From Serinicoccus profundi (GTDB lineage: Bacteria > Actinomycetota > Actinomycetes > Actinomycetales > Dermatophilaceae), in contig NZ_CP042862.1 in NCBI RefSeq assembly GCF_008001015.1, positions 2,976,001-3,040,000 on the forward strand: a DNA stretch of 64,000 bases. Reading direction: 5' to 3'. Numbering within the stretch: the first letter of the stretch is position 1; each line of letters opens with the position of its first letter. Positions 1 through 64,000 of the stretch are shown here, one piece after another. The translations under genes were made by a program, and so were the position numbers. The notes beneath the pieces are model-generated. The model made no database searches. It had not been told where the DNA came from and saw only the letters and a program-made list of their open reading frames with translations.

Positions 1-332
1 CGGCTCGCCCTGGCCCGGCGTCCGACGCCCCGCAGCCGCAGTGGGTAGCCGATGTTGTCCGCCACGCTGGCCTGGGCGAAGAGCTGCCCGTCCTGGAACA
101 TCAGGGCGAAGCCGCGCTCGTGGGTGGGCACCCCGGCGAGGTCGACGCCCTGCCAGCGGATCGTCCCGGAGGTCGTCGGCTCCAGCCCCGCGATCGCGCG
201 CATGAGGGTGGACTTGCCGCAGCCCGAGGGCCCGAGCACCGCGAGGACGGTGCCGTCCTGGACCTGCAGGGAGACGTCATCGACCGCGGTCGCGCCGGGG
301 AAGGTGACGGTGACTTCGGTGAGCTCGAGCAT
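1..332 (-). CDS. ABC transporter ATP-binding protein, thiamine-type, 3' end outside window
   Basis: This is the ATPase subunit of the transporter encoded just upstream. It begins with an ATG at 332 that shares one base with the stop of the permease gene (TGATG), so the two are translationally coupled. The visible ~110 residues start MLELTEVTVTF. They carry a Walker A motif GPSGCGKST at about residues 34-42 and a Q-loop region (LMFQDGQLF) near residue 80, followed by the start of the helical domain. The gene runs off the left edge, so signature motif and Walker B cannot be seen. Family membership is certain. Thiamine or thiamine-precursor specificity is inferred from the TPP riboswitch that precedes the operon. 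Confidence 0.88.
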   Translation of the reverse strand, partial: MLELTEVTVTFPGATAVDDVSLQVQDGTVLAVLGPSGCGKSTLMRAIAGLEPTTSGTIRWQGVDLAGVPTHERGFALMFQDGQLFAQASVADNIGYPLRLRGVGRRARAS

Positions 333-2023
333 CAGAAGGCCCCCACCGAGCCGACGCGGAGCCGCTCGACCACGCCCATGACGATCACCGTCACGAGCGC
401 GAGCAGGACGCTGGCGGCGAGCGCCATGCCGAGATGGTCGGCGCCCGGCCGGGAGATGAGCTGGTAGATGACGACGGGGACGGTGGGCCGGTCGGGGCGG
501 GCCAGGAAGCTCGTGGCGCCGAACTCCCCCAGCGACACGGCGAAGGCGAAGCCGGTCGCGGCGAGCAGCGGGCGGGCCAGCACCGGGGCCTCGGCCGTCC
601 ACGCCGCCCGCCACGGCCGTGCCCCGAGGGTGGCGGCCGCCTCCCGCTGACGCGGGTCCACCGAGCGCAGCACGGGCGTCAGGGTGCGCACCACCAGCGG
701 TAGCGCCACCATCGCCTGCGCGATGGGCACGAGCACCGGCGAGGTGCGCAGGTCCAGGGGAGGCCGGTCGAGGGTGATGAGGAAGCCGAAGCCGACGGTG
801 ACCGCCGAGATGCCCAGCGGCAGCATGAAGGCTCCGTCGAGCACCGACACCACCCGCGCCCAGCCGATGCCGCGGGGGCGGCGGGAGACGACGACGGCGA
901 CGGCGAGACCGAGCAGCATGGCCAGGACGGTGGCGTCGGCCGCGGTGCGCAGCGAGTTGGCCATCGCCTCGGTGACGCTGACCCGCAGCGCCGCGGTGGC
1001 GTCGGGGTCGGTGAGGGCGCGGTAGTGCGCGAAACCCCACCCCGGGCCGACCTGCAGGGAGCGCACCACGAGGGTGCCGACCGGCAGCAGCACGAAGGCG
1101 ACGGCGAGCGCGGTAGCGGCCAGGGCGGGGAGGTCGTCGCGCCGGGGCGCCCGGGCCGCGGCCTGCGCGCCCACCCGTCGCAGGGTCTGCTCACGTCGGG
1201 TGCGGGTGCGCCCCGCGACCGTGAGCATGGCCACGACGGCGAGCAGCTGCAGGACCGAGAGGACGGCCGCGCCCTGCAGGTCGAGGAACTGCACGGTGAG
1301 CAGGTAGATCTCGGTCTCGATGGTGCCATAGCGCAGCCCGCCCAGGGTGAGGACGACCCCGAAGGCGGTGGAGCAGAAGAGGAAGACGAGGGTCGCGGCG
1401 GAGACGATGCCGGGCGCGAGCGCCGGGAGGGTGACGGTGCGCCATACCTGCCAGGGGCTGGCGCCCAGCGTGGCGGCGGACTCCTCGGCCCGGCGATCCA
1501 GCCCCTCCCACAGCCCGCCGACCGTGCGCACGACGACGGCGAGGTTGAAGAAGACGAAGGCGAGCAGGATCGGCACCCAGGTGCCGTCGAGGCCGAGCCC
1601 GCCGAGCGGGCCCCCGGGGGCCAGCAGGGAGCGGAACATCACGCCGACGACGACGGTCGGCAGCACGAAGGGCATGACCACCACGGCGCGCAGCAGGGCA
1701 CGGCCGGGGAAGCGCAGGCGGTAGAGCACGAAGGCCACCGGCACGCCGAGCAGCAGCGTGAGGACCGTGCCGGCCAGCGAGCTGACCAGGGTGAAGGTCA
1801 GCACGCGCAGGGTCCGGGCCCGCCCCAGCACCTCGGGCACCGCGCTGAGGTCGAGCCTGCCCTCGGGCCACAGCCCGCGCGCGAGCATCCCGCTCACCGG
1901 GAGGACGAAGAAGACCGCGAGGAAGGCGAGCGGGACGAGCGCGAGGATCCCGAGCCCGAGGCCCGGCCCGTTGGCCCCCGATCGCCACCGCACGCGGCTG
2001 AGCAACGTCGCAGATCGGCTCAT
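332..2023 (-). CDS. thiP: ABC transporter permease, two fused ThiP-like halves
   Basis: A 563-residue inner-membrane permease with two homologous BPD_transp_1 halves of about six helices each. The EAA-type loop is seen twice: ESAATLGASPWQVW in the first half and EAAATLGARPWRAAW in the second. This fused architecture is that of ThiP and of some iron permeases (AfuB/FbpB). The frame stays open to 2065, but those extra codons lie inside the TPP riboswitch, so the ATG at 2023 is preferred; GGGAG stands 5 nt before it. The stop overlaps the ATPase start. The riboswitch makes import of thiamine, its phosphates or a precursor the best guess. The substrate-binding gene is 2 kb upstream with its own riboswitch, with unrelated genes between. 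Confidence 0.85.
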   Translation of the reverse strand: MSRSATLLSRVRWRSGANGPGLGLGILALVPLAFLAVFFVLPVSGMLARGLWPEGRLDLSAVPEVLGRARTLRVLTFTLVSSLAGTVLTLLLGVPVAFVLYRLRFPGRALLRAVVVMPFVLPTVVVGVMFRSLLAPGGPLGGLGLDGTWVPILLAFVFFNLAVVVRTVGGLWEGLDRRAEESAATLGASPWQVWRTVTLPALAPGIVSAATLVFLFCSTAFGVVLTLGGLRYGTIETEIYLLTVQFLDLQGAAVLSVLQLLAVVAMLTVAGRTRTRREQTLRRVGAQAAARAPRRDDLPALAATALAVAFVLLPVGTLVVRSLQVGPGWGFAHYRALTDPDATAALRVSVTEAMANSLRTAADATVLAMLLGLAVAVVVSRRPRGIGWARVVSVLDGAFMLPLGISAVTVGFGFLITLDRPPLDLRTSPVLVPIAQAMVALPLVVRTLTPVLRSVDPRQREAAATLGARPWRAAWTAEAPVLARPLLAATGFAFAVSLGEFGATSFLARPDRPTVPVVIYQLISRPGADHLGMALAASVLLALVTVIVMGVVERLRVGSVGAF

Positions 2024-2024
2024 G

Positions 2025-2116
2025 TCGACTCCCTTCGCCGGTGCTAACCGGAGCAGGTTCATCAAGGGTCTGCGGCTGCGGGCCGCACTCTCAGCGCGAG
2101 GCTCCCCTGTCGTGGA
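2025..2116 (-). promoter_or_regulatory. TPP riboswitch (THI element) upstream of thiP
   Basis: Read on the minus strand, the segment holds the conserved TPP-aptamer blocks in order: ACAGGGGAGCC, CTGAGAGTGCGG, GACCCTTGATGAACCTG and CCGGCGAAGGGAG. The last block contains the GGGAG that serves as ribosome-binding site for the permease ATG at 2023. Ligand binding would therefore be expected to hide the start site, giving translational repression when TPP is plentiful. Recognition is by consensus blocks; the fold was not computed. Confidence 0.92.
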
Positions 2117-2207
2117 TCTCAGGCTACAGGTGACCCGGCGGACCAGACGTACCCCGGCTCCTCAGCGTAGGATGTGACACACGGAATACGTCATACATGG
2201 AGGTGCC

Positions 2208-2435
2208 ATGCGGCTGAACAGCAAGGGGCAAGTGACGATCCCGGCGGAACTGCGGCGTAGTCACGGTTTCGTCGAAGGCGACGAGGTGCAGGTGGTCGCG
2301 GACGGCGCCGTTCTGCGCATCGTGCACGCGGATCAGGGCGAGACACCCGGCGGACGGCTGGTGCGCCGGATGCGCGGTCGGGCGAGCACGGATCTGAGCA
2401 CCGATGAACTCATGAGCCTGCTGCGCGATGACTGA
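2208..2435 (+). CDS. vapB: AbrB/SpoVT-type antitoxin (VapB)
   Basis: A 75-residue protein opening MRLNSKGQVTIPAELR, the swapped-hairpin AbrB DNA-binding signature. This is typical of VapB antitoxins, which bind their own promoter and neutralise the partner toxin. TGGAGG lies 4 nt before the ATG. The last 8 bases overlap the start of the PIN-domain toxin gene, the usual antitoxin-toxin order. The C-terminal tail (DLSTDELMSLLRDD) is the likely toxin-binding helix. The pair sits between the permease and the binding protein of the thiamine transporter on the opposite strand. Confidence 0.9.
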   Translation: MRLNSKGQVTIPAELRRSHGFVEGDEVQVVADGAVLRIVHADQGETPGGRLVRRMRGRASTDLSTDELMSLLRDD

Positions 2436-2835
2436 CTCGACGTTGGTCGACTCCAACGTCCTGCTCGACATCGCCACGGACGACCCCCACTGGGCCGCCT
2501 GGTCCGGGGAGGCCCTGTCGGCCGCCCTCGACCGAGGCCTCGTCGTCATCAACCCGATCGTGTATGCCGAGGTTTCCGTCGGCTTCGACCGCATCGAGGA
2601 CCTCGAGAACCTCCTCCCCGCGCGTCACTTCGTGCGGGAGGCACTGCCGTGGTCGGGGGCATTCCTCGCCGGCAAGGCGTTCTTGGCCTACCGTCGTCGC
2701 GGCGGGAAGAGGCCGACGCCCCTACCCGACTTCTACATCGGCGCGCACGCCGTGGTGGCGGGTCACCGCCTGCTCACCCGGGACGCCACCAGGTACGCCA
2801 CAGCGTTCCCCGGCCTGCAGCTGATCACCCCGTGA
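2428..2835 (+). CDS. vapC: PIN-domain ribonuclease toxin (VapC)
   Basis: A 135-residue PIN protein. The expected four acidic metal-binding positions are visible: D8 in LVDSNVLLD, E48 in VYAEVS, D101 in LPDFYIGAHA and D119 in LLTRDATRYATAFP. VapC toxins are Mg-dependent endoribonucleases, often cutting tRNA or rRNA, and are restrained by the VapB encoded in overlap just upstream. Length and motif spacing are normal, so it looks intact. It converges on the AbiEi-like gene, 121 bp away; that gap shows nothing else. Confidence 0.92.
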   Translation: MTDSTLVDSNVLLDIATDDPHWAAWSGEALSAALDRGLVVINPIVYAEVSVGFDRIEDLENLLPARHFVREALPWSGAFLAGKAFLAYRRRGGKRPTPLPDFYIGAHAVVAGHRLLTRDATRYATAFPGLQLITP

Positions 2836-2956
2836 CCGGCGAGAGCATCCCTACACGGGGGTGCTCGGTGGCTGCTGGATCTCCTCTCGCGCAGAGTGAC
2901 CTGCCGCCCGCCTTCGATGCTGCCGAAGGGAACGACAGCGACCTCGACGCCCTGGA

Positions 2957-3961
2957 TCAAGAACGTGTGCTCAGCGAACCGACCATCGATGCGGCCAAGG
3001 CGCTCAGGCGTGGATCCTCCATGGCCGACAGGTCTGCGCGGACCAGGAAGGGCGGGACCACCGCCGAGTCCCCGAGCAGCCCGGCACTCCAGAACCGCTG
3101 CCGAATCTCGACCCACCCTCCACTGTCGCGCCTCAACCGACCGGCTTGGATGATCTGATTCCGCCCAGCCGTGTCTGCATAGAGGAGAACGGTGATCGGG
3201 CGGATGGACAGACCGACTTCCGCCGCGGCCGCTTCAGACCCTAGATACGTGCCCGCGGGTCGAGCGCTTGATCGCATCTCGGGAACGCCCTTCCACACGT
3301 CTGACGTGTATGCCTGTCCGGGAGCGAGTAGATCTCGCTGAGCCAGATAGGCGTCGGCCCATGACTCGGCCAGCATGTCCGGGCGCAACAGTTTCCCCTC
3401 GCTCGAGAGCTGACGAAGCTCACGCAGTGCGCGCACCACCCTGTTCGTCGTGGCCAGTGAGGTCTCTGCGTAGTCAGCCAGCTCCCTCTGGGTTGCTTTC
3501 ACACCCTGTCCATGGAGCACGAGCAACGCGAAGGTGACGGGCAGCCCTGCCTTGGTGAAGGGCGCTGAGATGGAGACCTTGGCAGCGCGTGCCGGACCCC
3601 TGCCTTCGATACGAACAACGAGTCCGGGGGCACTCACATGGGCGTTCGCGTGCTGGTCGATGTAGTTCCACCCAGCGCGGGTCAGCGCCTGAGCGAGGGG
3701 CGCACTGACATGATCTGCGAGAAGGATGGGGTTGTTGACCGCCGGCAGTAACCCAACCGCCGACGGAGACAGGCCCGTCCTGATGACGGCCGAGAACCGT
3801 TGCTGTCCGGTCGGCGAGGCAACGGTCAAGGTTCCATCGGCTGCGGAATCCGGGGAGGGAGAACTCTCCAGACGTGCGTCCACGCCCTCAGCCCGCACCC
3901 GCCTGAGCAACTCGACCAGCCAGTGTCTCATGACGTCCAAGTGTTCAGCATAGTGAAACAT
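2957..3961 (-). CDS. AbiEi-like (type IV antitoxin family) winged-helix protein, no partner seen
   Basis: A 334-residue soluble protein that resembles AbiEi-family antitoxin/transcription regulators. A middle segment (about residues 100-125, GWNYIDQHANAHV) matches the family pattern of a conserved aromatic-D-x-x-x-N stretch. A winged-helix segment follows (about 158-185, QRELADYAETSLATTNRVV). In a type IV system the next gene would be an AbiEii nucleotidyltransferase toxin, but nothing like one lies on either side: the neighbours are VapC (convergent) and the thiamine-binding protein 30 bp upstream. It could be an orphan antitoxin or an unrelated regulator. Its codons are less GC-rich than those of the transporter genes. 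Family call is moderate; function unproven. Confidence 0.6.
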   Translation of the reverse strand: MFHYAEHLDVMRHWLVELLRRVRAEGVDARLESSPSPDSAADGTLTVASPTGQQRFSAVIRTGLSPSAVGLLPAVNNPILLADHVSAPLAQALTRAGWNYIDQHANAHVSAPGLVVRIEGRGPARAAKVSISAPFTKAGLPVTFALLVLHGQGVKATQRELADYAETSLATTNRVVRALRELRQLSSEGKLLRPDMLAESWADAYLAQRDLLAPGQAYTSDVWKGVPEMRSSARPAGTYLGSEAAAAEVGLSIRPITVLLYADTAGRNQIIQAGRLRRDSGGWVEIRQRFWSAGLLGDSAVVPPFLVRADLSAMEDPRLSALAASMVGSLSTRS

Positions 3962-3991
3962 GAAGAAAAATGGAACACCGGCTCGCCGGAC

Positions 3992-5179
3992 TCATCCGGT
4001 GGCGATGTCCGCCCACTCGCGCAGCCAGGTCTCCCGCTCGGCCTCGATCTGGCGCGGGTGGACGACGATCGGGTCCTCGGCGACCTGCGCCCACTGGGCC
4101 CACAGCTCGGGAAGCGCGACCTCGTCATCGACCGGGTAGACGTACATGCTGTCCGGGATGGCCGCCTGCACGGGCTCGCTGAGCAGCCAGTCGACGACCG
4201 CCTGCGCGCCCTGCGGGTTGTCGGTCCCGGCGAGGACGCCGGCATACTCCACCTGGCGGAAGCAGGTGTCGAGCAGGGCGCGGGTCGTGGGCTCGAACCC
4301 GCCGTCGGGGATGGTGAACGGCGGGCTGGAGGCGTAGGACAGGACGATGGGCCGGTCGCCGTCGCCGCCGCCCGCGGTGAAGTCGACGGTGTAGGCGTCC
4401 GTCCACCCACTGGTGATCTTGGCACCGTTGGCCATGAGGTCCTCCCAGTAGCCCTGCCACTCCCCCGGGCCGAACTCGCCGACCGTCGCGAGCAGGAAGG
4501 CCAGCCCGGGGCTCGAGGTGCTGGCGCCGGGGGTGACGAAGAGGTCCTCGTAGGCCGGGTCGGTGAGGTCGGTGAGGTCCTCGGGCGGCTCGATGCCGTT
4601 GTTGGCGAACCACGCGGTGTCGATGTTGACGCACACGTCGCCGTAGTCGACGGGCGTGAGGTAGGCGTCGCCACCCTCGGTGAGGTCGTGCTCGGTGACC
4701 GAGGCGGGCAGGTCGTCCGGGCGGTATGCCTCCAGCGCGTCGGCCGCGACGACCCGGCTGGCGAAGGTCGTGTCGATGCCGAAGACGACATCGGCGGTCG
4801 GGTTGCCGGCGGTGAGGACGATCTGGTTGGCCATCTGGCCGGCGTCACCGGCGAGCTGGACCTCCAGCTCATAGCCGGTGTCCGCCTCGAAGGCGGCGAT
4901 CAGCTCGTCCGGGAGGGTGAAGGAGTCGTGCGCCGCGAGCACCACGGTGCCGGTGTCGGCCGGGGTGGGCGCGGGGGCGGTGTCGCTCGCGGTGTCGTCG
5001 CCGGCGTCCGGGTCGTCCGTAGTGGAGGGTTCGGCCCCGGTCGGTGCCGCGGCACTCCCCTCGGTGTCGTCCTCACCCATGAGGGTGCAGGAGCTCAGCG
5101 TGAGCCCGGTGAGGGCTGCGAGGGCAAGGATGGTGGTCCGTCGAGGACGGTTATGAGTCATGGCGATGCGTCTCCTCAT
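3992..5179 (-). CDS. thiB: Thiamine-type ABC transporter substrate-binding lipoprotein
   Basis: A 395-residue type II periplasmic-binding protein of the ThiB/iron-binding class. The N-terminus has an arginine-rich stretch, a hydrophobic core and a lipobox (LSSC), so it should be lipid-anchored outside the membrane. A Ser/Thr/Asp/Ala-rich linker (about residues 35-75) precedes the folded domain, which begins near TVVLAAHDSFTLP as in ThiB. Two starts are possible: ATG 5179, abutting the riboswitch with AAGGA 5 nt before it, or ATG 5161 with GAGGAG 10 nt before. The first fits riboswitch control of initiation and is used here. Thiamine specificity is inferred from that riboswitch. Confidence 0.85.
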   Translation of the reverse strand: MRRRIAMTHNRPRRTTILALAALTGLTLSSCTLMGEDDTEGSAAAPTGAEPSTTDDPDAGDDTASDTAPAPTPADTGTVVLAAHDSFTLPDELIAAFEADTGYELEVQLAGDAGQMANQIVLTAGNPTADVVFGIDTTFASRVVAADALEAYRPDDLPASVTEHDLTEGGDAYLTPVDYGDVCVNIDTAWFANNGIEPPEDLTDLTDPAYEDLFVTPGASTSSPGLAFLLATVGEFGPGEWQGYWEDLMANGAKITSGWTDAYTVDFTAGGGDGDRPIVLSYASSPPFTIPDGGFEPTTRALLDTCFRQVEYAGVLAGTDNPQGAQAVVDWLLSEPVQAAIPDSMYVYPVDDEVALPELWAQWAQVAEDPIVVHPRQIEAERETWLREWADIATG

Positions 5180-5270
5180 CGACTTCCTTCGCCGGTGCTA
5201 GCCGGTGCAGGTTCGAGGGTCTGCGGCGGGTGCCGCACTCTCAGCGCTCGGGCGCTCCCCTGTCGTGGTC
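5180..5270 (-). promoter_or_regulatory. Second TPP riboswitch, upstream of thiB
   Basis: On the minus strand the segment reads ACAGGGGAGCGC, CTGAGAGTGCGG, GACCCTCGAACCTGCACCGG and CCGGCGAAGGAAG, the same aptamer blocks as the element before thiP. The closing block carries AAGGA next to the possible ATG at 5179. The two elements differ in their variable stem, so they are separate regulatory sites, not an assembly duplicate. The 3' end of a small membrane-protein gene (5241-5504) overlaps the aptamer's 5' arm. Confidence 0.92.
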
Positions 5271-5504
5271 GTCTTCGACACTATCACCGTCGTCATCGCC
5301 GCCCGCCTCGGGCGGGTGCTCACCTGCGCGGGTGCCCGACTCCTGGTCGGACTCTTTCTCCCGGCAGGGCTGGCGAGGGGGGCCGAGGACCACCTCCATG
5401 CCCTTGAGGCTGGAGCGCGCGGTGGCCCAGAGGATGCCCAGCGCCGCCAGGGCGAGGAGGATCCACAGCCCGAGCACCAGCCAGGTGGAGAGGTCAGCCT
5501 GCAT
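5241..5504 (-). CDS. Small single-pass membrane protein, unknown
   Basis: An 87-residue frame with one strong membrane segment (about residues 8-27, LVLGLWILLALAALGILW) followed by a very acidic, low-complexity tail rich in Asp, Glu and Gly. Such short one-helix proteins are common in actinobacteria but no family is recognised. No good ribosome-binding site precedes the ATG at 5504, and the frame is also open further upstream to 5603. The last ~30 bp run into the TPP riboswitch of thiB. It could be a chance frame with a hydrophobic stretch. Confidence 0.4.
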   Translation of the reverse strand: MQADLSTWLVLGLWILLALAALGILWATARSSLKGMEVVLGPPRQPCREKESDQESGTRAGEHPPEAGGDDDGDSVEDDHDRGAPER

Positions 5505-5705
5505 GACGGAGGCGCTCAACCTTTCGGGGGTCGGGGAGGACAACCGTGCGTGTCGCCACCCGGGCGGCGATGCCCGGAGGTGGATGCGCGCAGACCATAG
5601 CAAGAAGAGGTGGCCGACAGGCCTCGCACACCCTTGCGGGTGAGGCGGCCGCCGTGCCGGTCACGGGGCGTCGCCGCCCCTGTGGTCCTGTGGCAGGATC
5701 GGAGC

Positions 5706-5987
5706 ATGGGAAATCTCGTCGCCAAGGCCGTCACCGTCGCCGCCGTGCTCGCGGCCAGCTCCATCGCACGCAAGGCGACCGATGGCACCTGGAAGTTCGT
5801 CACCGGCAGCGACTCCCCGGCCAACCCCGAGGATCCGGACATCGACCTCAAGGAGGCGGTGGCCTTCGCCCTGCTCTCCGGGGCGCTCGTCGGGCTGGCC
5901 CGGATGCTCGCCAACCGGCAGTCGAGCCGGGTCATCGCCAAGGCGAGCCACAAGAGCTCCGAGCAGGTCGCGGACGCGACCAACTGA
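5706..5987 (+). CDS. DUF4235 small membrane protein
   Basis: A 93-residue protein that matches the actinobacterial DUF4235 family in length and plan: an N-terminal hydrophobic segment (KAVTVAAVLAASSIARKA), a short polar section containing DIDLKEAVAFALLSGALVG, and a second hydrophobic helix followed by a basic end. Function of the family is unknown. The ATG at 5706 is preferred over codons extending up to 5610, because family members begin close to the first helix and AGG lies 8 nt upstream. It stands alone between the transporter and the polysaccharide cassette. Confidence 0.75.
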   Translation: MGNLVAKAVTVAAVLAASSIARKATDGTWKFVTGSDSPANPEDPDIDLKEAVAFALLSGALVGLARMLANRQSSRVIAKASHKSSEQVADATN

Positions 5988-6069
5988 GCCCTGCACGGCG
6001 CGGCATCCTCCTCGCCCGGCATCCAGGTGATAAAGCGCACCTTGCACTCGGGACTACTTTTGTCACAGA

Positions 6070-7947
6070 ATGGCGTGTCCCCGTTCCCATGTCCCCAAGG
6101 CCACGCTTATGCCTACTCCCCATTCGGCCGCACAGACGCGACGTGAAATCGCCATCAGTGGCTTCTGGGTCACTATCGATGCCTTGTCCTGGGCCATCGC
6201 CCTAACAATCGCCATCTGGGCACGTCTTGAATTTTCCTTGACCATCTTCACAGAATCGAATCTGTGGATCGGAATGGCGATCGTGGCGGGTATTCACGCT
6301 ACCGTCGGGTTGCTGACGGGCCCTTACCTGGTCCGTCACATGCGTGGAAGTTTTGACGAGATCGCCGCGCTCACCCGGACGGCCCTGATCACCGCTCTGG
6401 CGCTCATGGCCATCGCCTGGCTCACGCCGGCCGTCTTCATCCCGCGGTCGAGTGCTCTCCTCTCTCCGGCCCTCGCACTTGTCCTGATGCTCGCGGCGCG
6501 CTTCTTCGTCCGGACCTACCGCTCGAGACTGGTGAGCCGCAATCCGCACGGCGAGAAGGTCATCGTCTTCGGTGCTGGGCTGGCCGGCCGACGGCTCGTC
6601 CACAACATGCTGCACGACGACCGCTCGCAGTTCACGCCGGTCGCCCTGCTCGACGACGACCGCAACAAGCGTCGGCTCAAGATCGAGGGCGTCCCGGTCG
6701 TGGGGACTTTCGCCAAGCTGGCGACAACGGTCGAGAGGACCGGGGCGACCTACCTCGCGGTGGCGGTGCCGCACGCCACGCCCGAGCTGCTGCGCGACGT
6801 CCAAAGGCAGGCGCGAGACCTGGACCTCAAAGTGCAGGTACTCCCCCCGATCGAGGACTGGCTCCGCCAGACGGACCCACAGGCGACCGACCTGCGCGAC
6901 ATCAACCTCGAGGACCTGCTCGGACGCCGGGCCGTCGAGCTCGATCAGGAGACGATCTCCGAGCACCTCACCGGCAAGATCGTCCTCGTCACGGGCGCCG
7001 GCGGATCCATCGGCTCCGAATTGTGTCGCCAGATTGCACGCTTCGATCCTGCCCGTCTCATCATGCTCGACCGTGACGAGTCCGCCCTGCACGCGGTCCA
7101 GCTCTCCATCACCGGCCGAGGCTTGCTCGAGGGAGAGGATCTCCTCCTCGCCGACATCCGGGATGGGGACAATCTGCAGACACAGTTCGCCACGTGCAAG
7201 CCAGACGTGGTGTTCCACGCCGCAGCCCTGAAGCACCTGAGTTTGTTGGAGCGCTACCCCAAGGAAGCCTGGCAGACCAACGTCCTAGGCACCCTCAACG
7301 TCCTCACCGCTGCCGCGGAGAACGGCGTCGGCACCTTCGTCAACATCTCGACCGACAAGGCCGCCAGCCCCACGTCGGTACTGGGCACAAGCAAGCGCAT
7401 GGCCGAGCGCCTGACCGCCGAGTTCGCCTTGCGGCAGCCGGGTCGCTACGTCTCAGTGCGCTTCGGCAACGTCCTCGGCTCGCGCGGCTCGGTCATCCCG
7501 GCCTTCACCGAGCAGATCCGTCAGGGTGGCCCGGTGACAGTCACGCACAGGGACGTCGAGCGATACTTCATGCTCATCCCTGAGGCTTCACAGCTCGTCC
7601 TGCAGGCCGGTGCAATCGGCCGTGATGGTGACGTGCTCGTCCTGGACATGGGCACGCCCGTCAAGATCGTCGACGTTGCCCGTGACCTCATCCGCACCTC
7701 TGGAAAGGACATCGAAATCCGCTACACCGGCTTGCGTCCAGGCGAAAAGCTCAGCGAGGTGCTCTTCACCGAGGGTGAGCGCTTCCGGCCGACCGAGCAC
7801 CCGCTGATCACAGCCGTCAATGTCCCGCGGATGGAGCCGGAGCAGGTCCGACAGCGTCACTTCGGCACCGCCGAGCAGACTGCCGCTTGGCTCGCCGCGC
7901 ATACGGAACTCTCGCCCGAAACCCGCGCGCTGGAGCGCTCGGAGTGA
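6070..7947 (+). CDS. Membrane-bound nucleoside-diphosphate-sugar 4,6-dehydratase (PglF/CapD/FlaA1-like)
   Basis: A 625-residue enzyme of the large UDP-GlcNAc 4,6-dehydratase class. Four N-terminal membrane helices (to about residue 150) precede a Rossmann CoA-binding-like domain (VFGAGLAGRRL near 167) and the SDR catalytic domain with TGAGGSIGSE near 308. In the active site STDKA is followed by TSVLGTSK. The position of the usual Tyr (Met in PglF/WbpM) is Leu here. The product would be UDP-4-keto-6-deoxy-GlcNAc, first step to bacillosamine-type sugars. It heads a run of overlapping genes (aminotransferase, phosphosugar transferase, acetyltransferase, GT4). An alternative start is ATG 6109. 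The first 300 bases are clearly AT-richer than the genome norm. Confidence 0.92.
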   Translation: MACPRSHVPKATLMPTPHSAAQTRREIAISGFWVTIDALSWAIALTIAIWARLEFSLTIFTESNLWIGMAIVAGIHATVGLLTGPYLVRHMRGSFDEIAALTRTALITALALMAIAWLTPAVFIPRSSALLSPALALVLMLAARFFVRTYRSRLVSRNPHGEKVIVFGAGLAGRRLVHNMLHDDRSQFTPVALLDDDRNKRRLKIEGVPVVGTFAKLATTVERTGATYLAVAVPHATPELLRDVQRQARDLDLKVQVLPPIEDWLRQTDPQATDLRDINLEDLLGRRAVELDQETISEHLTGKIVLVTGAGGSIGSELCRQIARFDPARLIMLDRDESALHAVQLSITGRGLLEGEDLLLADIRDGDNLQTQFATCKPDVVFHAAALKHLSLLERYPKEAWQTNVLGTLNVLTAAAENGVGTFVNISTDKAASPTSVLGTSKRMAERLTAEFALRQPGRYVSVRFGNVLGSRGSVIPAFTEQIRQGGPVTVTHRDVERYFMLIPEASQLVLQAGAIGRDGDVLVLDMGTPVKIVDVARDLIRTSGKDIEIRYTGLRPGEKLSEVLFTEGERFRPTEHPLITAVNVPRMEPEQVRQRHFGTAEQTAAWLAAHTELSPETRALERSE

Positions 7948-9080
7948 CGGAACGCATCTACCTCTCGAAGGCCGATGTCACCGAGGTCGAGGAGCGGTAC
8001 GTCCTTGCCGCCCTCCGATCAGGGTGGATCGCCCCTCTGGGACCCGACGTCGACACCTTTGAGCGAGAGGTCGCGGACCGAGTCGGCGTGCGCCACGCGC
8101 TGGCGCTGTCCTCTGGCACTGCCGCTCTGCATCTGGCGCTCGTGCATCTAGGGGCCCGTCCTGGCACGGTCGTCGTGCTCCCGAGCATGACGTTCGCCGC
8201 CTCAGCTAACGCCGTGGCTTACACCGGGGCGGAGCCCGTCTTCGTGGACAGCCTCATGGAGGATGGCAACGTCGACCCTGATCTACTCGTAGAAGCGGTC
8301 GATGACCAGCGCGCCAGAGGTAGGCATGTCGCTGCCGTCATGACCGTGGACCTCTTCGGGAGAGCCTGTGACTACGGGCGTATCGAGCCCGCGCTGGCGG
8401 AGCGCGAGGTGCCGCTTGTTGAGGATGCCGCGGAGGCCCTGGGTGCCACGTACAAAGGCAGGGGCGCTGGTGCGTTCGGGCGAACAGCAGCCTTGTCGTT
8501 CAACGGCAACAAGATCATGACGACCTCGGGCGGTGGCATGCTGCTCAGTAATGATGGGGCTCTCATCGATCACGCCCGGAAGCTGTCTACCCAAGCTCGA
8601 GAGCCCGTCCCGTGGTACGAGCACACCGAGATCGGCTACAACTACCGGATGTCCAACATCCTGGCAGCTCTGGGGCGTGCTCAGCTCACCCGACTCGACA
8701 CCATGATGTCCCGTCGACGGGACATCAGGCGGCGCTATGTCACAGCCTTGGAAGATGCACCACTGAGGTTCCTGGGCGAGGAAGGAAACCGCGCAGCAGG
8801 GCACGACAACTACTGGTTGACCACGGTGGTGAGCGAAGACGCCCATACTGACGTCGACCGTCTCATCAAGTCTTTCAATGACGCCGCGATCGAAGCTCGT
8901 CACCTGTGGAAGCCAATGCACAGGCAACCTGTCTTCTCCGGTGCACAGTTCTACGGATCCGGCACGTGCGACGGCCTCTTCGAGACGGGGCTGACTTTAC
9001 CGAGCGGCTCGGGCCTGGGCGATAGCGAGGTGGATCGGGTGATCGATCATCTCCGGTTGATTCTCGGGCGGGCTGCATGA
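7944..9080 (+). CDS. DegT/DnrJ/EryC1 PLP aminotransferase (PglE-like)
   Basis: A 378-residue sugar aminotransferase. The GTG start at 7944 overlaps the stop of the dehydratase (GTGA) and has GGAG 8 nt upstream; the frame is open further 5' but that would lie inside the previous gene. Family marks: SSGTAALHLAL (phosphate binding), VEDAAEALGATY, and FNGNKIMTTSGGGML containing the PLP-binding Lys. It should aminate the 4-keto sugar made by the preceding enzyme, giving UDP-4-amino-4,6-dideoxy-GlcNAc. Substrate is inferred from the gene order, which matches the Campylobacter Pgl pathway. Confidence 0.9.
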   Translation: MTERIYLSKADVTEVEERYVLAALRSGWIAPLGPDVDTFEREVADRVGVRHALALSSGTAALHLALVHLGARPGTVVVLPSMTFAASANAVAYTGAEPVFVDSLMEDGNVDPDLLVEAVDDQRARGRHVAAVMTVDLFGRACDYGRIEPALAEREVPLVEDAAEALGATYKGRGAGAFGRTAALSFNGNKIMTTSGGGMLLSNDGALIDHARKLSTQAREPVPWYEHTEIGYNYRMSNILAALGRAQLTRLDTMMSRRRDIRRRYVTALEDAPLRFLGEEGNRAAGHDNYWLTTVVSEDAHTDVDRLIKSFNDAAIEARHLWKPMHRQPVFSGAQFYGSGTCDGLFETGLTLPSGSGLGDSEVDRVIDHLRLILGRAA

Positions 9081-9700
9081 GCTACCGCGGCAAGCGCATA
9101 CTCGATCTGGCCGTCGCCATCCCGGTGGCCGTGGTCACGGCACCCGTTCAGGTCGTGGTCGCCGGTGCAATCCGGGGCACGATGGGCAAGCCGGTCCTAT
9201 TCCGACAAGAGCGTCCGGGCCTGCACGGCAGAACCTTCACCATCCTCAAGTTCCGGACCATGCTGAGCGAGGAAGCGGCGGGGTCTTCCGACGACGCCGC
9301 GCGGCTGACCTCCCTCGGACGGGTTCTCCGTAGCACCAGCCTTGACGAGTTGCCAACCTTGTGGAACGTCATTCGCGGGGACATGAGTCTGGTCGGCCCA
9401 CGCCCCCTGCTCACCGCCTACCTGTCGAGGTACTCGCCCGAGCAAGCCAGGCGCCATGAGGCCCGTCCCGGCCTGACCGGCCTTGCGCAGGTCAAAGGCC
9501 GCAACAGCCTCTCTTGGGAAGAGAAGTTCAGGTTCGACGTGCAGTACGTGGACTCCCACACGGCCATCATGGATCTACGCATCATGGCAGCAACCATTAC
9601 GGCGGTTCTAGGACGTAAGGGCATTTCAGCCCCTGACAGCGCCACCATGCCAGAGTTCCTCGGGTCCGCCGAGGCGGCACCGGAATCCCACTTCGTATGA
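9077..9700 (+). CDS. Initiating phosphosugar transferase (PglC-like, bacterial sugar transferase family)
   Basis: A 207-residue monotopic phosphoglycosyl transferase of the short PglC type. One N-terminal re-entrant helix (residues ~5-30) is followed by KFRTM, the catalytic Asp-Glu of SLDELPTLWNV, and GDMSLVGPRPLL. It transfers a phospho-sugar to undecaprenyl phosphate at the cytoplasmic face and so starts the repeat unit. The start overlaps the aminotransferase stop by 4 nt and the end overlaps the acetyltransferase. It is the only initiating transferase in the window, so it may serve both polysaccharide modules. Confidence 0.93.
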   Translation: MSYRGKRILDLAVAIPVAVVTAPVQVVVAGAIRGTMGKPVLFRQERPGLHGRTFTILKFRTMLSEEAAGSSDDAARLTSLGRVLRSTSLDELPTLWNVIRGDMSLVGPRPLLTAYLSRYSPEQARRHEARPGLTGLAQVKGRNSLSWEEKFRFDVQYVDSHTAIMDLRIMAATITAVLGRKGISAPDSATMPEFLGSAEAAPESHFV

Positions 9701-10320
9701 GGGATCTGACCATCGTGGGGGCCGGTGGGTTCGGCCGGGAGGCGTGGTGCCTCGCCTCGCTGCTCAACGACACGGAGTCACGGTGGGGTGTAGTCGCGAT
9801 CCGGGACGACCGACCCGCTCACCACCGCCAGCTTTGCGGCGACCTAGGGGCGGACATCCTCGGACCCATACACGAACTGGATACTCGGGTGGAGGAGGTC
9901 GTAGTCGCAGTGGGTGATCCGTCCATCCGACGGTCCATCACGCAACGACTCCCAAGCGACACACGCTTCGCCACGCTGGTGCACCCGCGCGCTCATCTCG
10001 GCCCCCGCGTTACCCTGGGCGACGGTTGCGTGGTGGCTGCGGGCGCCACCCTTAGCACCAACATCCAGGTCGGCAACCACGTTCACATTGATCAGAACGC
10101 CACCATCGGCCACGATTGCGTCCTTGGGGATTTCGCTCGAGTAAATCCGGCCGCTTGCCTCTCCGGAACGGTGTATGTCGGTCACGGAGCCCTCGTAGGT
10201 GCCAACGCCACCGTTCTGCAGGGTCTGGACGTCGGCGCCGAGGCCGTGGTCGGGGCCGGCGCCGTCGTGACCCGGGCCGTCGCCGCGACCATGGTGGTCA
10301 AAGGGGTGCCTGCGCGATGA
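9697..10320 (+). CDS. Sugar O/N-acyltransferase, PglD/NeuD family
   Basis: A 207-residue two-domain acyltransferase. An N-terminal Rossmann-like part (VGAGGFGREAW) is followed by a left-handed beta-helix of hexapeptide repeats from about residue 95. The catalytic His is in ATIGHDC, preceded by HIDQN. In the Pgl pathway PglD acetylates the 4-amino group to give UDP-diacetylbacillosamine; here the same role is inferred from the block dehydratase, aminotransferase, PglC-like, PglD-like. Both ends overlap neighbours by 4 nt, indicating one transcript. Confidence 0.9.
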   Translation: MRDLTIVGAGGFGREAWCLASLLNDTESRWGVVAIRDDRPAHHRQLCGDLGADILGPIHELDTRVEEVVVAVGDPSIRRSITQRLPSDTRFATLVHPRAHLGPRVTLGDGCVVAAGATLSTNIQVGNHVHIDQNATIGHDCVLGDFARVNPAACLSGTVYVGHGALVGANATVLQGLDVGAEAVVGAGAVVTRAVAATMVVKGVPAR

Positions 10321-11540
10321 CCACACCGCGCCTGATGTACGCGGTCACCGCCCCCATCTCAGCCCTCATCTTCCTCGAGGGCCAGCTCAGGGCAGCACGA
10401 GAGGCCGGGTTCGACGTGCACGTCCTGTGCGGATCCGACCCTTCCGGCCGACTGTCCCGGCGGTGTGCGGAGGAGGGGGCGACGCTGCACGAGGTAGAGG
10501 TGACGCGCACTCCCTCGCTGCGCAGCGACGCCCGTGCTTTCCTCCAGGTGGCCGCGGCACTGCGGCGGGTCCGGCCCCAGATCATGGTGGCGGGAACGCC
10601 CAAGATGAGCCTGCTGGCTCTCGCCTGCGGCAGCGTTCTGCGCGTGCCTCACCGCATCTACCTCTGTCACGGGCTGAGGTTCGAGGGGGCGTCCGGACTG
10701 CGCCGGACGGGGTTGACCCGTCTCGAGCTGCTTCTGTCGTGCCTCGCTCATCACGTCGTGGCGGTCAGCCCCAGCGTGGCTCAGGGACTCCGCACAGCAG
10801 GCGCACCGGACGGACGCGTGACTGTTCTAGGGAGCGGGTCGCCCAACGGCGTGGACCTCGAGCACTTCCAGCCGCCGTCCTCGGCTGACAGAGCATCCGC
10901 TCGCGATGAGCTGGGGCTGCGGCCCGAAGGTCGCGTCCTGGCCTTCGTGGGTCGACTGACGGGGGACAAGGGGTTGTCCACCTTGGTCGCGTTGGCCACT
11001 GCCCTGGGCAACAGCGATGAACCGGAAACCGGTCGTGGGTGGCTGCTGGTCGTCGGCGAACCCGAACCCCACAGCGCCAGGGACCAGGCGGACATGGCAG
11101 CACTTCTCGCGAACCCTCGGGTCGTCTTCGCCGGACATCAAGACGACATGCGTGTGCCCTACAAGGCCGCGGACGTCCTCGTCCTCCCGACCAGGCGGGA
11201 AGGACTACCCACCGTGGTGATTGAGGCTGCTGCTATGCAGATCCCCACCGTCGCCTACCGCGCCACCGGCACCGTCGATGCCGTCATGGACGGCGAGACG
11301 GGACTGCTGGTCACCCAGGGCGATGTACCTGCTTTCGTTGCGGCTGCGCACCTCCTGGTCAGCAATGAACGTCTGCGTGATCAGCTGGGTATACAAGCTC
11401 GCGAACGTGTCGAACGCGACTTTTCTCGTCCGCTGGTCTGGAGACAGTGGACCGAGTACCTGAGGACCCTTGTCGCGCATGCCCCTCCCGTTGCCTCTCG
11501 ACGGGCTGATGGCCATCCACATCAAGGATGCACCTCTTGA
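10317..11540 (+). CDS. Glycosyltransferase family 4 (PglA-like)
   Basis: A 407-residue GT-B glycosyltransferase. The ATG at 10317 overlaps the acetyltransferase stop. The N-terminal domain begins MTTPRLMYAVTAPISALIF and has the CHGLRFEG segment typical of PglA-like enzymes. The C-terminal domain has AFVGRLTGDKG and the EX7E pattern in RREGLPTVVIEAAAM that contacts the nucleotide sugar. It would add the second sugar to the lipid-linked primer at the cytoplasmic face. It is the only glycosyltransferase in this cassette, so a longer repeat unit needs enzymes from elsewhere, for example the second module. Confidence 0.9.
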   Translation: MTTPRLMYAVTAPISALIFLEGQLRAAREAGFDVHVLCGSDPSGRLSRRCAEEGATLHEVEVTRTPSLRSDARAFLQVAAALRRVRPQIMVAGTPKMSLLALACGSVLRVPHRIYLCHGLRFEGASGLRRTGLTRLELLLSCLAHHVVAVSPSVAQGLRTAGAPDGRVTVLGSGSPNGVDLEHFQPPSSADRASARDELGLRPEGRVLAFVGRLTGDKGLSTLVALATALGNSDEPETGRGWLLVVGEPEPHSARDQADMAALLANPRVVFAGHQDDMRVPYKAADVLVLPTRREGLPTVVIEAAAMQIPTVAYRATGTVDAVMDGETGLLVTQGDVPAFVAAAHLLVSNERLRDQLGIQARERVERDFSRPLVWRQWTEYLRTLVAHAPPVASRRADGHPHQGCTS

Positions 11541-11564
11541 CGAGCTCCGGCAGCATCCTGCCCC

Positions 11565-12569
11565 TTGGGTCGACCGCCGTTTCACGGCATGACGGTTCTC
11601 TTCACCAGGCGGCGGGGGGTCGACGAGAGGCAGAATCAATGGCTCCTCCGTGCCCGTACACTTGCTGACATGCGCTTGCAGCGAGTGAAGGAGTCGGCAC
11701 GACGGGCTTATGGAGAGATCGTCAAGGGGAGGACGAGGGTCCAAGTTATTCATTCCGCAGAGGCTCCCGCCGGTACCCAGGCCCGCTTTATCTTGTCCCC
11801 ATACCGGTCTGGGACGACCCTGCTGAGGTACTGCCTCGACTCCCACCCAGACATCGCCGTGCCGCCCGAGTCCGATTTCGTGTCCCTTATAGCGGCAGTT
11901 ATGGAAGACGAGGCCAGCATGGCCGGCTATCGCGACCTCGGGTACGACACCGAACATGTCCGTGAACTACTCGCCCATACTGCGCGAGTGCCCCTCGATA
12001 CTTACGCCTCCGGTCGGGAGTCCAGACTTGGCTGGGTAGATAAATCCCCGCGATATGCAGAAGAGCCTCTAAGGATCCTGGCTCTTTTCCCCGAGGCCCG
12101 ATTCGTCATCATGCATCGCCATCCGCTGGACCAAATTCATTCCTTCACCCGAGCCGGGTCGTTCAAGCATCCTGCTCTCGGCTCATCAACCATGGGCAAA
12201 GATCTCGTGTTGACCGCGGCAAGATACTGGCACCGCACAACACGAGGCTTGACAGCCCTCGGCGAATCAGAAAACACTACCGCGCTATCAATCAGGTATG
12301 AAGACCTCTGCAGCGATCCCCGGAACACTCTAGGCAGTATCACGTCGCATTTTCACCTGCCGTGGAACGAGTCGGTTCTCAACTACCACCTCCATAACCA
12401 CGACTTAGGTCGCGAAGCGGGGCGCGTGGCAGGTACGCGCGGGTTCAGTCTTTCCACTGGCGGGTGGGGCGCATGGCAACAAGATTGGATCGACGACACC
12501 TGGGACATCGTGGCATCTGCAGCCCAAGATCTGGGGTATAGCAAAGAGCCCTGGCGACAGGGCTCATAA
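11565..12569 (+). CDS. PAPS-dependent sulfotransferase, first of three
   Basis: A 334-residue soluble sulfotransferase. The 5'-phosphosulfate loop is LSPYRSGTTLLRYCL (about residues 75-90) and the 3'-phosphate region is IMHRHPLDQIHSF. It should move sulfate from PAPS to a sugar hydroxyl. The start is uncertain: an ATG at 11670 would remove 35 poorly conserved residues. The gene is in the AT-richest part of the window (the line at 12241-12300 is only about half G+C by eye), unlike the other two sulfotransferase genes. It follows the GT4 gene by 24 bp, and a perfect 8-bp hairpin covers its last codons. Confidence 0.85.
   Translation: MGRPPFHGMTVLFTRRRGVDERQNQWLLRARTLADMRLQRVKESARRAYGEIVKGRTRVQVIHSAEAPAGTQARFILSPYRSGTTLLRYCLDSHPDIAVPPESDFVSLIAAVMEDEASMAGYRDLGYDTEHVRELLAHTARVPLDTYASGRESRLGWVDKSPRYAEEPLRILALFPEARFVIMHRHPLDQIHSFTRAGSFKHPALGSSTMGKDLVLTAARYWHRTTRGLTALGESENTTALSIRYEDLCSDPRNTLGSITSHFHLPWNESVLNYHLHNHDLGREAGRVAGTRGFSLSTGGWGAWQQDWIDDTWDIVASAAQDLGYSKEPWRQGS
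12546..12565 (+). terminator. Perfect hairpin at the end of the sulfotransferase gene
   Basis: GAGCCCTG and CAGGGCTC form an 8-bp perfect stem around a GCGA tetraloop, ending one base before the TAA stop codon. There is no T-run after it, so it is not a classical intrinsic terminator. A GNRA-closed, GC-rich stem of this kind can act as an actinobacterial terminator or as protection of the mRNA end. It separates the Pgl-like run from the polymerase-like gene. Confidence 0.45.
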
Positions 12570-12731
12570 GATGGAGGATAGAGAGACCTGGCTGAGCGCC
12601 CAAACACCAGGAGGGCCATCCGGGTGCGTCAACTCAGCCATGACCCTGGGGCCGTTGAGGTCTAGGGCGGGAGCGAACCGACACGGGGCGAGAACTTCCT
12701 CGCAGTACGGCCCTTGGAGAGCTGTCGCCTG

Positions 12732-13940
12732 ATGGATCACCTACTCCCCACATTGGTCGTCGCCATGACTGTAGTGTTCGCGTTGGCGGCGGCTGCGCGT
12801 CGGTCGATGGGCGCAGCGCTGGTGCCGGTGTTGGCCAGCTTCTCTTTCAACAGTCTGATCGGCGTTCTGGCCATCCACGCCATCGGGCTAGGCAACGATG
12901 CTCAGTTGTACGACGACACGGCCAGAAGCACTCTCTCATTCTGGCGTGAAGGAGCTTCGAGTCGGCCCGCCGAACTCGAGGACAGGCAAGGCTACATCGT
13001 CGCGCTTGCTGCCATGTATGGTGCATTCGGCACAACCCCCTACCCCATGATCATCTTGAACGCTGCAGCGGTGGCAAGTACCGCTCTCGTCCTAGCGCAT
13101 AGCACCAAGATGCTGGGTGGAGGGACCGCAGCCGTCCGCCTCGCCCTGTGGAGTGGCATGTTCGTGCCCGGCTTGCTCTTGTGGACCAAAGACCTCATCA
13201 GAGAGCCCTTCATCTTCCTTTTCACTGCTCTCGCCGGAATGGCTGCCCTGCGCTGTGCCTTGAAACTACGTTGGGGCGCATGGGCTGCCATAGCTTTCTT
13301 AGGCCTGGCCGGCACCCGCCAAGAATCGGTCGTCACTTTGGGCATCGCCATTGTGATGGCACTGATTTTTGCTAGGCGCGACACGCTCGATCGCCGCTTT
13401 TTCGTTCTTGCCGTCTCAGCGGTGCTCATCACTCCTGTCCTGAGCTACGTCTGGGCACAACTACCATCATCCGATCTGCAGTCATCGAGGGTGGCCGTCG
13501 CTCGCGGCACGACCAGCATCGCCTCGTCCAGTACCCTCCCGGTCGACCCGCTTAACTTCGGTCGCGCATTGCTGGGTCCTCTACCATGGGAATGGACCGG
13601 CCCCCTGCTGGTCCTTGCCCTGGATGCAGTGTTCTGTTGGATTGTTCTTTTCTGCGCCATCAGATGGCTTCGACACCACCCTTCGCCAGGCCTCTGGGTG
13701 CTCTTCGTGCCTGCCATGGCGCTGTACGTGGTGGTTTCCATCACCGCTGCTTACAACTATGGCCTCTTGATCCGAATTCGAACTCAACCGCTTATGCTGC
13801 TACTTCCCCTCGCGTTCGCGGGTCTAGCCGGACCCAAGGCGGCGAGCTACGTCTGGCCCGAATCAACCAAGTCGGTCACGACCGAGCTTGGGGGTAGGCG
13901 TAGGAGGTCGAGCTACTTACCGAATAGGGCGAAGCACTGA
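12732..13940 (+). CDS. Polytopic membrane protein, probable polysaccharide polymerase (Wzy-like)
   Basis: A 402-residue protein with roughly ten hydrophobic segments and a large periplasmic-type loop near residues 255-290, the general plan of O-antigen/EPS polymerases. These share little sequence, so the call rests on topology and position beside the flippase, chain-length regulator and initiating transferase. ATG 12732 is chosen because GGAGAG lies about 11 nt before it; a TTG at 12714 is in frame. The 162-bp gap before it shows no gene. The end is basic (GGRRRRSSYLP). Composition is AT-rich like its neighbours. It converges on the flippase gene 24 bp away. It could instead be a membrane glycosyltransferase. 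Confidence 0.65.
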   Translation: MDHLLPTLVVAMTVVFALAAAARRSMGAALVPVLASFSFNSLIGVLAIHAIGLGNDAQLYDDTARSTLSFWREGASSRPAELEDRQGYIVALAAMYGAFGTTPYPMIILNAAAVASTALVLAHSTKMLGGGTAAVRLALWSGMFVPGLLLWTKDLIREPFIFLFTALAGMAALRCALKLRWGAWAAIAFLGLAGTRQESVVTLGIAIVMALIFARRDTLDRRFFVLAVSAVLITPVLSYVWAQLPSSDLQSSRVAVARGTTSIASSSTLPVDPLNFGRALLGPLPWEWTGPLLVLALDAVFCWIVLFCAIRWLRHHPSPGLWVLFVPAMALYVVVSITAAYNYGLLIRIRTQPLMLLLPLAFAGLAGPKAASYVWPESTKSVTTELGGRRRRSSYLPNRAKH

Positions 13941-13964
13941 GACCGCTCCGCCTCCAACTTCCCG

Positions 13965-15185
13965 TCAGTTCGGAGGTTTGTGTGCGATTTTCGCGGCCAA
14001 CAAGACGAGGAGTAGTGCGCCGGTAAGCTCTCCGGTCGCCCACCCCAGCGCAGCCCCGGCGCTTCCGTAGCGAGGGGCGAGGGACAGGACCGCCACAGTG
14101 GTGACGACCAGGCTCGCCATAACTGCCCCCAGGTACGCACCGCGGCGACCTGCAGCCACCGTCGATACCGTGAGTGACGTCGAGACGAATAGCGGTATCC
14201 CGGCCGCAAAGATGGCAGCGATCAAGACTCGCGCAGGCACAAAGTCCTCACCGAACGCCACCAACATCAGCCACGGTCCCATCGCAATCATGCCTACGGC
14301 AGCAGCGCAGCCGACCAACGCGGCGATAAGGGCGCTATGGAGGCCGTGGCGGGCGACGCTGCGGCGGTCACCAGTCATGGTGGCCTGCCGAATCTCGGGT
14401 GAACGTGCCTGGCCAATCGCCTGGGCCAGTATCGATCCGATCCGCACGAGGTAGGCCGTAGCAGCGAAAATCCCGAGCTCCGCGACTCCGACTGAGCGTT
14501 CGATCACCAAGCGTACGACCGTCTGATTCATGGACAGCAAGACAGCCACACCTCCCAGGGGGGCAAGGTTGCGAACTATCCGCCACACTTGTCGAAGATT
14601 TCCGCGGCGATCCTGTCGGATTCGTTCACGACCCTCGAGCATAGGAGTGATGGCGAGAGATACGAGAGCCGCACCCCAGACTGCGCCAGAGAGCTGGCCT
14701 GTTCCCAACAAGCCCACCACGGTGCCGACCACTAGTCCTGCAGAGCGACTAACATTCGCCCCGGCAACCATCCGCATCCGCCCTAGCCCTTGCCAGTAGC
14801 CGTGCACCATGAAGGCGTAAGACTCTGAAAGCCGCGCTAGGGCTAAGGGAACGGCGACGCTGAACAGCCCAGGCGTGGGGTAGATCGCCGCGATGAGAAC
14901 GCTCAGGATGAAGGCCGCTAGCCCTCCGAGTGCCATGGCATTCCGGTACTCGGGCCACCTGGTCTCGGCCTCGGGGTCGCTCGCCAACTTGTCTTGCAGC
15001 CGCAGGTGACCGAACAGAAAGAAGGGGGAGACGATGGCCAACGCCAAAGTGTATGTTCCGACAGCGCCGGCGCCCAGGCTGCGCCCGAGGACGATGAGGA
15101 CGGCTCCCTGGGCAATCGTCAGCGAAAACTTGCCTGCGACGAGAACCACCGTCCGCGACCGAAGGAAGCGGCCGAAGAAGCGCAT
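13965..15185 (-). CDS. Flippase of the Wzx/polysaccharide-transport (MOP) superfamily
   Basis: A 406-residue membrane protein with about 12 helices. The start MRFFGRFLRSRTVVLVAGKF leads into the first helix and a conserved LGRSLGAGAVGTYTLA turn, typical of Wzx/RfbX flippases that move undecaprenyl-linked repeat units outward. Its ATG shares one base with the stop of a truncated cysD copy directly upstream (TGATG), so translation is probably coupled to that fragment. No independent promoter space exists between them. It is transcribed towards the polymerase-like gene. Confidence 0.87.
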   Translation of the reverse strand: MRFFGRFLRSRTVVLVAGKFSLTIAQGAVLIVLGRSLGAGAVGTYTLALAIVSPFFLFGHLRLQDKLASDPEAETRWPEYRNAMALGGLAAFILSVLIAAIYPTPGLFSVAVPLALARLSESYAFMVHGYWQGLGRMRMVAGANVSRSAGLVVGTVVGLLGTGQLSGAVWGAALVSLAITPMLEGRERIRQDRRGNLRQVWRIVRNLAPLGGVAVLLSMNQTVVRLVIERSVGVAELGIFAATAYLVRIGSILAQAIGQARSPEIRQATMTGDRRSVARHGLHSALIAALVGCAAAVGMIAMGPWLMLVAFGEDFVPARVLIAAIFAAGIPLFVSTSLTVSTVAAGRRGAYLGAVMASLVVTTVAVLSLAPRYGSAGAALGWATGELTGALLLVLLAAKIAHKPPN

Positions 15186-15493
15186 CAGCCGTCCTTGATC
15201 GCCTGCTCGACCGAGGCGACATGCAGCCGCACCCCCAGCCGCTCCACCCAGCGGTCGCGGGTGTCCAGCACCTCGGGGAAGTCGTAGCCGGTGTCGACCT
15301 GCAGCACGGGGAAGGGCACCTTGGCCGGGTAGAACGCCTTCTCCGCCAGCCGCAGCATGACGATCGAGTCCTTGCCACCGGAGAACATCAGCACCGGCTT
15401 CTCGAACTCCGCCGCGACCTCACGGAAGATGTGGATCGACTCGGCCTCCAGCTCATCGAGCTGGGAGAGTCGGTAGCTGCCGTCGACTGTCAC
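15185..15493 (-). pseudogene. Truncated 5' copy of cysD (sulfate adenylyltransferase subunit 2)
   Basis: The 102 codons match the first 102 of the full cysD at 28759-29670 with only two amino-acid differences (Asn to Ser at residue 6, Leu to Val near 88). The PP-loop [10 protein letters not shown] is kept. The frame ends after EQAIKDG, where the intact gene continues. At the DNA level about 13 bases differ over 357 bp, mostly third positions, so the copy is not a fresh duplication. It lacks two thirds of the enzyme and cannot be active. It still has the GTG start, upstream leader and TGATG coupling, now to a flippase instead of cysN. Confidence 0.93.
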
Positions 15494-15544
15494 TCCTGCG
15501 CCTTTCCCCTACGGATGCTGCAGCGTGTCACGATATCGGACTTC
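15188..15544 (-). repeat. Direct repeat, copy 1 (cysD 5' end plus leader)
   Basis: This 357-bp block matches 29365-29721 in the same orientation with a constant offset of 14177 bp and no gaps, about 96% identical by eye. It includes about 50 bp upstream of the GTG start. Similarity stops sharply at both ends. A homologous block of this size can support recombination that would delete or circularise the 14 kb between. Confidence 0.95.
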
Positions 15545-15655
15545 GTGTCGCAACCTCGCATCGCGAGCGGCTAGGTAGATTGCTGCTGGGCAAGTCCCTA
15601 TTGTTGCCCGGTGGGTTCTCCGTCCCGACCCGCCCCCGAGAGCACCGGAGTATGC

Positions 15656-17074
15656 GTGGAACTCACTGATTACCTACACCTCGTCCGACGTCAGTGGCGA
15701 CTCATCGTCGCGGTGTCGCTCGCTGTCTTGCTCGTCACGGCGCTCATCACCGCACTGACGACGCCGCAGTACCGCGCGCAGGCGCAGGTCTTCGTGTCCA
15801 CCTCCAGTGGTGACACTGCTACAGACCTCGCCCAGGGATCCAATTTCGCCCAGCGACAGGTCGCGACATACGCCGACATCGTGACCACCCCGATCGTCCT
15901 GGACCCTGTCGCTGATGAGTTCGACCTCAATGGCTCGGCCGGGCTGTCGGGTCGCACCACGGCGCAGGTTCCCGCGGGCACCGTTCTCATCAACCTGAGT
16001 GTCACCGATCAGAACCCGCAAGACGCGGCGGCGCTCGCCAACGCCATCGCCGAACAGTTTTCTCAGACCGTGCAAGATCTCGAGCGTGCCGACTCATCCG
16101 GCGACAGCCCCGTGAAGGCGACAGTAGTCCAACCCGCCGCCGTTCCAGCCGTGGCCGACTCCCCAGACGTGGTGCGCAACCTGATTCTGGGCGCAGTACT
16201 AGGCCTGCTCTTGGGTCTTGGATCAGCAGTCCTGCGCGATCTTCTCGATGCCCGCGTGAAGGGTGAGGCAGACGTGCAGCGGGTGACTGAAGGACCCATC
16301 GTGGGCGCCATCGCCTACGACAAGGACGCCCCCGAGCACCCCCTCGTCGTCCAGATCGACCCGCACAGCCCCCGAGCCGAGGCCTTCCGCACATTGCGGA
16401 CCAATCTGCGCTACATCGATGCCGACAACCAGCCGAAGACGTTGGTCTTCACGTCCACCATCCCCGGTGAGGGCAAGTCCACGACGACGGCCAACCTCGC
16501 CCTCACCCTGGCACAGTCCGGGGCGACCGTGTGCCTCATCGAGGGCGACCTCCGTCGGCCGCGGCTGCTGGAGTACCTCGGTCTGGAGAACGCAGCCGGC
16601 ATGACGGACGTCCTGGTCGGACGCGCCGACCTCGACGACGTGCTGCAGCCTTGGGGCGAGAGCCTGTGGGTCCTGGGCTGCGGGCCCATCCCACCGAACC
16701 CCAGCGAGCTGTTGGGCTCTGCCGCCATGAGCCGCCTCATCGACACTCTCGAGGGACGCTTCGACTACATCATCATCGACAGCCCGCCGCTGCTGGCCGT
16801 CACCGACGCCGCCATCCTGTCGACCCAGGCCGACGGTGTCATCGTCGTCGTGGGGACCAAGCTCGTCCGTCGTGACCAGCTCGACCGGGCGCTGGGAAAC
16901 CTGCAGAAGGTCGACGCCGAGTTGCTGGGGCTCGTGCTGAACCGCCTACCCGTCAAGGGCCCGGACGCCTACTCCTACGCCTACGAGAGCTACCAGTCGG
17001 ACGCCGCCCTCGAGGCCCAGGGGAAGCGCGCGAAGTCGCGCCGAGCCCGTCGCAAGAGCAAGCAGAGCAGCTGA
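15656..17074 (+). CDS. Wzz-domain polysaccharide co-polymerase fused to BY-type tyrosine kinase
   Basis: A 472-residue protein of the CpsCD/Wzc type. The N-terminal Wzz part has two membrane helices (about residues 20-40 and 175-195) flanking an extracellular segment. The C-terminal kinase has Walker A (PGEGKSTTTANLAL), Walker A' (LIEGDLRRPRL) and Walker B (YIIIDSPPLL), then a Tyr cluster (YSYAYESYQ) and a basic tail. It sets chain length by cycles of autophosphorylation. Start: GTG 15656 has GGAG 5 nt upstream; the frame is open back to 15611. The next gene follows after 3 bp. Confidence 0.92.
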   Translation: MELTDYLHLVRRQWRLIVAVSLAVLLVTALITALTTPQYRAQAQVFVSTSSGDTATDLAQGSNFAQRQVATYADIVTTPIVLDPVADEFDLNGSAGLSGRTTAQVPAGTVLINLSVTDQNPQDAAALANAIAEQFSQTVQDLERADSSGDSPVKATVVQPAAVPAVADSPDVVRNLILGAVLGLLLGLGSAVLRDLLDARVKGEADVQRVTEGPIVGAIAYDKDAPEHPLVVQIDPHSPRAEAFRTLRTNLRYIDADNQPKTLVFTSTIPGEGKSTTTANLALTLAQSGATVCLIEGDLRRPRLLEYLGLENAAGMTDVLVGRADLDDVLQPWGESLWVLGCGPIPPNPSELLGSAAMSRLIDTLEGRFDYIIIDSPPLLAVTDAAILSTQADGVIVVVGTKLVRRDQLDRALGNLQKVDAELLGLVLNRLPVKGPDAYSYAYESYQSDAALEAQGKRAKSRRARRKSKQSS

Positions 17075-17077
17075 TCC

Positions 17078-17956
17078 GTGGAGCTCTCGAGTCGGCAGGG
17101 CAACACGCTCCTCATCGTGCTGGCGCTGGGGGCGGTCGGCGCGTCCGGCTACGCCATCTGGAACGTCCGCCAGATGCCCGAACCGACAGCGCAGGTCCTC
17201 AGCAGTCCCACACCGACCGAGGGCACAAGCACCACACCCACCGCAACGTCAGATTCCGAGAACGGTCAGACAACGGAGGAGACCTCGACCCAGGCGTCCG
17301 ACAACGAGTCGACCTCGTCCGCGGATGAGGAGCCCCCGGAGTCGTCCGACCCGGAGGAGACGACGACGGAGCAGGCGGAGCCGACCCTGTCCGACTGGAG
17401 GTCGGCCTGGAGTGACGGCGCCGACCTCCTGGTCATCGGCGACGGCTACAGCAACCTGGAGTCGCAGTGGGTGCAGCTCTGGGCCGGCCGGCAGGCCGAG
17501 GGCCGTCCTACCCTCGTCAGCCACTGGGCCGAGGGCGCTGACGACGCCTTCAACGACCCGATCGAGCTCTCCGACGGTGAGGGTCCTGACCTGCACGTGT
17601 GGAGCGCCAGTCGCGACGGCACGACGATCCGCGAGGCGACCAGACGCGTCGACCGTTTCATCGACGCCTCCGCACCACCGGACGCGGTCCTCGTCACCCT
17701 CGGCGGGTCGAGCGGCGACGAAAACATCCCCGAGCAGCTTGACCAACTGCTCGACGAACTCCCGGACGTGCCGGTGCTCGTCACCGCAGGACCGTCAGGG
17801 CTCTACGAACCGGGGGTGGCCGACGACGTGGTGGCGTGGGCGAAGGACAACGACGACCGGGTGTCGCTCGTCGACCTGCGCGAAGCGACGTCCGACGAGC
17901 CCACCGCGGAGGAGTGGGCTCTCGCCTTCGACGAAGGCACCCGCGACAGTGACTAG
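17078..17956 (+). CDS. Membrane-anchored SGNH-hydrolase-like protein with altered nucleophile
   Basis: A 292-residue protein with one N-terminal membrane helix (TLLIVLALGAVGASGYAIW), a 70-residue Ser/Thr/Glu-rich linker and a globular domain from about residue 105. The domain opens LLVIGDGYSN, which aligns with the GDS block of SGNH/GDSL esterases, but Gly replaces the catalytic Ser. A later LVTLGGSSGDENI fills the place of the block with Asn. SGNH proteins in polysaccharide loci usually act as acetyl-esterases or transferases; this one may be inactive or use a neighbouring Ser. It starts with GTG 3 bp after the tyrosine kinase gene, so is cotranscribed. Confidence 0.6.
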   Translation: MELSSRQGNTLLIVLALGAVGASGYAIWNVRQMPEPTAQVLSSPTPTEGTSTTPTATSDSENGQTTEETSTQASDNESTSSADEEPPESSDPEETTTEQAEPTLSDWRSAWSDGADLLVIGDGYSNLESQWVQLWAGRQAEGRPTLVSHWAEGADDAFNDPIELSDGEGPDLHVWSASRDGTTIREATRRVDRFIDASAPPDAVLVTLGGSSGDENIPEQLDQLLDELPDVPVLVTAGPSGLYEPGVADDVVAWAKDNDDRVSLVDLREATSDEPTAEEWALAFDEGTRDSD

Positions 17957-17962
17957 GGCTCG

Positions 17963-17970
17963 CATTTTCG
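17963..17970. repeat. Left target-site duplication of ISL3 element
   Basis: CATTTTCG, repeated exactly at 19369-19376 immediately after the right end. Eight base pairs is the usual ISL3 duplication length. Confidence 0.9.
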
Positions 17971-19368
17971 GGCTCCTCTGACGCTTCCGTGGGTGTTCTG
18001 GCGCGCCGTTGACGTGCGCACGCCGCTCTCTGCTTAGGTTTCTGGCTTGTCGAAGGTCAGTCACCAAGTGAGGCGGAGAGCGGCGTGCAGAACGTCACCC
18101 TATGGCGTGGGCTCCTGGGAGTCGAGAAGACGGTCCTCGAGCGGGTCGAGCTCGACGAGGGCGAGGAGGTCGTGGTCGCGCACGTGCGCCCCCGGAAACG
18201 GGCTCGCAGTCGGTGCGGGCGGTGCGGGCGGCCGGGCCCGGGGTATGACCAGGGCGAGGGCCGGCGCCGGTGGCGGGCCCTGGACCTGGGCACGGTCCAG
18301 GTGTACCTGGAGGCCGAGCGCCACGGATGAACTGCCGCACTCACGGGCCGACCGTCGCTGCGGTGCCCTGGGCCCGGCACGGGGCCGGGCACACCCACGC
18401 TTTCGACGCCCAGGTCGCGTGGTTGGCCACGCAGTGCTCCAAGACCGCGGTCACCCAGCTGATGCGCATCGCCTGGCGCACCGTCGGCGCGATCATCACC
18501 CGGACCCGGGAGGAGGTGGAGTCGGCCACCGACCGGTTCGCCGGGCTGCGACGGATCGGGATCGATGAGATCTCCTACAAGAAGGGCCACCGCTACCTCA
18601 CGGTCGTGGTCGACCACGACTCCGGTGTCCTTCTGTGGGCCGCGCCCGGGCGGGACAAGGCCACCCTGCACGCTTCTTCGACAAGCTCGGCCCCGACCGG
18701 TGCACCCAGCTGACCCACATCAGCGCTGATGGGGCCGAGTGGGTCAGCACGGTCGTGGCCGACCGGTGCCCGCAGGCGGTGCGCTGTGCTGACCCGTTCC
18801 ACGTCGTGGCCTGGGCCACCGACGCCCTGGACGAGGTCCGCCGGGACGCCTGGAACAGCGCCCGCGGCGCGGTGACCCAGCGACGGGCCGCTCGCGCGTC
18901 CGGGCACGCCAAGACGCTCAAGGGCGCCCGGTACGCGCTGTGGAAGAACCCGGAGAACCTCACCGAGGGCCAGCAGGCCAAGCTGGCCTGGGTCGCCAAG
19001 GCAGACCCGCGCCTGTACCGGGCCTACCTGCTCAAGGAAGGCCTACGCACCGTCTTCCGCCTCGACCTGAAAGACGCCGAGGAGGCCCTGGACCGGTGGG
19101 TGTCCTGGGCCCGCCGGTGCCGCATCCCCGCGTTCGTGAAGCTGCAACGCAAGATCCTCAGACACCGCCGCTCCATCCTGGCCTCGATCGAGCACGGCCT
19201 GTCCAACGGGCGCATCGAGTCCGTGAACACCAAGGTCCGCCTCATCACCCGGATCGCCTTCGGGTTCCGCTCACCCCAGGCCCTCATCGCCCTGGCCATG
19301 CTCAGCCTCGGCGGCCACAAGCCCGCCCTCCCAGGCCGGAAATGACCCACGGATCAGTCAGGAGAGCC
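17971..19368 (+). mobile_element. ISL3-family insertion sequence, 1398 bp
   Basis: The element is bounded by imperfect inverted repeats of about 24 bp (left GGCTCCTCTGACGCTTCCGT..., right complement GGCTCTCCTGACTGATCCGT...) and by perfect 8-bp direct repeats. It carries one transposase gene broken by two frameshifts. It is inserted 14 bp after the stop of the SGNH-like gene and before the convergent wecB stop, so no gene is disrupted. The intact target duplication shows that it arrived by transposition here and has not rearranged since. Confidence 0.93.
18085..19345 (+). pseudogene. ISL3-family transposase, two frameshifts
   Basis: Three successive frames together give a complete ISL3 transposase. 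The first (GTG 18085 to about 18325) holds the N-terminal part with the zinc-finger-like CGRCG. The second (about 18325 to 18670) holds GIDEISYKKGHRYLTVV with the first catalytic Asp. The third (about 18670 to 19345) holds HISADGAEW, ADPFHVV and the end SNGRIESVNTKVRLI. The second shift looks like loss of one base within an Ala-Phe-Phe codon run near 18670. Two separate shifts argue for decay, not programmed frameshifting. Confidence 0.92.
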
Positions 19369-19376
19369 CATTTTCG
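19369..19376. repeat. Right target-site duplication of ISL3 element
   Basis: CATTTTCG, identical to 17963-17970. Confidence 0.9.
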
Positions 19377-19386
19377 TAGGTGGGTC

Positions 19387-20541
19387 TCAGCCCGCGAAGT
19401 CGGGCTCCCGCTCCCCCACGCCCAGCAGCTGGGCGAGCGCCGCGACGCACCTCGTGGTGGCGTTGCCGTCGCCGTAGGGGTTGACCGCGTGCGCCATCTC
19501 CCGGTAGGCGCCGGGGTCGTCGAGAAGCCGGGACACCTGACGGACGACGTCCTGCTCCCGTGTGCCGATCAGCCGCACCGTCCCCGCGGTGACGGCCTCG
19601 GGGCGTTCGGTGTTCGAGCGCAGCACGAGCACCGGCTTGCCCAGTGACGGCGCCTCCTCCTGGACACCCCCGGAGTCCGTCAGCACCACCGTGCTCGCGG
19701 CCATGAGCCGGGTGAACTCGCCGTAGGCCAGCGGTTCGGTCACGAGGACGTTGGGCAACCCGTCCAGGGCCGGGAGCAGGGCTTGGCGCACCAGCGGGTT
19801 GCGGTGCAGCGGCAGCACCATCGTGACATCGGGGTAGCGCCCGGCCAGGACACGCAGGGCACGCCCCACCCCCTCCATCGCCGTCCCCCAGCTCTCCCTG
19901 CGGTGGGTCGTCACCAGGAGCACCCGTCGAGCCTCCTCCTCCAGTGCGCCGAGCCGCGGGTCGCTGAAGGGCACGCCCTGGCGTGAGGTGTGCAGGAGCG
20001 CGTCGATGACCGTGTTGCCGGTCACGACCACATCTCCGGCAGGGATGTTCTCCCGCAGCAGGTTGTCCCGCGCCGTCCGCGTCGGGGCCAGGTGCAGCGT
20101 GGCCAGCTGGGAGGTGACCCGCCTGTTGGCCTCCTCCGGGAAGGGGGACCGCAGGTCACCGCTGCGCAGCCCGGCCTCGAGGTGCACGACAGGGATCTCG
20201 CGGTAGAACGCGGCGAGGGATGCCGCCGCCACCGTGGACGTATCCCCCTGCACCACCAGGGCGTCGGGGGACGCTTGGGCCAGCACCGGGTCGAGACGCT
20301 CGAAGACCTTGGCCATGAGGCCGTTCAGGCTCTGCCCGTGGGCGAAGACGTCGAGGTCGACGTCGGGGACGATGCCGAAAATCTGGTTGACCTGGTCGAG
20401 CATCTCCCGGTGCTGACCCGAAACCACGGCGACCGGGTCGAACCTCGGGTCCTCACCCAGGCCGCGCAGCAGTGGCGCCACCTTGATCGCCTCGGGCCGG
20501 GTGCCGTAGACGGTCATGACCCGCAGCGGCCCCGGGGTCAT
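19387..20541 (-). CDS. wecB: UDP-N-acetylglucosamine 2-epimerase (non-hydrolysing)
   Basis: A 384-residue enzyme with the family opening VMTVYGTRPEAIKVAPLL and the conserved VVQGDTSTV, VHLEAGLRS, VTTHRRESW and LTDSGGVQEEAPSLG blocks. It converts UDP-GlcNAc to UDP-ManNAc in the cytoplasm. The start overlaps the stop of wecC by 4 nt, so the pair makes UDP-ManNAcA for a surface polymer. Length is normal. The gene ends 10 bp from the ISL3 target duplication. Confidence 0.95.
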   Translation of the reverse strand: MTPGPLRVMTVYGTRPEAIKVAPLLRGLGEDPRFDPVAVVSGQHREMLDQVNQIFGIVPDVDLDVFAHGQSLNGLMAKVFERLDPVLAQASPDALVVQGDTSTVAAASLAAFYREIPVVHLEAGLRSGDLRSPFPEEANRRVTSQLATLHLAPTRTARDNLLRENIPAGDVVVTGNTVIDALLHTSRQGVPFSDPRLGALEEEARRVLLVTTHRRESWGTAMEGVGRALRVLAGRYPDVTMVLPLHRNPLVRQALLPALDGLPNVLVTEPLAYGEFTRLMAASTVVLTDSGGVQEEAPSLGKPVLVLRSNTERPEAVTAGTVRLIGTREQDVVRQVSRLLDDPGAYREMAHAVNPYGDGNATTRCVAALAQLLGVGEREPDFAG

Positions 20542-21785
20542 CCTCGCTGGTCCCGCCAGAGCCCCCGGGTGTCCACGACCGGTGCCCGCCCGCCCCAGCC
20601 GTGCTCGCGGAACTCTCGGTGGTCGACCAGCAGCACGGCTGCGTCGGCCACGGTCTGCGCCTCCTCCAATGACGCAAGGCGGACGTTCTCCATGACCTGC
20701 AGACCTGGGGGCAGTTCCTTGACGTTGGGTTCGACAGCCATGATGGTCGCCTCGGGGCAGCGTCGGGCGAGTTCGGCCGTGATGGCGAGGGCCGGGGACT
20801 CTCTCAAGTCGTCGATGTCGGCCTTGAAGGCCAGTCCGAGGGTGGCGATGGTCGGGGCCTTCACCCCAGCGATGGCGCGCAGCACCAGGTCGACGACATG
20901 CTCAGGCTTGGCGTCGTTGACCTCGCGGGCGGCGCGAATGAGGTGAGCCTCCTCAGGCGCTGCAGACACGATGAACCACGGATCGACCGCGATGCAGTGT
21001 CCCCCCACCCCTGGTCCCGGCTGCAGGATGTTGACCCTGGGGTGCTTGTTGGCCAGCTCGATCAGCTCGAAGACGTCGACGCCGACCTTCTCCGCGATGA
21101 TCGACAGCTCGTTGGCGAAGGCGATGTTGACATCGCGAAAGGCGTTCTCCGTGAGCTTGGCCATCTCCGCGGTGACCGCGTCGGTGAGAAAGATCTCCCC
21201 GCGGCAGAACGTCGCATACACCTCCTTGGCGCGTCGGGCCGCCGTCGGCGTCAAGCCGCCGACGATGCGGTCGTTGTCGACGAGCTCGATCATCACCCGT
21301 CCGGGCAGGACCCGCTCCGGGCAGTGCGCGACATCCACGTTGAGGCTTCCTCCGTCGACACCCGTCGTGAGCTCCGGGCGGGCGGCGGTGATGCGGTCGG
21401 CCACGTGCTGTGTCGCCCCAGGCGGCGAGGTCGACTCGAGGATCACCAGCTCTCCGCCCTTCAGCTGCGGGATGAGCCCATCGGTGGCCGCGTCGACGTA
21501 GGTCAGGTCCGCCCGATGACCCTCGGCGAAGGGGGTAGGGACCGCGATGACGTAGACGTCCGCGGACGGGGTGTCCTTCTGAGCGCTCAGTGTGCCCTGT
21601 GCCACCGCCTCGGCGACGTGCTCTGCCAGGTCGGGCTCGACGAAGGGCACTTGACCGGCGTTCACCGCATCCACGTGGCGGTCGCTGACGTCCACGCCGA
21701 CCACCTCGTAGCCAGACCGGGCCAGTATTGCTGCCGTGGGCAGTCCGATGTAGCCCAGGCCGATGACGGCGACGCGCGGGCTCAT
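20538..21785 (-). CDS. wecC: UDP-N-acetyl-D-mannosamine dehydrogenase
   Basis: A 415-residue member of the UDP-glucose/GDP-mannose dehydrogenase family. It has the NAD-binding GLGYIGLPTAAILARSGY at the N-terminus, the SPPGAT segment, central TENAFRDVNIAFANEL and the catalytic Cys in PGVGGHCIAVDPW. It oxidises UDP-ManNAc to UDP-ManNAcA. It overlaps wecB downstream and the APC permease upstream by 4 nt each, so all three are one transcription unit. Confidence 0.94.
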   Translation of the reverse strand: MSPRVAVIGLGYIGLPTAAILARSGYEVVGVDVSDRHVDAVNAGQVPFVEPDLAEHVAEAVAQGTLSAQKDTPSADVYVIAVPTPFAEGHRADLTYVDAATDGLIPQLKGGELVILESTSPPGATQHVADRITAARPELTTGVDGGSLNVDVAHCPERVLPGRVMIELVDNDRIVGGLTPTAARRAKEVYATFCRGEIFLTDAVTAEMAKLTENAFRDVNIAFANELSIIAEKVGVDVFELIELANKHPRVNILQPGPGVGGHCIAVDPWFIVSAAPEEAHLIRAAREVNDAKPEHVVDLVLRAIAGVKAPTIATLGLAFKADIDDLRESPALAITAELARRCPEATIMAVEPNVKELPPGLQVMENVRLASLEEAQTVADAAVLLVDHREFREHGWGGRAPVVDTRGLWRDQRG

Positions 21786-23260
21786 CGCGCATCCCCCGCC
21801 GGTCGCCGGCTCGCGTGCTCCCCCAGCACGAGGTGGCGCATCTCGTCATCGTCGATCTGATGGCTGGAGCGCAGCCGGGTCACGTAGAAGATCGCGCCGA
21901 GCGCCACCCATACACCGAGCGCGATGAAGGACGGGGTGCCGAGCTGGGCGGGTGAGCCGGGCAGGAGGAGCAGTCCCAGGAAGAGCACGCCGGTCAGGGC
22001 ACCGAGACCACTGAGCACCTTCCGGCCGCTGGAGCGGGTGTCAGGCGCACCCTGGTCGCTGCCCGACCACTGCCACAGCTTGTATGCCGCGAGGCAGGTG
22101 TAGGTGTAGGCGATGGTGACGCCGACGGAGGTCATGTCGACCACCCACAGGAGGGCCTCCCGGCCGAAGAGCGGGGCGATGAGGCACAGACCGGCGGCGA
22201 ACCACACGGCTCGGCCCGGCGCCCCCGCGTCGTTGACCTTGGCGAAGAACGGCGGCAGCACCCGGGCGCGACCCATGGCGAAGAGCAGGCGGCTGGCGGA
22301 GACGTAGAAGCCGTTGAGGCCGGTGGAGACACCCATCACGACGGCGATGGCGAGCAGCACCAGCCCGAGGGGACCGAAGAGCCGCTCCAGCCCGTCGGCG
22401 GTGCCCCACGCAGGTGCGTCGGCGACCATCTGCGGCCAGGGCTGGGCCACCGCGGTCGCGATGAGCATGGCGACATAGATCCCGGCGGCCGCCACGATGG
22501 CCAGGATGATGAGCCCGAACGCCTTGGTCGGCGAGAAGTCGAACTCCTCGGCCGCCTGCGGGACGTTGTCGAAGCCGACGTAGGCCCACGGCGCGATCGC
22601 GACGATCATGAGCACGGCGGACAGGGGCGACACGCCATCGGGGAAGCCAGGCTCGAGGTTCGACAACGGGGTGCCGGGGTGCAACCAGGTCGCGATCATT
22701 ATGCACGCGACGGCGGCCAGCATGACCAGGCAGAAGGCATACTGCACCCGTCCCGAGAGGGTGCCCCCACGGGCGTTGAGGAAGGCGAAGAGCACCAGCG
22801 CCGCCGACGCGACCACCACCTCGCCGAGGTAGACCTGCCAGCCGGCGACCTCCCACAGCGGCACCCACTCCACGACCGGCGGCAGCAGCCGGCGGAAGAG
22901 CAGAGCCAGCGCCGAGGCGTTGAGCGCGATGATCGAGACGTAGCCCAGCACCAGCGCCCAGCCGGCGATGAAGGCGTGCGTGCGCCCGAAGAAGGTGTAG
23001 GCATAGGCATACTCCCCACCGCTGACCGGGAAGTGCCGGATGAGCAGGCCGTAGCTCACCGCGATGAGGCACATCAACGCCCCTCCGATGAGCAGACCCA
23101 GGCTCGCCCCCAGCGGGCCGGCCTGCGCCAGGAGATCCTGCGGGAGGACGAAGGCGCCCCAGCCGATCGCCGAGCCGAGGGCCACCGCCCACACCCACTG
23201 GGGTTTGAGGGTCTTGCGCAGCTCTTGCCGGTCCGCGGGAGCGCCCGCCTGATCAGTCAT
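21782..23260 (-). CDS. APC-superfamily amino acid permease
   Basis: A 492-residue transporter with about 12 membrane helices. The first helix region KPQWVWAVALGSAIGWGAFVLP contains the small-residue GSAIGWGAF motif used for substrate binding in APC carriers, and PVSGGEYAYAY follows in helix 3. Substrate unknown; probably amino acid or polyamine. The ATG at 23260 is preferred; the longer frame to 23347 runs into the response-regulator gene end. Its stop overlaps the wecC start, an unexpected partner for nucleotide-sugar genes. Confidence 0.88.
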   Translation of the reverse strand: MTDQAGAPADRQELRKTLKPQWVWAVALGSAIGWGAFVLPQDLLAQAGPLGASLGLLIGGALMCLIAVSYGLLIRHFPVSGGEYAYAYTFFGRTHAFIAGWALVLGYVSIIALNASALALLFRRLLPPVVEWVPLWEVAGWQVYLGEVVVASAALVLFAFLNARGGTLSGRVQYAFCLVMLAAVACIMIATWLHPGTPLSNLEPGFPDGVSPLSAVLMIVAIAPWAYVGFDNVPQAAEEFDFSPTKAFGLIILAIVAAAGIYVAMLIATAVAQPWPQMVADAPAWGTADGLERLFGPLGLVLLAIAVVMGVSTGLNGFYVSASRLLFAMGRARVLPPFFAKVNDAGAPGRAVWFAAGLCLIAPLFGREALLWVVDMTSVGVTIAYTYTCLAAYKLWQWSGSDQGAPDTRSSGRKVLSGLGALTGVLFLGLLLLPGSPAQLGTPSFIALGVWVALGAIFYVTRLRSSHQIDDDEMRHLVLGEHASRRPAGDAR

Positions 23261-23309
23261 GGTGCCCGAGTCTAGAGGCACCAGGCGGGACGGCCATGGC
23301 GCACAGGCC

Positions 23310-24020
23310 CTAACCCGCCGCAGGCTCCAACCGGAATCCCACTCCACGGACGGCGGTGATCCGCACGGGAGCCTCCGCTCCCTCGAGCTTCGTACGCAGC
23401 CGCCCGACCGTGTTGTCCAAGGTCTTGGTGGAGCCGAACCAGTTCTCGTCCCAGACCTCGGTGATGAGCACCTCGCGGCTCACGACCGCTCCACGCCGCG
23501 CCGCCAGGAGGGCCAGCACGTCGAACTCCTTGGTCGTGGTCGGCAGGTCGACCCCGCGCACCAGGACGCGCCTGGCATCGACGTCGATGTGCAGCCCGCT
23601 CTCGACGGAGGTCTCGCGTGCGCCGCTGTCCGGCTCTGGCGACCGGTTGAGGGAGCTTCGACGCAACAGTGCCCGGGTGCGCGCCTGCAGCTCGGCGAGG
23701 CCGAACGGCTTGGCGAGGTAGTCGTCGGCACCGGTGTCCAGCCCCACGACCCGGTCCAGCTCACCGTCGCGGGCGGTGAGGATGATGATCCCGCCGGGGT
23801 AGCCACCCTCCCGCAGGGCACGGCAGACGTCGATGCCGTCCATGTCCGGGAGCCCGAGGTCGAGCAGGACCAGGTCGACGGGTGGCTGCCCGGAGAGCAC
23901 CCGGTCCACGGCTGGCTGCCCCTGGGCGAAGCGGTCGACGGCATGACCGTCCCGCTCGAGGGTGCGCACGAGCGGGGCGGCGATCTTGTCGTCGTCCTCG
24001 ACGACCACCACCGAGGTCAT
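23310..24020 (-). CDS. OmpR/PhoB-family response regulator
   Basis: A 236-residue regulator. The receiver domain (1-120) has the acidic pocket EDDD at 8-11, phospho-acceptor Asp at about 54 in VLLDLGLPDMDG, and the conserved Lys in DDYLAKPFGLAEL. The C-terminal winged-helix (about 145-235) has LPTTTKEFDVLALLAA and TVGRLRTKLEG. The start is ATG 24020, with ATG 24029 also possible. The nearest kinase is the GAF histidine kinase 2.2 kb upstream on the same strand, with three cell-surface genes between, so that may be its partner. Confidence 0.92.
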   Translation of the reverse strand: MTSVVVVEDDDKIAAPLVRTLERDGHAVDRFAQGQPAVDRVLSGQPPVDLVLLDLGLPDMDGIDVCRALREGGYPGGIIILTARDGELDRVVGLDTGADDYLAKPFGLAELQARTRALLRRSSLNRSPEPDSGARETSVESGLHIDVDARRVLVRGVDLPTTTKEFDVLALLAARRGAVVSREVLITEVWDENWFGSTKTLDNTVGRLRTKLEGAEAPVRITAVRGVGFRLEPAAG

Positions 24021-24127
24021 GACAGGCATCGTAGGCAACGCCAGCCCGATGGTGATGACACCGGGTCGCGCTCCGGGTGTCGCGGCCCGCGCACTGCGCC
24101 GTCGGGCCGACCAGGGCGGCCTGACCC

Positions 24128-24937
24128 TCATGGGGTCTCCGTCTCGGTCGCCGAGTCCTGTCCCGTGTCGGTGTCGGAGGTCTCGACCGGTGCGGGCTCG
24201 GGTGAGGTGCGGCTCGCCGCCCCCTTCGAGTTGGCCACCTGGACCCGCGTGACGTCGGAGTAGTCCACCTGCCCGCCGCCGGTCCGCGACCAGGCCCGCA
24301 GGTCGTAGCTGCCGTCCGGAGACTTGTGGGTCTGCCAGTTGCAGACCACCGGATCGGTCGTCCCCTGGCACAGGGAGGCCCAGGCGCCAGAGCTGGTCAT
24401 GCGCATCTCGACCCCCTGCGAGACCACCCTTGCGCCCGTGTCGGTGCGCTCGGCCGTGATCCGGACGGTGGCGCGCAGCACCTCTCCCGGCACCCGGAGG
24501 GCGACCGGCGAGCCGTTCGACACGGTGACCGGGGCACTGACCCAGCTGGAGACGTTGTCGTAGGCGTCGACGGCCCGCGCGCGCACCTCGTACGCACCGT
24601 TGGCGCTCAGGCTGGTGTCCCAGCTGCAGCCGTAGGGGCGGGTGGTGTCGGTGCACAGCGGGCTCCACGAAGCGACGCCGGCCGCCCGGACCTCCACGAC
24701 GACCTGCGCCACCGAGCTCTCGGCGTCGGAGGCCTCGACATTCACGGTGACGACCCCCCGGGCCGGTGAGGCCAGCGGACCCAACGACACGGTGGGTGAC
24801 ACCCAGTCGAGGGCGGCCGCGACGGTGGCGGTGCTCGTGCTGCGATCGGTGAAGGTGGCGGAGGAGGGTGCCGCCGTCACCATGAGCGAGAGCACGGCCG
24901 CCAGCGCGAGGAGGACGAAGGAACGCAGGTGGGTCAC
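24128..24937 (-). CDS. Exported protein with Ig-like repeats
   Basis: A 269-residue protein starting at GTG 24937 with AGGAGG 5 nt upstream. A signal peptide (to about residue 28, ending SSATFTD) is followed by two beta-sandwich-like repeats of about 90 residues, each with paired Cys (PLCTDTTRPYGCSWD; SLCQGTTDPVVCNWQ). The end is rich in Thr, Ser, Asp and Glu. No sorting motif or membrane anchor follows. The ATFTD stretch after the signal peptide resembles SipW-dependent substrates (AxFTD/AxFSD), and a SipW-type peptidase gene lies 91 bp upstream, so this may be its substrate. Confidence 0.7.
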   Translation of the reverse strand: MTHLRSFVLLALAAVLSLMVTAAPSSATFTDRSTSTATVAAALDWVSPTVSLGPLASPARGVVTVNVEASDAESSVAQVVVEVRAAGVASWSPLCTDTTRPYGCSWDTSLSANGAYEVRARAVDAYDNVSSWVSAPVTVSNGSPVALRVPGEVLRATVRITAERTDTGARVVSQGVEMRMTSSGAWASLCQGTTDPVVCNWQTHKSPDGSYDLRAWSRTGGGQVDYSDVTRVQVANSKGAASRTSPEPAPVETSDTDTGQDSATETETP

Positions 24938-25028
24938 GCCGTCCTCCTGGTGGTCTCGTCGGTGTGCGGTGCAGATGGTGGGGGGCTGAGGGAGCGTCGC
25001 CGTTTGTCCCTTGACCGGCGACGCCCCC

Positions 25029-25655
25029 TCAGCAGACAGGGGCCCTGTCGCCGTCACGGAAGGCGGCAGGACCCCCGGGGCCTGGTCCGGAGGTGGACCG
25101 GCCCTGACCTGACGGCTGTCCCAGTGCCGCCAGGTTGCGTGTGAGCTCGAGGAGAGCCAGGAGCGCGATGACGCCGGCCGGGACCCCGATGACCAGCATG
25201 CGCACCTCCCGGTCCGCGAGCGCGATGAGCAGGTATCCCACGGCGGGCACCGTGTGCGTGACGACCGGCTGGTCCTGCGCCAGGAGACGGAAGGTCCAGG
25301 GGTCGACATCGGCGTTGGCGTCGCCCTTGGTCCGCATGACCGCCCCACCCTGCTCGCCCGGCTCGATCTCCACGATCCGGTGCGTGACCAGGGTGGTCAC
25401 CCCGCTGTCGGCCGGGGGCAGGTAGGTGATGACGTCCCCGACCTCCAGGTCCTGCACCGGGCGCGGCTCGGAGAAGACGACCGAGCCGCGCTCGATGGCA
25501 CCCGACATGGAACCCCCGGTGATGACGTAGCGCTCGTAGCCGAGCAGGGACGGCAGCAGGTATGCCGCGCACGCCAGGATCACCGCCACCATGGTGAGGT
25601 TGCCCAGGTGACCGGCCAGGCGGCGGGTGCGGGTGGTGAGCTGCGGCACGGTCAT
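25029..25655 (-). CDS. SipW-type (S26B) signal peptidase I
   Basis: A 208-residue membrane peptidase. A first helix (MVAVILACAAYLLPSLLG) precedes GGSMSGAIERGSVVF with the nucleophile Ser. The general base is His in LVTHRIVEI, not Lys, which is the mark of the archaeal/ER-like SipW type. RTKGDANADVDPW is the third conserved box. A second helix (MLVIGVPAGVIALLALL) lies near the C-terminus. SipW enzymes mature TasA/camelysin-type fibre proteins; such a gene lies 47 bp upstream here and another likely substrate downstream. Confidence 0.9.
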   Translation of the reverse strand: MTVPQLTTRTRRLAGHLGNLTMVAVILACAAYLLPSLLGYERYVITGGSMSGAIERGSVVFSEPRPVQDLEVGDVITYLPPADSGVTTLVTHRIVEIEPGEQGGAVMRTKGDANADVDPWTFRLLAQDQPVVTHTVPAVGYLLIALADREVRMLVIGVPAGVIALLALLELTRNLAALGQPSGQGRSTSGPGPGGPAAFRDGDRAPVC

Positions 25656-25702
25656 CTCCTCGGGTCAGCGGTGGTCGGGGCGGTGGTGGTCGGCGGAGCC
25701 GG

Positions 25703-26086
25703 TCACTGGTCGGTGGTCTGGCCCTCGGCCTGGACGGCGTCCCAGACGTAGCTCGCCGAGGCGGTCTTGCCCTGCTCGCTGTTGCCGGCGGCCTCGTCGA
25801 GCGCCACAGTGAAGGTGAAGCTGCGCGCGTCACCGGCCTCGACCTCGCCCAGCGCCTGCTTGACGCCGTCCTCCAGGCCACCGAACGTCCCGTCGTAGAC
25901 GACCGTCCCCGCCGTGGTGTCGGTGATCGTCAGCGTGAGGTTCTTCGCCGAGAAGCCGTTGGTCGAGGAGGACTCGGTCAGCGAGAAGGCGGCCGGTAGC
26001 GACCCGGTGTTGGTCAGGGTGAGGGAGCCGTTGACGACATCGCCGGGCGGGGCGAGGATCTTGGAGCGGGTGGTGTTGCTGGCCAT
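25703..26086 (-). CDS. TasA/camelysin-like protein without signal peptide
   Basis: A 127-residue protein matching the beta-sandwich of SipW-dependent TasA/CalY proteins: SKILAPPGDVVNGSLTLTNTGSLPAAF is the usual strand after the mature N-terminus, followed by LTLTITDTTAGTVVYDG. Family members normally begin with a signal peptide and about 40 further residues; here translation seems to begin in the middle, at an ATG with AGGAG 7 nt upstream. No hydrophobic segment is found in frame upstream. It may be an N-terminally truncated gene, or a protein kept inside the cell. The neighbour downstream is the SipW-type peptidase. Confidence 0.65.
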   Translation of the reverse strand: MASNTTRSKILAPPGDVVNGSLTLTNTGSLPAAFSLTESSSTNGFSAKNLTLTITDTTAGTVVYDGTFGGLEDGVKQALGEVEAGDARSFTFTVALDEAAGNSEQGKTASASYVWDAVQAEGQTTDQ

Positions 26087-26233
26087 GTCGAGACTCCTGT
26101 GACGGTCACCCCTGCAGGTGATCTGGTTGGTGTCTCCGACGCTACGCAGCCTTCGTCCACGGCTCGTCCACGCGAGATCCCGCTCTGATCCACATCTTCG
26201 CCACAGCCTTTGTGACCGACGAGTAGCAAAGGC

Positions 26234-27481
26234 TCAGGTGGTGGCGCCGGGCTCCGACGCGGGCACGTCCGTGGAGAGCTCGAACCAGGCGCAGGTGCCG
26301 CCTCCGGGCGCCGGCTCGAGCCCGACCCGGCCGCCGTGTGCGGTGACGATGCGCTGCACCGTCGCCAGCCCGATCCCGTGGCCCTGCAGAGGCGCGTCCT
26401 CGTGTCCGGAGCCGCGGACGAAGGGCAGGAACACCCCGTGCTGCTGCCCGGGGGGCACGCCGGCGCCGTTGTCGGTGACGCAGATGCGCCAGCAGCCCGG
26501 TCGTGGCTGCGCGTGCAGCCGGACGGCGGGGGCGACCCCCGGCCGGGTGAACTTGAGGCTGTTGTCCAGCAGGTTGAGCAGCACCGAGTAGAGGAGCGCG
26601 CCGTCCGCCGGCACGACCGGCAGGTCCTCGACCTGCACCCGGGCGCAGGTCTGGCGGACGAGCGGGCTCAGGTCCAGCAGCACCCGGTCGGCGACCTCAC
26701 GTAGGTCGATCTGGGTCGGCCTGGGGCGGCCGCCGTCCTCGGCCCGCGAGAGCACCTCCTGGATCATCCCGCTGAGCCCCTTGGCGGCGTCGGCGATCCG
26801 AGCGACCGCACCGGAGAGCTCCGGGTCCTGCTGGATGGCCGGCTCACCGGCCAGCAGCTCGGCGTTGGCCCGCACGGCCATCAGCGGGTTGCGCAGGTCG
26901 TGGCTGACCTGGGCTGCGAAGTGGGACAGCTCTACGTTCGACCGGGCCAGGGCGTCCCGTGCCTCGGTCAGCTCACGCAGCGAGGTGGTCAGCTGCCGGC
27001 TGCGCAGCCGCAGCTCCAGGATGTCGGTGGCCCTCGCCGCGAGGAAACCCAGCGCGTCCCGCTGGGCGTCGGTCGTCCTCCTCGGCCGGTGGTCGAAGAC
27101 GCACAACTGGCCGACAAGAGCGCCGTCCGGGCTGCGCATGGGCGCGGTCGCGTAGAACCGGATGCCCGGATGCGACGCCACCATCGGGTGGTCCGCCAGG
27201 CGCTCGTCCATCTGGGCGTCCGGGACCACCAGCGGGTCCTCGATCTGCACCGCCGTGCACAGGGACTCCCCCAGCGCGCACACCTCCGGCTCGGTGCCAG
27301 TGGCGGCGATCCGGTGCTCGCTGGTAGCCGTGAAGAGGGTGACAGCCGATCCGGGGGCGTCGAAGATGCGCGCCGCCAGGTTGGACAGGGACCGCAGCTC
27401 GTCGTTAGGCGGCCCGCCGATCAGCCCGTAGCGGTCGGTCTCACCGACCTCTGCGTGCGCAGCCTCCCCCTCGCGGCTCAT
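26234..27481 (-). CDS. GAF-domain sensor histidine kinase
   Basis: A 415-residue soluble kinase. A GAF domain (about residues 30-155, with SAVTLFTATSEHRIAATG and FYATAPM) is followed by a HisKA domain with phospho-acceptor His at about 194 in SHDLRNPL. The HATPase has LLDNSLKFT, VTDNGAGVPP and GHGIGLATVQRIV. No membrane helix, so it senses a cytoplasmic signal or partner. It is upstream of the TasA-like and SipW genes on the same strand; the OmpR-type regulator beyond them is the likely partner. The 15-bp gap to cysN means cysN and cysD are read into it. Confidence 0.9.
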   Translation of the reverse strand: MSREGEAAHAEVGETDRYGLIGGPPNDELRSLSNLAARIFDAPGSAVTLFTATSEHRIAATGTEPEVCALGESLCTAVQIEDPLVVPDAQMDERLADHPMVASHPGIRFYATAPMRSPDGALVGQLCVFDHRPRRTTDAQRDALGFLAARATDILELRLRSRQLTTSLRELTEARDALARSNVELSHFAAQVSHDLRNPLMAVRANAELLAGEPAIQQDPELSGAVARIADAAKGLSGMIQEVLSRAEDGGRPRPTQIDLREVADRVLLDLSPLVRQTCARVQVEDLPVVPADGALLYSVLLNLLDNSLKFTRPGVAPAVRLHAQPRPGCWRICVTDNGAGVPPGQQHGVFLPFVRGSGHEDAPLQGHGIGLATVQRIVTAHGGRVGLEPAPGGGTCAWFELSTDVPASEPGATT

Positions 27482-27496
27482 GTCCCGACCCGGGTC

Positions 27497-28759
27497 TCAG
27501 TCCCGGATCATCCCCGCGCCGACGGTGACGCCCGAGGCCTGGTCGATGAGGATGAACGAGCCGGTGATGCGGTTCTGCTCGTAGAGGTCGACCATGAGCG
27601 GCTGCTGGACACGCAACCGGATGCGGCCCATCTCGTTGAGGCCGATCTCCTCGGCGTCCTGGTCGCGGTGCAGCGTGTTGACGTCGAGGCGGTAGTCGAT
27701 CTCCTTGACCAACGCCTTCACCGTGCGGGTCGTGTGCTTGAGCAGCAGCTTGGACCGCGCCTTCAGCGCACCCGGGGACATCCAGCAGACCATCGCGTCG
27801 ATGTCCTGCGTCTGCTCCGGCTGGTTGTTGACCCGGGCGATCATGTCGCCGCGGCTGACGTCGACGTCGTCCGCGAGCCGGATGGTCACCGACATCGGGG
27901 GGTATGCCTCGTCCAGCTGCTTGTCGAAGGCGTCGATCGCCTCGATGGTGCTCGTCATCCCGCTGGGGAGCACGATGACCTCGTCGCCCGGCTTCATGAC
28001 ACCACCGGCGACCTGACCGGCATACCCGCGGTAGTCGTGGAACTCATCCGACTTGGGACGGACGACGTACTGCACGGGGAAGCGGACGTCGCGCATCTCC
28101 CGGTCGGAGCCGATGTAGACGTGCTCGAGGTGGTGCAGGAGGCTGCTGCCGCCGAACCACGGCATCTTCTCGCTGCGCGTCACGACGTTTTCGCCCTGCA
28201 GGGCCGAGATCGGGATGACCGTGAGGTCGGGCACGTCGAGCTTGCGCGCGAAGGCGGTGAACTCGGCCTCGATCTCCCGGAAGGTCTCCTCCGCGAAGTC
28301 GACGAGGTCCATCTTGTTGACGGCCAGCACCAGGTGCGGCACCCGCAGCATCGACAGGATCACCGCGTGGCGGCGCGACTGCTCGGTCATGCCCTGGCGG
28401 GCGTCGACGAGCACGAGGCCCAGGTCGGCGGTGGAGGCACCGGTGACCATGTTGCGGGTGTACTGCACGTGCCCGGGGGTGTCGGCGATGATGAACTTGC
28501 GCCGCGGGGTCGCGAAGTAGCGGTAGGCGACATCGATGGTGATGCCCTGCTCGCGCTCGCTGCGCAGCCCGTCGGTGAGCAGCGCCAGGTCGGTGTAGTC
28601 GAAGCCCTTGTCCTTGGACGTCTTCTCCACCGACTCGAGCTGGTCCTCGAAGATCGCCTTGCTGTCCAGCAGCAGGCGGCCGATGAGCGTCGACTTGCCG
28701 TCGTCCACGGACCCCGCCGTCGCGAAGCGCAGCAGGTCCATCCCGGTCTCGGTCCCCAT
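27497..28759 (-). CDS. cysN: Sulfate adenylyltransferase subunit 1 (GTPase)
   Basis: A 420-residue EF-Tu-like GTPase with G1 GSVDDGKSTL, G3 DTPGHVQYTRNM and G4 NKMDLVD, then beta-barrel domains 2 and 3. With CysD it forms ATP sulfurylase, coupling GTP hydrolysis to synthesis of adenosine phosphosulfate. No APS-kinase domain is fused; a separate one is encoded divergently at 29777. Its ATG shares a base with the cysD stop (TGATG). Confidence 0.96.
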   Translation of the reverse strand: MGTETGMDLLRFATAGSVDDGKSTLIGRLLLDSKAIFEDQLESVEKTSKDKGFDYTDLALLTDGLRSEREQGITIDVAYRYFATPRRKFIIADTPGHVQYTRNMVTGASTADLGLVLVDARQGMTEQSRRHAVILSMLRVPHLVLAVNKMDLVDFAEETFREIEAEFTAFARKLDVPDLTVIPISALQGENVVTRSEKMPWFGGSSLLHHLEHVYIGSDREMRDVRFPVQYVVRPKSDEFHDYRGYAGQVAGGVMKPGDEVIVLPSGMTSTIEAIDAFDKQLDEAYPPMSVTIRLADDVDVSRGDMIARVNNQPEQTQDIDAMVCWMSPGALKARSKLLLKHTTRTVKALVKEIDYRLDVNTLHRDQDAEEIGLNEMGRIRLRVQQPLMVDLYEQNRITGSFILIDQASGVTVGAGMIRD

Positions 28760-29670
28760 CAGAAGTAGCCTTCCTTCTTGCGGTCCTCCATGGCGGCCTC
28801 GGAGAACTTGTCGTCACCGCGGGTGGCGCCGCGCTCGGTGATGCGGGAGGCCGCGACCTCCTCGATGATCTTGTCCAGGTCGTCGGCGGCCGACTCCAGG
28901 CACCCGGTCAGCGTCAGGTCGCCGACCGTGCGGAAGCGGACCTGCCGCTCGGTGACGGTCTCACCCTCGCGCAGCGGGTTGAACTCGCTCTCGGAGAAGA
29001 GCATGCCGCCGCGCTCGAAGACCCGGCGCTGGTGCGCGAAGTAGATCGAGGGGATGTCGATGGCCTCGCGGCGGATGTAGTCCCACACGTCCAGCTCGGT
29101 CCAGTTGGACAGCGGGAAGATCCGCATGTGCTCGCCCTCGTGGATGCGCCCGTTGTAGAGGCTCCACAGCTCGGGGCGCTGGTTCTTGGGGTCCCACTGG
29201 CCGAACTCGTCGCGGTGGGAGTAGACCCGCTCCTTGGCGCGCGCCTTCTCCTCGTCGCGACGCCCACCACCGAAGGCGGCGGTGTAGCCCTCCTCCTCGA
29301 TGGCGTTGAGCAGGGTGCCGATCTGCAGCCGGTTGCGAGGCGTCTTGCCGTCGTCGACGACCACGCCGTCCTTGATCGCCTGCTCGACCGAGGCGACGTG
29401 CAGCCGCAGCCCGAGCCGCTCGACCCACCGGTCGCGGGTGTCCAGCACCTCGGGGAAGTCGTAGCCGGTGTCGACCTGCAGCACCGGGAACGGCACCTTG
29501 GCCGGGTAGAACGCCTTCTCCGCCAGCCGGAGCATGACGATCGAGTCCTTGCCGCCGGAGAACATCAGCACCGGCTTCTCGAACTCGGCCGCGACCTCAC
29601 GGAAGATGTGGATCGACTCTGCCTCGAGCTCATCGAGCTGGGAGAGTCGGTAGTTGCCGTCGACTGTCAC
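28759..29670 (-). CDS. cysD: Sulfate adenylyltransferase subunit 2
   Basis: A 303-residue PP-loop enzyme with [17 protein letters not shown] (about 39-55), the GGRRDEEKARAKER region and the C-terminal ESAADDLDKIIEE. It is the catalytic half of ATP sulfurylase, making APS from ATP and sulfate. It starts at GTG 29670, with AAAGG 7 nt upstream. The first third of the gene and its leader are duplicated at 15188-15544. The divergent APS-kinase gene begins 106 bp away, so promoters for both directions must lie there. No cysH or cysI is present, which points to PAPS use for sulfation. Confidence 0.97.
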   Translation of the reverse strand: MTVDGNYRLSQLDELEAESIHIFREVAAEFEKPVLMFSGGKDSIVMLRLAEKAFYPAKVPFPVLQVDTGYDFPEVLDTRDRWVERLGLRLHVASVEQAIKDGVVVDDGKTPRNRLQIGTLLNAIEEEGYTAAFGGGRRDEEKARAKERVYSHRDEFGQWDPKNQRPELWSLYNGRIHEGEHMRIFPLSNWTELDVWDYIRREAIDIPSIYFAHQRRVFERGGMLFSESEFNPLREGETVTERQVRFRTVGDLTLTGCLESAADDLDKIIEEVAASRITERGATRGDDKFSEAAMEDRKKEGYF

Positions 29671-29721
29671 TCCTGCGCCTTTCCCCTACGGATGCTGCAG
29701 CGTGTCACGATATCGGACTTC
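29365..29721 (-). repeat. Direct repeat, copy 2 (within intact cysD)
   Basis: Partner of 15188-15544; same orientation, no gaps, about 13 mismatches seen. Confidence 0.95.
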
Positions 29722-29776
29722 CGGCCGCACTCCCGCATCGTTCCGCTCGCTGGCCGGCCTGACCTAGGGTGCAGGG

Positions 29777-30853
29777 GTGAGCACACCGCCTTCCCCGTCG
29801 CCGTCCTACCCCGGTGTCCCCACCCTCGACGACCTCGAGCTGGTGCGCCACGGCCTGCTCCCGCGCGACCTGGTCTCGGTGCCGGACGGCCCCCTCACGC
29901 TGAGCGACGCCGAAGGGGTCCCGGTGGTCGAGGTGTCAGCCGACGGCGAGCTCTCCTGGCTCTCCCCCCGCTCCTCCCGGCCCTTCGAGCGGTGGCACCT
30001 GACCGATACCGAGGTCGAGCTGCCCGTCGCGCTCGTCGGTGACGAGACCGCGCTCGCCGCCGTCCCCGGTGACACCCGCACCCTCGTCGTCCTCGCCTCG
30101 ACCGACGGCGACGACAACCAACGCGACCTCGACCTCGTCCGCGCCGCACGCGCCACCGCAGAGAGGTCCGGGTATGCCCTCCGCGTCGCGCCGCTCGGCC
30201 ACGGCACCCCACGGCGGGCGGACAAGGTGGCACGGCTCCAGCAGTCGCTCGGTGGCCCCGAGCAGGTCCACGACCTCACCTCCGCGACGGAGGGATCGGC
30301 ATACCCCGCCGGACGTGGTGGTGTGGTGGTGCTGCTCACCGGCCTCTCCGGCTCCGGCAAGTCCACGATCGCGCGGGCCCTGCGCGACCACCTCGTCGAG
30401 GAGGAGGACCGCACCGTCTCCCTGCTCGACGGCGACGTCGTGCGCCGCCACCTGTCCGCCGGGCTGAGCTTCTCCCCCGCCGACCGCGAGACCAACATCC
30501 GCCGGATCGGGTGGGTCGCCGCCGAGATCGCGCGGCACGGCGGCACCGCCATCGCCAGCCCCATCGCGCCCTTCGAGAGCACCCGCCAGGACGTGCGGCG
30601 GATGGTGGAGGGACGCGGCGGCCGGTTCGTGCTCGTCCATGTCGCCACCCCGCTGGAGGAGTGCGAGCGGCGAGACCGCAAGGGCTTGTATGCCCGGGCC
30701 CGCGCCGGCGAGATCCCGGACTTCACCGGCATCAGCTCTCCCTACGAGACACCCACCGACGCGACGCTGACGCTCGACACGACCGGCCGGGAGGTCGAGG
30801 AGCTCGTGCACCACATCCTGGCGGCGATCGCGCCTCCCGGACCCACCCGATGA
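29777..30853 (+). CDS. cysC: APS kinase with N-terminal ATP-sulfurylase-like remnant
   Basis: A 358-residue protein; ordinary CysC is about 200. The C-terminal kinase starts near residue 183 with Walker A GLSGSGKST (189-197), then LLDGDVVRRHLSAGLSFSPADRETNIRRIG, APS-binding segments and KGLYARARAGEI. It phosphorylates APS to PAPS. The N-terminal ~175 residues begin TLDDLELVRHGLLP, which resembles the opening of ATP sulfurylase in Sat-CysC fusions, but the catalytic HxxH-type motifs are not seen. This could be a degenerate PUA-like domain with a structural or allosteric role. GTG start. The next gene (cysQ) follows closely. Confidence 0.93.
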   Translation: MSTPPSPSPSYPGVPTLDDLELVRHGLLPRDLVSVPDGPLTLSDAEGVPVVEVSADGELSWLSPRSSRPFERWHLTDTEVELPVALVGDETALAAVPGDTRTLVVLASTDGDDNQRDLDLVRAARATAERSGYALRVAPLGHGTPRRADKVARLQQSLGGPEQVHDLTSATEGSAYPAGRGGVVVLLTGLSGSGKSTIARALRDHLVEEEDRTVSLLDGDVVRRHLSAGLSFSPADRETNIRRIGWVAAEIARHGGTAIASPIAPFESTRQDVRRMVEGRGGRFVLVHVATPLEECERRDRKGLYARARAGEIPDFTGISSPYETPTDATLTLDTTGREVEELVHHILAAIAPPGPTR

Positions 30854-30867
30854 CCCGAGGGGCACCC

Positions 30868-31638
30868 ATGACGACTGACGACCACACCCTGGCCCGCGAG
30901 CTCGCCGACCTCGCCGGCGCACGCCTGCTGAGCGTCCGCGAGCAGCTGCATACCAAGGGGGTCGAGGGCCGCGAGCTCAAGGACGCCGGTGACGCCGCCT
31001 CCCAGGAGCTGCTGGCAGCCGCGCTGGCCGAGCGCGCCCCCGGCGACGCCGTGCTGAGCGAGGAGGCGGCCGACGACCACGCCCGGCTCTCCGCCGAGCG
31101 GGTGTGGATCATCGACCCGCTGGACGGGACGCGGGAGTTCAGCGAGGTGCCCCGGGACGACTGGGCCGTGCACGTGGCGCTGTGGCAGTCCGGTGAGCTC
31201 GTGGCCGGGGCGGTCGCGCTGCCCGCGCGCGGCGTGACCTACAGCACCGGCGAGCAGCACCGGCTCGACCTGCCAGCACGGCCGGCCGGCGACCCGCCGC
31301 TGCGGCTGGCCGTGAGCCGCTCCCGCCCGCCGGCCTTCGCCGAGGCGCTCGGCCGGACCATGGGGGCGACCACGGTCCCGATGGGGTCGGCCGGGGTCAA
31401 GGCGATGTCGGTGCTCGACGGCTCCTCCGACGCCTACGTCCACGCCGGCGGGCAGTACGAGTGGGACTCCGCGGCGCCCGTGGCGGTCGCCGCGGCGCAC
31501 GGTCTGCACACCAGCCGGGTCGACGGCAGCCCCCTGGTCTACAACCGGGAGAACCCGTGGTCCCCCGACCTCGTCGTCTGCCGACCTGAGGTGGCCGAGG
31601 AGCTGCTCGCCGCGCTCGCCACCATCTCGCTCGACTGA
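30868..31638 (+). CDS. cysQ: 3'(2'),5'-bisphosphate nucleotidase (CysQ)
   Basis: A 256-residue inositol-monophosphatase-fold enzyme. Metal-binding motifs are EEAADD (about 62-67) and DPLDGTREF (about 80-88); the C-terminal part has GGQYEWDSAAPVAV. It hydrolyses PAP, the by-product of sulfotransferases, to AMP and so keeps them from product inhibition. ATG 30868 is chosen because GAGGGG lies just upstream; an ATG at 30850 overlapping the cysC stop is possible. Position next to the APS kinase fits that role. Confidence 0.92.
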   Translation: MTTDDHTLARELADLAGARLLSVREQLHTKGVEGRELKDAGDAASQELLAAALAERAPGDAVLSEEAADDHARLSAERVWIIDPLDGTREFSEVPRDDWAVHVALWQSGELVAGAVALPARGVTYSTGEQHRLDLPARPAGDPPLRLAVSRSRPPAFAEALGRTMGATTVPMGSAGVKAMSVLDGSSDAYVHAGGQYEWDSAAPVAVAAAHGLHTSRVDGSPLVYNRENPWSPDLVVCRPEVAEELLAALATISLD

Positions 31639-31642
31639 CGCC

Positions 31643-33415
31643 TCAGGGCCAGAGCAGCGGCGTCAGCCCGACCGTCACGACGATCACCATGATCGTCAGG
31701 ACCCACCCGAGTCGGGCGTAGTCGGTGAAGCGGTACCCACCGGGGCCGTAGACCATCATGTTGGTCTGGTAGCCGATCGGGGAGAGGAAGGACGCCGAGG
31801 CGGCCACCGCCACCGCGATCGCCGCACCCCGCGGGTCGAGGCCCACCGACTCGGCGGTGGCCACGGCCACCGGCAGCATGAGCAGCGCGGCGGCGTTGTT
31901 GGTCACGAGCTCGGTGAGCACGATGGTGGCCAGCACCAGACCGAGCAGCACCCCGACGGTGCCGAAGGTGCCGAGCGAGGCCACGAGCGCACCCGACAGC
32001 GCCTGCGCCAGCCCGGACACCTGCATCGCGCTCGCCAGCCCGAAGGCCGCCGCGATGACGAGGATGACGTCGAGGTCGACGGCCCGGCGGGCCTCCTGGG
32101 CCGAGAGCACCCCGGTGAGCACGAGCGCCACCGCGCCGAGCAGGGAACCCTGCAGGATGGGCAGGACGCCCACCGCGGCCAGCCCCACGACCAGGGCGAG
32201 GATCGTCACCGGGATCCAGGCGCGCGGGGTCGCGGTAGGTGGGGAGCCGTCGAGGCCCGCGATGAGCAGGAAGTCGGAGTGGTCGCGCCAGCGCCGCCGG
32301 AAGTCGGGGTCCGAGACGACGATGAGGGTGTCGCCCAGGCGGATGGTCTGCGAGCCGAGCTTGCCGTCGACCAGGTGGCCCGAGCGGTGGATGCCGACCA
32401 CGGCGGCCTGGTAGGTCGCCCGGAAGCCCGACTCGCGCAGCGTCCTCCCGACGAGTGGCGACTGCGAGCCGACGACCACCTCGAAGTACTTCGCGGTCTG
32501 GCTCTGCAGGTCCAGCACATGCTCCAGCTCGGCCGAGCGCAGCCCGGGCATGAGCTGTGCGTCGACCACCTTGCTCACCGAGCCGACGAAGTGGAGGCGG
32601 TTGCCGCCACGCAGCACCGTGTCGGGTCGCACCGGCGCGATGACGGTGTCCCCGCGGTCCACCGAGACGAGGAAGAGCCCGGGCAGCGAGCGTAGCTTGG
32701 CCTCCTCGACGGTGCGGCCGTCCACCGGCCCGCCGGGCTGCACGATCATCTCGATGGAGAACCTCCTGCCCTCGCTCTCCAGCTCCTCTCGTGCAGAGCG
32801 CCGCGCCGGCAGCAGCCGCGGAGAGAGGACCACGAGGGCCAGCAGACCGATCACTGCGATCGGCAGGCCCAGCCGACCGATCTCAAAGAACCCGATCTCT
32901 GCCAGCCCGAGCTCGGCCATCTGGCCGGAGACCACGAGGTTGGTGGAGGTGCCGATGACGGTGAGCAGACCGCCGAGGACGGCGGCGAACGAGATCGGCA
33001 TGAGGAACTTGCTGGCCGAGAGGCCCCGCCTCTCGCACCAGGCGGTCACCTGCGGGATGAGCATGGCCACGATGGGGGTGTTGTTGAGCAGGGCCGAGGC
33101 ACCCACGGTGGGGGTCAGCACCCGTAGCAGCGGCAGCCGGTAGGTCCCGCGGTCACCCAGGGTCCGTTGCATCACCGGGGCCAGGGCCCCGGTCTTCTCG
33201 ATCCCGGCCGCGACGACATACAGCGCCGCGACGGTGATCGGGGCGGGGTTGGAGAAGCCGGTGAAGGCCTCCGCAGGGGTGATGACGCCACCCACCAGGA
33301 GGGCGATCACCCCTCCCAGCACCACCACCCACGGGCTCGTCCGCTGACGCACGAGCGCCGCCAGGACTCCGATGAGGACCACCACGGTGATCCACGCGTC
33401 GAGCGACACGGTCAC
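31643..33415 (-). CDS. SLC13/DASS-type permease with two TrkA-C domains, probable sulfate transporter
   Basis: A 590-residue membrane protein. Two membrane halves (about 1-200 and 395-590, with SNPAPITVAALYVVAAG and TELVTNNAAALLMLP) enclose two RCK_C/TrkA-C domains (about 220-285 and 305-375). This plan is shared with SLT-type sulfate permeases of algae and cyanobacteria as well as other anion carriers. Location next to cysND, the APS kinase and cysQ supports sulfate as substrate; that is inference. It starts with GTG and converges on cysQ, 4 bp apart. Confidence 0.88.
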   Translation of the reverse strand: MTVSLDAWITVVVLIGVLAALVRQRTSPWVVVLGGVIALLVGGVITPAEAFTGFSNPAPITVAALYVVAAGIEKTGALAPVMQRTLGDRGTYRLPLLRVLTPTVGASALLNNTPIVAMLIPQVTAWCERRGLSASKFLMPISFAAVLGGLLTVIGTSTNLVVSGQMAELGLAEIGFFEIGRLGLPIAVIGLLALVVLSPRLLPARRSAREELESEGRRFSIEMIVQPGGPVDGRTVEEAKLRSLPGLFLVSVDRGDTVIAPVRPDTVLRGGNRLHFVGSVSKVVDAQLMPGLRSAELEHVLDLQSQTAKYFEVVVGSQSPLVGRTLRESGFRATYQAAVVGIHRSGHLVDGKLGSQTIRLGDTLIVVSDPDFRRRWRDHSDFLLIAGLDGSPPTATPRAWIPVTILALVVGLAAVGVLPILQGSLLGAVALVLTGVLSAQEARRAVDLDVILVIAAAFGLASAMQVSGLAQALSGALVASLGTFGTVGVLLGLVLATIVLTELVTNNAAALLMLPVAVATAESVGLDPRGAAIAVAVAASASFLSPIGYQTNMMVYGPGGYRFTDYARLGWVLTIMVIVVTVGLTPLLWP

Positions 33416-33605
33416 GCCCTCTCTCTCGGCCCCACGATCTTGCGGGCTGCTTGCGCTTTCACAAAATTCTCGTCAGGAGACGCCACAGGAGCTCACTCAC
33501 GTCACACGACGGTGGCGCACGGGTTAACGTCGTTGGCCGAGGCGCCCGTGAAGTGCCTCCTCGCATCATCCCGTGAGTTGTCCCCCCGAAGGAATTTGTC
33601 CCGTC

Positions 33606-34997
33606 ATGACCCTGTCTTCACCGTCCTGCCCACGCCCCCGATCGTGGCTCCTCCTGTGGCTCGCGACCGCTCTCGTCGCCACTCTCGCCCTCACCGCGCT
33701 GCCCGGAACGGCCCAGGCCGCCGGCCTGGTCCGCAACGGCTCCTTCGACGAGGGGACGCGGTACTGGCGGACCAACGGCTCGGCCGAGGTGCTGCGCACC
33801 GAGAGCTTCTCGGGCAACCCGGCCGCCGTCCTCACGTCCACCACGCAGCGGCACACCGTGCTCAACGACGCGACCAACTCGGTGGCGGACACCGGCTCCA
33901 CCGGCGCGACCTACCGGCTGAGCGCCCGCGTCCGGGGGACCTCCGGCACCGACGGAGCCCTCCGCCTGCGTGAGGTGGGCGCCACGGGCACCCGTGAGCA
34001 CCAGAAGGCCTTCGAGCTGACCGGTTCGTGGCAGACGGTGAGCCTGCCCATCACCACGACCCGCTCCGGGGCGAGCCTCGACGTCAATGTCGTCGCGTGG
34101 AACCTGGCTCCCGGTGAGCGGCTCGTCGTCGACGACGTGACCCTGACGAGGACGACCACGGCGCTCCCCGCCCCGGAGCCCTGCACCGGCCGGGTCCCTG
34201 ACACGACCCTCTTCGGCGCCTCGATGACGACCTCGGGCATCAGCGCCGAGGACTCGCTGGAGCGCCTCGACCAGGCCTTCGGCACCCTCCCCGTCGTCCG
34301 GATCTTCGACCCGGGTCTGCCCTTCGAGTGGAGCCACGCCCGCAACGACCTGCTCGAGGGTCGGACGATGGTCATGTCCTTCCGTCCCATGCCCCAGGAC
34401 GTCCTCGCGGGTCGACACGACGCCTTCTTCCGACGGTGGTTCGCCCAGGCCCCGGAGGACCGGACGATCTACTGGTCCTACATCCACGAGCCGGAGCCCC
34501 TCATCAAGAGCGGCCGTTTCACCGCCACGCAGTACAAGGCGGCCTGGCGTCGGATCGAGGCGCTCGCCGACGAGGCGTGCAAGCCCAACATGTTCTCCAC
34601 CCTCATCCTCACCGGCTGGACGGCCATCCCGGCCTCCGGGCGCGACTACCGCGACTACGACGCCGGCCGTGACGTCATCGACGTGCTCGCGTGGGACCCC
34701 TACAACGGTGCCTCGGACCCCGACCGCGACTACTACTCCCCGGTCTCGGAGTTCATGGCTCCGGCCGTCCAGACGTCCATCGCGGACGGGCGCCCGTGGG
34801 GCATCGCGGAGACGGGCAGCCGCCTGGTGCCCGGCGACGACGGGCAGGGACGCGCGGCGTGGCTGCGCTCCGTGGCCGAGTATGCCGTGCGGCACGACGC
34901 GCAGTTCGTCACCTACTTCCAGTCCACCCGGGACGGCGACTGGCGGCTCAACGACAGGTACTCGCGCGCCGTCTGGCGGGAGTTCGTCGCCCGGTGA
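33606..34997 (+). CDS. Secreted glycoside hydrolase, GH26-like TIM barrel with N-terminal carbohydrate-binding domain
   Basis: A 463-residue protein from ATG 33606 (a GTG at 33573 is in frame). A signal peptide ends ALPGTAQAAG. Residues ~40-170 form a jelly-roll CBM_4_9-like domain (LVRNGSFDEGTRYWRTNGS). The catalytic part (about 185-460) has a likely acid/base Glu in WSYIHEPEPL and a nucleophile Glu in WGIAETGS, at spacing usual for clan A hydrolases such as GH26. Such enzymes in polysaccharide loci trim or release the polymer. Substrate unknown. The 190-bp leader shows no other gene. Confidence 0.82.
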   Translation: MTLSSPSCPRPRSWLLLWLATALVATLALTALPGTAQAAGLVRNGSFDEGTRYWRTNGSAEVLRTESFSGNPAAVLTSTTQRHTVLNDATNSVADTGSTGATYRLSARVRGTSGTDGALRLREVGATGTREHQKAFELTGSWQTVSLPITTTRSGASLDVNVVAWNLAPGERLVVDDVTLTRTTTALPAPEPCTGRVPDTTLFGASMTTSGISAEDSLERLDQAFGTLPVVRIFDPGLPFEWSHARNDLLEGRTMVMSFRPMPQDVLAGRHDAFFRRWFAQAPEDRTIYWSYIHEPEPLIKSGRFTATQYKAAWRRIEALADEACKPNMFSTLILTGWTAIPASGRDYRDYDAGRDVIDVLAWDPYNGASDPDRDYYSPVSEFMAPAVQTSIADGRPWGIAETGSRLVPGDDGQGRAAWLRSVAEYAVRHDAQFVTYFQSTRDGDWRLNDRYSRAVWREFVAR

Positions 34998-35009
34998 CGG
35001 CGGGCCGGC

Positions 35010-35714
35010 TCAGCAGGAGGTCTCGGCCTCGAACGCCTGGTCCACCGCGACCCACCGTCCGTCGACGAACTCCAGGCTGAAGATGCTGCGCACCCGCTGC
35101 TCGGCCTCGGGGTCGGTGAGCGACTCGCCGTTGGCGTCGAGACGCGTCACCGGCGAGTAGTCGAGGCATACCTCGACGCGTGCGACCGCCGGTGTGGACT
35201 CCTCGTCGACCTCGAGGACTGAGGAGCTGACCAGCTCCGGCGTGCCTTCCTGGGTCCAGCCGTTCTCGGTGTACTCCAGGACCGTGGACTCCACGTCGCT
35301 CAGCAGGTTGCCCCCGGTCACCGAGACCACGGCGTCCCAGTCGACCTCGGTGGGGACGGTGAGCGCCTCGCTGCTCACGTCGATGACGGGATCGACGAGG
35401 TCTGCCGCGGCCTCGTCCTGGGCGACCTGCTCGGGCGAGGCCGTGGCGGCGACGTCATCGCGGGGCGTGGCACCCTCCGCGTCCGTCACCGGGGCCTCGC
35501 TCACGGTCTCGCCATCGGTGGCGCTCACGGTGTCCTCGGTTGGGGCGGCGGTCTCCCCCGTCCCGGTCGCCGTCGCATCCGGCTCGGCCGACCCGGTGGA
35601 CGAGGAAGGCGGGTCGGCCGCCTGCTCGTCACCCCCGTCGCGCGTGAGCGCCCAGACCAGCAGGACCGCTGCCACCAGCACCGCGGCCACGATCCAGACC
35701 CGACCACCGCGCAT
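35010..35714 (-). CDS. Membrane-anchored protein of unknown function
   Basis: A 234-residue protein starting at ATG 35714 with AGGAGG 5 nt upstream. One N-terminal membrane helix (VWIVAAVLVAAVLLVWAL) is followed by a Ser/Thr/Glu/Asp-rich linker of about 90 residues, then a compact C-terminal domain (about 135-234) with VDWDAVVSVTGGNLLSDV and a final FVDGRWVAVDQAFEAETSC. The terminal fold resembles small extracellular NTF2-like or stress-type domains, but no family is recognised. It is convergent with the glycoside hydrolase and divergent from the flippase. Confidence 0.75.
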   Translation of the reverse strand: MRGGRVWIVAAVLVAAVLLVWALTRDGGDEQAADPPSSSTGSAEPDATATGTGETAAPTEDTVSATDGETVSEAPVTDAEGATPRDDVAATASPEQVAQDEAAADLVDPVIDVSSEALTVPTEVDWDAVVSVTGGNLLSDVESTVLEYTENGWTQEGTPELVSSSVLEVDEESTPAVARVEVCLDYSPVTRLDANGESLTDPEAEQRVRSIFSLEFVDGRWVAVDQAFEAETSC

Positions 35715-35823
35715 GTCCGCCTCCTGAGAGCTTGGGTCTCGTACCCTACTCTCGTGGTCTGCCTCGGCGGCCATCCGTCGGACCGCCGATCAACGGCCAC
35801 CCCTTCCCCCAGGACAGGTACCC

Positions 35824-37338
35824 ATGAGTCGCGCCACCACCTCCGCCGGAGGGATGGGTTCGGTCGCTCGTGGCGGCGCGTTCGCGCTCGCCGGTTCGGT
35901 CGTGAGCGCGGTGATGGGACTCCTCCTGGTCGTCGTGCTGGGACGCACGCTGGGGACCGCCGGTGCGGGGGTCGTCTTCCAGGCCATCGCTGCCTTCACC
36001 ATCGCGATGAGCCTCGCGAGATTCGGCCTGGACACCACCGCCGTCTGGCTTCTCCCCCGCCTCCGGACTGAGGCCCCCCACCTCATGCGGGCGGCCGTGG
36101 TGCGTCTGCTCGCGCCGGCCTTCGCCATGGGCGTCCTCGGCGCAGGGGCACTGCTCCTCCTGAGTCGGCTGGTTGGTGCCGACAACGACCTGCTCGCCGA
36201 CAGCCTGGTGGGGATGGCGTGGGCGCTCCCGCTCGCCGGGGTGGCCCTGGTCGGTCTGGCGGCGACGCGCGCCCTCGGTGGTGTGCGGACCTTCGTCACG
36301 GTGCAGAACATCGCCATACCCACGGCTCGTCCGGTGCTCGCCTGGGCGGTGACCCTCGCCGGGGGCGGAGCGGTCGCCGTGGCCGTCTCCTGGGTCGCGC
36401 CCCTCCCCCTCGCGGCCGGCGTGGCGCTGCTGATCCTGGCCCGGCAGCTGCGCCGGGTCCTCGGCGACACCGAGGACCTCGGCTCGCCGGAGCCGGGGGC
36501 CTCTCTCAACCGTCGCATCTGGGGATACACCGCGCCCCGCGCCGTGTCCGCCGTGCTCGAGGAGTCGATGCGGTGGTTGGACGTCCTGCTGGTCGGCCTG
36601 CTGGCCGGCCCCTCGGCCGCCGGGCTCTACGGCGCGGCCACGAGGTTCACGAATGCCGGCATGATCCTCAGCACGTCGCTGCGGATCGTGGTGGCGCCGA
36701 TGTACAGCCGCCACCTCGGCGCGAAGGACCTACGAGCCGCCGACGGGCTCTACTCCGTGACGACGATCTGGATCATCGCTTTCAGCGTCCCCATCTACCT
36801 CGTGCTGGCGCTCTTCGGCGGATCCATGATCGGCCTGCTGGGGCAGGACTTCCGCGAGGGGGCGCCGGCCCTGGGCATCCTTGCGGGGGGTATGGCCATG
36901 GTCCTGACCGCCGGCAACATCCAGTCGGTGCTCCTCATGAGCGGGTACAGCTCCCTCGCGGCCCTCAACAAGCTCGCCGCGGTCGCGGTCAACGTCACCC
37001 TGCTCTTCCTCCTGGTGCCACCGCTCGGGATCGTCGGCGCCGCGCTCGCGTGGGTCGCCGGGATGGTGGTCGACACCGTGCTCGCCATCACGCAGGTGCA
37101 CCGCAAGGTCGGGGTCAGACCCCTGCCGCGAGCCGTGCTGGCCGTCCTGGCGACGACCGTTTTGACGTTCGGGACACCCGCCCTGATACTGCGACTAAGC
37201 ATCGGCGACACCGTGACGGCGATGCTGAGCGGGGCGGCCCTGGGAGTGGTATGCCTCGTGATCGTCATGTGGCGCGCCCCGCGGCTGTTCCAGCTCGCGG
37301 ACCTGGCCTCGATCATCACGGCACGAAAGGGGACATGA
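35824..37338 (+). CDS. Flippase of the Wzx/MOP superfamily, second copy
   Basis: A 504-residue protein with about 14 hydrophobic segments. It begins with a short polar stretch and VARGGAFALAGSVVSAVMGLLLVVVLGRTLG, the conserved start of Wzx-type transporters. It would export lipid-linked repeat units of the second module. It is not closely similar to the flippase at 13965, so the two are separate systems, not duplicates. The sulfotransferase gene follows after 1 bp, so they are cotranscribed. Confidence 0.88.
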   Translation: MSRATTSAGGMGSVARGGAFALAGSVVSAVMGLLLVVVLGRTLGTAGAGVVFQAIAAFTIAMSLARFGLDTTAVWLLPRLRTEAPHLMRAAVVRLLAPAFAMGVLGAGALLLLSRLVGADNDLLADSLVGMAWALPLAGVALVGLAATRALGGVRTFVTVQNIAIPTARPVLAWAVTLAGGGAVAVAVSWVAPLPLAAGVALLILARQLRRVLGDTEDLGSPEPGASLNRRIWGYTAPRAVSAVLEESMRWLDVLLVGLLAGPSAAGLYGAATRFTNAGMILSTSLRIVVAPMYSRHLGAKDLRAADGLYSVTTIWIIAFSVPIYLVLALFGGSMIGLLGQDFREGAPALGILAGGMAMVLTAGNIQSVLLMSGYSSLAALNKLAAVAVNVTLLFLLVPPLGIVGAALAWVAGMVVDTVLAITQVHRKVGVRPLPRAVLAVLATTVLTFGTPALILRLSIGDTVTAMLSGAALGVVCLVIVMWRAPRLFQLADLASIITARKGT

Positions 37339-37339
37339 C

Positions 37340-38242
37340 GTGGACACCGTCCAGCTGACCGCTCTGAAGTCACGAGTTCCGAGGTGGGCGCTCGACGCGG
37401 CCAACGGGGCGTCCCGTCTCGGCGGCCTGGCGACCTCGCCGAACCGGCCGATGCCGGACTTCCTCGTCATCGGCACGAAGCGTGGGGGCACGACCTCGCT
37501 CTTCAACTACCTCATCCAGCACCCGGGCATCCTCGCGCTCTACCCCCAGCCGCGTGGTCGCAAGAGCACCGACTACTACTTCGCCGACTCAGGCAGGTCC
37601 CCGCGGTGGTACCGCTCCCACTTCCACACCGAGACCTTCCGGCGCGTGCTCGCCTCCCGCCTCGGGTACCGCCCGCAGAGCTTCGAAGCCTCCCCCTACT
37701 ACGTCTGGGATCCCCGCATCGCGGCCAAGGTCGCCGCGGCCGCCCCGGCGACCCGCTCGATCCTGCTCGTGCGCGACCCGGTGCAGCGCTCCTGGTCGCA
37801 CTACCAGGAGCGGGTCCAGAACGGCGTCGAGCCGCTGACCTTCGAGGAGGCGCTCGCGGTGGAGTCCGACCGCCTGGACGGCGAGCTGGAGCGGATGCTC
37901 ACCGACCCGACTTACCACAGCACCACGTGGGACTGGTACGGCTACCGACGTCGTGGCGAGTACCTCGACCAGATCACGACCTGGCTGGAGCACTTCCCCC
38001 GGGAGCAGCTCCTCGTGCTCCCCAGCGAGAAGCTCTACTCCGACACCCAGGGCACCGTCGATCGCATCTGTGCCTTCCTCGGGCTGCCGGAGCACCGCCT
38101 TCCCACGACCAAGCCCTACAACGCGACGTGGCGCACCAAGGACGCCCCGCCACCTGCGGCGGCCGCGCAGCTCGCGGCGCACTACCAGGCGCACAACGCC
38201 GCTCTCGAGGAGTTCCTCGGAGAGCGGCTGGACTGGACCTGA
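37340..38242 (+). CDS. Heparan-type (P-loop) sulfotransferase, second of three
   Basis: A 300-residue enzyme. The PAPS 5'-loop is VIGTKRGGTTSLFNYL (about 39-54), matching the GTRKGGTT pattern of heparan sulfate and chondroitin sulfotransferases. The 3'-phosphate segment is LVRDPVQRSWSHYQ (about 137-150). It starts with GTG directly after the flippase gene; GGGG lies 7 nt upstream. It should sulfate a sugar of the polymer or its lipid-linked unit. Composition is GC-rich like the surrounding module. Confidence 0.92.
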   Translation: MDTVQLTALKSRVPRWALDAANGASRLGGLATSPNRPMPDFLVIGTKRGGTTSLFNYLIQHPGILALYPQPRGRKSTDYYFADSGRSPRWYRSHFHTETFRRVLASRLGYRPQSFEASPYYVWDPRIAAKVAAAAPATRSILLVRDPVQRSWSHYQERVQNGVEPLTFEEALAVESDRLDGELERMLTDPTYHSTTWDWYGYRRRGEYLDQITTWLEHFPREQLLVLPSEKLYSDTQGTVDRICAFLGLPEHRLPTTKPYNATWRTKDAPPPAAAAQLAAHYQAHNAALEEFLGERLDWT

Positions 38243-38266
38243 GGCGTCGACGGCCGCTCGAGTTGA

Positions 38267-39787
38267 TCAGCGACGGGCACGGGCACCCTCGTCCGACACC
38301 GACGCCGCGTCGTGCATCCCGATCTCCGGACGCCGTCGACGGTGCACCATCACCGTCCCGACGACCCGACTGCCCTGGCTGACCGTGTCGCGCGCGGCCT
38401 GTCGCAGCTCGGTCACGGTGCTCGCACCGCGAGCGGCCAGGAACACCGTCGCATCTGCCAGCCGGGACGCCGCGAGCCGGCTCGCGCGGCCATACTCCTG
38501 AGGCGCGGCGAGGACGACCACCGAGTCACCCTGACGGGCAGCGATCTCCTGCCGCACCGCGGCCGAGATCGGCTCGTCGTCAGAGTCCTGCGTGGGGACA
38601 TAGACCGTGAAGCCGGGCACCTCCTGCGAGGCGTAGCGGGTCCCCACCCCGGTCGCCGCGACCTCGCTCAGCCCGAGCGAGCGGCGCACCCGGTCGGCCT
38701 GGGCCTCACTGGTGCGCAGAGCGATGAAGGTCACCTGCAGTCCGGACTGCGCCAGCACGTGCGCCAGGGTGACGGCCACCCCGGTGGAGACTCCGGGCCC
38801 GTGCACCGGGAGCACCGCCAGCACCCCCCGGCCGTCGCTCAGGAAGCCTCTCGCCAGCAGCCGCTCCCGGATCTCGCGGTAGACGGCCAGGTCGTCGCCA
38901 CGGGGTGCGACCTCGACGTTGCCCCGGTCGATGGAGCCCAGGATCTCGACGCCCCCGTGCGAGGCGACGTCGGACCGGGAGACGACCCGTGGCCAGATGG
39001 CCTGCACGAGGAAGGCGAGCAGCAGCCCCAGCCCGAAGCCCGCCACGGCTCCGGTCACGAGGACCAGCAGCCGCGACGGCGAGTACTCCACGCCACCGTT
39101 GGCTGCCGGGTTGAGCACCGTGCCACCGTTGGTGTCGATCCCCCGCGCCGTCGCGAGCTGCGAGGCGAGAGCGTCGATCTCGAGGTTGATGAGCGAGCGG
39201 TCCGACTCCGCCTGGATGGCCGCCTCGCTCCCACCCTCGACCTGCGCCAACCGCTCGTTGACCTCGCGCAGGTCGTCACGCAGCTCGGCCAACCGGGCGG
39301 CCGACTGCTCCAGCCGTCGCTCGATGCGGCTCTGCGCCTGCTCCGCCCGGTAGTCGAGGTAGGCGGTCGCGGAGGCATCCGCGATGTCACGGGCAGCCTC
39401 CGCCGAGTCCGCGGTGGCCGTGATGCGCAGGACCGCCGTGTCGGCCACCCCCGCGACCTCGATCGCCTGACGGATGTCCGTCGGCTCGTAGTCGCCGCCC
39501 AGCCCCTGCGCCGCCCGGTCCGCCACGGCGAAGGAGGACGCCACCTGAGCCTCCCCGGCAGCGTCGATGAGCTCGGAGACGGGGCGCGTCACGTCGAACG
39601 GGTCACTGGTGATGAGGTTGAGCGAGACCGTGGCGGTCGCGCTCGCCTTCACCGGCAGGACCAGCAGGGAGGCAGCGGCGGCGCCGAGGCCCAGCAGCGT
39701 GGCCAGCACGATGACCCACCACTTGCGCCACAGCACCTCGGCGTAGTGCCACAGGTCGACGCCCGCATCGTCGTTACGCTGCTCCAT
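38267..39787 (-). CDS. Wzz-domain protein with degenerate kinase domain
   Basis: A 506-residue co-polymerase-like protein from ATG 39787. Two membrane helices (about 23-45 and 235-260) enclose a coiled-coil-rich periplasmic region. The cytoplasmic part has the BY-kinase fold, but the Walker A site reads LPVHGPGVSTGVAV without the GKS/T, Walker B is VVVLAAP without the Asp, and no Tyr cluster ends the protein. It can probably not bind ATP normally. The active kinase at 15656 may regulate it, or it acts as a passive scaffold. It lies on the opposite strand inside the second module. Confidence 0.85.
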   Translation of the reverse strand: MEQRNDDAGVDLWHYAEVLWRKWWVIVLATLLGLGAAAASLLVLPVKASATATVSLNLITSDPFDVTRPVSELIDAAGEAQVASSFAVADRAAQGLGGDYEPTDIRQAIEVAGVADTAVLRITATADSAEAARDIADASATAYLDYRAEQAQSRIERRLEQSAARLAELRDDLREVNERLAQVEGGSEAAIQAESDRSLINLEIDALASQLATARGIDTNGGTVLNPAANGGVEYSPSRLLVLVTGAVAGFGLGLLLAFLVQAIWPRVVSRSDVASHGGVEILGSIDRGNVEVAPRGDDLAVYREIRERLLARGFLSDGRGVLAVLPVHGPGVSTGVAVTLAHVLAQSGLQVTFIALRTSEAQADRVRRSLGLSEVAATGVGTRYASQEVPGFTVYVPTQDSDDEPISAAVRQEIAARQGDSVVVLAAPQEYGRASRLAASRLADATVFLAARGASTVTELRQAARDTVSQGSRVVGTVMVHRRRRPEIGMHDAASVSDEGARARR

Positions 39788-39840
39788 GGTGCTCTTCGTC
39801 TCCCACCCGACGGATGATTCTTCAATGATGGCCGTCTCGT

Positions 39841-41154
39841 ATGCTACGACAACCGGCTGGTGTCCAGATCCGGCTGGCCAAGGTGTTCCAGAGGGGTGAG
39901 GTGCAGACCGTGGCACACGTGGGCGATCCCGCTCTCGCCAACACGCTCCGGCAGCTGTGGGGCGCTGCCGTCGAGAGCGGCGACGTCCGGATCCGCACCA
40001 CCGGCCGGGCCACCCCGGGCTGGGAGCCCGTCCGACACTTCGACGTCTTCCCCTCGACGAGCCGCGCCCGCATGATCATGGAACGCGGACGATCGGCCAC
40101 CACGGCCAAGGCCCTGCTGGCCTACCAGGGGCTACGACCGCGCCGTCTCCAGGCGGCCCGCCTCGCCACCACCGCCGCCGCCGGCGCCCGCGCCGCCGGC
40201 GGGAGGCCGGCCTTCGTCCTCGAGCACGCGACCCGCGCCGCTGGGGCCCCCGAACCGCTCACCGCCGTCGGCGAGAGGCTGGGTCGCCCCGTCCTGGCCC
40301 ACGTCGGGGTCCGCACCGGGGCCAACGCCAAGGCCACCGCCCAGCTCTTCAGCCCCTCCGGCACGCCGGTCGGCTACGCGAAGTTCGCCTGGAACCCCCT
40401 GACCTCCGGCTACGTCCTCACCGAGGCCGACCGTCTGCAGGAGCTGGACGGCCGGACCGGGGGTATGCGTGTCCCGCGCGTGCTCGCGCGCGGCGAGACC
40501 TTCGGTCATCCCTACCTCGTCACCGCGCCCCTCCCCCGGGGTGTCCGACGGCTCTCCCGCCCGGAGGACCTCGGCGTGGCCGAGCTCGCCACCGTGTCCC
40601 CCCTCGACCGCCGGGCACCCGCGCATACCAGCGGCGCACTGCTCGGCATGCGGGAGCACGCCGAGCAGCTGCGGCAGCACGCTGTGGTCCGCGATGCCGC
40701 CGCCGCACTGGCGCAGACCGTGGGCGGACTCATGGGGCTCGAGGTGAATGTGCCCATCGCTCGCTTCGACCACGGCGACCTCGTCCCGTGGAACACCTGT
40801 CGCAGTCGCGAGGGTGAGGTGTGGGCGTGGGACTGGGAGTCCTCCATCACGGACGTGGTGGCCGGCACCGACGCGCTCCACTGGTTCGTCCACTCCGTCC
40901 ACGGCCCGTCGCCCTCCGACCTCGCGGCCGCCACCACGGACGCCTTCACCCGCGCGGCCCCGACCTTCCACGCTCTCGGCATGACCCCCGCCGCCCAGCA
41001 CGTCGCGACGGCCGCCTTCGCGCTCGCCACGGTCGAGCGGGCGTGCGCCCTGGCCGCCAGCCACGACACCTGGTCCCGCAACCGCATCGGGGCGGACGAC
41101 GTGGCCCGTCTGCTGACCCTGGCGCAGCACCACATCGACTCCGCCGCGCGATGA
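39841..41154 (+). CDS. APH/choline-kinase-like phosphotransferase in polysaccharide cluster
   Basis: A 437-residue protein whose C-terminal half has kinase marks of the aminoglycoside-phosphotransferase fold: catalytic loop FDHGDLVPWNTC (HGDxxxxN) and metal-binding VWAWDWES. The N-terminal ~120 residues (VRHFDVFPSTSRARMIM) are not recognised. Such kinases phosphorylate small molecules or sugars; one here may add phosphate or prepare a substituent. GTG 39901, with GAGGGG 4 nt upstream, is an alternative start. Its stop overlaps the polymerase start (ATGA), so the two are coupled. Confidence 0.7.
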   Translation: MLRQPAGVQIRLAKVFQRGEVQTVAHVGDPALANTLRQLWGAAVESGDVRIRTTGRATPGWEPVRHFDVFPSTSRARMIMERGRSATTAKALLAYQGLRPRRLQAARLATTAAAGARAAGGRPAFVLEHATRAAGAPEPLTAVGERLGRPVLAHVGVRTGANAKATAQLFSPSGTPVGYAKFAWNPLTSGYVLTEADRLQELDGRTGGMRVPRVLARGETFGHPYLVTAPLPRGVRRLSRPEDLGVAELATVSPLDRRAPAHTSGALLGMREHAEQLRQHAVVRDAAAALAQTVGGLMGLEVNVPIARFDHGDLVPWNTCRSREGEVWAWDWESSITDVVAGTDALHWFVHSVHGPSPSDLAAATTDAFTRAAPTFHALGMTPAAQHVATAAFALATVERACALAASHDTWSRNRIGADDVARLLTLAQHHIDSAAR

Positions 41155-42482
41155 CCACACTCCTCTCCGACACCAGACACCGGGTCGCCCCCGACGCCGA
41201 CCGCCCGCTGCCGGTATGGCCCATGGTCGCCCTGCTCGCCGGGTACCCGCTCTGGTGGATCATCGGCATCGTCGACGTCTCGTGGATCCTCTTCGGGGCG
41301 CTGCAACTGCTCTACCTCCTCCGCAACGGTCGCACGCGGGCCCCCCGGGGCTTCGGGATCTGGTTGGCCTTCCTCGTCTGGATGACGTTGTCGGTCACCC
41401 AGCTGGACACCTTCGGTCGCGTTGTGGGCTTCTCCTACCGCCACCTGATCTATGTGGCGGCCACCGTCCTGTTCCTCTACATCTACAACGCCCGCACCCG
41501 CCTGCACGACACCTTCGTGCTGGGTCTGCTCACGACCTACTGGCTCATCACGGTGGTCGGCGGCTTCCTGGGGATGCTGCTGCCCACCACGGTGGTGCGG
41601 ACCCCCCTGTCCTACGTCCTGCCCGGCTTCCTGCTCAACAACGAGCTGGTCAACCACATGGTGATCCGCCGCTTCGCGCAGTACGACCCGACCAGTTACT
41701 TCGATGTCGCGCCGCGCCCCAGCGCGCCCTTCCTCTACACCAACAACTGGGGCAACGCCTACTCCTTGCTGCTCCCCTTCGTCGTCCTCTACCTCATCAA
41801 GGTCCGTCACCAGCGACGCTTCTGGGTCCTGCTCCCCCTGGTCCCCATCTCCTTCATCCCCGCCGCCGCGACCCTCAACCGCGGGATGTTCCTCGGGCTC
41901 GGTCTCGCCGCGATCTACCTCGCCGTGCGCTACCTCCTGCGGGGGCGGCCAGGTGTCCTGATCTGCGTCGTCCTGGCCGGCGTCCTCGGGGCGGGGGCCT
42001 TCACCGCCTCCTCCTTCGACGACAACATCACCGCCCGGGTAGAGGACACCAGCACCACGGAGGACCGCGCAGAAATCTATCTCCAGACGCTGCGGAGCGT
42101 GCAGGACAACCCGGTCTTCGGGCTCGGGGCCCCTCGCCCGTCCACCAACCCCAACATCCCGCCCGTGGGCACCCACGGCCAGTTCTGGATGGTCATCCAC
42201 TCCCACGGGATCCCCGGGGTGCTGTTCTTCCTGGGCTGGTTCGCGTTCGTCGTCGCCGGAAGTCTGCGACGGACCGACGACGTCGGCACGGTGGCCAACG
42301 CGGTCGTGCTGGTGGCGCTGGCAGAGGTCTTCTACTACGGCTTCCTCCCCGTGGGACTGATGCTCACGATGATCGCCGCGGCGTTGGCACTGCGAGGTGC
42401 ATCGTCGGAGCGGGGCCCGCTGCACCGGGACCGCCGACCACGCCTCACACGGAGCAGGCTCACAGCAGGGAGAGACATCTGA
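41151..42482 (+). CDS. O-antigen ligase/polymerase-like membrane protein (Wzy-like)
   Basis: A 443-residue protein with about ten helices. It shows the Wzy_C/O-antigen-ligase pattern: a large loop around residues 195-225 with YTNNWGNAYSLLLPF and then SRG-like LNRGMFLGLGLAAIY, plus a later NPVFGLGAPRPS and VGTHGQFWMVIHSHGIPG. The His in the last segment is typical. It would polymerise repeat units on the outer face. Start and stop overlap the neighbouring genes by 4 and 1 nt. Confidence 0.88.
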   Translation: MTTLLSDTRHRVAPDADRPLPVWPMVALLAGYPLWWIIGIVDVSWILFGALQLLYLLRNGRTRAPRGFGIWLAFLVWMTLSVTQLDTFGRVVGFSYRHLIYVAATVLFLYIYNARTRLHDTFVLGLLTTYWLITVVGGFLGMLLPTTVVRTPLSYVLPGFLLNNELVNHMVIRRFAQYDPTSYFDVAPRPSAPFLYTNNWGNAYSLLLPFVVLYLIKVRHQRRFWVLLPLVPISFIPAAATLNRGMFLGLGLAAIYLAVRYLLRGRPGVLICVVLAGVLGAGAFTASSFDDNITARVEDTSTTEDRAEIYLQTLRSVQDNPVFGLGAPRPSTNPNIPPVGTHGQFWMVIHSHGIPGVLFFLGWFAFVVAGSLRRTDDVGTVANAVVLVALAEVFYYGFLPVGLMLTMIAAALALRGASSERGPLHRDRRPRLTRSRLTAGRDI

Positions 42483-43417
42483 TGGACACACGCGTGCTCT
42501 TCATCTCCGGCGTCGGCCGGAGCGGAAGCACCCTCATCGAGCGCACGCTCGGCACGGACCCGCGGTTCGTCGTGCTGGGCGAGGTGACCCACCTGTGGGA
42601 GCGCAGCCTGCAGATGGATGAGCTCTGCGGCTGCGGGCTGCCGTTCTCCGAGTGCCCCTTCTGGACCGAGGTGGGGCAGCGCGCCTTCGGTGGCTGGGAC
42701 ACGCTCGACGCCGCGCAGATCGTCGCCACCCGCGCCCGCCTCGACCGCGTGAGCCGCACCCCGCGGCTGCTCCTCGGTCTCGGCGGTCGGCGCTACCGGA
42801 AGGACGTCCAGCGGTATGGCGCGTTGTACGCCCAGATCTACCGCGCGGCCGCCGAGGTGAACGGCGCCGACGTGGTGGTCGACTCCAGCAAGCAACCCTC
42901 GATCCCCTATGTCCTCACCCATCAGGACGCCCTCGACGTCCGCATCCTGCACTGCGTGCGCGACAGCCGGGCCGTCGCCTACTCCTGGACCAAGACCGTG
43001 GACCGCCCCGAGGCCCAGGTCGAGTCCTTCGGCACGATGACCCGCTACTCACCCTCCAAGCTCTCCCTGGTCTGGATCGCGCACAACGTCTCCTCGCTCG
43101 CGAGCCGGCTGACCGGGCAGCCCGTCACCACCCTGCGGTACGAGGACTGGGTCCGCGCTCCACGGGCGGCGACCGCCGACATCCTGCGCGCGTGCGACCT
43201 GGAGCCGACACCGGTGGATGCCATCACCGACACCGCCGTGACCCTGGTGACCAACCACACCTGCAGCGGCAACCCGCTGCGCTTCCGCACCGGGGAGGTC
43301 CGCATCCGCCTGGACGAGCGGTGGCGCGAGGACCTGCCGACCTCGAGCAACCGGCTGGTCACCGCGATGACCCTGCCGCTGCTCCGCCTCTTCCACTACG
43401 TAGGACGCCAGCCATGA
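42482..43417 (+). CDS. PAPS-dependent sulfotransferase, third of three
   Basis: A 311-residue sulfotransferase. The 5'-loop is ISGVGRSGSTLIERTL (about 8-23) and the 3'-phosphate segment LHCVRDSRAVAYSW (about 157-170). A Cys-rich insert (LCGCGLPFSECPFW) at about 48-61 is common in bacterial Sulfotransfer_3 proteins. The ATG shares one base with the polymerase stop (TGATG) and the end overlaps the GT2 gene by 4 nt, which puts sulfation in the same operon as polymerisation. Confidence 0.92.
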   Translation: MDTRVLFISGVGRSGSTLIERTLGTDPRFVVLGEVTHLWERSLQMDELCGCGLPFSECPFWTEVGQRAFGGWDTLDAAQIVATRARLDRVSRTPRLLLGLGGRRYRKDVQRYGALYAQIYRAAAEVNGADVVVDSSKQPSIPYVLTHQDALDVRILHCVRDSRAVAYSWTKTVDRPEAQVESFGTMTRYSPSKLSLVWIAHNVSSLASRLTGQPVTTLRYEDWVRAPRAATADILRACDLEPTPVDAITDTAVTLVTNHTCSGNPLRFRTGEVRIRLDERWREDLPTSSNRLVTAMTLPLLRLFHYVGRQP

Positions 43418-44334
43418 CCGATCTTCCCTCCGTCACCGTCACGATCCCCACGCACGACCGACCCCAGCAGGTGCGGACGGCCATCGAGGCTGCCCGCGCG
43501 CAGGACTACGCCGGCGAACTCGAGGTCGTCGTGGTCTACGACAACGCCGAGCCAGACCTGTCGTTGCAGACGGCTCCCGGCGCGGAGCGACCGGTGCGGG
43601 TGCTGCGCAACGAGCGGACGCCAGGTCTGGCCGGTGCCCGCAACACCGCGACCGTGCACGCGAACGGCGAGCTGGTCGCGTTCTGCGACGACGACGACTA
43701 CTGGGCCCCGACCAAGCTGCGTCGGCAGGTCGAGGAGCTGCACCGGGCACCTGACGCGGAGATGGTGACGTGCTCCATCCTGGTGGAGTACGACGGGCGG
43801 TCCACGCCGCGGCTGGCGGGCGTCGACCGCGTCACGCACCCGATGCTCGTCCGGTCCAGGATGGCCATGCTCCACTCCTCCACCTTCGTCTTCCGGCGCG
43901 CGGCGATGCTGGGCGACCTCGGTCTCATCGACGAGGAGATCCCCGGCAGCCAGAACGAGGACTGGGACATCCTGCTGCGCGCGGCGGAGCGGGGTCCGAT
44001 CGTCCACGTCGACGAGCCGCTCGTGCACGTCGTCTGGGGCGCGACCTCCTTCTTCTCGCGCCGGTGGGACACCAAGATCGACAGCTCGGAATGGATGCTT
44101 CGCCGTCACCCTGCCATCGCGGCGGACTCCCGTGCGGCGTCTCGGCTCATGGGCCAGATCGCCTTCGCGCACGCGTGCAGCGGCAACCGACGCGACGCGG
44201 CTCGGTGGGTGGCCCGGACCGCCCGGCGCAACCCGGCGGAGCCACGCTGGCCCCTGGCGGCAGCGGTCTCGGTCTGGCCCCGGGCCGGAGGGACGGTCCT
44301 CAACCTGCTCCACCGGATGGGACGCGGCGTGTGA
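43414..44334 (+). CDS. Glycosyltransferase family 2
   Basis: A 306-residue GT-A enzyme. It starts MTDLPSVTVTIPTHDRPQQV, has the metal-binding DxD as FCDDDDYW (about 90-97) and the catalytic-base region GSQNEDWDILLRA (about 175-187). No membrane helices, so it acts on lipid-linked intermediates in the cytoplasm. It overlaps both neighbours by 4 nt. Confidence 0.93.
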   Translation: MTDLPSVTVTIPTHDRPQQVRTAIEAARAQDYAGELEVVVVYDNAEPDLSLQTAPGAERPVRVLRNERTPGLAGARNTATVHANGELVAFCDDDDYWAPTKLRRQVEELHRAPDAEMVTCSILVEYDGRSTPRLAGVDRVTHPMLVRSRMAMLHSSTFVFRRAAMLGDLGLIDEEIPGSQNEDWDILLRAAERGPIVHVDEPLVHVVWGATSFFSRRWDTKIDSSEWMLRRHPAIAADSRAASRLMGQIAFAHACSGNRRDAARWVARTARRNPAEPRWPLAAAVSVWPRAGGTVLNLLHRMGRGV

Positions 44335-45266
44335 GTGCTCGCGACCTCCTCGTGGCCTCCCCCGGTGGCCACGTCGAGGAGCTGGCCGAGCTGATGCATC
44401 GGCTCACCCCCGCCCCCCAGCAGCCGGTCTGGGTCACGGCGCGCAGCCTCCAGACCGAGCGCCTGCTCTCCGGTGAGGACGTCGAGTGGATCCCCAGCGT
44501 CGGGTCGCGCCAGGCGTGGCGCGCTGCGCGCTCACTCCCGATCGCCCGACGGCTGATGCAGAAGCACCGCCCCGACCGGGTCATCTCCACCGGGGCCGCC
44601 CTCGCGCTGCCCTACCTCCTGGCCGCCCGCGCGACCGGAGCCCGGGTCCACTACATCGAGAGCGCCACCCGCCTGCACGGTCCCTCGCTCACCGGCAGGG
44701 TGCTCGAGCGGGTGCCCGGCGTCCACCTGCACCACCAGGCCTTCGACGAGCCGCGCGGGCGCTGGCGGGCCACCGGCAGCGTCTTCGACTCCTTCGCCCC
44801 GGGCCCCGAGGGCGCACCGGTCTCCGAGGACGCCCTCCTGACCATCGGCACCGAACGCTTCCCCTTCACCCGGGCCTTGTCGCTGGTCGAGGTGACGGAC
44901 GACCTGTCCTGGACGGTGCAGACCGGGCATACCCCGGCCGATGATGCCGATCCGCGCTGCCGCCGGTGGATGAGCCCCGAGGACCTGACCGACCTCACCA
45001 CCCGCGCGAGCCTGGTCGTCACCCACGCGGGAGTCGGCTCCGTGCTGCTCGCCCTGCGCGCCGGCAAGCACCCGGTGGTCGTGCCGCGCTTGGCCGACCT
45101 GCGCGAGCACGCCGACGACCATCAGCTGGAGCTCGCTCGCGCCCTGGAGCATCGCGGCCTGGTCAGCGTGCTGCTGCCCGACGACGACCCGCTCCCGGTC
45201 CTCGCCCGGGCCAGACGACGCAGCACCGTGCGCGTCCGGCCCGAGCCGGTCAGCCTCGAGGGCTGA
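44331..45266 (+). CDS. Fused Alg14/Alg13-type (PssD/PssE-like) glycosyltransferase
   Basis: A 311-residue protein from GTG 44331, overlapping the GT2 stop. The N-terminal half begins DLLVASPGGHVEELAELM and has the DRVISTGAALALPYLLAAR segment of Alg14/PssD, which anchors and binds acceptor. The C-terminal half ends with LVVTHAGVGSVLLALRAGKHPVVVPR, the UDP-sugar site of Alg13/PssE. In many bacteria the halves are separate genes; here they are one chain. It probably adds the second sugar to a lipid-linked primer. Last gene of the operon; the giant PKD gene converges on it with 2 bp between. Confidence 0.87.
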   Translation: MSARDLLVASPGGHVEELAELMHRLTPAPQQPVWVTARSLQTERLLSGEDVEWIPSVGSRQAWRAARSLPIARRLMQKHRPDRVISTGAALALPYLLAARATGARVHYIESATRLHGPSLTGRVLERVPGVHLHHQAFDEPRGRWRATGSVFDSFAPGPEGAPVSEDALLTIGTERFPFTRALSLVEVTDDLSWTVQTGHTPADDADPRCRRWMSPEDLTDLTTRASLVVTHAGVGSVLLALRAGKHPVVVPRLADLREHADDHQLELARALEHRGLVSVLLPDDDPLPVLARARRRSTVRVRPEPVSLEG

Positions 45267-45268
45267 GG

Positions 45269-48200
45269 TCAGCCTGGCTGCTCGGTGAGGACGGCGTCGA
45301 GGTCGAAGCTGATGTCGCGGGTGCCGCGGTAGTTGAGGTGGGTCTGCGTCGCGACGACATTGGTGCCGTCCACGAGCAGCCCGACCGGCACCTCGATCAC
45401 CAACGGGCTGGCCTGGGCCACCTCACGACGCCGCGCGGACGGCGCATACGTGAAGTGGGTGACCTCACCCTCACGCATGTTCTGCCGACCCACCTCGACC
45501 CCGTTGACATAGACCACCGCACCGTCATCGGCCACCGTGTCCAGCACCAACGACACCACCCGATCAGCGTCAGCGACCTCGAACTCCCGCACGAAGTACG
45601 CCGCCCGCGGACGATCCGTCGTCGGACCATCCACATCGATATCCGTGGCCACACCCGTGAACCCGAAGCCCAACGGCGCCGCACCAGACTCCCACCCGGC
45701 CAGGTCACCACCAGACTTCCACGCCGCCACCGGCGCATCCGCACCGTAATACCACGACCACGACGCATCCCGCTCGATCACCGTCGAGGTCACCGGCTCC
45801 ACAGCCTCCGACACCGTCACCTCCTCGGTGACCGACGCCTGAACACCATCGTCGTCGGTGACCGTCAACGTCACCTCATACGTCCCGGCCACCGCATAGG
45901 CATGGCTCGTCGTGACACCCTCACCCGAGGCACCATCACCGAAGTCCCACGCATACGAGACGACCTCACCATCCTCATCCACCGACGACGACCCATCCAC
46001 CGACACCTCCAACAGCTCGGACACCGAGGAGAAGGCTGCGGTCGGCGCCTGGTTGGGTGCCGATGCCCCTGGCTCGAGGGTCGTGATCGCGGCCTCGAGG
46101 TCGAAGCTGATGTCGCGGGTGCCGCGGTAGTTGAGGTGGGTCTGCGTCGCGACGACATTGGTGCCGTCCACGAGCAGCCCGACCGGCACCTCGATCACCA
46201 ACGGATCGGCCTGGGCGACCTCACGACGCCGCGCGGACGGCGCATACGTGAAGTGGGTGACCTCACCCTCACGCATGTTCTGCCGACCCACCTCGACCCC
46301 GTTGACATAGACCACTGCACCGTCATCGGCCACCGTGTCCAGCACCAACGACACCACCCGATCAGCGTCAGCGACCTCGAACTCCCGCACGAAGTACGCC
46401 GCCCGCGGACGATCCGTCGTCGGACCATCCACATCGATATCGGTGGCCACACCCGTGAACCCGAAGCCCAACGGCGCCGCGCCAGACTCCCACCCGGCCA
46501 GGTCACCACCAGACTTCCACGCCGCCACCGGCGCATCCGCACCGTAGTACCACGACCACGACGCATCCCGCTCGATCACCGTCGAGGTCACCGGCTCCAC
46601 AGCCTCCGACACCGTCACCTCCTCGGTGACCGACGCCTGAGCCCCATCGTCGTCGGTGACCGTCAACGTCACCTCATACGTCCCGGCCGCCGCATAGGCA
46701 TGGCTCGTCGTGACACCCTCACCCGAGGCACCATCACCGAAGTCCCACGCATACGAGACGACCTCACCATCCTCATCCACCGACGACGACCCATCCACCG
46801 ACACCTCCAACAGCTCGGAGTCGACGGTGAACCTGGCGACCGGCTCCACGTTGGGGGTCAGCGCCACCGTCACGCTCTGCGTGCTGGTGCCCTCACCACC
46901 GCGGTCATCGGTGACGGTCAGGCTCACCTCGTAGGTCCCGGCCTCGGCATAGGTGTGGCTCGCGGTGGAACCCTCACCTGTGGTGCCGTCGCCGAAGTCC
47001 CACGCGTAGGAGACGATCTCTCCGTCCTCGTCGCTCGACGCGGACGCATCCACGGCCAGGCCGAGCTCGTCGGTCGTGACACCGAACTCCGCCGTCGGAA
47101 CGGCGTTGGGCGGCTCCTCCACCGTGACGCTCTGCGTGCTGGTGCCCTCACCACCGCGGTCGTCGGTGACGGTCAGGGTCACCTCGTAGGTCCCGGCCTC
47201 GGCATAGGTGTGGCTCGTCGTGACGCCGTCTCCCGTCTCACCGTCGCCGAAGTCCCACGTGGAGGAGACGATCTCGCCGTCCCCGTCGCTCGAGGCGGAG
47301 CCGTCGAGCGCCACCTCGAGACCGTCGACCTGGGCCGAGAAGTCGGCCGTGGGGTCGATGTTGGCGGTCGATCCGGCGGAGAAGTGCGCGGCGACGCGAT
47401 CCGCAGGCAGCGCAGCCGAGTAGACGGCGGCCTCGTCGAGCAGACCCTGGAGGTAGTTGCTGCTCGCGCCACCCCAGACCCGGTCGCCGCCGACGCGCCA
47501 GTAGCCGGTGTAGGCCTGCGCCTCCGTCTGCGGGTGCGTGCCGACGAGCTCGCCGTCGACGTAGAGCGCCATGCCACCTGGTCCCTGGGTACCCACGACG
47601 TGGTGCCACTGGCCGTCGTTGTAGGGCTGAGCACTGGTGATGGTGTTCTCGGCGCCGGTCCACACCCCGAAGGTGAGCGTGCCGTTGCTGCGCATGTAGA
47701 CGTGCCGGTCATAGCTGCTCGACAGGCCCGTGGCCGAATTGCCGAAGCCGATGAGCTTGCCGCCGCGGGTGCTGGTCGTCGAGAACCACGTCTCGATCGA
47801 GAAGGCACCGGGGTCGTTCACGGCGGTGTCCGGACTGCCGACGACCGCACCACTCGCGCCGTCGAAGGCGGTGGCGGTGTTGCCGTTGTCGACCAGCGCG
47901 CCACTCTGGCCGCGCGTGACGCTGCCCTGGTAGACGCCGACCCGGTCGTTCTGGCTGGAGTCCTGGGCGTAGGTCCCGGCGGCGTCGTCGAGCCGCCAGT
48001 AGAGGTCGGGCTCGTCCTCCAGGACCGTCGTGCCATAGGCGTCGGTCGGCGCGGGGATGGTGAGCTCGATCGTCTCCCGTGCGGTCCGGAAGCTGCCCTG
48101 GTCGTCCATGACGCGCAGGGTGACCTCCACGCTGCCGGTGCGCTCGTAGGTGTGCTCGACCACGGGGTCGGTGCTGGACGTGCCGTCACCGAGGTCCCAG

Positions 48201-50617
48201 GTGTAGGACACGATGTCGCCGTCGTCGGTCGAGCCGGTCCCGTCGAGGCTGACCTGCAGCCCCTCGACCTGGACGTCGATCTGCGGCACCGGAGCGGGGT
48301 TGCCGTCACCGGTCTCGCGCACCGTGGTGCTCGCCGAGACGTTGCCCTCGGCGTCGGCGGCCCGGACGAAGAACCGGTTGGCCCCGTCCTTGGGCACGGT
48401 CAGGGTCGTCCCCCCGGTCGTCGAAATCACCCGGTCGTCGCGCAGCACCTGGTATGAGGAGGCGCCGGGGACCGAGGCCCAGGCCAGCGTCACCGTGTCG
48501 GTCGTCTGGCTCACGATGCGGAAGGACCCAGGGGTGGCGGGTGCGACCGTGTCGCGTGGCGCCCACCGTGCGAAACCACCCATCCAGCGCGAGCCTGAGG
48601 TCGTCAGACCACTCGTGATGTCACCGCCTCCCCAGACGGTGCCGTCGTCCGCGATCTCGATCGCCCAGACGGCCGATCCCAGCCGGGTGCGGAACTCAGG
48701 GGTGAACTCCGGCACGTAGCGCCCGGTGTCGGCGTTCCACTGGCCGATCCACCCGATGGAGTCGGCCTGGGACCAGCCTGTTCCGACGTTGGACCAGGTG
48801 TAGGCGTCCTGGTAGGTCCAGTTGTTGCAGTGGCACCCGGCGAAGATCTGCTCGCCTCGGGCCTCGATCGCCTGGAAGTCTCCACCGCGCTTGGTGATGC
48901 TGCCGCCCAGCCGCTCGTAGGTGCTGGTCGAGAAGTCGAAGAGGGCGTGCTCGGAGCCGCCCACCCAGACCCGGTCGCCGTGCTGCCGGATCGAGCGCTG
49001 GTAGTTCTTGCTGGCATTGCTCCACGTCGGCGACCACGCGACCGGGTCGAGGGACCCGGTGTCGCTCATGACGGCTGCGGCCCGGAAGGCGGTCGCCTCA
49101 CCGGACCGGTCGAAGAACCCGGAGAAGTAGGCTCGCTCCCCGTCCTGGCTGGCGGAGACGTCGAGCACCGTCCCGTTGAACTCGGGGTTCCACGCATCCG
49201 GGGTGCCGTTCGCCGCACTCACCCGACCGGCGTTGCGGGCATACACCCGACCCGTGGCGTCAGTGCGGCTGAGGTGGGTGAAGCTCCCGCCGAGGTAGAG
49301 GTAGCCGTCCTCCCCGACGTCGATCGCCTCGACGCGGACGTTGCCCGGCGACGTGGCGTTCTCCAGGGTCACACCCCACGTGGTGGATCGGGCACCGGTC
49401 GAGGCGTTCAGCGCGACGAGACCCTGCGCGGGCTGCCCGTTGACAGACGTGAAATCGCCGCCCACGGCCAGCTGGCCGTTCGGGAGAGCCGCCAGCGTGC
49501 GCACCTGCTCGTTGAGTACCGGCGCGAAGCCGGGGATGAACTGCCCGGTGCTGGCGTTGAAGGCCGCGAGGAACGGTCGCTCGACCCGTCCCGCCCCCGC
49601 GGCGTCCTGCTGCGCCCAGCGGAAGTTGCCGCCGACATACATCACGTTGCCGATCTGCTCGAAGGCCTGCACCTCGACATTGCCCTCGGTCCCGGTGCTG
49701 CCGGCCAGTCCCGCGACGCCCCAGGGATTGACCAGAGCCGCGGACGACGCCGCGGGGTCACGCTCGATCGCGGCGGTCCCCGCGTCCCCGATCCCGTCGA
49801 ACGGCGCGGTGAAGGTCGTCAGCCGCGGCCGGAGATAGACCTCGGCGTAGGGCAGGGCGTTGCCACCACCCGTGGTCGCAGACCACAGATAGGTCGAGTC
49901 GGAGTTCTGCCCCGCCACCTGGGAGCCGTAGGCGAACCCCCACGAGAAGTTCTGGCCGGACAGGATGTTGGAGGTGACGTGGTTGAGGCCGGACCCGCTG
50001 CCGTAGCCCAGGGTCTGGCCGCCGGTCCCGGTGATCCCGCCGACGTTCCACCGGGCCACCGGGTGCTCGGCGCCCAGGCTCCAGACCCAGCGGTCACGGT
50101 TCGCGTAGCGGAAGCGCACCTCCTGCCAGGTCGAGCCGTCCGAGGCCGAGGCCCGCCGGACCCGGATGTCGTCGGTCATGCGGTCCACGCGACCCCCGCC
50201 GACGAGGTCGTCGATCGTGGCCGACCCCAGCTGGATCCCGCGCGTCAACGGAGGCTGCGCCTGGAGGAGCTCGCGAGCATCACCCTTGCCGTCGTAGGAC
50301 GTCGTCCACTGCTGACGGCCGCTGCCGACCCGGACCCATCCGCCCCCGTCGGTGGTCATGTCGCACCAGAACTCCTGCGGCGCGGTCATCTGCGGCGTCA
50401 GGAGCCAGTAGGCCCCGTCGGTGGACTCGGGGTTGAGCTGCTTGATCTCCCAGCACGACACGGCTGCCGTGTCTGCGGTCGCGCCGGTGTAACGCGCCGG
50501 ATCGAGGTCTCCCTCAGCGGCGGACACCGTCGTGGGAAGCACCCCCCCGACGAGGAATACCCCCACGAGGGCACCGAACAACCAGCGGCGAAAAGTCTGT
50601 GACTGGACCCCAGTCAT
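45269..50617 (-). CDS. Giant secreted multidomain protein: fibrinogen-like, beta-propeller, FN3, PKD and LamG domains
   Basis: A 1782-residue exported protein from ATG 50617; the frame is open to 50767 but those codons precede the signal peptide. Order: signal peptide (1-34), fibrinogen-C-like region (about 50-260, WCDMTTDGGGWV), propeller-like repeats (300-690, LPNGQLAVGGDFTSVNG), FN3 (695-768), PKD (775-853), LamG (862-1085), three PKDs (1088-1338), a C-terminal module (1342-1515), PKD (1523-1605) and a second copy of that module (1608-1782). No LPxTG or membrane anchor follows. It is probably a surface or matrix adhesin that binds glycans, placed next to the polysaccharide operon. The last 530 residues are a near-exact tandem duplication. 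Confidence 0.9.
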   Translation of the reverse strand: MTGVQSQTFRRWLFGALVGVFLVGGVLPTTVSAAEGDLDPARYTGATADTAAVSCWEIKQLNPESTDGAYWLLTPQMTAPQEFWCDMTTDGGGWVRVGSGRQQWTTSYDGKGDARELLQAQPPLTRGIQLGSATIDDLVGGGRVDRMTDDIRVRRASASDGSTWQEVRFRYANRDRWVWSLGAEHPVARWNVGGITGTGGQTLGYGSGSGLNHVTSNILSGQNFSWGFAYGSQVAGQNSDSTYLWSATTGGGNALPYAEVYLRPRLTTFTAPFDGIGDAGTAAIERDPAASSAALVNPWGVAGLAGSTGTEGNVEVQAFEQIGNVMYVGGNFRWAQQDAAGAGRVERPFLAAFNASTGQFIPGFAPVLNEQVRTLAALPNGQLAVGGDFTSVNGQPAQGLVALNASTGARSTTWGVTLENATSPGNVRVEAIDVGEDGYLYLGGSFTHLSRTDATGRVYARNAGRVSAANGTPDAWNPEFNGTVLDVSASQDGERAYFSGFFDRSGEATAFRAAAVMSDTGSLDPVAWSPTWSNASKNYQRSIRQHGDRVWVGGSEHALFDFSTSTYERLGGSITKRGGDFQAIEARGEQIFAGCHCNNWTYQDAYTWSNVGTGWSQADSIGWIGQWNADTGRYVPEFTPEFRTRLGSAVWAIEIADDGTVWGGGDITSGLTTSGSRWMGGFARWAPRDTVAPATPGSFRIVSQTTDTVTLAWASVPGASSYQVLRDDRVISTTGGTTLTVPKDGANRFFVRAADAEGNVSASTTVRETGDGNPAPVPQIDVQVEGLQVSLDGTGSTDDGDIVSYTWDLGDGTSSTDPVVEHTYERTGSVEVTLRVMDDQGSFRTARETIELTIPAPTDAYGTTVLEDEPDLYWRLDDAAGTYAQDSSQNDRVGVYQGSVTRGQSGALVDNGNTATAFDGASGAVVGSPDTAVNDPGAFSIETWFSTTSTRGGKLIGFGNSATGLSSSYDRHVYMRSNGTLTFGVWTGAENTITSAQPYNDGQWHHVVGTQGPGGMALYVDGELVGTHPQTEAQAYTGYWRVGGDRVWGGASSNYLQGLLDEAAVYSAALPADRVAAHFSAGSTANIDPTADFSAQVDGLEVALDGSASSDGDGEIVSSTWDFGDGETGDGVTTSHTYAEAGTYEVTLTVTDDRGGEGTSTQSVTVEEPPNAVPTAEFGVTTDELGLAVDASASSDEDGEIVSYAWDFGDGTTGEGSTASHTYAEAGTYEVSLTVTDDRGGEGTSTQSVTVALTPNVEPVARFTVDSELLEVSVDGSSSVDEDGEVVSYAWDFGDGASGEGVTTSHAYAAAGTYEVTLTVTDDDGAQASVTEEVTVSEAVEPVTSTVIERDASWSWYYGADAPVAAWKSGGDLAGWESGAAPLGFGFTGVATDIDVDGPTTDRPRAAYFVREFEVADADRVVSLVLDTVADDGAVVYVNGVEVGRQNMREGEVTHFTYAPSARRREVAQADPLVIEVPVGLLVDGTNVVATQTHLNYRGTRDISFDLEAAITTLEPGASAPNQAPTAAFSSVSELLEVSVDGSSSVDEDGEVVSYAWDFGDGASGEGVTTSHAYAVAGTYEVTLTVTDDDGVQASVTEEVTVSEAVEPVTSTVIERDASWSWYYGADAPVAAWKSGGDLAGWESGAAPLGFGFTGVATDIDVDGPTTDRPRAAYFVREFEVADADRVVSLVLDTVADDGAVVYVNGVEVGRQNMREGEVTHFTYAPSARRREVAQASPLVIEVPVGLLVDGTNVVATQTHLNYRGTRDISFDLDAVLTEQPG
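45297..46021 (-). repeat. Tandem repeat in PKD gene, copy 1
   Basis: A 725-bp block that matches 46095-46819 with a constant offset of 798 bp (266 codons) and only about ten mismatches noticed. It encodes the final PKD domain plus the C-terminal module. The 73 bp between the copies are not repeated. Confidence 0.95.
46095..46819 (-). repeat. Tandem repeat in PKD gene, copy 2
   Basis: Partner of 45297-46021. Similarity ends sharply after AACAGCTCGGA at 46819. Confidence 0.95.
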
Positions 50618-50736
50618 GCTCAGGGTTCTCCCTCTCCGCCCGATGGGCGGCCTGCGGTCACACCACCCTCTCGACCTCAGGGAGAAGCCCCCTGCGACCA
50701 ACCCTGCTGGCGTGCCTGAATGTTGAGTAAAAGAAG

Positions 50737-50764
50737 AGTAAAGGCATGAACGCCTTGAGATCAA
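50737..50764 (-). promoter_or_regulatory. Possible promoter with small palindrome, upstream of the PKD gene
   Basis: On the minus strand TTGATC (50764-50759) and TTTACT (50742-50737) are 16 bp apart, in an AT-rich patch unlike its surroundings. Between them lies AAGGC-N6-GCCTT, a short inverted repeat that could be an operator. The leader to the ATG would be about 115 nt. The rest of the 50618-50888 gap shows no gene. Confidence 0.35.
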
Positions 50765-50888
50765 CACTTTGCGCTCAGGTCGTCGTTCTCACCCTTGAGA
50801 AAATGTCGTCCTCTGCCTCAGGCGCGGTCGTGCTGCGCCACATTCGTCACGTCAGCCACAGGCGTCGAACAGCCCACGGCGGGCCGCG

Positions 50889-51689
50889 TCAGCTGCTGAT
50901 GTCGAGGAAGGGATCACTGATGATCCCGTTGAACTGGTCCGTGGCCGAGCGGATGATCGACCCGTCTGCCGCCAGCTTGCCGCCGACGGACATCGGTGTT
51001 TTGGGCTTGGACCAGCGCAGCGTCCCGATCGAGCCCGAGGCGCTGCTGCGGGTGACCCTGTTGGTGTCCGCCAGGTGCTCCGTCACGGTCACGGTCACGG
51101 TGGAGCCACTGCGCGCGCAGACCGCGGAGTACCACCGGTGCCAGTAGATCGGCACGGAGGAGCGGACGGTCACCGCACCGGCGTCACCCTTGACCCGGCA
51201 CGCGACACGCCCTCCGTCGACCTCGAGCTTGTACTGCGAGGGGTCGGAGGCGAGGCCCCGCTGCACGAGATTGTCACCGTTGTCCGTCGTGGTGCCCGCG
51301 GACCGCTCGTCCTTCTTGAACATCGCGCCGAACTGGAAGCCCCGCGAGCCTGGGGAGAGCGGGTCACCGGACTGCGCCTGGTGCCGCACCCGGATCACGG
51401 CCCGCGGTGCTGACCATCCCGAGGCGAGGGCGGGCAGACGGACCGCGGTATCGCCGAAACGGTCCAGCTCGACGGACGCGTCGCCGCCGTAGACCGAGGC
51501 CACGTCAGCGCTGACCGGCAGCGCGCCCGTGTTGACCAATCTGGTGAGGTCGGTCCCCCTGGTCTGGTCGCCCCCGACGTGCAGGGACACCTCCGACCCC
51601 GGGGGTGGCTCGACAGCCGTCGCGCCGGTGGCGGCGAGGACGACTGCGAGGATGGCAGTGGATCCGATCAATGCATGGCGAGCCGTCAC
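50889..51689 (-). CDS. Exported LamG-like protein
   Basis: A 266-residue protein from GTG 51689, with GAGGGGAGGG just upstream. A signal peptide (ALIGSTAILAVVLAATGATA) is followed by a single beta-rich domain with segments FGAMFKKDERSAGTTTD, YKLEVDGGRVACRVKG and WYSAVCARSGSTVTVTV, the pattern of concanavalin/LamG-like domains. The C-terminus ends SDPFLDISS, with no anchor. It lies upstream of the giant PKD gene on the same strand, across a 271-bp gap, and may be a companion surface protein. Binding target unknown. Confidence 0.72.
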   Translation of the reverse strand: MTARHALIGSTAILAVVLAATGATAVEPPPGSEVSLHVGGDQTRGTDLTRLVNTGALPVSADVASVYGGDASVELDRFGDTAVRLPALASGWSAPRAVIRVRHQAQSGDPLSPGSRGFQFGAMFKKDERSAGTTTDNGDNLVQRGLASDPSQYKLEVDGGRVACRVKGDAGAVTVRSSVPIYWHRWYSAVCARSGSTVTVTVTEHLADTNRVTRSSASGSIGTLRWSKPKTPMSVGGKLAADGSIIRSATDQFNGIISDPFLDISS

Positions 51690-51783
51690 GGTGGCCCTCC
51701 CCTCGTGCGGGAACAGCAGAAGAGTAAGCCACGCCCGACCGCTCCGCTCGCCGAACGACGGGATCGCTGCTCGCGCCGCGGAC

Positions 51784-53025
51784 TCAGGCCCGCTGGTCGG
51801 TCACCCACATCCCGGTGAGCCCCCGGAAGTGCGCGATGAACTTCTCGTGCTCGTGCTCGGGGAAGTGGCCGCGCACGGTGTCGACGAGGAGCGTGTCGAA
51901 GTCCGGGGAGCCCACCCATTCCAGGACCCGCTCGGGCAGGTGCGGCAGGTGCTGGTCGCACCACTCCCAGTAGCGGTCGGTCTCGAACTCGGCGTCCGCG
52001 AGCTCACGGTAGGCCTGCATCTTCTCGAGGTAGGTGCGGTCCGGGTCGTCGCCGATGGCGAAGTAGTCGCGCGGGTTGCGCACGCCGATCGCCGACTTGC
52101 GCCCGGTGACCAGGCAGTAGGTCGACCACCGGGCCAGGGCGGTGATGGCCCAGGGGAAGTAGTAGTGCAGCGAGGTGATCGCGACGTCCGGGCAGGCGTT
52201 GGCGTAGTCGATCGGGTAGACCTCGTCGCCGGCGACGAGCATCTCGGCGGAGTTGAACTCCCAGCCGAAGAAGGCGTTGACCACCTTGGAGACCGTCTCG
52301 GCCTCCCACCCGGCCTGCGGGGAGAGGAAGTCGTGGGTGACGGCATACCGGTTGTGCATCGGCTCGTCCGGACGGAAGTCCATGACCATGGTCTCGGGGC
52401 CGATCGTCAGCGCCCGCGCGAACTTGTCGTAGTCGACCGTCGCCTGCAGGTGCATGAGCATGTTGCCGGACTCGTCGTAGGCCTGGTGCAGTCCCTCGAC
52501 GTCCTTGACCTTGGAGACCCCGCGCCAGCCGCCACCGTCGAACGGCTTCATGAACAGCGGGTAGCCGATGTCGGCGGCGATGGTCTCCAGGTCGAAGGGG
52601 TCGTTGTACTTGCTCGAGGTGTAGGCCCACCGGACGTTGTCGACCGGGTTCTTGTAGGGCACGAGCACGGTCTTGGGGATCTTCATCCCGAGGCGCAGCA
52701 TCGCGACGTAGGCGCTGTGCTTCTCCATCGACTGGAACGTGAAGGGGCTGTTGAGCAGGTAGGTGTCGTTCATGAGCGACGCCTTCTTCAGCCACTCACG
52801 CGGGTGGTAGTACCAGTAGGCGAGCCGGTCGATGACCAGACCGTGCCGGACCGGGTCGGTGAGGTCGAACGGGTGGATCCGCACCCGCTCGCTGCTGACC
52901 GAATGGGTCACCCCGTCGGCCTCCACCGGTCCCACCTGGGACAGGACGGACTCGAAGGCACGCGGCCAGTCCTCCTCCGCACCGAGCAGCAGACCGATCA
53001 GATGCGTGCGCACGTCGTTGGCCAT
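51784..53025 (-). CDS. ATP-grasp ligase of unknown substrate
   Basis: A 413-residue protein with ATP-grasp features: IGYPLFMKPFDGGGWRGVSKV (Lys and Gly-rich loop, about 148-168) and VDYDKFARALTIG, then a metal-site segment EVYPIDYANACPD (about 265-277). ATP-grasp enzymes join a carboxylate to an amine, thiol or other nucleophile through an acyl-phosphate. Nothing shows the substrates. The product might be handled by the esterase encoded 0.6 kb upstream on the same strand. The start has no ribosome-binding site but a good -10 box 7 nt upstream, so a leaderless transcript is likely. Confidence 0.85.
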   Translation of the reverse strand: MANDVRTHLIGLLLGAEEDWPRAFESVLSQVGPVEADGVTHSVSSERVRIHPFDLTDPVRHGLVIDRLAYWYYHPREWLKKASLMNDTYLLNSPFTFQSMEKHSAYVAMLRLGMKIPKTVLVPYKNPVDNVRWAYTSSKYNDPFDLETIAADIGYPLFMKPFDGGGWRGVSKVKDVEGLHQAYDESGNMLMHLQATVDYDKFARALTIGPETMVMDFRPDEPMHNRYAVTHDFLSPQAGWEAETVSKVVNAFFGWEFNSAEMLVAGDEVYPIDYANACPDVAITSLHYYFPWAITALARWSTYCLVTGRKSAIGVRNPRDYFAIGDDPDRTYLEKMQAYRELADAEFETDRYWEWCDQHLPHLPERVLEWVGSPDFDTLLVDTVRGHFPEHEHEKFIAHFRGLTGMWVTDQRA

Positions 53026-53032
53026 GGGCGGA

Positions 53033-53061
53033 ACGTTAGCGCTTCGAGCCGCTCCCGTCAG
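53033..53061 (-). promoter_or_regulatory. Probable leaderless promoter of the ATP-grasp gene
   Basis: On the minus strand CTGACG (53061-53056) and TAACGT (53038-53033) are 17 bp apart, and the ATG begins 7 nt after the -10 box. Transcription would start at or next to the ATG, which fits the lack of a ribosome-binding site. Confidence 0.5.
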
Positions 53062-53111
53062 CGATGGCCGGTGCGTGCGTCGGGGAGTCCCTGAGCGACA
53101 CTGGCGAGGTG

Positions 53112-53567
53112 ATGGCTCCCGGACCCGGCCGACTGCTCCGCCTGCTCGCCGACGCCGAGGCGGTGACGTGGTCGCTGCTGCTCATCGGTATGGCGTTGAA
53201 GTACCTCACCCGCACCACGGACCTGGGGGTGAGCATCGCCGGACCCATCCACGGGTTCGTCTTCCTCGCCTACTGCGTCGTCGTCGTGGTGGTCGCCGTG
53301 GACCAGCGGTGGCGGGCCACGACGCTCCTGCTCGGGCTCTTCAGCGCGGTGCCGCCGTTCCTCACCATCCTTTTCGAGCGCTCGGTCCGCCGGACCGGGC
53401 AGGCGGGCGACCGCTGGCGGCTGCGGGAGGCGGGCGCGGCCCGCAGCGCCCCGGAGCGGGCGCTGCACGCCGTCCTGCGGCGGCCGGTGGTGTGGGCGGT
53501 CGTCGCCCTGGTCGCGGTGGCGGTGGTCTTCGCCGTACTGCTCCGGCTGGGGCCGCCGGTCGGCTGA
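53112..53567 (+). CDS. DUF3817 integral membrane protein
   Basis: A 151-residue protein. Its first ~95 residues match DUF3817: LLADAEAVTWSLLLIGMALKYLT, then GPIHGFVFLAYCVVVVVV with the conserved Gly-x-x-His-Gly, and a third helix. An added basic segment and a fourth helix (VVWAVVALVAVAVVFAVLL) end the protein. Function unknown. ATG 53112 matches the usual family start; the frame is open to 53064 with no ribosome-binding site. It is divergent from the ATP-grasp gene, with the two starts 87 bp apart, and converges on the esterase gene. Confidence 0.82.
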   Translation: MAPGPGRLLRLLADAEAVTWSLLLIGMALKYLTRTTDLGVSIAGPIHGFVFLAYCVVVVVVAVDQRWRATTLLLGLFSAVPPFLTILFERSVRRTGQAGDRWRLREAGAARSAPERALHAVLRRPVVWAVVALVAVAVVFAVLLRLGPPVG

Positions 53568-53617
53568 CGGCGCCGCCAAGCCCGGTCAACGCCACCGGCG
53601 AGGTGGATGCACGGGCC

Positions 53618-54361
53618 TCAGCAGAAGCGCGGCAGGTGGTGCGCGAGCTGCTTGCGCCACCACGGCCAGTCGTGGGCGCTGTCGTGGCCCCACAGGTCGA
53701 ACTCGTGCGGGATGCCCTTGTCCGCGAGGATCCCCGCCATCCGGTGCGCCCCGGGCAGCGACTGGGTCGGGTGCACCTCGAAGGCCCCCTGGCCCGCGAC
53801 GAGCAGGATGGTGGCGTGCTCGCGCACCCACTGCAGGTGCTCGCCCCCCATCCCGGCGACGTAGGCGGTCGGGTTGCTGAAGTAGGTCGCCTCCCCCAGC
53901 TCGCCCCACCCGTGCCAAGAGCTGGGGTCGAAGTTGCCCGACAGGCTGATGCCCACCCCGAAGATGTCGGGCCGTTTGAGCGCGAAGTTGACCGCGTGGA
54001 AGCCACCCATGCTGGCCCCCACGGTGACGATGCTCTGGTGCCCCGGTGAGTCCTGGTCGATGAGCGGCACCACCGTCTCCAGGATCCAGTGCTCGTAGCC
54101 GCCGTGGCGACGCGCCCGCTCCTCCGTGGGCAGGCTGTTGTCGCTCCACGTCAGGTGGTCGAAGGAGTCGACGCAGTAGAGCTTGACGCGTCCCTCCTCG
54201 AGCAGGTGGGCGATGCCGTCGAGCATGCCGTTGTTCTCGAAGTCCCAGGCCCGCCCGGCCTCGGACGGGAAGACCAGCACCGGCCGCCCGAAGTGGCCGT
54301 AGCGGATGACCGCTCCGCGTCCCACACCCTCGGTGTCGAGGTCGACCTGCTCGCGCTCCAT
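53618..54361 (-). CDS. Esterase of the COG4947 alpha/beta-hydrolase type
   Basis: A 247-residue hydrolase from ATG 54361 with GGAG 4 nt upstream. The nucleophile elbow is VGASMGGFHAVNFAL (Ser at about 118), with a likely Asp in DLWGHDSAHDW and the final His in the same segment. The N-terminal RYGHFGRPVLVFPSEAGRAWDFE is typical of this putative-esterase group. No signal peptide, so it is cytoplasmic. It is on the same strand as the ATP-grasp gene, with only the opposite-strand DUF3817 gene between. Confidence 0.85.
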   Translation of the reverse strand: MEREQVDLDTEGVGRGAVIRYGHFGRPVLVFPSEAGRAWDFENNGMLDGIAHLLEEGRVKLYCVDSFDHLTWSDNSLPTEERARRHGGYEHWILETVVPLIDQDSPGHQSIVTVGASMGGFHAVNFALKRPDIFGVGISLSGNFDPSSWHGWGELGEATYFSNPTAYVAGMGGEHLQWVREHATILLVAGQGAFEVHPTQSLPGAHRMAGILADKGIPHEFDLWGHDSAHDWPWWRKQLAHHLPRFC

Positions 54362-54514
54362 GGCTCTCCTTCGCTGCCCGGGCCTCGTCCTGACCCGACG
54401 TGAAGGCCAGCCTGCCACACCTCATACATCGCGCACCGGCGGTTCACAGCAGGCACATAGCCCCGGGCTGCGGAATGGACTCACACCACCGGACACCGCC
54501 CCCGAGGAGCACCC

Positions 54515-55132
54515 ATGAACGCCCTGATCCTGCCCGCCGTCGACCTGCTCGCGATCGTCCTGCTGACCTTCGCGATCTACCTGCCCCGGCACCGACGCAC
54601 CGAGCTGGTCCCGGCCTTCCTCGGGGTCAACGTGGGGGTGCTGGCCGTCAGCATGGCCCTCACCTCCTCGGCCGCGACGGTCGGTCTGGGGCTCGGGCTC
54701 TTCGGCGTCCTGTCGATCATCCGGCTGCGCTCCAGCGAGCTCAGCCAGCGCGAGATCGCCTACTACTTCGCCGCGCTCACCCTGGGTCTGCTCGGTGGCA
54801 TCGGGGTGACCAGCCTCGCTGTCGGCATCGGCCTCATGGCGCTCGTCGTGCTCGCCCTCGCGGTCGGCGACCACCCGAGGGTCGCCGGGCCGCAGGAGGA
54901 GCTGCTGCAGCAGCTGGTCGTGCTCGACCGGGCGGTCACCGACCCCGACGAGCTGCGCGACCGGCTGCGGGCGCTGCTCGGCGGCGAGGTCGTCACCGCC
55001 CGCACGGTGCGCCTGGACCTGGTCGACGACAGCACGCAGGTCGAGGTCGGCTGGCGGGTGTCCGGCAGGACCTCGCCGACGGTGCAGGCCCCGGCCGGCG
55101 CCTCCGTGACCCGCGAGGCGGTCGCCCGATGA
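54515..55132 (+). CDS. DUF4956 membrane protein
   Basis: A 205-residue protein with four helices in the first ~125 residues and the DUF4956 core GLGLGLFGVLSIIRLRSSELSQREIAYYFAAL, followed by a soluble C-terminal domain (EELLQQLVVLDRAVTDPDEL). The family is regularly found beside VTC-type polyphosphate polymerases, as here, and is thought to form a membrane partner. It overlaps the VTC gene by 4 nt. GAGGAG lies 6 nt before the ATG at 54515. Confidence 0.9.
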   Translation: MNALILPAVDLLAIVLLTFAIYLPRHRRTELVPAFLGVNVGVLAVSMALTSSAATVGLGLGLFGVLSIIRLRSSELSQREIAYYFAALTLGLLGGIGVTSLAVGIGLMALVVLALAVGDHPRVAGPQEELLQQLVVLDRAVTDPDELRDRLRALLGGEVVTARTVRLDLVDDSTQVEVGWRVSGRTSPTVQAPAGASVTREAVAR

Positions 55133-55887
55133 GCCCGCTAGCCAGCCTCTCCCCCATCTCCCTGACGGACCTGGTGGCCGAGTCGGCCCTGCTCACCCGG
55201 GTGGACCGCAAGTACCTCCTCACCACCGCCCAGGTCGACGCCGCCCTCACGGACCTGCCCGCCGGGACGCGCGTCCTGGAGATCGAGGGCCTGCGCCGGT
55301 TCGACTACGCCTCGACCTACTTCGACACCGACGACCGGCAGAGCTACCGCCTCGCCGCCACCGCGCGCCGCCGTCGCTGGAAGGTCCGCACCCGCTCCTA
55401 CCTCGACACCGGGACCTGCTGGCTCGAGGTCAAGACCCGCGGTCCGCGCGGCACCACGGTCAAGGCGCGCCAGCCCCACCCCGTCGGTATGCCGTCAGCC
55501 CTCACCGCGGACGCGGCCGGCTTCGTGGAGCACACACTGCGCGACCAGGGGGTGCCGCTGCCCCGGGACGGGTGGGACGCGGCACCCGCGCTCGACACGG
55601 CATACCGCCGGAGCACGCTCGCGCTCGCCGATGGTGCCCGCGCCACCATCGACACCCGGCTGCGCTGGACCTCGCCGGACGGCACCGAGCTGGCGCCCGA
55701 GGGCGTCGCCATCGTCGAGTCCAAAGGCGGGTCCACCCCGACCTCGCTGGACCGCGCGCTCTGGGCCGCCGGCCACCGGCCGGTGCGGATCAGCAAGTTC
55801 GCCACCGGCCTGGCCCTGCTCGACCCGACCCTGCCCGCGCACCGCTGGCACCGCCTGCTCACGACCACCGGCTCGCTGGCCGCCTGA
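55129..55887 (+). CDS. VTC-domain polyphosphate polymerase-like protein
   Basis: A 252-residue tunnel-fold protein. Basic and acidic tunnel residues are visible in LLTRVDRKYLLT, FDYASTYFDTDD, RRRRWKVRTRSY, CWLEVKTRG, ATIDTRLRW and AIVESKGG. In yeast the VTC4 domain makes polyphosphate from ATP; bacterial versions beside DUF4956 are less well studied. It is coupled to the DUF4956 gene (ATGA) and followed after 27 bp by a carbohydrate-binding lipoprotein. Confidence 0.9.
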   Translation: MSPLASLSPISLTDLVAESALLTRVDRKYLLTTAQVDAALTDLPAGTRVLEIEGLRRFDYASTYFDTDDRQSYRLAATARRRRWKVRTRSYLDTGTCWLEVKTRGPRGTTVKARQPHPVGMPSALTADAAGFVEHTLRDQGVPLPRDGWDAAPALDTAYRRSTLALADGARATIDTRLRWTSPDGTELAPEGVAIVESKGGSTPTSLDRALWAAGHRPVRISKFATGLALLDPTLPAHRWHRLLTTTGSLAA

Positions 55888-55914
55888 CCCACCACCCACC
55901 GAAGGAGAACCACC

Positions 55915-57489
55915 ATGAGCACCACCCGCACCCGCCTGCGCACCACCGCCGCCAGCCTCGCCGTCGCCGCCCTGATCGCCGGCTGCGGCGTCCAGGGGAC
56001 CACCGGCAGCACCGCCGCCGGCAGCACCGTCAGCACGAGCACCTCCGACATCGAGGGCTCGACCGAGGACAGCACTGCCACGACCGAGGAGAGCGCCGAG
56101 GCGTCCGAGGACGCCGGCGAGGACACCGAGAAGGCGATCGGCACCGTCGGCCTCACCACTCACGCCGACGGCGACGAGGCCGACTACGACGCGGCGAGCG
56201 CGGTGTCGGTCGAGCTGGCCGACGACGGCGGCAGCAGCAGCGCCGGGAGCGGCGTCGAGGTGAGCAGCACCGAAGAGGGGACCGACCTGGTGACGATCGC
56301 CGAGGCCGGCACCTACGTCCTCTCCGGGACCCTGACCGACGGCCAGGTCGTCCTGGACGTGCCCGAGGAGGAGGACGTCACCGTCGTGCTCGACGGTGTC
56401 GAGGTGACCAGCTCGCTGGGCTCGGCCCTCCTCATCAGCGCGGCCGAAGACGCCACCGTCGTCCTCGCCGACGGGTCCGAGAACTCCCTCACCGATCCCG
56501 CGACCTATGCCCAGACGGAGGCGGTCGTCGACGAGGAGACGGGTGAGGAGGTCGACGCCCCCGACGCCGCGCTCTACTCCACCGCCGACCTCACCATCGC
56601 CGGGACCGGCGCGCTCACCGTCGAGAGCTACGGCGGCGACGGCATCACGAGCAAGGACGGCCTGGTGATCCTCTCCGGCGAGCTCACCGTCGACGCGGTG
56701 GACGACGGCATCCGGGGCAAGGACTTCCTCTCCGTCCAGGGCGGCACCCTCACCGTCACCGCCGACGGTGACGGCCTGACGTCGGACAACACCGAGGAGG
56801 GCACCGGGATCATCGCCGTCTCGGGGGAGACCACCGAGATCACCGTCGCCGCGGGCGACGACGCGGTGAAGGGTGAGAACGCCATCGACCTGGTCGGCGG
56901 CCAGCTCACCGTGACCCAGTCGCTGGAGGGTCTGGAGTCGGCCCGGATCCTCGTCGAGGGCGGCACGACCGACGTCACCGCGAGCGACGACGCCCTCAAC
57001 GCCGCGTCGGACACGACCACGCCGTCGGTGGAGATCAGCGGCGGTGAGCTCACCCTCACCTCCGAGGGTGATGGCCTCGACTCCAACGGGACGGTCACCA
57101 TGACCGGGGGCACGGTCGTCGTCAACGGCCCGACGATGGACGGCAACGGGGCGCTCGACGTCGACGGCGACTTCCTCGTCTCCGGCGGTGACCTCCTCGC
57201 GGTCGGCAGCGCGGGCATGCTCATGGCGCCGTCCACGGCGGGCGAGCAGACCTCCCTGGCCACGGCGCTGAGCGGCAGCGCCACGGCGGGCAGCACGCTC
57301 ACCGTGACCGACGCCGACGGCGAGGTCGTCGCCGAGATCGAGGTGGGCCGGGACACCGCGTCCCTCGTGCTCTCGAGCGCAGACCTCGTGGCGGGAGAGA
57401 CGTATACCGTCAGCTCCGGCTCCACCACCCTCGCCACCGCCATCGCCGGGGAGTACTCCCTCGGTGGTAGGGGAGGCCCGCGCCCCTGA
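55915..57489 (+). CDS. Carbohydrate-binding lipoprotein, Cthe_2159/DUF4353 type
   Basis: A 524-residue lipoprotein: signal peptide with lipobox (ALIAGC, Cys at about 24), a Ser/Thr/Glu-rich linker to about residue 100, then a right-handed beta-helix of repeated G(D/E)DG(I/L) turns (YGGDGITSKDGL, VDDGIRGKDFL, SEGDGLDSNGT). This matches the Cthe_2159 family, which binds acidic polysaccharide such as polygalacturonate with calcium. The usual companions DUF4956 and VTC precede it. It could bind the acidic (sulfated or uronate) polymer made by this locus; that is inference. A strong hairpin follows. Confidence 0.88.
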   Translation: MSTTRTRLRTTAASLAVAALIAGCGVQGTTGSTAAGSTVSTSTSDIEGSTEDSTATTEESAEASEDAGEDTEKAIGTVGLTTHADGDEADYDAASAVSVELADDGGSSSAGSGVEVSSTEEGTDLVTIAEAGTYVLSGTLTDGQVVLDVPEEEDVTVVLDGVEVTSSLGSALLISAAEDATVVLADGSENSLTDPATYAQTEAVVDEETGEEVDAPDAALYSTADLTIAGTGALTVESYGGDGITSKDGLVILSGELTVDAVDDGIRGKDFLSVQGGTLTVTADGDGLTSDNTEEGTGIIAVSGETTEITVAAGDDAVKGENAIDLVGGQLTVTQSLEGLESARILVEGGTTDVTASDDALNAASDTTTPSVEISGGELTLTSEGDGLDSNGTVTMTGGTVVVNGPTMDGNGALDVDGDFLVSGGDLLAVGSAGMLMAPSTAGEQTSLATALSGSATAGSTLTVTDADGEVVAEIEVGRDTASLVLSSADLVAGETYTVSSGSTTLATAIAGEYSLGGRGGPRP

Positions 57490-57519
57490 GCGGGTCCGAT
57501 ATCCGTCTGCGGGATGATG

Positions 57520-57550
57520 CCCCGGTCTGGTGCACCCCACCAGACTGGGG
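57520..57550 (+). terminator. Strong hairpin after the DUF4956-VTC operon
   Basis: CCCCGGTCTGGTG and CACCAGACTGGGG form a 13-bp stem (one G-T pair) around a CACCC loop, 31 bp after the lipoprotein stop codon. There is no T-run, as is usual for actinobacterial terminators. Confidence 0.7.
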
Positions 57551-57553
57551 CCC

Positions 57554-58027
57554 GTGCAGTTCAGAGAACACGTGCGCGTCGTGGCGGGTGATGCAGAGGG
57601 ACACTCTGGTCGGACCCTGGGTCAGGCCGAGCTGGTCACCCCCGAGTGCGCTGTGATGCGGCTGGGTGTCAGGGAGCCCACGCCCTCTCTCCCTCTGCAT
57701 GTCGTGCTCGTCCCTGTCGCAGCAGGGGGCGGCAGGGGCGAGCACGACACCACCACCGCGGGACCTCAGACCGTGCGTGATGGTCAGCAGGTGCTCGCTG
57801 CGCCGAGGACCATCGCCGTCGTCGAGGTGCTCCCGTCCGAGGACGGCAGCGGTGACGTGGCCCTGAAGCTGGCCGAGGGCGCCTCCGGCAGGGTGTCCGC
57901 ACGCAGCTCGGGCGCTCGGTCGGGGAGCGGATCGTCGGCCTCGCACACCCAGGTGGCGTCCCTGGCCCCCCAGCTCGCCGGCATCGACAACTGGCTCTGC
58001 CGGAAGTTCCCCCGGCTCTGCGACTAG
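57554..58027 (+). CDS. Hypothetical protein, doubtful
   Basis: A 157-codon open frame from GTG 57554 (also open to 57530, which is inside the hairpin). No signal peptide, helix or known family is visible; the C-terminal LAGIDNWLCRKFPRLCD is the only distinctive segment. No ribosome-binding site precedes the start. Codon use is only mildly biased to G+C at third positions and weaker than in its neighbours. It fills the otherwise gene-free 57490-58076 stretch and could be a decayed or small species-specific gene. Confidence 0.3.
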   Translation: MQFREHVRVVAGDAEGHSGRTLGQAELVTPECAVMRLGVREPTPSLPLHVVLVPVAAGGGRGEHDTTTAGPQTVRDGQQVLAAPRTIAVVEVLPSEDGSGDVALKLAEGASGRVSARSSGARSGSGSSASHTQVASLAPQLAGIDNWLCRKFPRLCD

Positions 58028-58076
58028 GTTGGATCCCTTACCCGCAGCACCGGCCCGACGACGAGAGGGGGCACCC

Positions 58077-59381
58077 GTGACGACCCCGACCTCCGGCTCT
58101 CCGGACATCTCCGACGGTCCGCGGTGGCGCCTGCTCATCCGGGGCCTGGGGGTGCTCGCCATCGTCATGGCCACGATCTTCGACCTCGGCACGACCGGGA
58201 TCTTCATCGACGAGCCGTTCCTGGTGGGAGGCCGCGGGGTTGCACCGATCTGGCTGGTGGTCGCGCTCGTGCTCCTCATGGGTGCGCTGCTGGTGGTGCG
58301 CTACCGCTTCCCCGTGGTGGCCTTCCTCGGGGTGTGGGGGATCAGCGTCGGTCTCACCCTCGGGTTGGAGTATGGCCAGCCGATCTTCTGCCTGCTCGTC
58401 GCCATCCATGCAGCGGCCCGTCGCGGCGGCCTCCTGCGCTGGTGGGGTTCGTTGGGACTGGGTCTGGTCCTCGTGCCCCTCATCATGCGCAACGTCGCGA
58501 AGTCCTTCTCCACCTACGGGCTCGGCGAGTACCTGTCCACGGCAACCTTCTTCGCGGCGCTGGTGTTCGCGGCCTGGGCGGCGGGGACGGTCGAGCGCTA
58601 CGCCCATCGGCGCGCCACCGCCCTGCACGACACGATCGACAGCACGGCGGAGGAGGCCGCGCACGCGGAGCGGCAACGCATCGCGCGCGAGCTGCACGAC
58701 ATCGTCGCCCACTCCGTCAGCGCCATGATGATGCAGGCCGCCGGCGCCCGGGCGATGGCGGCATCGGTGGGCCGCGACCACCCCGACGACGCACGGGTGG
58801 GGACCGTGATGCGCTCCCTCGGCACCATCGAGACCACCGGCGCCCAGAGCATGCGTGAGCTGCACCGCCTCCTCGGGGTGCTGCGCGGCGAGGTGGCCGC
58901 CGATCCCGGCGGCAGCAGCCTCGACCTCGACCGGGAGTCCAGCGTGCAGCCGGGGATGGATGATCTGGAGGACCTGCTCTCCGTGCCACGAAGCAGCGGC
59001 CTCATCGTCGAGACGCACCACAGCGGCACCCCGCGCGAGGTCGACCCGTCGGTGGGGGCCGCGGCCTACCGCGTCGTCCAGGAGTCGTTGACCAACGCGC
59101 TCAAGCACGCCGGGCGCGGCGCGCTCGTCGACCTCTACGTCGCCTGGCACGGCGAGGAGGTGCAGGTCCAGGTGCGCTGTCGGGGCAGCCGCGACGCAGC
59201 GCGGCCGGGCATCCCCAGCAGCGGCACCGGCCTGCGGGGGCTGCGGGAACGGGTCGGTCTCGTGGGCGGCAGCTTCGAGGCGGGCTGGGCCGGCGAGGAG
59301 TTCGTCAGCACCGCGGTCCTGCCCGCCCGTCCTCCGACGGGATCTGCGACGCACCCGGCGCCGACGCCGGGGAGACCGTGA
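58077..59381 (+). CDS. NarL/DesK-type sensor histidine kinase
   Basis: A 434-residue kinase from GTG 58077, with GAGGGGG 5 nt upstream. Five or six N-terminal helices (to about 165) are followed by HisKA_3 with His about 207 in ARELHDIVAHSVS, then an HATPase with ESLTNALKHA and the glycine box GTGLRGLRERVGL. The usual DDG/DNG motif between them is missing (VQVRCRGSRDAA), so ATP binding may be altered. The stop overlaps the response regulator start (GTGA). Confidence 0.9.
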   Translation: MTTPTSGSPDISDGPRWRLLIRGLGVLAIVMATIFDLGTTGIFIDEPFLVGGRGVAPIWLVVALVLLMGALLVVRYRFPVVAFLGVWGISVGLTLGLEYGQPIFCLLVAIHAAARRGGLLRWWGSLGLGLVLVPLIMRNVAKSFSTYGLGEYLSTATFFAALVFAAWAAGTVERYAHRRATALHDTIDSTAEEAAHAERQRIARELHDIVAHSVSAMMMQAAGARAMAASVGRDHPDDARVGTVMRSLGTIETTGAQSMRELHRLLGVLRGEVAADPGGSSLDLDRESSVQPGMDDLEDLLSVPRSSGLIVETHHSGTPREVDPSVGAAAYRVVQESLTNALKHAGRGALVDLYVAWHGEEVQVQVRCRGSRDAARPGIPSSGTGLRGLRERVGLVGGSFEAGWAGEEFVSTAVLPARPPTGSATHPAPTPGRP

Positions 59382-60055
59382 CCATCCGAGTCGTCATCGC
59401 CGACGACCAGGAGCAGGTGCGCGACGGCCTGTCCATGCTGCTCGCCGCCGAGAGCGACCTCGAGGTCGTCGCCCTCGCAGCCGACGGTCACGAGGCGGTC
59501 GCGGCCGTGCGGCGCGAGCGGCCCGACGTGGTGGTCATGGACATCCGGATGCCGCGCATGGACGGCATCGAGGCGACCCGGATCATCACGAGCGATCACC
59601 CCGAGAGCAGGGGTGAGGCCGAGGGCGTGACGACCGTGCTCGTGCTCACCACCTTCGACCACGACGATGCGCTCTACGGCGCCCTGCGGGCCGGGGCATC
59701 GGGCTACATGCTCAAGGACGCTGCCCCGACCCGGCTCGGCGACGCCGTCCGGCGCGTCGCCGACGGCGGCTCATGGATCGACCCCACGGTGGCCGGCAAG
59801 GTCATCGAGACCCTGCGCGAGACCGCTCCCCGCGACGCCAGCGGTCGGCCCAGCCTGGAGATGCTCTCTCCCCGTGAGCTCGAGGTGCTGACCCTCATGG
59901 GTGATGCACCGTCCAACCAGGACCTCGCGGGCATGCTCTTCGTCTCCGAGGCGACGGTCAAGACGCACATCTCGCGACTGCTCATGAAGACCGGGAGCTC
60001 CGAGCGAGCGCAGCTGGTCGCGCTGGCCTACAAGACCGGCCTCGTCCAGCCCTGA
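59378..60055 (+). CDS. NarL/LuxR-family response regulator
   Basis: A 225-residue regulator. The receiver has DD at 9-10, phospho-acceptor Asp 55 in VVVMDIRMPRMDG and Lys in GYMLKDAAP. The C-terminal LuxR helix-turn-helix (about 155-215) has LSPRELEVLTLM and FVSEATVKTHISRLLMK. Partner of the kinase it overlaps by 4 nt. Target genes unknown. Confidence 0.95.
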   Translation: MTIRVVIADDQEQVRDGLSMLLAAESDLEVVALAADGHEAVAAVRRERPDVVVMDIRMPRMDGIEATRIITSDHPESRGEAEGVTTVLVLTTFDHDDALYGALRAGASGYMLKDAAPTRLGDAVRRVADGGSWIDPTVAGKVIETLRETAPRDASGRPSLEMLSPRELEVLTLMGDAPSNQDLAGMLFVSEATVKTHISRLLMKTGSSERAQLVALAYKTGLVQP

Positions 60056-60094
60056 TCTTCCTCTTCCACCCCTCCCGACCGGCCCTGCCCTCCG

Positions 60095-60252
60095 ACCGAG
60101 CGCCGCAGATGGTTGGGCCGCGCTCCCTCTTCCCACCGAGCGCCGCAGATGGTTGGGGCAGGGCAACCATTCCCGACGCCCGGTGGGTGGCAGAGCAACC
60201 ATTCGCGACGCCCGGTGGGTGGCAGAGCAACCATTCGCGACGCCCGGTGGGT
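60095..60252. repeat. Short repeat array in two orientations (five copies of a ~23-bp unit)
   Basis: Two copies of ACCGAGCGCCGCAGATGGTT (60095-60117 and 60135-60157) are followed by three 32-bp tandem units (60157-60188, 60189-60220, 60221-60252), each holding CAACCATTCGCGACGCCCGG. The reverse complement of the first unit matches the second type in about 17 of 21 positions, so all five are one element, two inverted. Transcripts could fold ATGGTTG with CAACCAT. The rest of the 350-bp gap (60056-60405) shows no gene besides the dapB promoter. Confidence 0.85.
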
Positions 60253-60370
60253 ATACCGACTTTGAGCGGGCCGACGGGAGGACCCGGAGGCGGCGAGGAC
60301 CCGGGGCAGGACATCGTCCGGCGGCGAGGCGCCTTGGCAGGAAATGCAACCTGACCTGCGAAAACACGCT

Positions 60371-60399
60371 TTGCGACGGCGCGGAGGCGACGACATACT
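60371..60399 (+). promoter_or_regulatory. Probable leaderless promoter of the dap operon
   Basis: TTGCGA (60371-60376) and CATACT (60394-60399) are separated by 17 bp, and the GTG of dapB starts 6 nt after the -10 box. Transcription would begin at the start codon. Confidence 0.6.
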
Positions 60400-60405
60400 C
60401 CTCTG

Positions 60406-61110
60406 GTGCCCACTTCCCTCGGACTCTTCGGCACCGGACGCCTCGGCTCGGCGATCCGGCGGCTCGCCGACGCCCGCGACGACGTGGACCTCCGCTGGGC
60501 CGTCGGTCGGGAAGCGGCGAGCGACCTCGAACAGGTCGACGTCGTCATTGACGTCAGCACCGGACCGGCCGTCGCCCAGCACCTCACCTGGGCCCGCCGC
60601 ACCGGCACCGACCTGGTCATCGGCGCCACGGGCTGGGACCCGGCGCTCCTCGCGGACGGCGACCACGGAATCCGTGTCCTCGTGGCCCCCAACTTCTCCC
60701 TCGGCGTCGCCCTGGCACGTCGGCTGAGCCTCCTGCTCGGCGGGTATGCCGCCGCCACGGACCGCGACGGCGTCGCGGTCGACCTCGCGGTCACCGAGAC
60801 GCACCACCGCCACAAGATCGACGCGCCCAGCGGCACCGCACTCGCGCTGCGGGACGCCCTCTCCGTCGGCGCAGCCCGCCACCCGGAGGACGTGCAGACC
60901 ACCAGCCTCCGTCTGGGCGAGGTCATCGGCGACCACGAGGTCACCGTCGCCACCGCCCTGGAGACGATCACGGTCCGGCATACCGCGCACGACCGTGACC
61001 TCTTCGCCGCCGGTGCGCTCACCGCAGCCACCTGGCTCACCACCCGGCCCGCCCCGGGCCTGTACACCCTCGACGACCTCGCCGAGGACCACCTGAAGGA
61101 GACAGCATGA
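60406..61110 (+). CDS. dapB: 4-hydroxy-tetrahydrodipicolinate reductase
   Basis: A 234-residue reductase, a little shorter than the usual 245-270. NAD(P) binding: LFGTGRLGSAI (about 7-17). Catalytic segment: ETHHRHKIDAPSGTALALRD (about 125-144) with the general-acid His and substrate Lys. It reduces HTPA in lysine and meso-diaminopimelate synthesis. It starts with GTG behind a probable leaderless promoter and overlaps dapA by 4 nt. Confidence 0.92.
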   Translation: MPTSLGLFGTGRLGSAIRRLADARDDVDLRWAVGREAASDLEQVDVVIDVSTGPAVAQHLTWARRTGTDLVIGATGWDPALLADGDHGIRVLVAPNFSLGVALARRLSLLLGGYAAATDRDGVAVDLAVTETHHRHKIDAPSGTALALRDALSVGAARHPEDVQTTSLRLGEVIGDHEVTVATALETITVRHTAHDRDLFAAGALTAATWLTTRPAPGLYTLDDLAEDHLKETA

Positions 61111-62138
61111 GCACCAGCCTCACCGCCGCACCGTTCACCGGCCTCGGCGTCGCCCTCGCGACGCCGTTCACCACCGGGACCGACGCCGTGGGTGGGGCAC
61201 GAAAGCCCGCCGTCGACCACGCCGCCTTCGGGCGCCTGGTGGAGCACGTGCTGGCCGACGGTCTCGGCGTGGACTGGCTCGTGGTGCTGGGCTCGACCGG
61301 TGAGGCCGCCACGGTCTCGGACACCGAGCGGCACGCCCTCGTGCGCCAGGCGGTCGAGCTCAGCCGCGGCGACGGCCCGGTCCGCGGCACCCCCGTCGTC
61401 GTCGGTGTCGGTCACAACGACACCGAGCGCACCTGCGAGCTCGCCGCGCAGGCCGCCGCAGCCGGCGCGGACGCCGTGCTCGTGGTGACGCCGTTCTACA
61501 ACAAGCCGCAGGTCAGTGGGCTGGTCGCGCACTACCGCGCGGTCGCCGAGGCGGCGGCCGGGCTGCCGGTCATCGCCTACAACGTGCCGGGCCGCACCGG
61601 GTGCAACATCACCCCGGACGCGATGCGCCAGCTCTGGGAGATCGACCAGGTCGTGGCGGTCAAGGAGAGCTCGGGCGACCTGCGCCAGCTCGCGCAGCTG
61701 TGCCAGGAGGCCCCTCGGGGTCGTGCGGTGCTGGCTGGTGACGACGACCTCGCGCTGGCCGGGATCGCCGTCGGCGCGCAAGGCCTGGTCTCGGTCTGCG
61801 CCAATGTCGCTCCGGTCGAGACCCGCCGTCTGGTCCACGCCGCCCTGGCCAGCGACCTGGGCCTCGCGCGGGAGATCAACGCCGTGCTCGCACCGCTCAT
61901 GGACGCGATGTTCGCCGAGACGAACCCGGTACCGGTCAAGGCGGCGCTCGCCTGCCTGGGCCTGGCCACCGCCCACGTCCGCCTCCCCCTCTCCCCCGCC
62001 GAGCCGGACACCTGGACCCGGGTCCAGGGCGCCCTCGCGGGGGTGCAGTCCGCCCGCCGCAGTGCCCGCGGAGCCCGGATCGGCCAGCTGCCGACCCAGC
62101 TCGCGGTGCCCCACGACGCCGCCGCCCTCGCCTCGTGA
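61107..62138 (+). CDS. dapA: 4-hydroxy-tetrahydrodipicolinate synthase
   Basis: A 343-residue TIM-barrel aldolase. Schiff-base Lys is in VVAVKESSGDL, the active-site Tyr in IAYNVPGRTG, and GSTGEA replaces the common GTTGES. The C-terminus is about 40 residues longer than in most DapA. It condenses pyruvate with aspartate semialdehyde. Overlaps dapB and dapD by 4 nt. Confidence 0.95.
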   Translation: MSTSLTAAPFTGLGVALATPFTTGTDAVGGARKPAVDHAAFGRLVEHVLADGLGVDWLVVLGSTGEAATVSDTERHALVRQAVELSRGDGPVRGTPVVVGVGHNDTERTCELAAQAAAAGADAVLVVTPFYNKPQVSGLVAHYRAVAEAAAGLPVIAYNVPGRTGCNITPDAMRQLWEIDQVVAVKESSGDLRQLAQLCQEAPRGRAVLAGDDDLALAGIAVGAQGLVSVCANVAPVETRRLVHAALASDLGLAREINAVLAPLMDAMFAETNPVPVKAALACLGLATAHVRLPLSPAEPDTWTRVQGALAGVQSARRSARGARIGQLPTQLAVPHDAAALAS

Positions 62139-62944
62139 GCACCGTAACCACGACGCCGCACGAGCTCGAGGCTGTCTTCTCCGACGGTGGTGACCCCACC
62201 GTCGCGGACGTCGAGCAGCTGCTCACCGCGCTCGAGGAGGGCACGGTGCGGGCCGCCAGCCGCGACGAGCAGGGCCGATGGACGGCCCACGGCTGGGTCA
62301 AGCGCGGAATCCTCACCGCCTTCCGGCTGAGCGAGACCGTCGAGATCGACTGGCCCGGCGGCAGCGTCGACAAGTCGCTCGTGCCCGCGCGCCGGATCAC
62401 CGCGAGCGACGGCATACGCCTCGTACCGGGCGGCACCTCCCTCCGACGTGGCACCCACCTCGCCCCCGGCGTGGTCGTCATGCCCCCGAGCTACGTCAAC
62501 GTCGGGGGGTATGTCGGCGCCGGCTCGATGATCGACAGCCACGTGCTCGTCGGCTCCTGCGCGCAGGTCGGCTCGGGCGTCCACCTGTCGACCGCGGTGC
62601 AGCTCGGTGGCGTGCTGGAGCCGGTCGGTGCCCGGCCGGTCGTCGTCGAGGACGGGGTCTTCGTCGGGGCGCAGTGCGGGCTCTACGAAGGCGTCGTCGT
62701 GCGCCGTGGAGCCGTCCTCGCCCCTGGCGTCACGCTCACGGCCGGATCTACGATCTACGACCTGGTCCAGCAGCGTGAGGTGCGCGGTGAGGTGCCGGAG
62801 AACGCCGTCGTCGTCCCCGGGTCGCGGCCCGCACGGGGCGACTACGCCGACGTCCTCGGCCTCTCGCTCTACGCGCCGGTGATCGTGAAGTACCGCGACG
62901 CCTCCACCGACGCGGCCACGGCCCTCGAGGAGTCGCTGCGGTGA
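62135..62944 (+). CDS. dapD: Tetrahydrodipicolinate N-succinyltransferase
   Basis: A 269-residue hexapeptide acyltransferase. The N-terminal helical part is followed by a left-handed beta-helix from about residue 95 (MPPSYVNVGGYVGAGSMIDSHVLVG), the conserved segment for CoA binding. It starts the succinylase branch of DAP synthesis. GTG start, overlapping dapA; the end overlaps dapC (GTGA). Confidence 0.93.
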   Translation: MSTVTTTPHELEAVFSDGGDPTVADVEQLLTALEEGTVRAASRDEQGRWTAHGWVKRGILTAFRLSETVEIDWPGGSVDKSLVPARRITASDGIRLVPGGTSLRRGTHLAPGVVVMPPSYVNVGGYVGAGSMIDSHVLVGSCAQVGSGVHLSTAVQLGGVLEPVGARPVVVEDGVFVGAQCGLYEGVVVRRGAVLAPGVTLTAGSTIYDLVQQREVRGEVPENAVVVPGSRPARGDYADVLGLSLYAPVIVKYRDASTDAATALEESLR

Positions 62945-64000
62945 TCACGGCGACCAGGGTGGCGGGCCAGGGCCTGTCACCGATCCGACGCATGTCGCTC
63001 GGCGCCCCGCCGGACGCGATCAACCTGGGTCTCGGCGAGCCGGGGTGGGCGATGCCCGACCTCGGTGCCCCTGCGGGTCCGACGCCGCTGGCCTACGGCC
63101 CCAACACCTCCGACCCCGAGCTGGTCCGCGCGATCGGACGGTATGCGGGCGCGCTTGCGGGTGGGTCCACTCCCTCGGACACCTCGGCCCCGGTCACAGC
63201 CGGGCACGGCCAGTCGCCTGGGCTGTCCCCCGACCAGGTCATGGTCACGGCCGGCAGCCAGGCGGCGCTCTTCGCGCTGTTCAGCGCCTATGTCGAGCCC
63301 GGATCGGTCGTGCTGGTCCCCGATCCCGGCTTCGTCGCCTACCCCACCTTGGCGCGGATGTGCGGGGCGACACCGGTCGGCTACCCGCTCGGCGCCGGCG
63401 GCGACCTCGATGCCGAGGCGCTGGCCGACGCCCTCGGTGCCCACCCGCATACCTCGCTCGTCGTGCTCAACCACCCGGCCAACCCCACCGGGGGCGTGGC
63501 CTCCGCCGCCGCGCTGGAGCAGGTGGCGCGACGCTGCGACGAGCGTGACGTGCTGCTCGTGAGCGACGAGGTGTATGCCGAACTGTGGGTCGACGAGCGC
63601 CCCACTTCCCTACGCGAGGTGACCGACAACGGGGTGGCGCTCGGCTCGATGAGCAAGGCCTTCGCCGCCCCGGGGCTGCGCATCGGCTGGGCCACGGGCG
63701 ACCCCGACGTGCTCGCCCCAGCACGGCTGGTGCACAACGCCATGACCACTGCACCGTCGCGGCTCTCGCAGGCCGCCGCGCTCGCCCTGCTGGAGTCGGC
63801 TGAGCAGGTGCTGCCGGCCGCCCGGGAGGAGATCCGGACGCGGTGGGAGACGGTCGATGTGATCGCTCCCCATCTCTGCCGTTCTGCGCGGAGGATCGTG
63901 GGCGAGCGCCACCCGGCGACCCTGCCGAGGACCGCCGGGCGGGTCGGCTTCTACCTCTGGCTGCCCCTGCCCCACGACGTCGAGGAGCACGGCCGGTCCG
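62941..64000 (+). CDS. dapC: Succinyldiaminopimelate aminotransferase, 3' end outside window
   Basis: At least 353 residues of a fold-type I PLP aminotransferase, open at the window edge. Seen are INLGLGEPGWAMP, VTAGSQAALFALF, HPANPTGG, VSDEVYAEL and the PLP Lys in SMSKAFAAPGLRIGW. Position after dapD with a 4-nt overlap gives the substrate. About 15-40 residues are probably missing. Confidence 0.9.
   Translation, partial: MITATRVAGQGLSPIRRMSLGAPPDAINLGLGEPGWAMPDLGAPAGPTPLAYGPNTSDPELVRAIGRYAGALAGGSTPSDTSAPVTAGHGQSPGLSPDQVMVTAGSQAALFALFSAYVEPGSVVLVPDPGFVAYPTLARMCGATPVGYPLGAGGDLDAEALADALGAHPHTSLVVLNHPANPTGGVASAAALEQVARRCDERDVLLVSDEVYAELWVDERPTSLREVTDNGVALGSMSKAFAAPGLRIGWATGDPDVLAPARLVHNAMTTAPSRLSQAAALALLESAEQVLPAAREEIRTRWETVDVIAPHLCRSARRIVGERHPATLPRTAGRVGFYLWLPLPHDVEEHGRS

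Follow-up and report, generated by a model that had tools for sequence, protein, structure and literature searches.

Sulfate-activation genes between two Wzx/Wzy-type polysaccharide modules of Serinicoccus profundi and their coupling with sulfotransferases in its family

Among the bacteria with which the present locus is compared, Cobetia marina is a Gammaproteobacterium, and the xss cluster of Synechocystis is of the Wzx/Wzy type. Bacterial sulfated polysaccharides were called exclusive to cyanobacteria in papers from 2021 (PMC8205485) and 2026 (PMC13390465); sulfated capsules are now reported in marine Vibrio and Cobetia (PMC11641403, PMC11766843), and the capsule of Cobetia marina KMM 1449 is described there as sulfated and of determined structure (PMC11766843). 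A sulfate figure was also published for a Streptomyces polymer (PMC9911575), and therefore chemical reports from other actinobacteria exist. When sulfotransferase was paired with the family or genus names in a literature search, none of the matches listed contained the word sulfotransferase. The gene set considered here is already known from the sulfated capsules of Cobetia and Vibrio; the actinobacterial Wzx/Wzy setting and the co-inheritance in the family are new, and so, probably, is a two-domain CysC.

The window, that is, the whole stretch of DNA that was analysed, comprises 64,000 nt of the marine actinobacterium Serinicoccus profundi (NZ_CP042862.1), and the locus lies at 6070-45266 (Table 1). 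A first-pass annotation had described three sulfotransferases inside two Wzx/Wzy/Wzz-type modules, a sulfate-activation block between the modules, and wecB and wecC. All three sulfotransferases proved real and exceed the Pfam cut-off, profile matches identified cysN, cysD, cysC, cysQ and an SLC13 transporter in the block, and wecB and wecC both score above cut-off. Scores above cut-off cover every component expected of a Wzx/Wzy-dependent pathway, with Wzx, Wzy and Wzz coming from module 2 and a further Wzz and the priming transferase from module 1. The Wzx of module 1 falls below cut-off, and its Wzy, for which a Pfam search returned no match, was assigned by position only. This Wzx of module 1 matches, at 55.7%, the gene that follows cysN in S. 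kebangsaanensis. The PglF/E/C/D-like set at the start of the locus was absent from the earlier annotation. A plus-strand ORF at 38312-39817 is probably no gene, with Wzz 2 on the opposite strand, and the minus-strand ORFs at 29936-30922, 29806-30732 and 30742-31509 were rejected as cys genes.

Table 1. Features of the S. profundi locus (window coordinates) and the matches on which their names are based
Feature	Position	Strand	Evidence
PglF-like nucleotide-sugar 4,6-dehydratase	6070..7947	+	PF02719 344.9 bits
PglE/LegC-like aminotransferase	7887..9080	+	PF01041 321 bits; TIGR04181 333 bits (below cut-off 420)
Priming sugar-phosphate transferase, PglC-like	9077..9700	+	PF02397 199 bits
PglD/NeuD-like acetyltransferase	9697..10320	+	TIGR03570 187.7 bits, above cut-off
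GT4 glycosyltransferase	10317..11540	+	PF00534 93.8 bits
Sulfotransferase 1	11565..12569	+	PF13469 105.8 bits (cut-off 27); RSGTT motif
Candidate Wzy 1	12714..13940	+	position; ~7 predicted membrane segments
Wzx 1 flippase	13965..15185	-	PF01943 24.6 bits (cut-off 28.2), PF13440 22.9 bits (cut-off 23), both below; ~9 predicted membrane segments
cysD 5' end remnant (102 codons + leader)	15188..15563	-	376 bp, 94.9% to window 29365-29740; protein 98%
Wzz fused to ParA-like (tyrosine-kinase type) domain, module 1	15611..17074	+	PF02706 45.4 bits; PF10609, PF13614
WecB	19387..20541	-	TIGR00236 442.5 bits, above cut-off
WecC	20538..21785	-	NF008286 542.9 bits, above cut-off
CysN	27497..28759	-	TIGR02034 563 bits, above cut-off
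CysD, sole intact copy in genome	28759..29670	-	TIGR02039 430 bits, above cut-off; genome-wide PF01507 search
CysC, sole APS kinase found in genome	29777..30853	+	PF01583 185.7 bits, residues 182-334
CysQ, PAP phosphatase	about 30850..31638	+	PF00459 107.6 bits; TIGR01331 101 bits (below cut-off 228.8)
SLC13-type anion transporter	31643..33415	-	PF03600, PF02080, PF00939; TIGR00785 117 bits (below cut-off 198.6)
Carbohydrate-binding protein	33573..34997	+	PF02018 38.9 bits
Wzx 2 flippase	35824..37338	+	PF01943 33.9 bits, above cut-off
Sulfotransferase 2, heparan-sulfate-sulfotransferase-like	37340..38242	+	PF00685 50.3 bits; PF13469 48.4 bits (cut-off 27)
Wzz 2	38267..39916	-	PF02706 25.6 bits (cut-off 25.5; 0.1 bit over)
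Possibly kinase-like protein	39841..41154	+	PF03881 only, E 0.079
Wzy 2	41151..42482	+	PF04932 49.1 bits, above cut-off
Sulfotransferase 3	42482..43417	+	PF13469 40.7 bits (cut-off 27); RSGST motif
GT2 glycosyltransferase	43414..44334	+	PF00535 80.6 bits
GT28-like glycosyltransferase	44331..45266	+	PF04101 31.2 bits

Judged by its gene content, the region is likely to direct the Wzx/Wzy-dependent synthesis of a surface polysaccharide or exopolysaccharide, with sulfation of the repeat units taking place in the cytoplasm. In the scheme that we infer, as regards what the enzymes do, which ion is transported and whether the polymer is sulfated, the SLC13-type transporter, probably a sulfate permease, would import sulfate, CysD/CysN would form APS, CysC would convert APS to PAPS, the three sulfotransferases would use PAPS to sulfate sugar units, and inhibitory PAP would be cleared by CysQ, whose closest solved structure is a 3'-phosphoadenosine 5'-phosphate phosphatase (5djf, 237 bits). 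Reductive assimilation, where working, would be fed by the same pool, since no further sulfate-activation genes were found in the genome. What the analysis itself shows is the identity of the genes by homology, that the activation genes are single-copy, that their linkage is conserved and that they are inherited together with the sulfotransferases.

The sulfotransferases retain RSGTT, RGGTT and RSGST, which we take to be PSB-like motifs; sulfotransferase 3 scored 21.2 bits in the genome search, below cut-off, and was retained because it exceeds the cut-off as a whole protein. That they modify a substrate other than the polysaccharide, such as a lipid, a protein or a small molecule, seems rather improbable. 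Sulfotransferase 1 has its closest solved structures among polyketide-synthase and tyrosyl-protein sulfotransferases, and a search of solved structures gave no relative of sulfotransferase 3 at E 0.1, both of which suit such a substrate; however, all three genes have glycosyltransferase, Wzx and Wzy genes around them, and heparan sulfate sulfotransferases are numerous among the solved structures related to sulfotransferase 2 (heparan sulfate 3-O-sulfotransferase 2.1e-16; 3rnl, named Sulfotransferase, 2.5e-18).

The first-pass annotation had suggested searching related genomes for sulfotransferases together with activation genes, and in 119 genomes of the family the two co-occur. PF13469 sulfotransferases above cut-off are present in 32 genomes, genomes being counted as without on the basis of PF13469, irrespective of PF03567 or of PF00685 alone. 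An APS kinase away from CysH, which in draft genomes covers "on another contig", was found in 29 of these 32 (the exceptions being G011, G038 and G105) vs 6 of the 87 others (p 1.6e-18, genomes being treated as independent), and by genus in 16/19 with vs 3/34 without sulfotransferase (p 5e-8, genera being treated likewise). Left out of the counts were the sulfotransferases of G029 and G059 (below cut-off), the incomplete cysD of G000, the additional piece of each CysD gene that is split (G043, G049), and CysC matches below 170 bits (G059 84 bits, G060 60 bits, others about 31 bits or less), which were taken as other P-loop kinases. CysC and a sulfotransferase are no more than 30 kb apart in 19 of the 30 genomes having both (13 genera); of the 11 genomes whose CysC contig exceeds 1 Mb, 8 have the two at most 20 kb apart (expected 0.32), G006, G065 and G094 being unlinked. 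Among 17 genomes without CysH and sulfite reductase, CysD occurs in 3/4 with sulfotransferases vs 0/13 without (p 0.006); CysD and CysC are both retained in three genomes that lack CysH and sulfite reductase, each of which has sulfotransferases. G034, which is 58% complete, has two CysDs, no sulfotransferase and no strong CysC. This distribution suggests that activation genes and sulfotransferases were gained and lost together in the family.

Gene order in relatives points the same way. In S. kebangsaanensis cysD-cysN-wzx1 follow one another with 1-bp overlaps, and in S. sediminis cysD, cysN, wzy, a membrane protein gene and a sulfotransferase gene share a single strand, so that in both species cysDN look like the heads of operons with polymer genes. 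A copy of the cysD 5' end, absent from the earlier annotation, is present in the window (Table 1). This remnant occupies the same place as the intact cysDN of the two relatives, and the cut cysD before wzx1 thus marks, on sequence comparison, the former cysDN site in S. profundi. Co-occurrence and linkage in the family, together with these apparent operons, give good support to the earlier proposal of joint action by sulfate activation and the sulfotransferase/polysaccharide genes, and the coupling of the two is, at the level of genomes, strongly supported.

The claim that the locus has its own PAPS supply is right only in part. The activation genes are not extra copies owned by the locus, a possibility that was rejected; Sat was searched in the whole genome and not found. 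The supply is therefore shared and not dedicated, unless the CysI break described below is real, because no second intact CysD or APS kinase was found in the genome and CysH, CysI and CysJ genes lie elsewhere. It could then be argued that ordinary assimilation genes merely lie beside a polysaccharide locus and that the sulfotransferases are supplied from a general pool. Besides these sole copies and the reductive genes, one of whose CysHs is PAPS-type, the scan of long CysCs fits this reading, as a sulfotransferase was near (up to 10 kb) in only 6/75 non-Serinicoccus loci, mainly of Nocardioidaceae. It is nevertheless improbable in view of co-occurrence and linkage across the family, the three genomes that keep CysD/CysC without a reductive branch, and the position of cysDN ahead of polymer genes in two relatives.

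The absence of cysH and cysI reported by the first-pass annotation is correct for the window and wrong genome-wide. Elsewhere, a PAPS-type CysH gene adjoins CysI and a CysJ-like gene, and an APS-type CysH is also present. The annotation had counted a complete cysHI operon elsewhere, dependent on the cysNDC of the locus, as the first half of the evidence that would go against its proposal; CysH and CysI are there, but CysI, the sole PF01077 match of the genome, is spread over three frames, whereas it is single-frame in S. sediminis and S. kebangsaanensis. The reductive branch may accordingly be dead in this strain, with activation serving sulfation only, as may hold in G013, G039 and G062. When 27 conserved genes of S. 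sediminis were checked against the window, none continued in another frame (0/27), and frame errors are therefore uncommon in this part of the assembly, which favours a real break; the check covers the window, however, with the cysI region outside it, the two frame breaks could still be sequencing errors, and the reading frames of the two CysHs and of the CysJ-like gene are uninterrupted. On balance a dead branch is unlikely, though not markedly so.

CysC carries about 175 residues ahead of the kinase domain, and this weakly conserved extension probably has an ATP-sulfurylase-like fold. The structure model (pLDDT 86, pTM 0.57) aligned by Foldseek with the sulfurylase/kinase fusions 1i2d, 1m8p, 3cr8 and 2gks at TMq 0.58-0.67, though in long gapped alignments of rmsd 7-8, and with kinase domains at TMq 0.43-0.47. 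A Pfam search reported no sulfurylase domain in CysC, and the A1 consensus contains no stretch resembling QxRNPxHxxH, presumably the ATP sulfurylase motif. The eight CysH-linked CysCs that were sampled group in a single clade (99/96) separate from the long type; CysC adjoins CysN and CysD in G016, G065, G094 and G114, and is there taken for a third, CysN-fused-like type (G114, having this type only, still stands among the 29). We tentatively propose, with rather less than even confidence, that a distinct clade of two-domain APS kinases with a shortened ATP-sulfurylase-like domain would be the sulfation-branch enzyme of the family, gained and lost with sulfotransferases, that the short CysC of cysH-cysC-cysD operons would serve assimilation, and that some members, perhaps S. 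profundi, lost the reductive branch and activate sulfate only for the surface polymer. The tie between the long CysC and sulfotransferases is not universal, because six family genomes with CysC away from CysH have no PF13469 match above cut-off and the 6/75 proportion is low; as a sulfation marker for all Actinomycetota it is unsupported by the Nocardioidaceae-dominated loci. Within the family only, an APS kinase away from CysH offers a genomic marker predicting makers of sulfated polymers, for which the named Serinicoccus strains are candidates for testing, and genomes keeping cysD and cysC without CysH or sulfite reductase would be a natural case of activation for sulfation alone.

Comparable two-domain enzymes are those of Thiobacillus denitrificans (3cr8) and Entamoeba histolytica (PMC13213808), in which the kinase stands behind an ATP-sulfurylase-like N-terminal domain; the part before the kinase match measures about 350 residues in 3cr8 vs about 175 here. 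Actinoplanes missouriensis wps-1 is an actinomycete Wzx/Wzy cluster with a kinase-like protein and two sulfotransferases, one of heparan-sulfate type, and sulfation is putative in both clusters; unlike in the window, a term search of its main text did not find PAPS or cysC (PMC13390465). The synechan xss cluster of Synechocystis resembles the window as an exopolysaccharide cluster with two sulfotransferase genes, with sulfate measured there, and differs in being cyanobacterial and in that PAPS was not found by a term search of the main text (PMC8205485). Similar gene content is described in two capsule papers. Cobetia marina KMM 1449 combines in its capsule cluster cysN/C, cysD, cysQ, a sulfate permease and sulfotransferases, but with ABC-transporter (Kps) export and a fused CysN/C (PMC11766843); Vibrio sp. 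KMM 8419 has cysCND and three sulfotransferase genes, but with ABC export and second cysCND copies, whereas the window copies are the only ones found in the genome (PMC11641403). As in both, sulfotransferases lie in the polysaccharide cluster of the window, and cysNDC and cysQ lie in the same cluster. Extra activation genes beside an assimilatory set, as in Vibrio, are not needed for a cluster of this kind and were not found in S. profundi; G057 and G083, both relatives of it, each carry a second CysD that adjoins CysH, besides the one in the CysC/sulfotransferase locus.

The most likely reading of this region is a locus for a sulfated Wzx/Wzy polymer, and no PAPS-making genes were found elsewhere in the Serinicoccus profundi genome, a single contig of 3.48 Mb of which the window covers bases 2976001-3040000. 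The nearest named relatives in the scan for CysC (APS kinase) were Serinicoccus species. Sulfotransferases inside two polysaccharide modules, with PAPS genes between the modules, had been proposed in the first-pass annotation, and this arrangement was borne out. All three sulfotransferases of the window (1, 2 and 3) passed the Pfam cut-offs and retained PSB-like motifs; the top solved relatives of sulfotransferase 2 were 3rnl, an entry titled only Sulfotransferase, and heparan sulfate sulfotransferases, and that of CysQ was a 3'-phosphoadenosine 5'-phosphate phosphatase (237 bits).

Features of the locus and its surroundings (positions in the window)
Feature	Position	Strand	Content and remarks
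Module 1	6070-17956		PglF/PglE/PglC/PglD-like set, GT4, sulfotransferase 1 (start 11565), candidate Wzy, Wzx, Wzz fused to ParA-like kinase domain
cysD 5' remnant	15188-15563	-	376 bp
ISL3-family transposase gene	18047-19345	+	Between module 1 and wecB; Pfam match begins at profile position 42; looks broken
Between modules 1 and 2			wecB, wecC, cysN, cysD, cysC, cysQ, SLC13-type transporter
Response regulator	23310-24668	-	Close to the histidine kinase
Histidine kinase	26234-27481	-	Adjoins cysN; kinase/regulator next to cysDN or cysC in 5/6 Serinicoccus loci, not at that place in S. kebangsaanensis
Module 2	35824-45266		Wzx, sulfotransferase 2 (start 37340), Wzz (opposite strand), Wzy, sulfotransferase 3 (start 42482), two glycosyltransferases
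PKD and laminin-G protein	45269-50767	-	1832 residues; adjoins module 2; 79.7% identity in S. sediminis
VTC-domain protein, then Cthe_2159-type carbohydrate-binding protein	54400-57489	+	Kept in S. chungangensis
dapB-, dapA-, dapD-like genes	60406-62944	+	Consecutive; kept in S. chungangensis and genome G005

The same annotation described a locus with its own PAPS supply and no cysH or cysI. This absence holds within the window and fails genome-wide, as two CysHs, CysI and a CysJ-like gene occur elsewhere. One CysH is of the PAPS-reductase type (268.4 bits with TIGR02057, cut-off 254.2) and adjoins CysI and a CysJ-like flavoprotein at 1515-1518 kb of the genome (fetched loci L010 and L001). 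The CysH and CysJ-like genes are open; CysI is split over three frames and is intact, in a single frame, in two relatives. The breaks could be a sequencing error. None of 27 conserved S. sediminis genes switches frame in the window, so frame errors are uncommon there, the cysI region lying outside it. The other CysH is of the APS-reductase type, with a CC pair and CxxC...ECGLH, and scores slightly below the TIGR02055 cut-off (228.4 against 235.3 bits). The PAPS supply is coupled to the sulfotransferases, but a supply of their own is not supported: the sole intact CysD and the sole APS kinase found by genome search both lie inside the window; no Sat-type ATP sulfurylase was found in the genome. 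The fourth match of the genome to PF13469 (sulfotransferase) is a PIG-L deacetylase/sulfotransferase fusion at 2283465 (L012:8301-9836, minus strand).

Co-occurrence was assessed in 119 genomes of the family, taken evenly from a larger group, by searching the same set for PF13469, PF01583 (APS kinase), CysD, CysH and PF01077 (sulfite reductase) and crossing the results. Sulfotransferases above cut-off were detected in 32 genomes and a strong APS kinase in 58, comprising 30/32 genomes with sulfotransferases versus 28/87 without (p = 7e-10). CysC occurs in two settings. In 23 genomes CysC and CysH are at most 150 bp apart, arranged as cysH-cysC-cysD, and a sulfotransferase is present in just one of the 23; in 35 genomes CysC is away from CysH (more than 10 kb distant or on a different contig), and sulfotransferases are present in 29 of the 35. 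Counted per genus, CysC away from CysH was found in 16 of 19 sulfotransferase genera versus 3 of 34 others. In genera 1, 8, 39 and 43, sulfotransferase members have CysC away from CysH and other members lack any strong CysC; this within-genus contrast is absent from genera 7, 28 and 38. Of the 30 genomes having both CysC and a sulfotransferase, 19, spanning 13 genera, have the two at most 30 kb apart. In 11 of the 30, CysC is on a contig longer than 1 Mb; a sulfotransferase is found within 20 kb of it in 8 of these (0.32 expected under random placement), the linkage being missing in G006, G065 and G094.

Sulfate activation was also retained where reduction is absent. Seventeen genomes lack both CysH and a PF01077 match, and CysD is kept in 3 of the 4 with sulfotransferases (G013, G039 and G062, all with CysC; G038 is the exception) versus none of the 13 without (p = 0.006). 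G013 and G062 belong to the same genus, and such retention therefore represents two lineages. Two CysDs are present in G057 and G083, one within the CysC/sulfotransferase locus and the other adjoining CysH, and in G023 and G088 a second CysD lies at most 8 kb from a sulfotransferase, away from CysH. G034, which is 58% complete, carries two CysDs and neither a sulfotransferase nor a strong CysC.

APS reductases do not require CysC. The CysH type was inspected in 28 fetched family loci: 14 come from genomes that have a sulfotransferase and a CysC away from CysH, 8 from cysH-cysC-cysD operons and 6 from CysC-less genomes. The CC pair is present in all 28 and the second cysteine pattern in 24, the four exceptions all being operon-borne; by these motifs, the 28 look like APS reductases. 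High-scoring PAPS-type CysH (at least 492 bits; next match 135) is confined to three Serinicoccus genomes of the 119 (G000, G052, G085).

The position of cysDN varies among Serinicoccus species, and sulfotransferase matches were found in all five relatives. In S. kebangsaanensis, cysD, cysN and wzx1 follow in succession with 1-bp overlaps, and wzz flanks cysD on the opposite side. S. sediminis has cysDN at the same position; downstream on the same strand come genes for a Wzy-like protein, a membrane protein of 10 segments and a sulfotransferase scoring 27.2 bits with PF13469 (cut-off 27). In the window, as in S. chungangensis and two uncultured strains, cysDN adjoins cysC. The window retains the cysD remnant at the site that cysDN occupies in S. 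kebangsaanensis and S. sediminis, with 94.9% identity to its intact cysD (98% in protein); the alignment of the remnant's leader extends 90 bp with S. sediminis, compared with 53 bp for strains having cysDN next to cysC. The stop codon of the remnant overlaps the wzx1 start codon, and thus wzx1 may now be transcribed from the former cysD promoter (promoter capture). Synteny of module 2 is kept in S. sediminis; another module takes its place in G003 and S. kebangsaanensis, while in S. chungangensis and G005 module 2 was not found directly behind the transporter.

In the kinase tree, the eight sampled CysH-linked CysCs form one clade (99/96), separate from a group of 43 long-type rows (97/94) to which the window CysC belongs; two CysN-fused-like rows fall outside. 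The approximately 175 residues ahead of the window kinase domain gave no Pfam match. Its predicted structure (mean pLDDT 86, pTM 0.57) aligned in Foldseek with ATP sulfurylase/APS kinase fusions at TMq 0.58-0.67 versus 0.43-0.47 for lone kinase domains, with large gaps and rmsd 7-8, and the kinase part is nearest by sequence to 3cr8. An inactive sulfurylase-like domain is reported on the APS kinases of T. denitrificans and E. histolytica (PMC13213808); compared with these, the N-terminal domain of the window CysC is shorter and the structural fit loose.

None of the literature matches listed described single-copy activation genes shared in this way in an actinobacterium, family-wide co-inheritance or the operon placement. 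The Cobetia marina capsule cluster carries cysN/C, cysD, cysQ and a sulfate permease alongside sulfotransferases, the capsule being reported as sulfated (PMC11766843), cysCND occurs together with sulfotransferases in a Vibrio (PMC11641403), and Actinoplanes missouriensis provides an actinomycete Wzx/Wzy cluster with sulfotransferases, sulfation there being unverified (PMC13390465). Given these precedents, the idea of such a locus is not new.
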